Assembly: GCA_963402885.1 (NCBI GenBank)
Contig: OY727099.1
Location: forward strand, 22,525,001 to 22,589,000
DNA from: Antedon bifida
Lineage: Eukaryota > Echinodermata > Crinoidea > Comatulida > Antedonidae
Length of the DNA: 64,000 nt
Direction of reading: 5' to 3'
Below, piece by piece: positions 1 through 64,000 of the stretch. Position numbers and translations under genes: made by a program. The notes beneath the pieces were generated by a model. That model had not been told where the DNA came from. It saw only the letters and a list, made by a program, of their open reading frames with translations, and searched no databases. Every line of letters starts with the position of its first letter. The first letter of the stretch is position 1.

Positions 1-149
1 TATGTTTATGATGAAACTTCACTGCAATAAGCAGTGAGTATGATTGTCCAAAAATAAAACCTACCTAAATGTTTATATTTTCATAAATGTATTCAAAATG
101 TAGTTCCTGCAGTAGACTGTTTTTTACCCTTTTTTGTTTTCAATTACAG

Positions 150-20325
<20,176 letters not shown>

Positions 20326-21040
20326 ACATTGTGTGCGACATCTACTGTGAACAACGCTAAGCTCCTGTGAAGTGATGTGCTAGCTTTACTCATCCAAGGA
20401 TCAAGAGTTCAAAGCCTGGATGATGCAGGCCTGTGTGTAGTTATGATCCCACATCTACAGTATGTAAAGTTATGATGCTTGTTTACCATTCCAAGTGCCA
20501 TGTGTTCATAGCCTGGATGATGCAGGCCTGTGTGTAGTTATGATCCCACATCTACAGTATGTGAAGTTATGATGCTTGTTTACCAATCCAAGTGTCATGT
20601 GTTGATAGCCTGGATGATGCAGGTCTGTGTGTAGTTATAATCCCACATCTATAGTATGTGAAGTTATAATGCTTGTTTACCAATCCAGGTGTCGTGTGTT
20701 TATAGCCTGGATGATGCAGGCCTGTGTGTAGTTATGATCCCACATCTACAGTATGTGAAGTTATGATGCTTGTTTACCAATCCAAGTGTCATGTGTTCAT
20801 AGCCTGGATGATGCAGACCTGTGTGTAGTTATGATCCCACATCTACAGTATGTGAAGTTATGATGCTTGCTTACCAATCCAAGTGTCATGTGTTCATAGC
20901 CTGGATGATGCAGGCCTGTGTGTTGTTATGATCCCACATCTACAGTATGTGAAGTTGTGTTTATGGTAATTGTTTGATTTTCATAAATGATGTTTAAATC
21001 CAAAAATGCTCTATTTATGTATTTCAGTTGTAATAATAAA
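20326..21040 (+). other. POLR3B: POLR3B 3' UTR with poly(A) signal
   Basis: Sequence after the TGA at 20323-20325. It contains a 97-bp tandem repeat (listed separately) and then an AATAAA hexamer at 21035-21040 in a TAATAATAAAG context. No other ORF is supported. The extent of the UTR is inferred from the hexamer and has not been confirmed by transcripts. Confidence 0.6.
20413..20960 (+). repeat. 97-bp tandem repeat in the POLR3B 3' UTR
   Basis: Six starts of AGCCTGGATGATGCAGG occur at 20413, 20510, 20607, 20704, 20801 and 20898, an exact 97-bp period. Copies differ by only a few substitutions. The array lies between the stop codon and the AATAAA, so it would be transcribed into the mature mRNA. 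Confidence 0.9.
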
Positions 21041-21718
21041 GAAACTAAACGACCAGAACCAATTTATAATTTATATTGTTTCTAGGACACCATGCAAAGA
21101 TACAAGTGCAATGCAAGTGATTTTACCAATGACATGCCATGATCAGATACTTGCATCATGTTGAGTGTTGACATGTTAAATAGTAACTAAAAATAACAAG
21201 GAATTTAGACCAGTAACAAAACTGATTTACTGGCTGGTAATAAGTGGGCTACTTAAAAATATTCTTATGAATGACGCCTGCCAAGTGCAAATTTATTTCT
21301 TATTCAACCGGAGTATTACATCAAGGATTCAAAATTAAAATGCTCTCTTTGTTTGAAAACAGAGTGGTTTTGCGTTTTTAAGAAAGTAGCCAAAGATTAC
21401 CAATAGTAAATAAATCACTGTGCTATCACTCAGATAGTTAGTAATCTATTTCGTGAACCAGTTCATCGGGTTTACCCCCTACTCGTAACAAGGAATTCAT
21501 TTCACAGGATTCATACCATGTACATTCGAAAAAGAATAATAATGTTTCATATGTTTGTGTACCTATTAGTAAATTTATTCTTTCTATTGAATGGATTACT
21601 TTCAAATACAGTAAACTAAAAAACAAACTAAATACAGTAAATAAATATTGTCAAAATAAGCCATTTCATTCGCATCCTTTTGCAAATCGTATTGGTGAAT
21701 TTTGTATTGCTTTAGGGT
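21041..21718. other. POLR3B downstream region, no gene recognised
   Basis: About 680 bp of AT-rich sequence. A 62-codon minus-strand ORF at 21438-21626 has no recognisable motif. It may be a continuation of the decayed minus-strand frame described at 21748-22174, but that is not demonstrated. Confidence 0.4.
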
Positions 21719-21770
21719 ACGGTCACACCAATATTTTAGACCGATAGTTATCGGTAAGGTGTGACCGGGC
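21719..21770. repeat. nested inverted repeat GGTCACACC...GGTGTGACC
   Basis: The outer arms GGTCACACC and GGTGTGACC enclose an inner palindrome ACCGATAGTTATCGGT. It sits at the end of the broken minus-strand ORF, so it may be the tip of a small TIR element or a transcribed hairpin. Confidence 0.55.
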
Positions 21771-22174
21771 CTTTATTGTCTACTGTAACATGTAGCACAT
21801 ACGTTCCAACATTTCTACATTCTGCACTCAGAGTGAAGGAGTTGGATCTGAACATTTTAATTGCCACAGGTGTGTTTTCCCTAATAATACCAAATTTGTT
21901 TAGCCATGTTAATTCTACATGTAATCTGCCTACACTAATTTTATGTGTTGTGTGAATTTGTGAAACATATGCACACATTAAATTGTTTTTTATTGATATT
22001 AGATCATGACTACATAGTCTTAAGCAGTTGGCTGGTCGTCTTTTAGTAGACACAATTCCCATTTCGTTTCTTTTGAATTCAAGTTTTGTTTCGATCAAAT
22101 TTATTTCTCCACTGTCAACTGGACTTAATTTTGGTACACTTTTTATTTGAGACCTTAAAGCATTTATTGCTCTA
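21748..22174 (-). pseudogene. downstream half of an ORF interrupted by the LTR retrotransposon
   Basis: Open minus-strand frame from the retrotransposon border (22174) to 21748. It contains EINLIETKLEFKRNEMG and later SAECRNVGTYVLHVTVDNKG, which resembles the end of a filamin-type beta-sandwich repeat as in TRIM/B-box-NHL proteins (weak similarity by eye). Allowing for the 5-bp target duplication, it is in frame with the coiled-coil-like segment at 26763-26890. An upstream in-frame stop shows the gene or element was already damaged, or that an exon border lies there. Confidence 0.45.
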
Positions 22175-22994
22175 TGTCACACAGCCGCAATTACGGCTCT
22201 TTCGGACATGTAATTGCTGGTAACCAACGGTGAATAACGGTAAATAGCCACAACTGTACACAATATCGTTCCTTCTTGCCTTCTCTCCTACGCTGACACA
22301 AAACAAATTAGAAAGATAAAAGTTAAACGATTCTGCAAATAAACAACTCCCACGCCTCTGCTCCCGTTCTGCTTGTATTATCAATTATAATTCTTCCTAT
22401 TTTCTGACATATAAATAAATCAAATATAAAGTTAAAATGTTTCTTGATGTCGTTCTGCCCTGCAATCCGCTCCCCGACCAACTATTTCTTTCTCCTTTCC
22501 ACGTAAAATAATATCAGTATCAATCCAGTTACTCTTCAATATTTCCAAACAATTCTTTACATGCAACAACGTCTGCTGTTTCCAACAGTTATTTCTTCCG
22601 TCAATTTACCTTCACAATTTAAATTAATCCTCAGTAATCTCAACAATTAACAGTTCTACATTTAAGTACAGCCTTATAGTATTACTTCCAACTCACAATT
22701 TATTAACTTCATGTATATCACTTTATTTCCTTTCTGCTTCAACTCTATATCATTATCCACATATCACCACCTTATCCTTCTCCACCAATCAGCAACTCAC
22801 ACACTAACTTAACCCTTATACCTCTCCTCCAATCAGCAAACACCACACAATCCTTCTCTGCAACACAACAACTCTGCTCCACTGGCTTCACACAATAGCT
22901 TCCTAAAACAAAAGAAAGGTTCAAATAGTGAAAACAAAAGGAAAAGTAAGAATGACTTGCAAAATATATACACAACTTTATGTCACTTGTGACA
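22175..22994 (-). repeat. 3' LTR of the retrotransposon
   Basis: 820-bp copy of the LTR at 25943-26762, with the same ends and the same length. No length difference was found, and by eye only very few substitutions, if any. Confidence 0.95.
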
Positions 22995-23008
22995 TTTACT
23001 CCCCTCTA
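22995..23008 (-). promoter_or_regulatory. polypurine tract
   Basis: The minus strand reads AGAGGGGAGTAAA directly before the 3' LTR (TGTCAC). It is purine-rich except for one T, and in the expected position for plus-strand priming. Confidence 0.75.
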
Positions 23009-23054
23009 AAAGAATAATGTATCAACATTTTCTCCATACCGTGACGGGTCCTAT

Positions 23055-25316
23055 TTACACTCGACTTAAATAATCAGCTCCTACATTTTCACTGCCTTTA
23101 ATCGCCTCTATTCGGAACTTGTACGGTTGTAGAGCCAGGGCCCATCTCATAATTCGCCCATTGGACAATTTCGCTCTGTGCATAAACACAAGCGGCTGGT
23201 GATCAGTTTCCAACGTGAAGTTTCGTCCATATAAATAAGACTCAAATTTTCGTACACTCCATACAATGGCTAAGCATTCTTTTTCCATCACTGAATATGC
23301 TTTTTCTCGAGGAAGCAGTTTCTTGCTAGCGTACGCCACGGGAAACTTCACGTCACCATACTGCTGCATTAGAACCGCTCCCACTCCATATTCGGACGCA
23401 TCTGTTCTCAAAATAAAATCTTTGTTTAAATTAGGAAGGCATAAAATTGGAGTACTGTTTAATTTTTCCTTAAGTTTAACAAACGCACTTTCCTGGGCCT
23501 TCTCCCAACATATTCGGTTAGGTTCCCGATTCTTCGTTTTGTCGGTTAATGGACAAGCAATCACAGAGTAATTAGGAATGAACTTTCTATAGTAGTTGGT
23601 CATCCCAAGGAATGACCGGAGTTGTTTTTTTTTTGTTTCTGGTTGTTTGGCTGACAAGATGCTTTGTATCTTCTCCACTCGAGGTTGAACATGTCCTTTC
23701 CCTACCACATGGCCAAGAAACTCGACTTGTTTGTTACTCACAGTTGTAGTTTGTTTCTCTGCAAGATCCTTGAATTTTGCAAGGCTGATATCTTGTTGCT
23801 GGGCGGTTTCCATAATTCCCGCTGTGATGATTTGCTTGTGTATTTCTGTAGTTTTAAGTGTTCTGAATGGTTTATCCATAGTGTTAGCTTGAGACCGGGT
23901 AACAACAGAACATCCTTGAAGATTTCGCTCTGTCCATGTGGGATCTGGATTTCCTGGTGCTCGTACTCCTGCAATATTACCTAATATCAAGTCATAAATA
24001 GGGTTATTCATACATAGTGCATACGTCTTTCCTGAAAAAAATGGAGTATTAACATGTATTAATGCAACCGGTAAGTTGCGGACCGTGCCATCAATCAGCA
24101 CACAGGTTTTCTCCTTACCAGTAAGTTGTTCGGCTGATACAAGATCTTTCTTCACAACCACCCCACTACAGCCACTGTCACGAAGAACAGAGACGCAGCG
24201 TGACCCAACACAACCTGTATAAACGGGCATTTTACTATTTGAATCATTTAGAGCCGCTGTCATAATTGGAAGACAGTGCCCACATTGAAGAGTGACCTTA
24301 TCACCATCATTATTGATACAACATTGATTTAAAGACTCTGACATTTTCGTAACCATACTGGCACCCACATCGGGAATTTCTTCTTTGGCTTTACATTCGT
24401 GTTGTTTTGCACATTTCTGGCAATCAGACTCTGTTTGTGGTGAAGTAGACAACCCAGCGCAACTGTTGGCGTCCTGTCTACAATTTCTGGCAATATGTCC
24501 TGTTTTTAAGCATCGGTAACATTTTGGAGGAGAGTTTGGCTTATGCATAGTTGAGGCTCTGCAATTTCTAGCTAGGTGACCTACACGATGACATATAAAA
24601 CAAGTTGGACTACGGAACCTAGAAGGGCTTTGTGATGAGGATGTACTGGGAACATTATTAGAGGAGAGTTGAGGAGAATTTGGCTCTTTTTGTTTAAACT
24701 CTATTGGTTTACCAAATAATCCCCCACGAGCTTCCAAATATTGCTCCGCAATTTCAGCCATCGCTTGTATCGTTTTCGGTTGACGTTCCCTTAGGAACAG
24801 AGCTAGGTCCTTCCCACACCCATCGGTAAACTGCTCTCGCAGCAATAAATCTTTTAACCCCTGAAAGGTTTTTTCCCCCTCTGCTAGGTCAATCCACCTA
24901 TCAAGATAATTGCTTATCCTCGCAGCAAATTGCGGGCCGCTTTCTCCGTATTCGGGCTTAGCTGTTCGTAACTTATGTCGAAATCCATCGGCGGTTAACT
25001 GAAACCGTTTTAGAAGAGCCAATTTCAACAGTTTGTAATCGTTAGCTTCAGCTGACGACAACCTGGAATAAACCTCGAGAGCCTTCCCAGTTAGTAGGGC
25101 ACTTAAGTTAACCGGCCACTCAATTTCTTTCCACTCCTGACTAGTCGCATACCGTTCAAACCTTTTCAGATAGGCATCTAGGTCATCTGTTCGATCATGG
25201 AAAGGGGGTAATTTAGGTTTACTGGCCTTAACCCGTGACTCAGGATTGGGTAATACTCTACCACCCGGCCGTGCCCGATTCTTTTCTTGTTCTAATTGGA
25301 TTTCTAACCTTCGCAT
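23055..25316 (-). CDS. retrotransposon gag-protease-RT(partial)-RNase H polyprotein, internally deleted
   Basis: The 753-residue frame starts inside gag. Residues ~35-200 form the gag capsid-like region (KLPPFHDRTDDLDAYLKRFE). Two CCHC zinc knuckles lie at 239-252 and 266-279 (C-x2-C-x4-H-x4-C). An aspartic protease active site DSGCSG begins at ~380. From ~527 only the distal RT region remains (VEFLGHVV, then LRSFLGMTNYYRKFI), followed by the RNase H domain with TDAS (~638), the EKE Glu (~678) and TDHQ (~705). The fingers/palm with the YxDD box is absent and the frame ends before any integrase. The deletion joins the protease linker to the RT tail in frame. The product could still act as Gag, but it cannot reverse-transcribe or integrate by itself. 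Confidence 0.9.
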   Translation of the reverse strand: MRRLEIQLEQEKNRARPGGRVLPNPESRVKASKPKLPPFHDRTDDLDAYLKRFERYATSQEWKEIEWPVNLSALLTGKALEVYSRLSSAEANDYKLLKLALLKRFQLTADGFRHKLRTAKPEYGESGPQFAARISNYLDRWIDLAEGEKTFQGLKDLLLREQFTDGCGKDLALFLRERQPKTIQAMAEIAEQYLEARGGLFGKPIEFKQKEPNSPQLSSNNVPSTSSSQSPSRFRSPTCFICHRVGHLARNCRASTMHKPNSPPKCYRCLKTGHIARNCRQDANSCAGLSTSPQTESDCQKCAKQHECKAKEEIPDVGASMVTKMSESLNQCCINNDGDKVTLQCGHCLPIMTAALNDSNSKMPVYTGCVGSRCVSVLRDSGCSGVVVKKDLVSAEQLTGKEKTCVLIDGTVRNLPVALIHVNTPFFSGKTYALCMNNPIYDLILGNIAGVRAPGNPDPTWTERNLQGCSVVTRSQANTMDKPFRTLKTTEIHKQIITAGIMETAQQQDISLAKFKDLAEKQTTTVSNKQVEFLGHVVGKGHVQPRVEKIQSILSAKQPETKKKQLRSFLGMTNYYRKFIPNYSVIACPLTDKTKNREPNRICWEKAQESAFVKLKEKLNSTPILCLPNLNKDFILRTDASEYGVGAVLMQQYGDVKFPVAYASKKLLPREKAYSVMEKECLAIVWSVRKFESYLYGRNFTLETDHQPLVFMHRAKLSNGRIMRWALALQPYKFRIEAIKGSENVGADYLSRV

Positions 25317-25377
25317 TTCTATAAGATAGGCCTGATTCTCAGCTTCTTTCGCCCTTTCGTTTTCTCTCTCTTTTTCT

Positions 25378-25779
25378 TCACTCGCTCTTTTTCTCTCTGC
25401 TTCGTCCCTCTCTAGTAACTCTCTCCTCTCTCTCTCTTCCTTCTCTAGTGCCTCTCTTCTCTCTCTCTCTTCCTTCTCTAGTGCCTCTCTCTCTCTCTTC
25501 CTTCTCTAGTGCCTCTCTTCTCTCTCTCTCTTCCTTCTCTAGTGCCTCTCTCTCTCTGTCTCTGTTTCGCTCCATTTCTTCTCTCTCCCTGTCCCTGTTT
25601 CGCTGTTTTTCTTCTCTCTCCCTGTTTCTCTCTTCTCTCTCTAGTGCTCTCTCTTCTCTCTCTCGTGCTCTTTCTTCTCTCTCTCTGGCAGCTTCCTCTC
25701 TCTTTTCCACAAACTCTCTTAATTCCACTCCATCTAACCCCAACGCTTTTCCTGCGTCAACAATTTTAGTGAGATCCAT
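25378..25779 (-). CDS. retrotransposon gag N-terminus, charged repeat region, frameshifted
   Basis: The 133-codon frame begins MDLTKIVDAGKALGLDGVEL and then becomes an almost pure Arg/Glu tract (EREERERE-type) coded by a GA-rich microsatellite. It ends at TGA 25378. The same strand in another frame stays open upstream of the Met at 25316, through a stretch ending in ENQAYLIE, and runs into the gag-pol ORF. The two ORFs are therefore most simply one gag gene split by a small indel inside the microsatellite near 25450-25500. A programmed shift is not excluded but no slippery site stands out. Confidence 0.7.
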   Translation of the reverse strand: MDLTKIVDAGKALGLDGVELREFVEKREEAAREREERAREREERALEREERNREREEKQRNRDREREEMERNRDREREALEKEERERREALEKEERERGTREGREREKRGTREGREREERVTREGRSREKKSE

Positions 25780-25921
25780 TTCTTAAGAAAAAAAAAAAAA
25801 ATATATATATATATAAGTATCCAATATAAGTATACAGTATGCCAATAATATGGCAAATAGACAATCCAAGAATCACGTACAATTGTTTCATCTACCAATG
25901 TTCACGCTAGGTTACAAAGTC

Positions 25922-25938
25922 TCCCGGACGAGCCCCCA
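25922..25938 (-). promoter_or_regulatory. primer binding site, tRNA-Pro type
   Basis: The minus strand reads TGGGGGCTCGTCCGGGA, complementary to the 3' end of tRNA-Pro, the same primer class used by murine leukaemia-type retroviruses. It starts 4 nt inside the 5' LTR, the expected place for priming minus-strand synthesis. Confidence 0.9.
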
Positions 25939-25942
25939 TAAA

Positions 25943-26762
25943 TGTCACACAGCCGCAATTACGGCTCTTTCGGACATGTAATTGCTGGTAACCAACGGTG
26001 AATAACGGTAAATAGCCACAACTGTACACAATATCGTTCCTTCTTGCCTTCTCTCCTACGCTGACACAAAACAAATTAGAAAGATAAAAGTTAAACGATT
26101 CTGCAAATAAACAACTCCCACGCCTCTGCTCCCGTTCTGCTTGTATTATCAATTATAATTCTTCCTATTTTCTGACATATAAATAAATCAAATATAAAGT
26201 TAAAATGTTTCTTGATGTCGTTCTGCCCTGCAATCCGCTCCCCGACCAACTATTTCTTTCTCCTTTCCACGTAAAATAATATCAGTATCAATCCAGTTAC
26301 TCTTCAATATTTCCAAACAATTCTTTACATGCAACAACGTCTGCTGTTTCCAACAGTTATTTCTTCCGTCAATTTACCTTCACAATTTAAATTAATCCTC
26401 AGTAATCTCAACAATTAACAGTTCTACATTTAAGTACAGCCTTATAGTATTACTTCCAACTCACAATTTATTAACTTCATGTATATCACTTTATTTCCTT
26501 TCTGCTTCAACTCTATATCATTATCCACATATCACCACCTTATCCTTCTCCACCAATCAGCAACTCACACACTAACTTAACCCTTATACCTCTCCTCCAA
26601 TCAGCAAACACCACACAATCCTTCTCTGCAACACAACAACTCTGCTCCACTGGCTTCACACAATAGCTTCCTAAAACAAAAGAAAGGTTCAAATAGTGAA
26701 AACAAAAGGAAAAGTAAGAATGACTTGCAAAATATATACACAACTTTATGTCACTTGTGACA
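25943..26762 (-). repeat. 5' LTR of the retrotransposon
   Basis: 820 bp, starting TGTCACACAGCCGCAATTAC and ending CAACTTTATGTCACTTGTGACA on the plus strand. It is a direct copy of 22175-22994. The TGTCACA/TGTGACA ends form a 7-bp inverted repeat. It is the 5' LTR because the coding strand is minus. Confidence 0.95.
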
Positions 26763-26930
26763 CTCTACCACTGGTCTTCATCGCTGTGGCTTTATCGCTC
26801 TTCAACACCTGCTCAAGAAAATGTAACTTTGTTTCTGAGTCAGAAATAGTCAACTTAAGCTCAGCTGCTTGGTAACTTCTTTACACAACTCCTGTTCTCT
26901 TGCTCTGATCACCGGCGCAGACCCTGGGGG
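26763..26930 (-). pseudogene. upstream half of the ORF interrupted by the LTR retrotransposon
   Basis: The minus-strand frame reads ISDSETKLHFLEQVLKSDKA towards the retrotransposon border. It is charged and heptad-like (coiled coil probable) and joins the frame at 22174 once the CTCTA duplication is counted once. Farther upstream QELCKEVTKQL appears in a different frame, so there is a 1-nt shift or intron edge near 26880. Confidence 0.4.
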
Positions 26931-27509
26931 GACGGAGGGGACATGTTAGTGGTTAGGGGACATGTTAGTGGTTAGGGGACATTTTAGTGGTTTAGTGTCC
27001 CCCTCACTTTTCAACAGCAAAATCATTAAATTGTTGAAATGAAATAGAAAGTAAGACTTCTATGACACACGCATTCAGAAAATACAGTATCGAAGAGGAA
27101 TAGATTTTGCGTGAATATAACCAGTGGCGCATCAGGACCAGTGCTTAAAAAGTGCGTGTAACCTAAAATTTATTCTTCCAGGCGAAATTTTATGTGCTCA
27201 GAAATCGATTGAAATGACCTATAAATTACTCAAAGAGCCAGGCTTCTATAGGAGGTTTCAATTTTATATTTCCTATCAAAAAACGGATCGTTGGCTCTGA
27301 TATAAGTTATTCGGTGGCATCATGGATATCTTTCAAACAGGCATCTTTACGTTTATCTAAATGTGAGGTATTTTGAGGAACCTTTACACTCAGACATAAT
27401 TAATTTTCATATATATAGTTAAGTTTGTATATAGCCTAATAGGCCTAGGTAATTCTGTTAATATTAAATTATTATTGTTTTTGGGTGGGTAGGCCTGAGA
27501 GATCTAAAT
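26931..27509. other. no gene recognised; short GTTAGGGGACATGTTAGTG repeats
   Basis: Contains about three copies of a 17-bp GGGGACATGTTAGTGGTTA unit near 26938-26995. The rest is AT-rich sequence without a supported ORF. It ends where similarity to the 54.4-kb region begins. Confidence 0.4.
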
Positions 27510-27870
27510 TCTGTGTCGACAAAATTCTGTATTTTTCTGTACTTACATAATTGTACCTACATATATCATAATTTATGTACGTAAATAATTGTGTACAAAT
27601 AAGAGTTCATTACGTCTAGGTAGGCCTAGTACTGTAGTACAGAAATCGTTTTGATCAAATATAGAATTCTTGTATCACAATTATAAGTATTTATTTTGCT
27701 ATGTCCCAAATTAACAATGTCGTCCCATGATGTGACGTCACTCGTCAGTCTTTTCGATCGGGAAAAATTTAATCCATCTTCCTAAAGGCCAAGTTACCCA
27801 GCCGAGTGGTAACAGTAAGCGGAAAACAAAAACATAGAATCTTTGTTATTTCTTTAATGACCGTAATGTA

Positions 27871-28030
27871 TATCGCAAATGATTGATTGCAAAATGCATG
27901 ATGGGAAGGGTTTGGGAGCAAAGTATGTCACGATGCGCGCATACGTAAAAACATCAAATTATGTACGTACGCGTCGTGGCGTTTGCTCCCAAATCCTTCC
28001 CACCATGCGTCGCGCACGTTATTTGCGATA
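27871..28030. mobile_element. 160-bp imperfect palindrome/MITE (TATCGCAAAT ends), copy A
   Basis: The ends TATCGCAAAT and ATTTGCGATA are inverted copies. Inner arms GGGAAGGGTTTGGGAGCAAA and TTTGCTCCCAAATCCTTCCC extend the inverted repeat. The same element is at 54937-55100, so it predates the duplication. Confidence 0.75.
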
Positions 28031-29091
28031 AACCTTATTATTACACAAAACGTGAAATGAAAATACAATATTCAAGCAATGCAATTTAACACCTCGTGTT
28101 AAGATATTCAATTTAATTAACCAATATTATTAAGAATGTAACATGTTTCAGTTCTAATGTAAATTCAGAATTTACATTTTCTGACATTGTTCTTTCCATA
28201 CATATCTATACAATGCAATCATCACCATATTTGGTTAAACTGAAATTATCTTATATACCAGAGGCGTCTGATTGCTGTCTGGAGGGTGCTAAAATTGTAA
28301 ATGTGAAACTAACTAATAACAAATATGAAACAGAGTCTCCAGTACCTCAGCCCCACCACCATGCCTGGGGCTTAGCTAAGCACAGTTTGAAAATAGAGCT
28401 GTTAGATCCTCGGAAATTGCACTTATACATTGATATATGAAACAAAACATAAGTCTCCAGGACCAGCCCTACCATGGTTGGGACTGAGCTAAGACAATTT
28501 TGAAAACTAGAGCTGCTAGTATTCGAATGAAAGTTAATACGTGCTGGTAAAAATATAAGTTTGTTTAAAAAACACTTTAGAGCTGAAAGGTCTTCATAAA
28601 TTGCAATTATACTTTTAAAATGTCAGGCCAAGAGCCGTACTACTCGCAATGAAAATAATAACATTTGATGAAACCTTAATGAAGTTTATACATTTTTAAA
28701 ATTAATGTCAATAAAATTATAAAAATGATCACCTATAATTCGTCAAAGTGACGAATTAAATTCTAGTTAAATCCTATTTCTAGTACACAGTATATTGCGT
28801 GTAATTATCCTGTTCTCATACATTTTTCTTGTTTTACGAAATAAATGAACGATTGAATAACTTCCATGATGCTTATTTAAACGTTACAGTCTTTCGCACA
28901 GATGTCAATTTAAACTCACAAGATAACGCAATAAATTAAATAAATTATCATGTGTATTATTATGAACTACTGAATGTACAATTACTGATAAAATCTTAAA
29001 AACGAACTTTTTAAACTTGCAGTGTGATCATTTTAAACAAAAATGGATTATACAATTTAAGTTACATCATTGTGATCAAAAATATATACAG

Positions 29092-29508
29092 TACCATAAT
29101 TATTTGAATAAGATAAAGGCCCTGGGGGCGCTTCGTGTTCAGGTTTATTTAGGGGAGGCGTTTATTTTTGTTGAGTGTAATATAGTAACATATGTATAAT
29201 CAATAAATAAATACCCCCTAGATATGAAAAAATACAACACAATTAAAAAGTGATAAAATACAGTAAAAATTGTATGAAAATGCTTGTTAAATTGTGGATC
29301 ATGTCAATCAATGAATTCTACCTACTACAAATAGATGTTGTGATACAATATTGTGTATATGTGTGTATATGTGACGGGGTGTTTATTCGAAGAAATAAAT
29401 AAATGCCCCGGGCGTTTATTTGAGGGTATTTTTATTCAAATTAATTTTCTATAGAGGGGAGGGGGAGGCGTTTATTCAAATCTGGGCGTTTATTCAAATA
29501 AATACTGC
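29092..29508. mobile_element. element with degenerate TACCGTA(A)TTATTTGAATAA ends, copy A
   Basis: The left ACCATAATTATTTGAATAAG and right TTTATTCAAATAAATACTGC are inverted relatives of the TACCGTATTTATTCG ends seen at 30845. The interior carries GGGCGTTTATTCAAA words. The paralogous copy is at 56068-56570. Confidence 0.55.
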
Positions 29509-29968
29509 AATAAAATATTTTTAGATGCTGAAGATTACATACAAATACGATAGATACAAATTTCATAAGCAAAAGCAGAAATAGAGTTTGCGCAATTAAA
29601 TTGGATTCAAAGGAAACCAAATTGTGACGCACTTTGCACTTAAACATATATACAATTGTGTATGAGGATAATGAATATAGCTGTCCAAACATTATATTTC
29701 CTCAGGAATCCTCATCCAATCGATGAGAACCAATTGCCATTACGATTATCCGGAACCAGTAGCATCATCAACCCTTGCTTTCTTTTCGTTTTTATACATT
29801 TCATATTCCGTTGAGATTTCTCTGTCATTTCTTACTGGACACAAATGTCTTGAGGTAACACACTGCAATTACAATAAACACAATAATGTTAAATGCAATA
29901 AAATGGCAATAACATATCAGCCTGTCAGTGACTTCAGAGGCAGTGCAATCTTAAGATTGTCTGGTTGT

Positions 29969-30113
29969 AAAGCTCTGTCTACACTATCAAACTTTATGAG
30001 ACAAAAAAATGTGATGTGCCCATATATGGACATGATGACGACATATCAAAACCATATTTTGACACATTACACCTTTTTTGTCAACTTAGTTTGCTAGTGT
30101 AGACAGAGCTTTT
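29969..30113. mobile_element. 145-bp MITE with AAAGCTCTGTCTACACTATC terminal repeats, copy A
   Basis: Left AAAGCTCTGTCTACACTATC and right TAGTGTAGACAGAGCTTT are inverted. The paralogous copy is at 57029-57164. Solo ends of the same family occur near 6893 (AAGCTCTGTCTACACTAT) and 50565 (GATAGTGTAGACAAGGC). Confidence 0.75.
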
Positions 30114-30119
30114 ACGCCA

Positions 30120-30305
30120 AACTCTGATTTACTATTTTTTTAGTTGAATCTGATTTACTATTTTTTTAGTTGAATCTGATTTACTATTTTTTTAGTTGAA
30201 TCTGATTTACTATTTTTTTAGTTGAATCTGATTTACTATTTTTTTAGTTGAATCTGATTTACTATTTTTTTAGTTGAATCTGATTTACTATTTTTTTAGT
30301 TGAAT
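30120..30305. repeat. 26-bp tandem repeat, ~7 copies, 3' of LRR gene A
   Basis: The unit is CTGATTTACTATTTTTTTAGTTGAAT. The paralogous place at 57174-57225 has only about two copies. Confidence 0.9.
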
Positions 30306-30519
30306 TGAGTGTAAAATCACACATACTACTAAGACATTGAGAAAAATAAATAACAATTTTAAAAAACAGATTTTTATGCGGAAAAATTATACTGTAGGCG
30401 GAGGCATACATTCCCAGATTGCTCTCTAGTTAAATTATATGTTTTCTTGCCCATTTTCACTTTGGTGAGCCACTTGACAGTGATTCATTTTGTTTTCGTT
30501 TGGATTTTGTTGTTTTGTT

Positions 30520-30670
30520 TTATTGGCCAACGTCTTTATTTTTCTTCAACGAAATAAATGAAATGAAATGAATGAAAATCAATACATCTCTTGTGTGTAC
30601 ATCTTCACATCGAGGTTGACAGTAATCAATATCTCCAACGAGACAACACAGTCTTGAACAATCAGATTGC
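30520..30670 (-). CDS. LRR gene A terminal exon: short Cys-rich cap
   Basis: Acceptor TTTTATAG at 30671-30678. After the shared Leu the exon encodes QSDCSRLCCLVGDIDYCQPR, then C and TRDVLIFIHFISFISLKK before TAA (30522-30520). Five cysteines in C-x3-CC-x8-C-x3-C spacing replace the usual longer LRRCT. The hydrophobic tail might be a membrane or GPI signal, but this is uncertain. A minus-strand AATAAA (30540-30535) overlaps the last codons, so the transcript should end soon after. Confidence 0.75.
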
Positions 30671-33600
30671 CTATAAAAGAAAAAGTAAACACACAGCAAA
30701 TGAATGTGAATGATTTTTAGTTGCATTTTAACAATTTTAACAATCGAAGGAAATTTACTAAATTGTTTTTGCGTACTTGTTGCTCTTCGATCGGAAAGAT
30801 GATGAGTACAGGTTTAAAATATTCAAAGATTTCGAAGGTACATTTACCGTATTTATTGTTCGAGGGAGGCGGTTTATTCGGAATGATGTTTAATGGGGGG
30901 TGGGGGAGGGGTTTATTCGAGGGAAGCGTTTAATTCGAATAAATACGGTAATTGATTCTTTCTGATAAATTCTATGCAGAATATCACCATATTATGTGTA
31001 GTCTAATAATATAATTACACAAAGAATAAGAACATACTATGAACTGTAACATTTAATTGGAATTACCATATTAATTTTATAGTTTATTTTAAATTGAACA
31101 TAATCTAACATTCAAATTATTAACGTAGATTAATTGACAAGATTACTGATAAAAGCATCCTAAAATTAAAAACCGAAAATTCAATGAAAAAAAATTGAAA
31201 CTGGTTAAACAACAGCGCCAATATTGTTATAAAAAAGGTTTAGCAGCTGAAAGTTTTTAAAGCAAAGCACCTCCAATGTGATGCGAGTCAGAACATACCC
31301 TTAGACATAAAGTTTACGGAAACATTAACATAAATGATAAATTAGTGTATAGAACGGCGATGAATAATACACATTAATGTAATTAAAGGACCAATCAACA
31401 CTTAAACCATGAGATATACTTAAGACAATTGACCTGAGTGCAGTTGTACGAATTGAATGAAATTAAAATTCTTAAATATTGATTTTGAAAAATAATAACA
31501 GTAACATTGTGTATGCACACCTGTCATACTTACAAATATGTTAAACTTGTTAATTCTTCAAAAGTTTTATCTTCGTAAAACAGTAATCTGTTCCCATCTA
31601 ACCATCTATATGATAATATTCAACGTTGATTAACCATAGTAAATTTTGAAAATAGTAACATTTTAAAATAAAGGTTATGTAATATTCCTTGAGTATAGGT
31701 TGTATAGGATGTAAATAACCAGAGGCTCTTGTGAAATAATTAGCGAAGTCAGAAGGAAAATTGGAATGAATATAATCAACGACTAATATTATCATAAATG
31801 TGTTGTTTTTAAAAAATTATTTATACGTAACCATTCCAGTGTTGCAATACATTAAGTTAAGAATCCCGATGAAAACCAAATACACTTTTACACTTGTTTG
31901 CAAAGTTTCTCGTTCAATTCAAGTTGCATTTATATTTACACTGAATCTTACAGCAAATAACTATCATTGTATCCTATATTGACACATTTAATCTGCAGGA
32001 TAACTTATTTTCCAAATAGTTACTTCATAGTATGTTGGGGAATATTTAAATTATAATAAAATCACATAGTGTGAACTTACAAACGTTTAAGTGATGAAGC
32101 AAAAGAAGAAAATGCATCTGGTTCTATGGTAGTTATAGCGTTGTTCTCTAAATACCTGTTATAAGATAACCAATATTTTTTATTATTACTACTGGTTTTT
32201 TAAAGCAATATTTGGTTTTCATATGCATATCGTACAGTACATATGTTATAGTGATATGAATTTCTTGAACCCCAAAACTTGTCTTAGCCTGTCAAAATTA
32301 TGATCTGCATAACACTGAAAATCCAAAATAGCGCAGACATTCAGATAATTGGAGAAATGATATTTGCTATTGCTGAGATAAAAAACAATTAAATATTAAC
32401 ACTAAGTGGTTTTAAATATATACTGTATGTTTTTATTATTACTACTGTTTTTTAAAGCAATATTTGTTTTCTCTAGTGCATATCATACAGTGTGTATGTT
32501 ATAGTATCGCACTATCAAGTGATAATAGAACAATACTAATACTTTCATGTATTCAATGTTTTTAATAATAAATAATATGATAATTGAATTTAAATAAAGA
32601 CAATATTACAATGAATGAATTCAAAAAATGGTTTAAAAAACTGAATGTTGAATATTCATTGTATGAATTTCATTTCATAATTTCTTTTTAGAAATGAGGA
32701 AAATACTTACAGGTATTATTGATTTCTAATTATTATTTATCATCCTAATGCATTTATAATATAATGATTAAATATCTTTATTTAATGACCAATTATCAAT
32801 TAATAATATGTTTAAATTCAAAACGAATAATATTGAGTATGGTTGAATATTTCACTAATTCTAACTTTGTCTTACCTGAGTTTTGTCTCACTTTTATTTC
32901 CATACATTTCTCTTCACATTGTTAATTTGTACTCTCTAAATTTCTCTCTTTACACATTTAATTATTAACATACATAATGAATTGATAATATTTAAATTAA
33001 TATTAACACTAAGTGGTTATAAATATATACTGTATGTATTGATCATATTTCAAAATGATACAATGCATAATATTCATTTTTATGAATTATATTATTATTA
33101 TTAAGAGATGATTAAATGCATATCATACATTATTATAAATTAATGTACTATTTCTTGTTTAAACAAATTAAACAAAGAAAGTATTATTAGCAAAATACTT
33201 ACAGCCCTGTCAATGCTGTCAATCTATCAAATACATTGGCTGGCAATGTACTTATTTGGTTCCAGCTCAAACTCCTTCAAAGTAAAAACAATGTACAGTA
33301 ACAATTACAATATTCAAACTGTTTGATATGTCAACTTTTAATTTTCTTATACATTTTTAATTATTTTGTATAGGCTTTCAGTCAATGATAGGGACATTAT
33401 CTACATAGTAAATGCTGATGAGTATTCTTTAATTAGGTAAACATAAACATTTTCTGTAAATCCCTGTTTTAAGATAACCAATATTTATTTTATTATTACT
33501 AAAGCAATATTTGTTTTCTCTGGTGCATATCATACAGTGTGTATGTTATAGTATCACACTATCAAGTGATAATAGCATAATACTAATACTTTCATGTAAA

Positions 33601-36600
33601 TTTCCTTTCCTAAGTGTTTTTAATAATGATAACTAATCTCTTAAATAAAGACAATATTACAATGAATGTCTTTTAAATGGTTTAAAAAACTGAATGTATT
33701 GATTACAATGCATAATATTAATTGTTAGGAATTTTATTTCATTATTTCTTTTTTTTTAGAAATGAGGAAAATATTTACAGGTATTAACAATTTCAAATTA
33801 TTATATAATTAAACAAAAAAAATTAAATACCATGAGTTGTTAATATCTTTAAAAAATGAATTGATAATATTAAATTAAATATTAACACTAATTGGTTATA
33901 AATATATACTGTATGTATTGATCACATTACAAAATGATACAATGCATAATATTCATTTTTATGAATTATATTATTATTCATAAAGAGATGATTAAATGCA
34001 TATCATACATTATTATCAATTAATGTATTATTTCTTTTTAAGACAAATAAAACAAAGAAAGTATCATTAGCAAAATACTTACAGGCGTGTCAATGCTGTC
34101 AATCTATCAAATACATTGGCTGGCAATGTACTTATTTTGTTACTGCTCAAATACCTTCAAAGTAAAAATAATGTACAGTAACAATTACAATATTCAAGTT
34201 GTTTGATATGTCAACTTTTATTTTTCTTATACATTTTGAATTATTTTTTATAGTCTTTCAGTCAATGATAGGGACATTATCTACATAGTAAATGCTGATG
34301 AGTATTCTTTAATTGGGCAAACATAAACATTTTCTGTAAATCCCTGTTATAAGATAACCAATATTTATTTTATTATTACTAAAGCAATATTTGTTTTCTC
34401 TAGTGCATATCATACAGTGTGTATGTTATAGCATAATACTAATACTTTCATGTAAATTTCCTTTCCTAAATGTTTTTAATAATATGATAAATAACTCTTT
34501 AAATAAAGAAAATATTACAATGAATGTCTTTTAAATGGTTTAAAAAACTGAATGTATTGATTACAATGCATAATATTCATTGTTATGAATTTCATTTCAT
34601 TATTTCTTTTTAGAAATGAGGAAAATACTTACAGGTATTATTGATTTCTAATTATTATTTATCATCTTAATGCATTTAATAACATAATGATTAAATCTCT
34701 TTATTTAATGACCAATTAACAATTAATAATATTTTAAAATTTAAACCAAATAATTTATTGATTGTGGTTAAATATTTCACTAATGCTAAGTGTTTTTTTT
34801 TGTCTTGAGTTTTGTCCTACTTTTATTTCCATATACATTTCTCTTCACATTGTTATGTTGTGCTCTCTTTCTCTCTTTACATTTTTAATTATTAACATAC
34901 ATATTGTTCCTATTAATATTGTTTTTCTTTTTTAATTAATTTTAAATACATACTGTATATATTGATTAATTATGAAGTGATACAATTCATTTAAATATTA
35001 TTTATTGTTAAAACAAATTAAACAAAACAATTAAATACCATGAGATGTAATATCTTTAAAAAAAATGAATTGATAATATTTAAATTAAATATGGTTATGT
35101 ATATGTTCTGTAAATCCCTGTTATAAGATAACCAATATTTATTTTATTATTACTAAAGCAATATTTGGTTTCTCTAGTGCATATCATACAGTGTGTATGT
35201 TATAGTATCACACTATCAAGTGATAATAGCATAATACTAATACTTTCATGTAAATTTTCTTTCCTAAATGTTTTTAATAATATAATAATTAATCTCTTTA
35301 AAGATGTATTGTCCCTTGAAACACAAAAAAATGAAGGTCAAAATATTCTAAATTTAAATTGGCCATATCAAAGTAATATTAAAGTTATTCACTTTAAGTC
35401 GAAAATTCGAGCCAAAAACAAAAATTTTACGTAATTAACAGCTAAATTAATTTGATAACATTTTGTCTGGAAAATCGAAATTGAAAAAGTAAACAAAGAT
35501 TTCAAACCATGAGTATACATTATGCATGATGCTAATTAGGATTGTTTACAACTCGTCACGGTTGAGAAGGTGTTTTCACACAGATCGCGAGGATGTTTTA
35601 TGATTATGCATACAGAGTAGCCAAATAAGCGTGTTGCATTATGAGATATGTTTTGATCAAAAACTTTGACTGGAAGTCAAAGTTATTTTTTGAACCAAAA
35701 AACGTCTGTATTTCAGTTAAATGATTTTTTTTCCCACTAATTTTTTGGTGAAAGTTAATAACTATTATGATACTTCAAAATGACCCACTTTTTTTTCAAT
35801 ATCTTTTTTTTTTTTTTTTTGGAATTTGACAAAGGGACAATACATCTTTAAATAAAGACAATATTACAATGTATGTCTTTTAAATGGTTTAAAAAACTGA
35901 ATGTATTGATTACAATGCATAATATTCATTTTTATGAATTTCATTTCATTATTTCTTTTTAAAAATGAGGAAAATACTTACTGGTATTATTGATTTCTAA
36001 TTATTATTGTTCATCTTATTGCATTTAATAACATAAGGATTAAATCTCTTTATTTAATTAAACAATTAACAATTAATAATATGTTTAAATTTAAACAAAT
36101 AATTCATTCAGTAGGTTGAATTGAATATTTCACTTTTATTTCCATATACATTTCTCTTCACATTGTTATTTTGTACTCTCTTTCTCTCTTTACACATTTA
36201 ATTATTAACATACATATTCATTGTTACGAATTTCATTTCATTATTTCTGTTTAGAAATGAGGAAAATACTTACAGGTATTATTGATATCTAATTATTATT
36301 TATCATCTTAATGCATTTTATAACATAATGATTAAATCTCTTTATTTAATGACCAATTAACAATTAATAATATGTTTAAATTCTAAACTAATAATTTATT
36401 GAGTATGGTTAAATATTTCACTAATGCTAAGTGTTTTTTTTTTGTCTTTTACCTAAGTTTTGTCCCACTTTTATTTCCATATACAGTTCTCTTCACATTG
36501 TTATTTTGTACTCTCTTTCTCTCTTTACACTTTTATTTATTAACATAAATATTGTTTCTATTAATATTTTTTTTCTTTTTTAATAAATTTTAAGCTTTAA

Positions 36601-39600
36601 GTGGTTTTTTAAAATACATACTGTATATATTGATTATATTATGAAGTGATACAATTCATTTAAATATTCATTATTTATTGTTAAAACAAATTAGACAAAA
36701 AAATGAAATACCATGAGTTGTTAATATCTTTAAAAAAATTAATTGATGATATTTAAATTAAATATTAACACTAAGTGGTTATAAATATATACTGTATGTA
36801 TTGATCACATCATCTTAATGCATTTAATAACATAATGATTAAATCTCTTTATTTAATGACCAATTAACAATTAATCATTAATATGTTTAAATTTAAACTA
36901 ATAATTTATTCAGTAGGTTGAATTGAATATTTCACTTTTATTTCCATATACATTTCTCTTCACATTGTTATTTTGTACTCTCTTTCTCTCTTTACACATT
37001 TAACTATTAACATACATATTGTTCCTATTAATATTGTTTTTATTTTTAAATTCATTTTAAAGGCCAGGTGCGGGAAAAAAATTTCTATTGATCATACATT
37101 CCAATAATTATCGATCTATTTTTGTTACACGAGCTTTCTTTTTCTTATCAGTTCAAATTACACAGTAAAATCTCTATTCTTTTGTACACAAATTTTGTAA
37201 ATAGAGAGGAATTTTAAAAAGCTATAAAAAAATAAACGGTTTGGTAAAAAATGTTATCAGATGACTAAAATATAGGTAATATAACTTGAATTTTACATTT
37301 CTGGTATTTTTATTCAACTTCAGATTTTTATTTTCATGCTATAGCAAAAATTATCCACCGTATATCCACCATCTTTTTTCACCTTCTAGGGAGTCACCAG
37401 ACATGTTATTACATTAGGTTTAACTACCTAACTACTTCCTGGTTTTTATAGCAGAATTTTTCCAAATTTTGTATTTGGCCATATTAAGGGAAATTCATGT
37501 TTTTCGTCTTGATTTCTGTTACAAATATTTGATTTATGTACAATTAACCAGATATTATATTCAAAATTCATGCCTGTACCTGAGCTTTAAGCTTTAGGTG
37601 GTTTTATAAATACATACTGTATATATTGATTATATTATGAAGTGATACTATTCATTTATAATTCATTTAAATATTCATTATTTATTGTTAAAACAAATTA
37701 AACAAAAAAATTAAATACCATGAGATGTAATATCTTTAAAAAAATGAATTGATAATATTTAAATTAAATATTAACACTAAGTGGTTATAATATACTGTAT
37801 GTATTGATCACATTACAAAATGATACAATGCATTATATTCATTGTTATGAATTATATTATTATTCATTAAGAGATGATTAAATGCATATCATACATTATT
37901 ATAAATTAATGAATTATTTCTTTTTAAGACAAATTAAACAAAGAAAGTATCATTAGCAAAATACTTACAGTGTTGTCAATGCTGTCAATCTATCAAATAC
38001 ATTGGCTGGCAATGTACTTATTTGGTTAGTTTGCAAATCCCTTCAAAGTAAAAACAATGTACAGTAACAATTACAATATTCAAGCTGTTTGATGTGTCAA
38101 CTTTTATTTTTCTTATACATTTTGAATTATTTTGTATAGTCTTTCAGTCAATGATAGGAACATTATCTACATAGTAAATGCTAATGAGTATACTTTATTT
38201 AGGCAAACATAAACATTTTATGTAATCCCTGTTATAAGATAACCAATATTTATTTTATTATTACTAAAGCAATATTTGTTTTCTCTAGTGCATATCATAC
38301 AGTGTATATGTTATAGTATCGCACTATCAAGTGATAATAGCATAATACTAATACTTTCATGTAAATTTCCTTTCCTAAATGTTTTTATTAATATGATAAT
38401 TAATCTCTTTAAATAAATACAATATTACAATGAATGTCTTTTAAATGGTTTAAACTGAATTTTGATTACAATGCATAATATTCATTGTTATGAATTTCAT
38501 TTCATTATTTCTTTTTAGAAATGAGGAAAATACTTACAGGTTTTATTGATTTCTAATTATTATTTATCATCTTAATGCATTTAATAACATAATCATGATT
38601 AAATCTCTTTATTTAATGACCAATTAACAATAAATAATATGTTTAAATTTAAACTAATAATTTATTCAGTAGGTTGAATTGAATATTTCACTTTTATTTA
38701 CATATACATTTCTCTTCACATTGTTATTTTGTACTCTCTTTCTCTCTTTACACATTTAATTATTAACATACATATTGTTCCTATTAATATTGTTTTTCTT
38801 TTTTAAATAATTTTAAGTTTTAAGTGGTTTTTTAAATACATACTGTATATATTGATTATATTATGAAGTGATACAATGAATTTAAATATTATTTATTTAT
38901 TGTTTAAAAAAATTAAAAAAAAAATTTAATATAACATGAGTTGTTAATATCTTTAAAAAAATGAATTGATAATAATTAAATTACATATTAACACTAAGTG
39001 GTTATATATATACTGTATGTATTGATCACATTACAAAATGATACAATGCATAATATTCATTGTTATGAATTATATTATTATTCATTAAGAGATGATTAAA
39101 TGCATATCATACATTATTATAAATTAATGTATTATTTCTTGTTTAAACAAATTAAACAAAGAAAGTATCATTAGCAAAATACTTACAGGTATGTCAATGC
39201 TGTCAATCTATTAAATACATTGGCTGGCAATGTACTTATTTTGTTACGCCACAAATACCTTTAAAGTAAAAACAATGTACAGTAACAATTACAATATTCA
39301 AGTTGTTTGATGTGTCAACTTTAATTTTTCATATACATTTTGAATTATTTTGTATAGTCTTTCAGTCAATGATAGGGACATTATCTACATAGTAAATGCT
39401 GATGAGTATTCTTTAATTAGGCAAACATAAACATTTTTTGTAAATCCCTGTTATAAGATAACCAATATTTATTTTATTATTACTAAAGCAATATTTGTTT
39501 TCTCTAGTACATATCATACAGTGTGTATGTTATAGTATCGCACTATCAAGTGATAATAGCATAATACTAATAATGTAGGCTGGTATGTCGTTTATATGAA

Positions 39601-42600
39601 TGTCGTGTATATTTTTTGTTAAAAGCAAACTTTGACTTTATTTCATATCTTGATAATATAAGGAATGAAAAAAAATATGTTGCCATTTTTTCTAAAGAAA
39701 TTTAAAGGACCAAATTCAAGATGGCCGCCAATACTCAAATAACCCTATTTAAAACCAGAATATCACCAAAAACACAAATTATGAATGTGGAACAAGTCCG
39801 TTTTGATGGTATTACACATTATACAATCTTAACTATGTATAGCGATAATCTGTCGGCCATCTTGGATTTCAAAATGGCCGCCACTAAAAAATAAATTTAA
39901 ATAATTTTTGTTGTTTCAACACAATGTTCTAAAATAGTCACTTCTCATAGGATTGTCTAAATATAAGGCTGTCTAAAGTTGTCAATATATATACCCCTAC
40001 TATGACCCTTGAATTACCTAATCGTTCAAAGTTGGAGTTGCAAAAGTATGGAACAACTTACATTGATATCAAATATTCAGCAACAATTAATTCTAAATCT
40101 AAATTATAGATCTCATTTCTTTTCATAAAAGTGAAACTTGTATTTCAATGTTTGTATCTCAGACAGGACCACAATGTAAAACAAGTGTATTTATACCTTA
40201 CTGGCAATTATACCCGCCACAGGGCGGCTTTCTAAATTAGTTTAGAGCCTTCTCAGACCCCAGTGTCCCTATACCCGCCAACCTCCACCCCTCTTCAATA
40301 ACATCCCACACTCTTTTTTAAAAACAAATTCTTCCCAGGACAAATGTCAATTCAACTTTAGGGTTAGGGGTATACATAGCTATGATAGGCCTATGTTTTA
40401 AGTACGTTGTAAACTGTGTAAATGAATAGGTGTCATATTGGCTGATATATATAATTTAGATACTGCGGGCCCCCCACCCTTCTTTCTCCTATCACCATCC
40501 CAGCCACAAAAACAAACTCCTCCCATGGACAGTTCAAATGTAGTAACTTTTCCTAGTACAATTCCAATCACGTTATACTTTATTACGCCAGTATTTCCGC
40601 CCCTCTTCCTCCCTCCCAACACATCCCAGATACTGGGTGATTGTGTTTAAGACGTTTCCAGTACAAATTATGTTAGCCATCACTACCAACTCATAATCCC
40701 TCAGTGCCTGTTTTCAGATGTAGTTTAAAACATTCCCAGTACAGTTTCGGTCTTGGTGACAGGCATACATCCCCACCCCCTTTCCAGGGCTAATTAAAAT
40801 ACTTTATAACAATTTCCTACCACACAGTTCTGGTCAATTTGATAGCTTACTACCCCTAGCCTAAGCAAAATTAAATTTCCGGTACAATTGCGGTCATTTT
40901 GATACCCCATATGCATGGTTACGTGCTGAAACAGAACTAACATCGAAAGTGAGGAAAAGTAGGCCATTTTGACAACATTTTGGCCCCTAATGCTTGGTTC
41001 CCACTAGAGACGCAACAAAACGACGTAACGCAACGTAAGGAATTTGACCAATCACAAGCGATGGATTTATTTGACGGTCGCTTGTCATTGGTCAACTGGT
41101 TTGCGTTGCGTCTACGTCCTTGCATTGCGTCCTAGTAGGAACCAAGCTTAACTTAGATCCTAGATGGCGGATGATGTTCAAATTAGAACTTTCCCGGTAC
41201 AATTCTGGTCATTTTGATACCCAATATGTAAGGTTATGTGCAGTAACAAAAATGTGTATAACGAACAAACAAACAAACGTACAAACTCTCTAACTTATAA
41301 TATAGATTGTGAAATCCTGTATAAATATGGTGTTCAATAATAAATGCGTTATTGCCATGTAATTCAATGTCTGAAACTTCAAGGCCATGGTCACCAGTAT
41401 GGTTGGTAAGTTTTCAACCTGTCAACATTTGGCAGAAGCTTGAAGAAAGATACAGCTCATTCACAAGCTTCATGGGCAGCATTAACTCCCACTTCTCAAC
41501 TTCTACAATCTCAACCGATTTCATTAGATGTACCTTAAAGTTGACCACCATTATACACTGGTTTGATGAGTGCACATGGTTGTGGTATAAAAACTCATGT
41601 ACTAGGGAAAGACAAGATAATGCCTGGTGATGACTCTTGCCCGAGATGAGTAGAGGTGGACAGAGATGACATCAAGAAGCAATTATTTCGACCTGGTGAA
41701 TTATATGGCTTTTAAACATGTAGCATTGTGAAAATAGTGTTGCGGCCAGTGCTTTTGTTGTATTGTATCACCATACAGTGACACAAATATCTTAAAAACT
41801 CTTCTTTCTCTCTACAACTTCTGACACTTTTCTTGAAAAAATTCAGACAGAGAAAATGATTCTAAGTGACGTATCATTTTGTTTGAAAAACGCTGATCAT
41901 AAAGATATTAACTTGAATACAGAGAGATGTGGTTAAACTATCCCTATATATGTCAGAGACACAAGACAACGATATCTGCACACATGGAAAGTACACATGC
42001 TTTTATAAAATATTTCTTTGCTCATGACCACCTGAACTATGGCCGGTTACTTCAGCTGTATCACTTTCAACAGATTACTGATATTGGAGTTTATGAGACG
42101 ACATGTATGTGTGACAAAGGGAATTGCTGGATTTACATCAATTGATCAAGGTCATTGAGCATGGTATCATTGGAATAACACAAATTAATAATTTCATCAG
42201 AGCTGGCAAATCTAGTTGATGAGTTTGAAAGCCAACATTTAAAGAGAGATGATATCTTGATTAATGAAGAATGCTGCAAATCCCACAGAGGTGTTTGTTG
42301 GCCATGGCATGATGACATTGGACAGAAAATGTTTGAGGCATTGGTAAAAGTTTTGTAGAAGGCAAACTATATGGGATCCTAAGAAAAGGATGAATATTGG
42401 CAAAAAATATATATGACGGTGAATACAGGTGACAAACTTATCAAAGTAAAAGAGGACTCCAATAGAGATTCTTTGTCGTATCACATAGTCAGCTGGTACA
42501 GTACTGTATATAAGAACGTATGAGCATTTGGGGGTGAAATGAGGTATTGATTGCAGTACTTTTGCCAATTTGTTTCTGAACAAGCTTGTTGGGATCACAG

Positions 42601-45600
42601 ATCAGTCTGTTGAAGTTTGATGGATACAATAGTAGAGAACGAAGGAAGGTCAACTTACTATATTGCATGCATAATATATGCATTCAAGACAGCGCACTGA
42701 TTAGAAATATTTCATTTGGCAGAGTTAGTTAATCACCATGTTGTTGTAGGCATATCATTTTGTGTCATTTCAATCTAATTTAATTTAACTTACACACGTT
42801 TTAATAAGAAATTTAACCCTTTTTAAAAAAATGGCGGCCATTTTGAAATTCAAAATGGCCACCATTTTGTGTTAATAACCGTGTTGTTGTCATAGGCCTA
42901 TCATTTTATGTGATTTCAATCAACGTCATAACTTGCACATGTTTTAATAAGAAATTTAATCCATTTTTTTAAAATGGCGGCCATTTTGAAATTCAAAATG
43001 TCAAAATACTAATGAATATAGGTTTATAATAATTTTTATATAGCAGAGAACCCATATAGCATTAATTTTAACTTAAAATATTATTCATAATGGGTGTTAC
43101 TTTGTCCAATATGGTACATTTATTGGATATTTTACGTATTGGCGGCCATCTTGGATTTGACACCCTTAAGCTTTTTTAAAAAAATGGCAACATATTTTTT
43201 TTATTACTTTACATCCTAAAGACACTAAATCAGCTGGAATTTTGCTTTTAACAAAAAATGACACGAAATTACATAGTGGCCTACACTATAATACTTTCAT
43301 GTAAATTTCCTTACCTAAATGTTTTTAATAATATGATAATTAATCTCTTAAATAAAGACAATATTACAATGAATGTCTTTTAAATGGTTTAAAAAAACTG
43401 AATGTATTGATTACAATGCATACTATTCATTGTTATGAATTTAATGTCATTACTTCTTTTTAGAAATGAGGAAAATACTTACAGGTAATATTGATTTCTA
43501 ATTATTATTTATCATCTTAATGCATTTATTAACATAATAATTAAATCTCTTTATTTAATGACAAATTAACAATTAATAATATTTTAAAATTTAAAACAAA
43601 TAGTTTATTGAGTATGGTTAAATATTTTACTAACGCTAAGTGTTTTTTATTGTTTTACCTGAGTTTTGTCTCACTTTTATTTTCATATACATTTCTCTTC
43701 ACATTGTTATTTTGTACTCTCTTTCTCTCTTTACACATTTAATTATTAACATACATATTGTTCCTATTAATATTGTTTTTCTTTTAAAATTATTTTGAAG
43801 TTTTAAGTGGTTTTATAAATACATACTGTATATATTTATTGTATTATGAAGTGATACTAGGCATTTAAATATTCATTATTTATTGTTAAAACAAATTAAA
43901 TACAAAAATTAAATACCATGAGTTGTTAATATCTTTAAAAAAATTAATTGATAATATTTAAATTTAATATTAACACTAAGTGGTTATAAATATATAATGT
44001 ATGTATTGATCACATTACAAAATGATACAATGCATAATATTCATTTTTATGAATTATGTTATTATTCATTAAGAGATGATTAAATGCATATCATACATTA
44101 TTATAATTTAATGTATTATTTCTTTTTAAAACAAATTAAACAAAGAAAGTATCATTAGCAAAATACTTACAGTTCTGTCAATGCTGTCAATCTATTAAAT
44201 ACATTGGCTGGCAATGTACTTATTTGGTTCCTGCTCAAACTCCTTCAAAGTAAAAACAATGTACAGTAACAATTACAATATTCAAGCTGTTTGATGTGTG
44301 AACTTTTATTTTTCTTATACATTTTGAATTATTTTGTATAGTCTTTCAGTCAATGATAGGAACATTATCTACATAGTAAATGCTGATGAGTATTCTTTAA
44401 TTAGGCAAACATAAACATTTTCTGTAAATCCCTGTTATAAGATAACCAATATTTATTTTATTATTACTAAAGCAATATTTGTTTTATCTAGTGCATATCA
44501 TACAGTGTGTATGTTATAGTATCACACTATCAAGTGATAATAGCATAATAATAATACTTTCATGTAAATTTCCTTTTCTAAATGTTTTTAATAATATGAT
44601 AATTAATCTCTTTAAATAAAGACAATATTACAATGAATGTCTTTTAAATGGTTTTTAAAAAACTGAATGTATTGATTACAATGCATAATCTTCATTGTTA
44701 TGAATTTCATTTCATTATTTCTTTTTAGAAATGAGGAAAATACTTACAGGTATTAAACATTTCTAATTATTATATATCATCTTAATGCATTTTATAACAT
44801 AATGATTAAATCCCTTTATTTAATAATGACCAAATAACAATTAATAATATTTTAAAATTCAAAACAAATAATTTATTGAGTATCGTTAAATATTTCACTA
44901 TGCTAAGTTTTTTTTTGTCTTGAGATTTGTCCCACTTTTAATTACATATACATTTCTCTTCACATTGTTATTTTGTACTCTCTTTCTCTCTTTACACTTT
45001 TATTTATTAACATAAATATTGTTTCTATTAATATTTTTTTTCTTTTTAAATTAATTTTAAACTTTAAGTGGTTTTTTAAATACATACTGTATATATTGAA
45101 TAATTATGAAGTGGTACAATTCATTTAAATTTTCATTATTTATTGTTGAAACAAATTAAACAAAACAATTAGACACCATGAGATGTAATATCATTTTTAA
45201 AAAATGAATTGGTAATATTTAAATTAAATATTAACACTAAGTGGCTATAAATATGTACTGTATGTATTGATCAAATTACACAATGATACAATTCATAATA
45301 TTCATTTTTATGAATTATATTATTATTCATTAAGAGATGATTAAATGCATAATATACATAATTAGAAATTAATGTATTATTTCTTTTTAAAACAAATTAA
45401 ACAAAGAAAGTATCATTAACAAAATACTTACAGTGTTTTCAGTGCTGTCAATTTATCAAATACATTGGCAGGCAGTGTGCTTATGTTGTTACTCCTCAAA
45501 TACCTTCAAAGTAAAAACAATGTACAGTAACAATTACAATATTCAAGCTGTTTGATGTGTCAACTTTTATTTTTCTTATACATTTTGAATTTTGTTTTAT

Positions 45601-48600
45601 AGTCTTCCAGTCAATGATAGGGACATTATCTACTGGTACATAGTAAATGCTAATGAGTATACTTTATTTAGGCAAACATAAACATTTTCTGTAAATCGCT
45701 GTTATAAGATAACCAATATTTATTTTATTATTACTAAAGCAATATTTGTTTTCTCTAGTCCATATCATACAGTGTATATGTTATAGTATCACACTATCAA
45801 GTGATAATAGCATAATACTAATACTTTCATGTAAATTTCCTTTCCTAAATGTTTTTAATAATAATGATAATTAATCTCTTTAAATAAAGACAATATTACA
45901 ATGAATGTCTTTTAAATGGTTTAAAAAACTGAATGTATTGATTACAATGCATAATATTCATTGTTATGAATTTCATTTCATTATTTCTTTTTAGAAATGA
46001 GGAAAATACTTACAGGTATTATTGATTTCTAATTATTATTTTTCATCTTAATGCATTTAATATCATAATGGTTAAATCTCTTTATTTAATGACCAATTAA
46101 AAATTAATAATGTTTAAATTTAAAGATGTATTGTCCCTTGAAACACAAAAAAATGAAGGTCAAAATATTCTAAATTTAAATTGGCCATATCAAAGTAATA
46201 TTAAAGTTATTCACTTTAAGTCGAAAATTTGAGTCAAAAACAACAATTTTACGTAATTAAAAGCTAAATTAATTAATTACATTTCGTCTGGAAAATCGTC
46301 GCGAGCGAAAGTAAACAAAGATTTCAAACCACGAGTATACATTATGCATGATGTTAATTAGGATTGTTTACAACTCTTCACGGTTAAGTTGAGAAGGTGT
46401 TTTCACACAGATCGCGAGGAAGTTTTATGAGTATGCATACAGAGTAGCCAAATAAGCGCGTTGCATTATGAGGTATGTTTTGATTGAAAACTTTGACTGG
46501 AAGTCAAAGTTATTTTTTGAACCAAAAAACGTCTGTATTTCAGTTAAATGATATTTTTTTCGACTAATTTTTGGTGAAAGTTAATAACTATTATGATACT
46601 TCAAAATGACCCACTTTTTTTCGAAATCTTTTATTTTTTATTTTTTTGGAATTTGACAAAGGGACAATACATCTTTAAAGTAATAATTTATTCAGTAGGT
46701 TGAATTGAATATTTCACTTTTATTTCCATATACATTTCTCTTCACATTGTTATTTTGTACTCTCTTTCTCTCTTTACATTTAATTGTTAACATACATATT
46801 GTTCCTATTAATATTGTTTTTTTAAAAATTAATTTTAAGTTTTAAGTGGTTTTTTAAATACATACTGCATATATATTGATTATATTATGAAGTGATACAA
46901 TTCATTTAATATTCATTATTTATTACAATTTTATGAGGGATAGAATATCATGATTTCCGGACATTTTTTATTGTTGATCGCTAAAGTTACGGAGATCAAC
47001 AGAGTTATTTATTAAACAAATTAATTTAATACGAATGAGTTGTTAATATCTTTAAAAAAAAATGAATTGATTATATTTCAATTAAATATTAACACTAAGT
47101 GGTTATAAATATGTACTGTATGTATTGATCACATTACAAAATGATACAATGCATAATATTCATTGTTATGAATTATATTATTATTCATTAGGAGATGATT
47201 AAATGCATATCATACATTATTATAAATGAATGTATTATTTCTTTTTAAGACAAATTAAACAAAGAAAGTATCATTAGCAAAATACTTACAGTGTTGTCAA
47301 TGCTGTCAATCTATCAAATACATTGGCTGACAATGTACTTATTTGGTTATATCTCAAATCCCTTCAAAGTAAAAACAATGTACAGTTACAATTACAATAT
47401 TCAAGCTGTTCGATATGTCAACTTTTATTTTTCTTATATATTTTGAATTATTTTTTATAGTCTTTCAGTCAATGATAGGGACATTATCTACATAGTAAAT
47501 GCTGATGAGTATTCTTTAATTAGGCAAACATAAACATTTTATGTAAATCCCTGTTATAAGATAACCAATATTTATTTTATTACTACTAAAGCAATATTTG
47601 GTTTCTCTAATGCATATCGTGCAGTGTGTATGTTATAGTATCACACTATCAAGTGTTAATAGCATAATACTAATACTTTCATGTAAATTTCCTTTCCTAA
47701 ATGTTTTTAATAATATGATAATTAATCTCTTTAAATAAAGACAATTGAACAATGAATGTCCTTTAAATTGTTTAAAAAGCTGAATGTATTGATTACAATG
47801 CATAATATTCATTGTTATGAATTTCGTTTCATTATTTCTTTTTAGAAATGAGGAAAATACTTACAAGTATTATTGATTTCTAATTATTATTTATCATCTT
47901 AATGCATTTAAAAACATAAGGATTTAATCTCTTTATTTAGTGAACAATTAACAATTAATAATATGTTTAAATTTAAACGAATCATTTATTTAGTAAGTTG
48001 AATTGAATATTTCACTTTTATTTCCATATACATTTCTCTTCACATTGTTATTTTGTACCCTCTTTCTCTCTTTACACATTTAATTATTAACATACATATT
48101 GTTCTTATTAATATTGTTTTTCTTTTTAAATTAATTTTAGGTTTTAAGTGTTTTTTAAATACATACTGTATATATTGATTATATTATGAAGTGATACAAT
48201 GAATTTAAATATTCATTATTTATTGTTGAAACAAATTAAACAAAAAACTAAATACCATGAGTTGTTAATATCTTGAAAAAAATGAATTTATAGTATTTAA
48301 ATTAAATATTAACACTAAGTGGTTTTAAATGTATACTGTATGTATTGATCACATTACAAAATGATACAATGCATAATATTCATTTTTATGAATTATATTA
48401 TTATTCATTAAGAATGATTAAATGCATATCATACATTATTATAAATTAATGTATTATTTCTTTTTAAAACAAATTAAACAAAGAAAGTATTATTAGCAAA
48501 ATACTTACAGTGTTGTCAGTGCTGTCAATCTATCAAATACATTGGCTGGCAATGTACTTATTCGGTTTCTCAAATCCCTTCAAAGTAAAAACAATGTACA

Positions 48601-50825
48601 GTATAAACAATTACAATATTCAAGCTGTTTGGTATTTCAATTTTTATTTTTCTTATACATTTTGAATTATTTTGTATAGGCTTTCAGTCAATGATAGGGA
48701 CATTATCTACATAGTAAATGCTGATGAGTCTACTTTAATTAGGCAAACATAAACAATTTATGTAAATCCCTGTTATAAGATAACCAATATTTATTTTATT
48801 ATTACTAAAGCAATATTTGGCTTCTCTAGTGCATATCATACAGTGTGTATGTTATAGTATTACACTATCAAGTGATAATAACTAATACTAATACTTTCAG
48901 GTAAATTTCCTTTCCTAAAGGTTTAGTATAATAATATGATAATTAATCTCTTTAAATAAATACAATATTACAATGAATGTCTTTTAAATGGTTTAAAAAA
49001 CTGAATGTATTGATTACAATGCATAATATTCATTGTTATGAATTTCATTTTATGATTTCTTTTAGAAATGACGAAAATACTTACAAGTATTATTGATTTC
49101 TAATTATTATTTATCATCTTAATGCATTTAATAACATAATGATTAAATCTCTTTATTTAATGAACAATTAACAATTAATAATATGTTTAAATTTAAAACG
49201 AATAAAATTGAATATAGTTAAATATTTTACTAATTCTAAGTGTTTTATTTTTTGTCTTACCCAAGTTTTGTCCCACTTTTATTTCCATATATATTTCTCT
49301 TCACATTGTTATTTTGTACTCTCTTTCTCTCTTTACACATTTAATTCTTAACATACATATTGTTCCTAATAATATTGTTTTTCTTTTTAAATTCATTTTA
49401 AGCTTTAAGTGGTTTTTTAAATACATACTGTATATATTGATTATATTATGAAGTGATACAATGCATTTAAATATTCATTATTTATTGTTAAAACAAATTT
49501 AAAAAAAATTAAATACCATGAGTTGTTAATATCTTTAAAAAAAAATAATTAATAATATTTAAATTAAATAATTATATTCTGTATATAAATCATAGGCCTA
49601 ATTACATATTTTTAAATATATTTTAAAATTCCAAATTATTAGTTATAAATAAACTTACAGCAATGAAATGTTCGCCTCACAATAACCCATACTTACAATT
49701 CTGTTATTGGAACATGATTATTATACTCGTTGATAGTTGCGATGTTATTAATACTCCATGGAGGACGACATTCCACTCTGTGACCGTCAGTAGACCGCCT
49801 AGGCTCAACACAACTGCAGCCGGTTGGACATTCTGCTGTAGTAAAGACAGAGATAGCATATATAATATATATAATAATAATAATAATAAATAACATTTAT
49901 AAAGCGCAAGAGACAAAGGTTTCAAAGCGCTGTGTTTTCCAAGACCTGTGCAAGTAGTAGCGTGTGATTATGCTTCTCTGAAGAGATGAGTTTTGAGTTT
50001 AGTTTTAAATGTGATTACAGATTTTGATGAGCGTATATATCTGTTGTTGTAAAGAATAATCACATAGGGCTGACATTGTGCAAAACGGGGACAGAGGGGA
50101 AACCTTTGTTTTCAAATTACAAATGATTCAATATCTAGTCAGACATGTCAGTGACAGCCCAAGTAGACCCTACCTAGCTATAATAAATGGAATCTACAGT
50201 CAGACACGTCTACCTAGCTGTGATACAATAGCTATGTTCAAGTAATAAACAATTAAAATTAATTAACGTACAAATTAAAGTTACAGTAGAGTCAACGTAA
50301 AATAAATTGTACGAAGATTAAAAATAAAAGCTGAAAATTAAAATTATGACTTAAATAAGATTTTAAAAGTGTACAAGAGATTGCCTTCGAAGCTTAATAC
50401 AGTACTATTTTATATACTTTTTATATTTCAATTTTATATTTTATAAAAGTGTAATATGCCCAAATATGGTTGTGATATTTACAAATACTGTATGGTAGTG
50501 ATATGGCATCATCATATCCATATATGGGCACATCACATTTGTTGTCATATTATAAATTTAAGGTTGATAGTGTAGACAAGGCGTAAGATAGTGTTAAAGC
50601 TATATTAAACACATTATCAGATACCAATCAGCCAATTGATGAAACACACTAGTTAGTATTATACTATAATAAAATAAATAAAGCAGTCATACCGGGAAGG
50701 GTGCCACTACTACTGCCACTGCCACTTTCAGTGTCACTATCACTGTCACTAAAACAGCGATAACAAGGTAATACAACCAATATAACAATACAATACAGTA
50801 GTATGATTCCTCTCAAGATGAACAT
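30520..50825 (-). CDS. LRR gene A: secreted single-LRR-per-exon receptor-like protein, 13 exons, 380 residues
   Basis: Exons in transcript order: 50825-50693 (signal), 49835-49697 (LRRNT), 48577-48509, 47361-47290, 45503-45432, 44242-44171, 39258-39187, 38040-37969, 34154-34083, 33274-33203 (one LRR each), 32155-32081 (75-nt LRR), 31605-31534 (divergent LRR) and 30670-30520 (Cys-rich end, TAA). All junctions are AG/GT. The sum is 1143 nt, in frame. Variable LRRs follow L-x-L-x-x-N-x-I then STLPANVFDRLTALT-x. All LRR exons begin with the last base of a Leu codon (phase 2 at both ends). The protein has a signal peptide and no clear internal membrane span. It is predicted extracellular. The architecture resembles VLR or LGR-type ectodomains, but no 7TM or TIR domain is found. 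Function is unknown; pathogen recognition is only an inference. Splicing has not been confirmed by transcripts. Confidence 0.85.
30845..30950. mobile_element. short MITE with TACCGTATTTATT terminal inverted repeats, copy A
   Basis: Starts TACCGTATTTATTGTTCGAG and ends CGAATAAATACGGTA, in the intron between the terminal exon and the last LRR exon of gene A. The paralogous copy is at 57756-57916. Confidence 0.7.
31534..31605 (-). CDS. LRR gene A: divergent last LRR exon
   Basis: 72 nt, acceptor CATATAG, donor GTAAGT. It encodes WLDGNRLLFYEDKTFEELTS then LTYL. It keeps the L-x-x-N-x-L and F-x-x-L-x-x-L spacing and is conserved in gene B (58496-58567). Confidence 0.8.
32081..32155 (-). CDS. LRR gene A: conserved 75-nt penultimate LRR exon
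   Basis: Acceptor TTATAACAG, donor GTAAGT. It encodes a 25-residue LRR (YLENNAITTIEPDAF, then SSFASSLKRL) that is clearly different from the variable repeats. It is conserved in gene B (58873-58947) with changes at the strand residues and in the last two positions. It could correspond to the end-of-array repeat (like LRRVe) of VLRs, by position only. Confidence 0.85.
33203..48577 (-). CDS. LRR gene A: array of eight variable single-LRR exons
   Basis: In transcript order the strand segments are DLR-NR (48577-48509, 69 nt), DLRYNQ (47361-47290), YLRSNN (45503-45432), SLSRNQ (44242-44171), YLWRNK (39258-39187), DLQTNQ (38040-37969), YLSSNK (34154-34083) and SLSWNQ (33274-33203). Each is followed by nearly invariant ISTLPANVFDRLTALT and one variable residue (T, T, T, E, Y, T, R, G). 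45432 has K for T before it, and 47290 has S for P. Acceptors read TTTACTTTGAAG (TTTACTTTAAAG at 39258) and donors GTAAGTATTTTG in all copies, so the whole intron-exon unit has been duplicated. Confidence 0.9.
35302..35847. mobile_element. TTAA-flanked MITE (AGATGTATTGTCCCTTG ends), copy 1
   Basis: Terminal inverted repeat AGATGTATTGTCCCTTG / CAAAGGGACAATACATCT, 546 bp, flanked by TTAA (35298-35301 and 35848-35851). The uninterrupted sequence CTCTTTAAATAAAGAC of other LRR units gives the empty site. The TTAA target is typical of piggyBac-type elements. Any ORF is short and without motifs. Confidence 0.85.
37061..37586. mobile_element. TTAA-flanked element, second family (AGGCCAGGTGCGGG ends)
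   Basis: 526 bp flanked by TTAA (37057-37060 and 37587-37590). The ends AGGCCAGGTGCGGG and CCTGTACCTGAGCT are imperfect inverted repeats. The empty site TTCATTTTAAGCTTTAAGTGG is present in other LRR units (for example near 49391). Non-coding. Confidence 0.75.
39574..43285. mobile_element. 3.7-kb inverted-terminal-repeat element in an LRR intron
   Basis: Ends TGTAGGCTGGTATGTCG and (inverted) TGTAGGCCACTATGTAA, both continuing into TTTTTTGTTAAAAGCAAA. It interrupts the unit sequence ATAATACTAATACTTTCATG. Inside are repeated AAAATGGCGGCCATTTTGAA blocks, a nested TAA-type MITE and plus-strand ORF fragments (41352-41630, 41927-42145). The second contains FFAHDHLNYGRLL, reminiscent of an F-x-x-D-H-x-N-Y-x-R motif in transposon-borne proteins of marine invertebrates (memory-based, weak). 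It looks like a decayed DNA transposon. Confidence 0.7.
40991..41148. mobile_element. TAA-flanked MITE (CTTGGTTCCCACTAG ends) nested in the 3.7-kb element
   Basis: TGCTTGGTTCCCACTAGAGA at the left, and TAGTAGGAACCAAGCT at the right, with TAA on both sides (40988-40990, 41149-41151). Same family as 54096-54294 and 54704-54880. Confidence 0.8.
46124..46674. mobile_element. TTAA-flanked MITE, copy 2
   Basis: 551-bp relative of 35302-35847 with the same ends, inserted at a different site of the LRR unit (AAATTTAAACTAATAATTT in other units) with TTAA on both sides (46120-46123, 46675-46678). Confidence 0.85.
49697..49835 (-). CDS. LRR gene A exon 2: LRRNT capping domain
   Basis: The 139-nt exon has an acceptor CTACAG and donor GTAAGT. 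It encodes ECPTGCSCVEPRRSTDGHRV then ECRPPWSINN, the C-x3-C-x-C...C pattern of an LRR N-terminal cap. It ends HVPITE-L with the Leu split 2+1 across the intron, the same phase as every LRR exon. Confidence 0.85.
49887..50034. mobile_element. retroelement tail-like insertion in gene A intron 1
   Basis: Begins after an (ATA)n tract with AACATTTATAAAGCGCAAGA and contains TTTCAAAGCGCTGTGTTTTCC, a type of sequence widespread at SINE/LINE ends. The paralogous intron of gene B (63190-63270) lacks it, so it inserted after the duplication. Confidence 0.55.
50133..50230. repeat. 49-bp repeat, unexpanded (gene A intron 1)
   Basis: About two units with GTCAGACAYGTCTACCTAGC. The paralogous site in gene B is expanded to a dozen copies (63403-64000). 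Confidence 0.75.
50693..50825 (-). CDS. LRR gene A exon 1: signal peptide and acidic Ser/Gly linker
   Basis: ATG at 50825-50823 opens a 44-codon exon. It starts MFILRGIILLYCIVILVVLP, a basic residue followed by a long hydrophobic core, i.e. a signal peptide with probable cleavage after the CYRC region. It continues with an acidic/serine-glycine linker (FSDSDSDTESGSGSSSGTLP). The donor GTATGA follows a single base G, which joins CA of the next exon to make Ala in phase. The start is chosen because it is the only Met giving a signal peptide in the right phase. Confidence 0.8.
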
Positions 50826-52428
50826 CTTCTTAACTTAATTCACTCGTAATCAATGGAATAGACTTTACTTCTGCGAGTCCGCTCAGCATATGAACAATAT
50901 ACTTTGTTACTATCTTCATTTACCTGGTAGATATTGCTTTTAATTATTTAGATAACATTTAGATAAAGTACATCACCGGATGCATCTGTATATAAATTTA
51001 CGTACGTAAGGGCAAAATTCGGTAAATCGCGCGTTAGGCCTAGAGTGTTTACTCGATGGTATATAAAGTTGGTTCGTATCTTCGGTACTAATTTTAACCA
51101 CCTGATGTAACCCTGTTTACTAATTAAATTGAGTTAGATAATTAGTTATTGACAATTAAAATGAATTTCGGTTCAACGATTTGCCCCAAATAGGGGTGTT
51201 TTCCGATCGTGGTATACACCGTCTAATGAATGTCCATCTTGAAATACCCGCACACAATAATACGATAATCTCCTTCTACGATAATTGTTTTTAGTAGCTG
51301 AAAACCGGTTTAACAGCTCGAGTAAATGTTGAAGACAGGCCGATTTTCTTAAAAAAATACTATTTTGATAGATTTAATATACGTTTATACAAACGTATTG
51401 ATTTGCGATGAATGGAACATTCCAATTTCGTTTTCACAAGCGTCTATTCCCGCAGGCGTGCGTAATAACTAACACAGAGGCAAGTAAGCCTACACTCATA
51501 ATAACAGAAATTCGATCTATTTTTAAAAATCTGTGATTGCGGAGGTCGGATATAGGTATTTTTTTAAACAGATAATGAGCTGAAGTTTTCATTCGCCGTC
51601 TATATCTGTACAATCAACTTGTCATAAGTAACGTTGTATAAAAATAAACTTTATTACTGACAGTTGCTTCTCAACGTTTGTATTAATTATAATACTGTAA
51701 TTACAAAAAATAAATAAATAAATTACAAAAAATATAAACGTCGTAGTGGTGTATCGTTACATGTACTTTACTATTTCAATCGAGTGACAGTATTAAATCG
51801 CAATGTTTTACTGTGTTTTATTTGTAAAACATGAAAACAATTTTTCGTTACTGAATGGATAAAGAATATATTTAAAAATTGTTCCTCTTTGCACCCATCC
51901 TCTTCCCCATCATTCAACCGTAATGTTACATACAAACCACAAATTGGGTTTGTTTAAATTTGACTGAAAGAATTCGTCTCATTTTGTGAAAAGTTTCCCA
52001 GTATGCTAATTTTAGTTGACTACATAAATCACCGTGTCTATTTATTCGTTCCTGCAAACGACATGTATTTGCGGTACGTACATTTGAAATCGCCAGTTTT
52101 TTAACGTTGAAATTACTGTGTATTCGAGAACCATCTAGTTAATACAATTAAGAATATTGTTAATACTTAATACTATATTGATATGATATTCATGTAATAA
52201 GCACAAGATTGGCACATGGGATAGTGAACTAGGATTGTTAAAAGGATAATAAACTGCGTCATGACGTCATGATTCATACAACCAAATCCATCCATGATTT
52301 GTACTATTAAGTAATACTAAATAGTTCATTTCATTATTAACCAGAGAAGGACTTTTTTTAATTTAAAAACAAGAATTTACCGTGTACTCTTTTACTCTGT
52401 TAAAGTATTAATTTATTGCATATTACTG
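50826..52428. other. upstream region of LRR gene A, no gene recognised
   Basis: Expected to hold the gene A promoter and 5' UTR. AT-rich, no supported ORF, no repeat array. No TATA box could be placed with confidence on the minus strand. Confidence 0.4.
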
Positions 52429-53045
52429 TATACATGTTATATTACTGTATACATGTTATATTACTGTATACATGTTATTGCATATTACTGTATACATGTT
52501 ATTGCATATTACTGTATACATCTTATTGCATATTACTGTATACATCTTATTGCATATTACTGTATACATCTTATTGCATATTACTGTATACATCTTATTG
52601 CATATTACTGTATACATGTTATTGCATATTACTGTATACATGTTATTGCATATTACTGTATACATGTTATTGCATATTACTGTATAAATGTTATTGCATA
52701 TTACTGTATACATGTTATTGCATATTACTGTATACATCTTATTGCATATTACTGTATACATGTTATTGCATATTACTGTATACATGTTATTGCATATTAC
52801 TGTATACATGTTATTGCATATTACTGTATACATGTTATTGCATATTACTGTATACATGTTATTGCATATTACTGTTTACATGTTATTGTATATTACTGTA
52901 TACATCTTATTGCATATTACTGTATACATGTTATTGCATATTACTGTATACATGTTATTGCATATTACTGTATACATGTTATTGTATATTACTGTATACA
53001 TGTTATTGCATATTACTGTATACATGTTATTGCATATTACTGTGC
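52429..53045. repeat. 24-bp minisatellite (CATGTTATTGCATATTACTGTATA)
   Basis: About 25 copies with an exact 24-bp period and a CATG/CATC variant. Because 24 is a multiple of three and the unit has no stop in several frames, long ORFs appear on both strands (52416-53144 plus, 52456-52857 minus). They are artefacts of the repeat. Confidence 0.95.
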
Positions 53046-54092
53046 CACTACGGTTTGCATGAATTGATTCGTTTCAGGTTTTTTTTCTTATTTTCCTTAC
53101 CATACTTTTACTCTATATTGAATAAAGACATCGTCGAACGGTGAAAGCTAACTATGTAAAGTATAGTGACGAACGTGAATCCTACGGTTCCTACCACCAA
53201 AGTAACGTACTGCACTGTCACATGTCAACATTAAAACAACATCACAAATAACAATAATATACCCTCTTGGTAACTAACTGAAAATGGTTTATCATTTGCC
53301 CTTCACAAATGCAAAGTCCTATATATTGATTTCCGTACCTGTCATCTTCCCTTCATCTTCATAAACCTATTTACGTTAAAAAAATATTAAATACTTGAAT
53401 TATTATATCTGAAAATCTAAATGTTATATAATATAAACAATTTAAATGTGATTTTTATTACTATTATTATTACCATTATTGTACTTTTTTATTTATTTAT
53501 TTTTTTCTTTTTATTTTTAAATGTGATTAGTATGAATGCTGTCAATTGTTTTTAGAAAAGGGTTTGTTAATTTTTTGATAAATTTATATGGCCAATGAAA
53601 GTGAATATACAAACTTGAATGTTAAACGATTTTTCTGTGTAAATGTGAAATATTAAAATAAGCAGATTATAACAACTGTTTTTTTACTGAACGTTTTATT
53701 TATTTAAAACTAATTTAATATTTTATACTTTTAAAAATATAGTAATATTAATCACACGTGTATTTTTTTTAATATTGTAAGTATTATTCAATCAATTATG
53801 CATATAACATAATGGATTTGATGAAGAAACGATCGTTGTAAACAAAAGTACGCAGGTGGAACGCCAATCAACGACTCACAACATTTACCAAAGATTCAGC
53901 CAATCAAATCTAAGTCGAAGCTTGTTAATTTTTTAGTGAAATATGTTACGATCGTTATCAAAGCCATTATAGCATATGCATAATTGATAACAATGCACTT
54001 ACATTGTTATTATTTCTCCAGTGTCACAACTGTATCAAATCGATATATTATTGATTGATTGATTGATATATTGAATGAATTGTTTCCATGCT
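53046..54092. other. AT-rich intergenic DNA, no gene recognised
   Basis: No ORF, repeat array or splice pattern supported. A short GATT tandem occurs near 54051-54064. Confidence 0.4.
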
Positions 54093-54095
54093 TAA

Positions 54096-54294
54096 AGCGT
54101 GGTTCCCACTAGAACGCAACGCAGCGACGTATCGACGCAAAGTGCTGTATTGCGTAATAACAAGTTGGAACCGACGATGCAATATAGTGCTGCAAAAATC
54201 GCAGGTTTGATTTTACGCTGGTGGGGGCAAACACAATTATTGGAAGGGCATTTCCTTACGTTGCGTAGGTTGCATCGCTAGTGGGAACCAAGCT
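54096..54294. mobile_element. TAA-flanked MITE (GGTTCCCACTAG ends)
   Basis: Left AGCGTGGTTCCCACTAGAAC and right CTAGTGGGAACCAAGCT, flanked by TAA (54093-54095 and 54295-54297). 199 bp. PIF/Harbinger-type target size. Confidence 0.8.
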
Positions 54295-54703
54295 TAAGAT
54301 AAGAGCTTTTGTTAGCGAAAATTCCTAGATTATAGTGTACTTTAAATTATATTCTTTTCAATTACTTTCCTTTCTTTTATAGGTGAGGATATTTCGATCC
54401 TGTTCGATAGGTTGTCTTATGTGTCGACATTAGCAACATTCTGTATTTTTCTGTAAATACATATATTGTACCTGCATATATCATAATTTATATAGGTAAA
54501 TAATTGTGTACAAATAAGATAAAAATAAAAATCGTTTTATCCAAATATGAATTCTTATATCACAATTATAAGTATTTATTTTGCTATGTCCCAAATTAAC
54601 AATGTCGTCCCATGATGTGACGTCACTCGTCAGTCTTTTCGATTGGGAAAAATTAAATCCATTTTCCTAAAGGCCAAGTTACACAGCCGAGCGGTAACAG
54701 TAA

Positions 54704-54880
54704 AGTTTGGTTCCCACTAGAACGTAACGCAAGGACGTAAACGCAACGCGTGAATTGACCAATCACAAGCTATGGCTTATTCGCTTGTGATTGCTAACTG
54801 TCTATAACTTCGCTTGTCATTGGTTAAAACGCTTGCGTTGCGTTTACGTCCTTGCGTTACGTTCTAGTGGGAACCAAGCT
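54704..54880. mobile_element. TAA-flanked MITE with ~46-bp terminal inverted repeats, empty site known
   Basis: 177 bp with terminal repeats starting AG(T/C)TTGGTTCCCACTAG, flanked by TAA (54701-54703, 54881-54883). The duplicated region in copy A reads GTAACAGTAAGCGG at 27809-27822 without the element, so the insertion followed the duplication and made a 3-bp TAA duplication. Confidence 0.9.
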
Positions 54881-54936
54881 TAAGCGGAAAACAAAAACAT
54901 AGAATCTAAGGTTATTTCTTTAATGACCGTAAGGTG

Positions 54937-55100
54937 TATCGCAAATGATTGATTGCAAAATGCATGATGGTGATGGGAAGGGTTTGGGAGAAAAGTACGT
55001 CACAACGCGCGCATACTTAAAAACATCAAATTACGTACGTACGCGTAGTGGTTTGCTTCCAAATCATTCACACCATGCGTCGCTTACGTTATTTGCGATA
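54937..55100. mobile_element. 160-bp imperfect palindrome/MITE, copy B
   Basis: Orthologous copy of 27871-28030 with the same TATCGCAAAT/ATTTGCGATA ends and small indels. Confidence 0.7.
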
Positions 55101-56067
55101 AACCTTATTATTACACAAAACGTGAAATGAAAATACAATATTCAAGCAATGCAATTCAACACCTCGTGTTAAGATATTCAATTTAATTAACCAATATTAA
55201 GAATGTAACATGTTTCAGTTCTAATGTAAATTTAGAATTTACATTTTCTGACATTGTTCTTACCATACATATCTATACAATGCCATCATCACCATATTTG
55301 GTTAAACTGAAATTATCTTATATACCAGAGGCGTTTGATTGCTGTCTGGAGGGGTGCTAAAATTGTAAATGTGAAACTCTAACAAATATGAAACAGAGTC
55401 TCCAGTACCTCAGCCCAACCATGCCTGGAAAAATAGAGCTGTTAGGTCCTCGGAAATTGCACTTATACATTGATATATGAAACAAAACATATAATTAAGT
55501 CTCCAGGACCAGCCCTACCATGGTTGGGACTGAGCTAAGACAATTTTGAAAACTAGAGCTGCTAGTATTCGAATGAAAGTTCAAACGTGCTGGTAAAAAT
55601 GTAAGTTTGTTTAAAAAACACTTTAGAGCTGCAAGGTAAATTGCAATTATACTTTAAAAATGTCAGGCCAAGAGCCGTACTACTCGCAATGAAAATAATC
55701 AAATAACATTTGATGAAACCTTAATGAAGTTTATACATTTTAAAATTCTATTTCTAGAAACACAGTATTGCGTGTAATTATCCTGTTCTCATACATTTTT
55801 CTTGTTTTTACCAACTAAATGAACGAATGAATAACTTCCATGATATGCATATTTAAACGTTACAATCTTTCGTACAGATGTCAATTCAAACTCACAAGAA
55901 AACGCAATAAATTAAATAATGTTTCATGTGTATTATTATGAACTAGTGAATGTATAATTACTGATAAAATCTTAAAAAACGAACTTTAAACTTGCAGTGT
56001 GATCATTTTAAAACAAAAATGGATTATACAATTTAAGTTACATCATTGTGATCAAAAATATATACAG

Positions 56068-56570
56068 TACCGTAATTATTCGAATAAGAGAAAGGCCCTG
56101 GGACGCTTCGTGTTCAGGTTTATTTAGGGGCGGCGTTTATTTTTTTTAGTGTAATATGGTAACATATATAATCAATAAATAAATACCCCCTGGATATGAA
56201 AGTGATAAAATACAGTAAAAATTGTTTAAAAATACTTGGTAAATTGTAGATCATGACAATCAATGAATTCTACCTACTACAAATAGATGTTGTAATACAA
56301 TATTGTGTATATGTGTGTATATGTGACGGGGTGTTTATTCAAGGAAATAAATAAATGCCCCGGGCAATTGCAATTATACTTTTAAAATGTCAGGCCAAGA
56401 GCCGCACTACTCGCAATGAAAATAATCAATAATAAACGGGCGTTTATTTGAGGGTATTTTTATTTGGGGGTGGGGGGGGGGGCGGTTGGCGTTTATTCAA
56501 ATTAATTTTCTATGGAGGGGGGGGGGGGGGCATTTATTCAAATCTGGGCGTTTATTCGAATAAATACTGC
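56068..56570. mobile_element. element with TACCGTAATTATTCGAATAA ends, copy B
   Basis: Counterpart of 29092-29508 with expanded G tracts (GGGGGGGGG near 56464 and 56516). A short stretch (56366-56430) duplicates nearby sequence at 55636-55700 (TTGCAATTATACTTT...CGCAATGAAAATAAT). Confidence 0.55.
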
Positions 56571-57028
56571 AATAAAATATTTTTAGATGCTGAAGATTAC
56601 ATACGAATGCGATACATACAAATTTCATAAGCAAAACTAGAAATAGAGATTGCGCAATTGGATTGAGAGGAAACCAAATTGTGACGCACTTTTTGCACTT
56701 AAACATATATACAATTGTGTATGAGGATAATGAATGTCGCTGCCCAAACATTATATTTCCTCAGGAATCCTCATCCAATCCATCTCAGAACCAATTGCCA
56801 TTACGATTATCCGGAACCAGTAGCATCATCAACCCTTGCTTTCTTTTCTTTTTTATACATTTCATATTCCGTTGAGATTTCTCTGTCATTTCTTACTGGA
56901 CACGAATGTCTTGAGGTAACACACTGCAATTACAATAAACACAATGCTGTTAAATACAATGAAATGGCAATAACATATCAGCCTGTCAGTGACTTCAGAG
57001 GCAGTGCAATCTTAAGATTGTCTGGTTG

Positions 57029-57164
57029 TAATGCCCTGTCTACACTATCAAACTTTATGAGACAAAAAAATGTGATGTGCCCATATATGGACATGAACAC
57101 GACATATCAAAACCATATTTTGACCTTTTTTGTCAACTTAGTTTGATAGTGTAGACAGAGCTTT
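57029..57164. mobile_element. MITE of the GCTCTGTCTACACTATC family, copy B
   Basis: Left ATGCCCTGTCTACACTATC and right GATAGTGTAGACAGAGCTTT. Orthologous to 29969-30113. Confidence 0.7.
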
Positions 57165-57173
57165 TACGCCAAA

Positions 57174-57225
57174 CTCTTTACTATTTTTTTAGTTGAATCT
57201 GATTTACTATTTTTTTAGTTGAATT
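57174..57225. repeat. 26-bp tandem repeat, ~2 copies, 3' of LRR gene B
   Basis: Same unit as 30120-30305 but not expanded. Confidence 0.8.
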
Positions 57226-57458
57226 GAGTGTAAAATCACACATACTCCTAAGACATTGGGAAATAAATAATAATTTTAAAAAGCAGATTTTTATGTGGAA
57301 AAATTATTCTGTAAGCGGAGGCAGACATTCCCAGATTGCTCTCTAGTTTAATTATGTGTTTTCTTGCCCATTTTCATTTTGGTGAGCTACTTGACACTGT
57401 TTCATTTTGTTTTCGTGTGGATTTTGTTGTTTTGTTTTATTAGCCTACGTCTTTGTTT

Positions 57459-57582
57459 TTATTCAACGAAATAAATGAAATGAATGAAAATCAATACATC
57501 TCTTGTTTGTACATCTTTACATGGAGGTTGACAGGAAATAATGACTCCAACGAGACAACACAGTCTTGCACAATCTGATCGC
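57459..57582 (-). CDS. LRR gene B terminal Cys-rich exon
   Basis: Acceptor CTCTCATAG. 41 codons including TAA. It has the same five-cysteine pattern as gene A. The tail is nine residues shorter because the stop is reached within the AATAAA. Confidence 0.75.
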
Positions 57583-60500
57583 CTATGAGAGCAAAAGTAA
57601 ACACACAGCAAATGAATGTGAATGATTTTTAGTTTCATTTTAACAGTTTTAACAATTGAAGGAAATTTACTTAATTGTTTTGCGTACTTGTTGCTCTTTG
57701 ATCGTAAAGATGATGAGTACAGGTTTAGAATATTCAAAGATTTCGAAGGTACATTTACCGTATTTATTGATCAAGAGGGTTTTTTTTGGAAGGGGGGGGG
57801 AGGGGGGGGGGCGGTAATTTGAGGAAGGCGTTTATTCGAAATGATGTTCTATGGGGAGCATATATTCGAGGGAGGTGTTTATTCAAAGCGGAGCGTTTAT
57901 TCGAATAAATATGGTAATTGATACTTTCTGATAAATTCTATTCAGAATATCACCATATTATGTGTATTCTCATAATATAATTACACAATACAAGAATAAG
58001 AACTTACTATGAACTGTAACATTTAATTGGAATTACCATATTAATGTTAACATTTATTTTATATTGAACATAATCTAACATTCAAATTAATAATGTAGAT
58101 TATTTGACAAGATTACTGATAACAGCTTCCTAAAATTAAAAACCGAAAATTAAATTAAAAAAATTGAAACTGGTTAAACAACAGCGGCAACATTTTTTTT
58201 TAAACGGTTTAGCAGCTGAAAGTTTTTAAAGCAAGTTACCTCCGAGGCTCCGATGTGATGTAAGTCAGAACTTAGACATAAAGTTTACCGAAACATTAAC
58301 ATTAATGATAAATTAGTGTATAGAACGGCCATGAATAATACACATTAATGTAATTAAAGGACCAATCAAAACTTAAACCATGAGATATACTTAATTGACC
58401 TGAGTGAAGTTGTACGAATTAAATTCTTAAATATTGATTTTCCTTGGAAAAATAATAACAGTAACATTGTGTATTCACACCTGTCATATACTTACAATTT
58501 TCTTAAGTTAGTCAATTCTTTAAAAGTTTTAACTTCGTAATACAGCAATCTGTTCCCATCTAACCATCTAAATGATAATATTCAACGATTGATTAACCAT
58601 AGTAAATTTTGAAAATAGTAACGTTTTAAAATAAAGGTTATGTACTATTCCTTGAGTATAGGTTGTATAGGATGTAAATAACCAGAGGCTCCTATGCAAT
58701 AATGGGCGATGTCAGAAGGATTCAAGTTGCATTTACATTTACACTGAATCTTACAGCAAATAACTAACGTTGTATCCTATATTGACATGTTTAACCTGTA
58801 GGATAAATTATTTTCCAAATAGCTACTTCATGGTATGTTGAAATATAATAAAATCATATATTGTGAACTTACAAAGTTGAAAGTGATGAAGCAAAAGAAG
58901 AAAATGCATCTGGTTCTATGGTAGTTATAGCGTTGTTATATAAATACCTGTTAAGATAACCAATATTTTTTATTATTACTACTGGTTTTTTAAAGCAATA
59001 TTTGGTTTCTCTATGCATATCGTACAGTACGTATGTTATAGTGATTTCTTGAACTCCAAAACTTGTCTTAGCCTGTCAAAATTATGATTTGCATAACACT
59101 GAAAATCCAAAATAGCGTGAACATTCAGATGATTTGGAATCCATAATAACACTAAGTGGTTTTAAATATATACTGTATGTTTTTATTATTACTACTGTTT
59201 TTTATAGCAATATTTGTTTTCTCTAGTGCATATCTTACAGTGTGTATGTTATAGTACCACACTATCAAGTGATAATAGCATAATACTAATTCTTTCATGT
59301 AAATTTCTTTTCCTAAATGTTTTTAATAATATGATAATTAACTCTTTAAATAAAGACAATATTACAATGAATGTCTTTTAAATGGTTTAAATAAACTGAA
59401 TGTATTGAATAAAATGCATAATATTCATTGTTATGATTTCATTTCATTATTTCTTTTTAGAAATGAGGAAAATACTTACAGGTATTATTGATTTCTAATT
59501 ATTATTTATCATCTTAATGCATTTTATAACATATTGATTAAATCTCTTTATTTAATGACCAATTAACAATTAATAATATTTTAAAATTTAAAACATATAA
59601 TTCATTGAATGTGGTTAAATATTTCACTATGCTAAGTGTTTTTTTGTCTTGAGTTTTGCCTCACTTTTATTTTCATATACATTTCTCTTCACATTGTTAT
59701 TTTGTACTCTCTTTCTCTCTTTACATATTTAATTATTAACATACATATTGTTCCTATTAATATTGTTTTTCTTTTTCAATTCATTTTAAGCTTTAAATGT
59801 TTTTTTGAAATACATACTGTATATATTGATTATAATTATTATGAAGTGATACAATTCATTTAAATATTCATTATTTATTGTTAAAACAAATTAAACATAA
59901 AAAATTAAATACCATGAGTTGTTAATATCTTTAAAAAAAAATGAATTGATAATATTAAAATTAAATATTAACACTAAGTGGTTATAAATATATAATGTAT
60001 GTATTGATCACATTACAAAATGATACAATGCATAATATTCATTGTTATGAATTATATTATTATTCATTAAGAGATGATTAAATGCATATCATATATTATT
60101 ATAAATTAATGTAGTATTTCTGTTTAAAACAAATTAAACAAAGAAAGTATTATTAGCAAATTACTTACAGTCTTGTCAATGCTTTCAATCTATCAAATAC
60201 ATTGGCTGGCAATGTACTTATTTGGTTCCTGCTCAAATCCCTTCAAAGTAAAAACAAAGTACAGTAACAATTACAATATTCAAGCAGTTTGATATGTCAA
60301 CTTTTATTTTTCTTATACATTTTGAATTATTTTTTATAGTCTTTCAGTCAATGATAGGGACATTATCTACATAGTAAATGCTGATGAGTATTCTTTAATT
60401 AGGCATACATAAACATTTTCTGTAAATCCCTGTTATAAGATAACCAATATTTATTTTCCTATTAATATTGATTTTTTAAAGCAATATTTGTTTTCTCTAG

Positions 60501-63187
60501 TGCATATCATACAGTGTGTATGTTATAGTATCACACTATCAAGTGATAATAGCATAATACAAATACTTTCATGTAAATTTCCTTTCCTAAAAGGTTTTTA
60601 ATAATATGATAATTAATCTCTTTAAATAAAGACAATAATAATAACAATAAATGTCTTTTAAATGGTTTAAAAAAACTGAATGTATTGATTACAATGCATA
60701 ATATTCATTGTTATGATTTCATTTCATTATTTCTTTTTAGAAATGAGGAAAATACTTACCGGTATTATTAATTTCTAATTATTATTTATCATCTTAATGC
60801 ATTTAATAACATAATGATTAAATGTCTTTATTTAATGACTAATTAATAATATGTTTAAATTTAAACGAATAATTTATTCAGTACGTTGAATTAAATATTT
60901 CACTTTTATTTCCATATACAATTCTCTTCACATTGTTATTTTGTACTCTATTTCTTTCTTTACACATTAATTATTAACATACATATTGTTCCTATTAATA
61001 TTGTTTTTCTTTTAAAATTAATTTTAAGCTTTAAGTGTTTTTTTAAGTACATATTGTATGAATTTAAATATTCATTATTTATTGTTAAAACAAATTTTTA
61101 AAAAAATGAATTGATAATATTTAAATTAAATATTAACACTAAGTGGTTATAAATATATACTGTATGTATTGATCACATTACAAAATGATACAATGCATAA
61201 TATTCATTGTTATGAATTATATTATTATTCATTAAGAGATGATTAAATGCATATCATACATTATTATAAATTAATGTATTTCTTTTTAAACAAATTAAAC
61301 AAAGAAAGTAATATTAGCAAAATACTTACAGGCGTGTCAATGCTGTCAATTTATCAAATACATTGGCTGGCAATGAACTTATTTGGTTCCAGCTCAAACT
61401 CCTTCAAAGTAAAATCAATGTACAGTAACAATTACAATTTTCAAGCTGTTTGATGTGTCAACTTTTATTTTTCTTATACATTTTGAAATATTTTTTATAG
61501 TTTTTCAGTCAATGATAGGGACATTATCTACATAGTAAATGCTAATGAGTATTCTTTAATCAGCCAAAAATAAACATTTTCTGTAAATCCCTGTTATAAG
61601 ATAACCAATATTTTATTATTACTATTAAAAGCAATATTTGTTTTCTCTAGTGCATATCGTACAGTGTGTATGTTATATAGTATCACACTATCAACTGATA
61701 ATAGCATAATACTAATATTTTCATATAAATTTTCTTTCCTAAATGTTTTTAATAATATGATAATTAATCTCTTTAAATAAATAAAATATTACAATGAATA
61801 TCTTTTGAACGGTTTAAAAAACTGAATGTATTGATTAAAATGCATAATATTCATTGTTATGAATTTCATTTCATTATTTCTTTTTAGAAATAAGGAAAAT
61901 ACTTATAGGTATTATTGATTTCTAATTATTATTTATCATCTTAATGCATTTAATAACATAATGATTAAATCTTTTTATTTAATGGCCAATTAACAATTAA
62001 TAACAAATAATTTATTGATTGTAGTTAAATATTTCACTATGCTAAGTGTTTTTTTGTCTTGAGTTTTGTCCCACTTTTATTTCCATATACATTTCTCTTC
62101 ATATTATTATTTTGTACTCTTTTTCCTCTCTTTACACATTTAATTATTAACATACATATTGTTCTTATAAATATTGTTTTTCTTTTTAAATTCATTTTAA
62201 GCTTTAAGTGGTTTTTTAAATACATACTGTATATATTGATTATATTATGAAGTGATACAATGCATTTAAATATTCATTATTTATTGTTAAAACAAATTAA
62301 ACAAAAAAAATTAAATATACCATGAGTTGTTAATATCTTAATATCTTAAAAAATGAATTTATAATATTTAAATTAATATTAACACTAAGTGGTTATAAAT
62401 ATATACTGTATGTATTGATCATATTTCAAAATGATACAATGCATAATATTCATTTTTATGAATTATATTATTATTATTAAGAGATGATTAAATGCATATC
62501 ATACATTATTATAAATTAATGTATTATTTCTTTTTAAGACAAATTAAACAAAGAAAGTATTATTAGCAAAATACTTACAGTGTTCTCAATGCTGTCAATC
62601 TATCAAATACATTGGCTGGCAATGTACTTATTTTGTTACTTTTCAAATCCCTTCAAAGTAAAAACAATGTACAGTAACAATTACAATATTCAAGATGTTT
62701 GATATTTAAATGCTGATTTAAAGTCTCTTAAATTAAATGACCAATTGTAAAACTATATCTTTACCGATTCATCCTGAAAGTGCTTAAAAAATGAATAATT
62801 TATTATTTATTTAGAAGAAAGTTAAACATTATTTAGACTTGTAGGTATAGTGATATGTTGGGGTACAGAAACTGACCCCACGAAATGAAATTATTTCTGA
62901 TATTTTAATCAATGTTGCCACTAATAATTATATTCTGTATATAAATCATGATTTCATATTTTTAAATATATTTTTTAAATTCCAAGTTATAAATAAACTT
63001 ACAGAAATGAAATGTTTGCCTCCCCAATAACCCTATACTTACAATTCTGTTATTGGAACATGATCATTATACTCGTTGATAGTTGAGATGTTATTAATAC
63101 TCCATGGACTACATTTCACTCTGTGACCGTCAATAGACCTATATAAAGGCGTACCACATTTGCAATCGGCTGGACATTCTGTTTCTG
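57459..63187 (-). CDS. LRR gene B: paralogue of gene A with three variable LRR exons, 5' end outside window
   Basis: Exons in transcript order: 63187-63043 (LRRNT), 62650-62579, 61401-61330, 60240-60169 (variable LRRs DLKSNK, SLSWNQ, DLSRNQ), 58947-58873 (75-nt LRR), 58567-58496 (divergent LRR) and 57582-57459 (terminal, TAA). The phases are identical to gene A. The LRRNT reads ETECPADCKCGTPLYRSIDG and is three residues longer at the start than in A. The terminal exon encodes RSDCARLCCLVGVIISCQPP, then C and a shorter tail TRDVLIFIHFIYFVE whose stop overlaps AATAAA. The signal exon is expected beyond 64000, across an expanded 49-bp minisatellite. No lesion is seen in the exons present. Confidence 0.85.
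57756..57916. mobile_element. short MITE with TACCGTATTTATT terminal inverted repeats, copy B
   Basis: Starts TACCGTATTTATTGATC and ends CGAATAAATATGGTA. It carries two long G runs (57789-57812) not present in copy A. Confidence 0.65.
58496..58567 (-). CDS. LRR gene B divergent last LRR exon
   Basis: Encodes WLDGNRLLYYEVKTFKELTN then LRKL in 72 nt. Counterpart of 31534-31605 with several amino-acid changes clustered at the 3' end. Confidence 0.8.
58873..58947 (-). CDS. LRR gene B 75-nt LRR exon
   Basis: Encodes YLYNNAITTIEPDAF then SSFASSLSTL. The acceptor is CTTAACAG. Counterpart of 32081-32155. Confidence 0.85.
60169..62650 (-). CDS. LRR gene B: three variable single-LRR exons
   Basis: 62650-62579, 61401-61330 and 60240-60169, each 72 nt and phase 2, with the same acceptor and donor sequences as in gene A. 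The strand residues (DLKSNK, SLSWNQ, DLSRNQ) vary, while ISTLPANVFDRLTALT is nearly fixed. Exceptions are S for T and K for R in 61330, K for T in 60169 and R for T in 62579. The exon spacing is ~1.2 kb. Confidence 0.9.
63043..63187 (-). CDS. LRR gene B LRRNT exon
   Basis: 145 nt, acceptor TTTACAG, donor GTAAGT. It encodes ECPADCKCG...HRVKCSPWSINN and ends in the same HVPITE-L phase as gene A. Versus A it lacks one Pro and has extra ET at the start. The second half is much more conserved than the cysteine-flanked first half. Confidence 0.85.
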
Positions 63188-63402
63188 CTGTAAAGACAGA
63201 GATAGCATATAAGCTAATAATAATTTTTCCGAAATAAAAGATGAATGATAATGAATGAATATATATCTCTTGTTGTAAAGAATAATCACATAAAGCTAGA
63301 CATTGTGCAAAACTGCGAGAGAGGGGAAACCTTTGTTTTCAAATTACAATGATTCAATATCTAGTCAGACATCAGTGACAGCCCAAGTAGACCCTACCTA
63401 GC

Positions 63403-64000
63403 TAGAATAAATGGAAGCTACAGTCAGACATGTCTACCTAGCTGTTACAGCACTAATAAATGCAATCTACAGTCAGACACGTCTACCTAGCTGTGACAGC
63501 ACTAATAAATGCAATCTACAGTCAGACATGTCTACCTAGCTGTTACAGCACAGTAATAAATGCAATCTACAGTCAGACATGTCTACCTAGCTGTGACAGC
63601 ACTAATAATAAATGCAATCTACAGTCAGACATGTCTACCTAGCTGTGACAGCACTAATAAATGGAATCTACAGTCAGACATGTCTACCTAGCTGTGACAG
63701 CACTAATAAATGGAATCTACAGTCAGACATGTCTACCTAGCTGTGACCGCACTAATAAATGCAATCTATAGTCAGACATGTCTACCTAGCTGTGACAGCA
63801 CTAATAAATGCAATCTACAGTCAGACACGTCTACCTAGCTGTGACAGCACTAATAAATGCAATCTACAGTCAGACATGTCTACCTAGCTGTGACAGCACT
63901 AATAAATGCAATCTACAGTCAGACATGTCTACCTAGCTGTGACAGCACTAATAAATGCAATCTACAGTCAGACATGTCTCCTAGCTGTGACAGCACTAAT
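63403..64000. repeat. 49-bp minisatellite, ~12 copies, running off the window (gene B intron 1)
   Basis: The unit is CAGACATGTCTACCTAGCTG plus TGACAGCACTAATAAATGCAATCTACAGT, with an exact 49-bp period (63841, 63890 and so on). It lies between the LRRNT exon and the expected signal exon of gene B. Confidence 0.95.

Follow-up and report, generated by a model that had tools for sequence, protein, structure and literature searches.

Two genes on the minus strand of the window (the whole stretch of 64,000 nucleotides that was analysed), here called A and B, are probably duplicated ectodomain genes of the LRR G-protein-coupled receptor (LGR) type that have lost their seven-transmembrane (7TM) domain, and their products are most likely secreted, ligand-binding decoy or recognition proteins. 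This explanation draws on gene structures spliced in silico, on homology to crinoid receptors, on broken 7TM relics behind both genes and on change concentrated at codons of the putative ligand face.

Gene A was spliced in silico from 50825 to 30520, where its stop codon ends, and consists of 13 exons with AG/GT at all 12 junctions and 380 codons (Table 1). This exon-by-exon splicing confirmed the 380-residue protein with 10 LRRs and a Cys end that had been proposed in an earlier sequence-only reading of the same DNA. The signal peptide was called by eye, and the LRR exons comprise one of 69 nt, eight of 72 nt and one of 75 nt. Gene B occupies 63187-57459 within the window, where seven exons were placed (five of them LRR exons); its exon 1 lies beyond position 64000, outside the window. 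The proposal that gene B repeats the plan of gene A with fewer repeats was borne out by its N-cap, five LRR exons and five-Cys end. The LRRNT attributed to both genes was upheld by the Cys pattern of the N-cap (four Cys) but found no Pfam LRRNT match.

Table 1. Exons of genes A and B and the 7TM relics behind them
Feature	Position	Strand	Basis
Gene A exon 1, signal-peptide-like N-terminus	50693..50825	-	133 nt, phase 0 to 1; spliced frame
Gene A exon 2, Cys-rich N-cap (LRRNT-like, 4 Cys)	49697..49835	-	139 nt, phase 1-2; alignable with Antedon P0087 N-cap
Gene A LRR exon 1 (69 nt, one codon shorter)	48509..48577	-	exon scan and spliced frame
Gene A LRR exon 2 (72 nt)	47290..47361	-	exon search and spliced frame
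Gene A LRR exon 3 (72 nt)	45432..45503	-	exon scan and spliced frame
Gene A LRR exon 4 (72 nt)	44171..44242	-	exon scan and spliced frame
Gene A LRR exon 5 (72 nt)	39187..39258	-	exon scan and spliced frame
Gene A LRR exon 6 (72 nt)	37969..38040	-	exon scan and spliced frame
Gene A LRR exon 7 (72 nt)	34083..34154	-	exon scan and spliced frame
Gene A LRR exon 8 (72 nt)	33203..33274	-	exon scan and spliced frame
Gene A LRR exon 9 (75 nt, distinct type)	32081..32155	-	spliced frame; conserved in Antedon receptors
Gene A LRR exon 10 (72 nt, distinct type)	31534..31605	-	spliced frame; conserved in Antedon receptors
Gene A terminal exon: LGR hinge with 5 Cys, short hydrophobic tail, stop	30520..30670	-	spliced frame and alignment
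Relic of LRR-GPCR TM5-TM7 behind gene A	29624..29902	-	tblastn E 3.9e-6 to 0.023, five 7TM queries
Gene B N-cap exon (LRRNT-like, 4 Cys)	63043..63187	-	spliced frame
Gene B LRR exon 1 (72 nt)	62579..62650	-	exon scan and spliced frame
Gene B LRR exon 2 (72 nt)	61330..61401	-	exon scan and spliced frame
Gene B LRR exon 3 (72 nt)	60169..60240	-	exon scan and spliced frame
Gene B LRR exon 4 (75 nt, distinct type)	58873..58947	-	spliced frame
Gene B LRR exon 5 (72 nt, distinct type)	58496..58567	-	spliced frame
Gene B terminal exon: hinge with 5 Cys, stop ending at 57459	57459..57582	-	spliced frame and 7TM-query search
Relic of LRR-GPCR TM5-TM7 behind gene B	56662..56963	-	tblastn E 1.9e-10 to 2.5e-5, five 7TM queries

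All 15 LRR exons of the two genes (69-75 nt) are phase 2-2, as had been claimed for every one of them. The first eight in gene A and the first three in gene B form one duplicated family (the 11 repeat exons), and the last two in each gene are of another type with different acceptors. In the repeat exons the acceptor, read up to the exon border, is tttactttgaag, with a single change in one exon, and the donor is gtaagta in 11 of 11. The near-identical splice sites reported earlier for the LRR exons are thus those of the repeat exons, and do not extend to the last two of each gene. Spacings between successive repeat exons were 1161-1261 in five of nine cases and 880, 1858, 3886 and 4984 in the rest (repeat family D2), which bears out a duplicated unit of ~1.2 kb for the five and not for the other four. 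Because each LRR exon is phase 2-2, duplication or loss of a unit keeps the frame; the frame is open in all 11 repeat exons, and the idea that the repeats duplicate as in-frame units was supported.

LRR exon scans of both strands of the window placed these exons on the minus strand only. When three of the 11 repeat exons were used as queries, all 11 were recovered, the other matches were weak (12-31 nt, some inside those exons), and no orphan or spare LRR cassettes were found in the 64-kb window. In the gene A intron that follows LRR exon 6, 34573-36891 holds copies of the intronic unit (families D7 and D17) that carry no LRR exon, as though the array had shed exons there.

The surrounding sequence is AT-rich animal DNA (GC 0.21-0.43 in 2-kb steps). 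A retroelement at 22174-26762, which we take to be gypsy-like, has 821-bp terminal repeats (22174-22994 and 25942-26762) and is probably a recent insertion, given that these repeats are 100% identical; its internal minus-strand ORF has Pfam RNase H and zinc-knuckle matches. A plus-strand ORF at 17118-17516 matches Pfam RNA_pol_Rpb2_6 (E 1.9e-25) as an isolated exon or fragment, presumably most like the second-largest subunit of RNA polymerase III, and a minus-strand ORF at 19693-20034, perhaps from a retroelement, has a GIY-YIG match below threshold (20.2 bits against a cut-off of 22.6). Satellite arrays lie at 13201-14443 (68-bp unit, 18 copies, 98% matches) and 52413-53043 (24-bp unit, 27 copies, 96% matches). 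Just downstream of gene A, 30123-30305 contains seven perfect copies of a 26-bp repeat, of which fewer than two are present at gene B. Upstream of gene B, 63406-64000 is a 49-bp tandem repeat in 12 copies, whose unit has one exact partial match upstream of gene A at 50208.

Searching with the whole protein returned 388 proteins, the best 120 of which include many that are unnamed metagenome or genome entries or are called LRRC40, SHOC2 or just LRR protein, together with at least four Antedon 'GRL101-like' matches. Repeat matches to so many LRR proteins carry little information and the informative part is the protein end. Residues 210-367 of gene A matched Antedon P0047 in 85 of 163 columns (52%), from the last LRRs into the motif 'LCCLVG.ID.C.P', and residues 283-380 alone gave one protein at E<=0.001 among 30 candidates, the Antedon 'GRL101-like' receptor P0121. 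Conservation in a six-row alignment (A and B with four Antedon proteins) covered the final two LRRs as well as the hinge 'LCCLVG.I..C.P', and P0087 aligned at the N-cap too. On these matches the window itself is probably crinoid DNA. These 'GRL101-like' LRR G-protein-coupled receptors matching the five-Cys end are from Antedon mediterranea. Pfam 7tm_1 was found in all five Antedon proteins scanned (a sixth, the 182-aa fragment P0122, was outside the scan), and the best PDB match of P0087 was relaxin receptor 1 (E 5.3e-68, residues 61-512). A profile search for relatives without a 7TM domain, with gene B as its first row, returned 319 proteins; the best was P0122, which extends beyond the hinge into TM segments. 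Five of the whole-protein matches were read as sequences, as were P0122 and P0123 of the 319 profile matches, and the others may include a relative that lacks the 7TM.

Both genes carry the hinge 'CC..G...C.P' found in LGR ectodomains before TM1, and all 15 of their LRRs sit on single-repeat exons of ~72 nt (69-75 nt), which is an LGR trait. The eel fshr is described with seven small LRR exons of 69-81 bp, in an account that gives sizes and not intron phase (PMC4536197). No Pfam LDLa match was found in gene A, in-window gene B or the five Antedon relatives. Six LDLa are reported for starfish GRL101 (PMC6267866), ambulacrarian species, the crinoids among them, are reported to have one GRL101 gene each (PMC8286064), and GRL101 is placed as type C2 next to the relaxin-type C1 receptors (PMC11863921). 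Since the Antedon proteins have no LDLa match, starfish GRL101 has six and a single gene per species is reported, the assignment was limited to a type-C-like LGR, from which genes A and B would, on their sequence similarity, derive; 'GRL101' here is a database name, not a tested orthology. The suggestion that this layout and five-Cys end mark an undescribed family therefore did not stand, given that the Cys exon and last two LRRs match crinoid LRR-GPCRs and 7TM relics lie behind both genes. In the literature, as judged from titles and the openings of abstracts, no echinoderm family of LGR ectodomain genes without 7TM and no crinoid LRR-GPCR expansion were found, which does not by itself establish absence from print.

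The relics were identified by tblastn against the window (E<0.1), for which the 7TM regions of the five scanned Antedon proteins served as queries. Matches span TM5-TM7 and the start of the tail, and both relics lie just downstream of the terminal exon on the same strand; TM1-TM4 were not found in the window with these queries. When the five queries were shuffled in 40 sets, E fell no lower than 0.016, and reversed queries gave 0.89; P0118 against the gene A relic (E 0.023) is the sole match within the shuffled range. The sequence-only reading reported neither relic, the one behind gene B being inside the range it covered and the one behind gene A just outside. The two relics have five stops in common and, with 11 differences over 279 aligned sites, are 96% identical; the loss of the 7TM therefore predates the gene duplication. 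The domain was broken before A and B separated, and their ectodomains are still open.

The product thus has no rhodopsin-type 7TM, as both genes stop at the hinge with the stop-riddled relics behind them, and neither is a functional LGR, each being derived from one. An ordinary full LRR-GPCR, its 7TM exon dropped from the assembly or lying outside the window, would agree with the 7TM of the homologs and with a gene B whose exon 1 is missing merely because the window ends. We give it scarcely any credence, given that the relics with shared stops occupy the expected 7TM place behind both genes, the hinge exon has its own stop, and apart from the two relics no 7TM query matched the window at E<0.1. 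Past the hinge, each protein finishes with 11-13 hydrophobic residues, encoded in part by ATTTC-like simple sequence; this tail could be a poor membrane anchor or a product of the simple sequence.

Variation among the 11 repeat exons is concentrated at few codons. Codons 1, 3, 4 and 23 differed at 313 of 630 pairwise sites (0.497) and the 18 codons 2, 5 and 7-22 at 133 of 2970 (0.045), with codon 6, also an x position, intermediate (0.29). Intron divergence was 484/5170 (0.094) in the 100 columns before the exon, 289/5450 (0.053) in the 100 after it and 199/5432 (0.037) in the next 100. Six different triplets occur at each of codons 3, 4 and 23, and at most four in any of 106 intron triplets. 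With the 69-nt exon left out (10 of 11 exons), most replacement change fell on codons 23, 4, 3, 1 and 6, all of them x positions; the one remaining x position, codon 22, ranked sixth by replacement count, narrowly (0.38 vs 0.36), but not by nucleotide divergence. Codons 2, 5, 7, 12-15, 18, 20 and 24 are invariant across the 11. We take codons 1, 3, 4 and 23 to be the exposed x positions of LxxLxLxxN on the concave ligand face, from general LRR knowledge.

This concentration is read as putative selection for diversity on the ligand face, since a purely mutational process should spare neither the intervening Leu and Asn codons nor the introns, which are almost unaltered. The earlier description of the genes as variable stands as far as the concave codons go (50% against 4.5% in the 18 other codons, with introns at 4-9%), and in-frame unit duplication together with this variation makes the genes look like diversified recognition modules. 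Such diversity, along with 15 of 15 interchangeable phase 2-2 LRR exons, is what a VLR-like receptor diversified somatically or by splicing would show, along the lines of the change by recombination or alternative splicing proposed in the earlier reading, in which LRR exons are chosen or recombined into many receptors; the crab LRR gene VLR2 is reported with ten isoforms by alternative splicing (PMC10045472). This seems very improbable here. The germline frame of gene A is complete and the search for spare cassettes in the window was empty, against a VLR-like cassette system, and LGR ectodomain homology accounts for both the domain order and the Cys end.

The remaining alternative is that these are dying receptor genes, both copies being unexpressed pseudogenes whose ectodomain frame was not yet broken after the 7TM was lost. 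The relics are themselves broken, and the exons shared by A and B gave pN 37.0/285.3 = 0.130 and pS 8.0/77.7 = 0.103 over four exon pairs (N-cap, two LRRs and the initial 90 nt of the hinge, with gapped columns removed); this ratio of about 1.3 is no proof on its own and no clear sign of positive selection. Noncoding divergence between A and B was 0.039 in the relic, 0.045 in the 3' flank, 0.072 and 0.083 in introns and 0.18-0.19 in other flanks (0.41 upstream of the N-cap, probably poorly alignable). All nine Cys in the common exons are kept in the alignments, and in a neutral simulation frame and all nine Cys survived in 18.9%, 6.6% and 1.2% of runs at 16, 27 and 45 changes, respectively. 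Because noncoding divergence can be as low as 0.039-0.083, frame survival by chance is not rare. A young pseudogene pair is nevertheless less likely, and we regard it as unlikely overall: 13 exons of A and seven in-window exons of B keep their splice sites and frame though 7TM decay predates the split, 11 of 11 repeat exons are open, and change avoids the structural codons.

Under the preferred explanation of duplicated ectodomain genes, a type-C-like LRR G-protein-coupled receptor ('GRL101-like' in the crinoid) would have lost its seven-transmembrane part, the leftover gene (N-cap, LRRs and hinge) would then have duplicated in tandem, and the middle LRR exon would have multiplied as a unit, to eight copies in A and three in B. 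The product would most likely be a secreted LRR solenoid that holds its ligand on the concave face and acts as a decoy or soluble recognition protein. If expressed, it would mark the change of a signalling receptor into a free binding protein with repeats diversified through duplication of exons, so that VLR-like diversity could be reached by way of the germline. More tentatively, an echinoderm lineage might have turned a hormone-type LRR-GPCR into a secreted VLR-like recognition family by discarding the 7TM and multiplying one phase-2 LRR exon under strong diversifying selection on the concave face, and exon number might differ between individuals or isoforms; this wider reading we consider possible though doubtful. 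The dead 7TM domain was copied together with the intact ectodomain, and the locus therefore has its own yardstick, by which selection on the ectodomain is directly testable in other individuals.

The VLRs of lamprey and hagfish have the order signal, N-cap, LRR and Cys-cap and are diverse on the concave face. Genes A and B resemble them in domain order and concave-face diversity and in LRR sequence, with VLR chains matched in one search and at least two VLR rows among the best 120 of the 319 profile matches. A lamprey-type VLR was rejected, since gene A is a complete germline gene with no donor cassettes found in the window, and both genes end in an LGR hinge instead of an LRRCT module and stalk, with no LRRCT in the Pfam tables of gene A and in-window gene B. 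With LGR type C (GRL101-like, RXFP/LGR3), A and B share the last two LRRs, the Cys hinge, the P0087 N-cap and small LRR exons, but their product lacks the 7TM and an LDLa match, and their 10 and 5 repeats include 8 and 3 that are nearly identical outside the concave codons. Lgr4-ED, likewise an LGR ectodomain without 7TM, is reported as a secreted splicing product that neutralises ligand as an antagonist (PMC4154783); as described there the receptor gene that yields it by splicing is intact, whereas genes A and B themselves lack the 7TM and are duplicated. By analogy with RXFP1, 7TM loss need not mean a secreted product, because a truncated TM-less splice form with eight LRRs reportedly remains for the most part intracellular; truncated forms are also reported to interfere with the full receptor (PMC7196478). 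In the snail Biomphalaria sudanica, the parasite-resistance-linked region SudRes2 is reported to contain tandem GRL101-like genes, some truncated in one haplotype, but 10 of the 12 snail genes are given with 7TM, C-type lectin and LDLa (PMC12297450). In view of Lgr4-ED, truncated RXFP1 and the snail cluster, it is plausible that a soluble LGR ectodomain serves as a decoy or in recognition.
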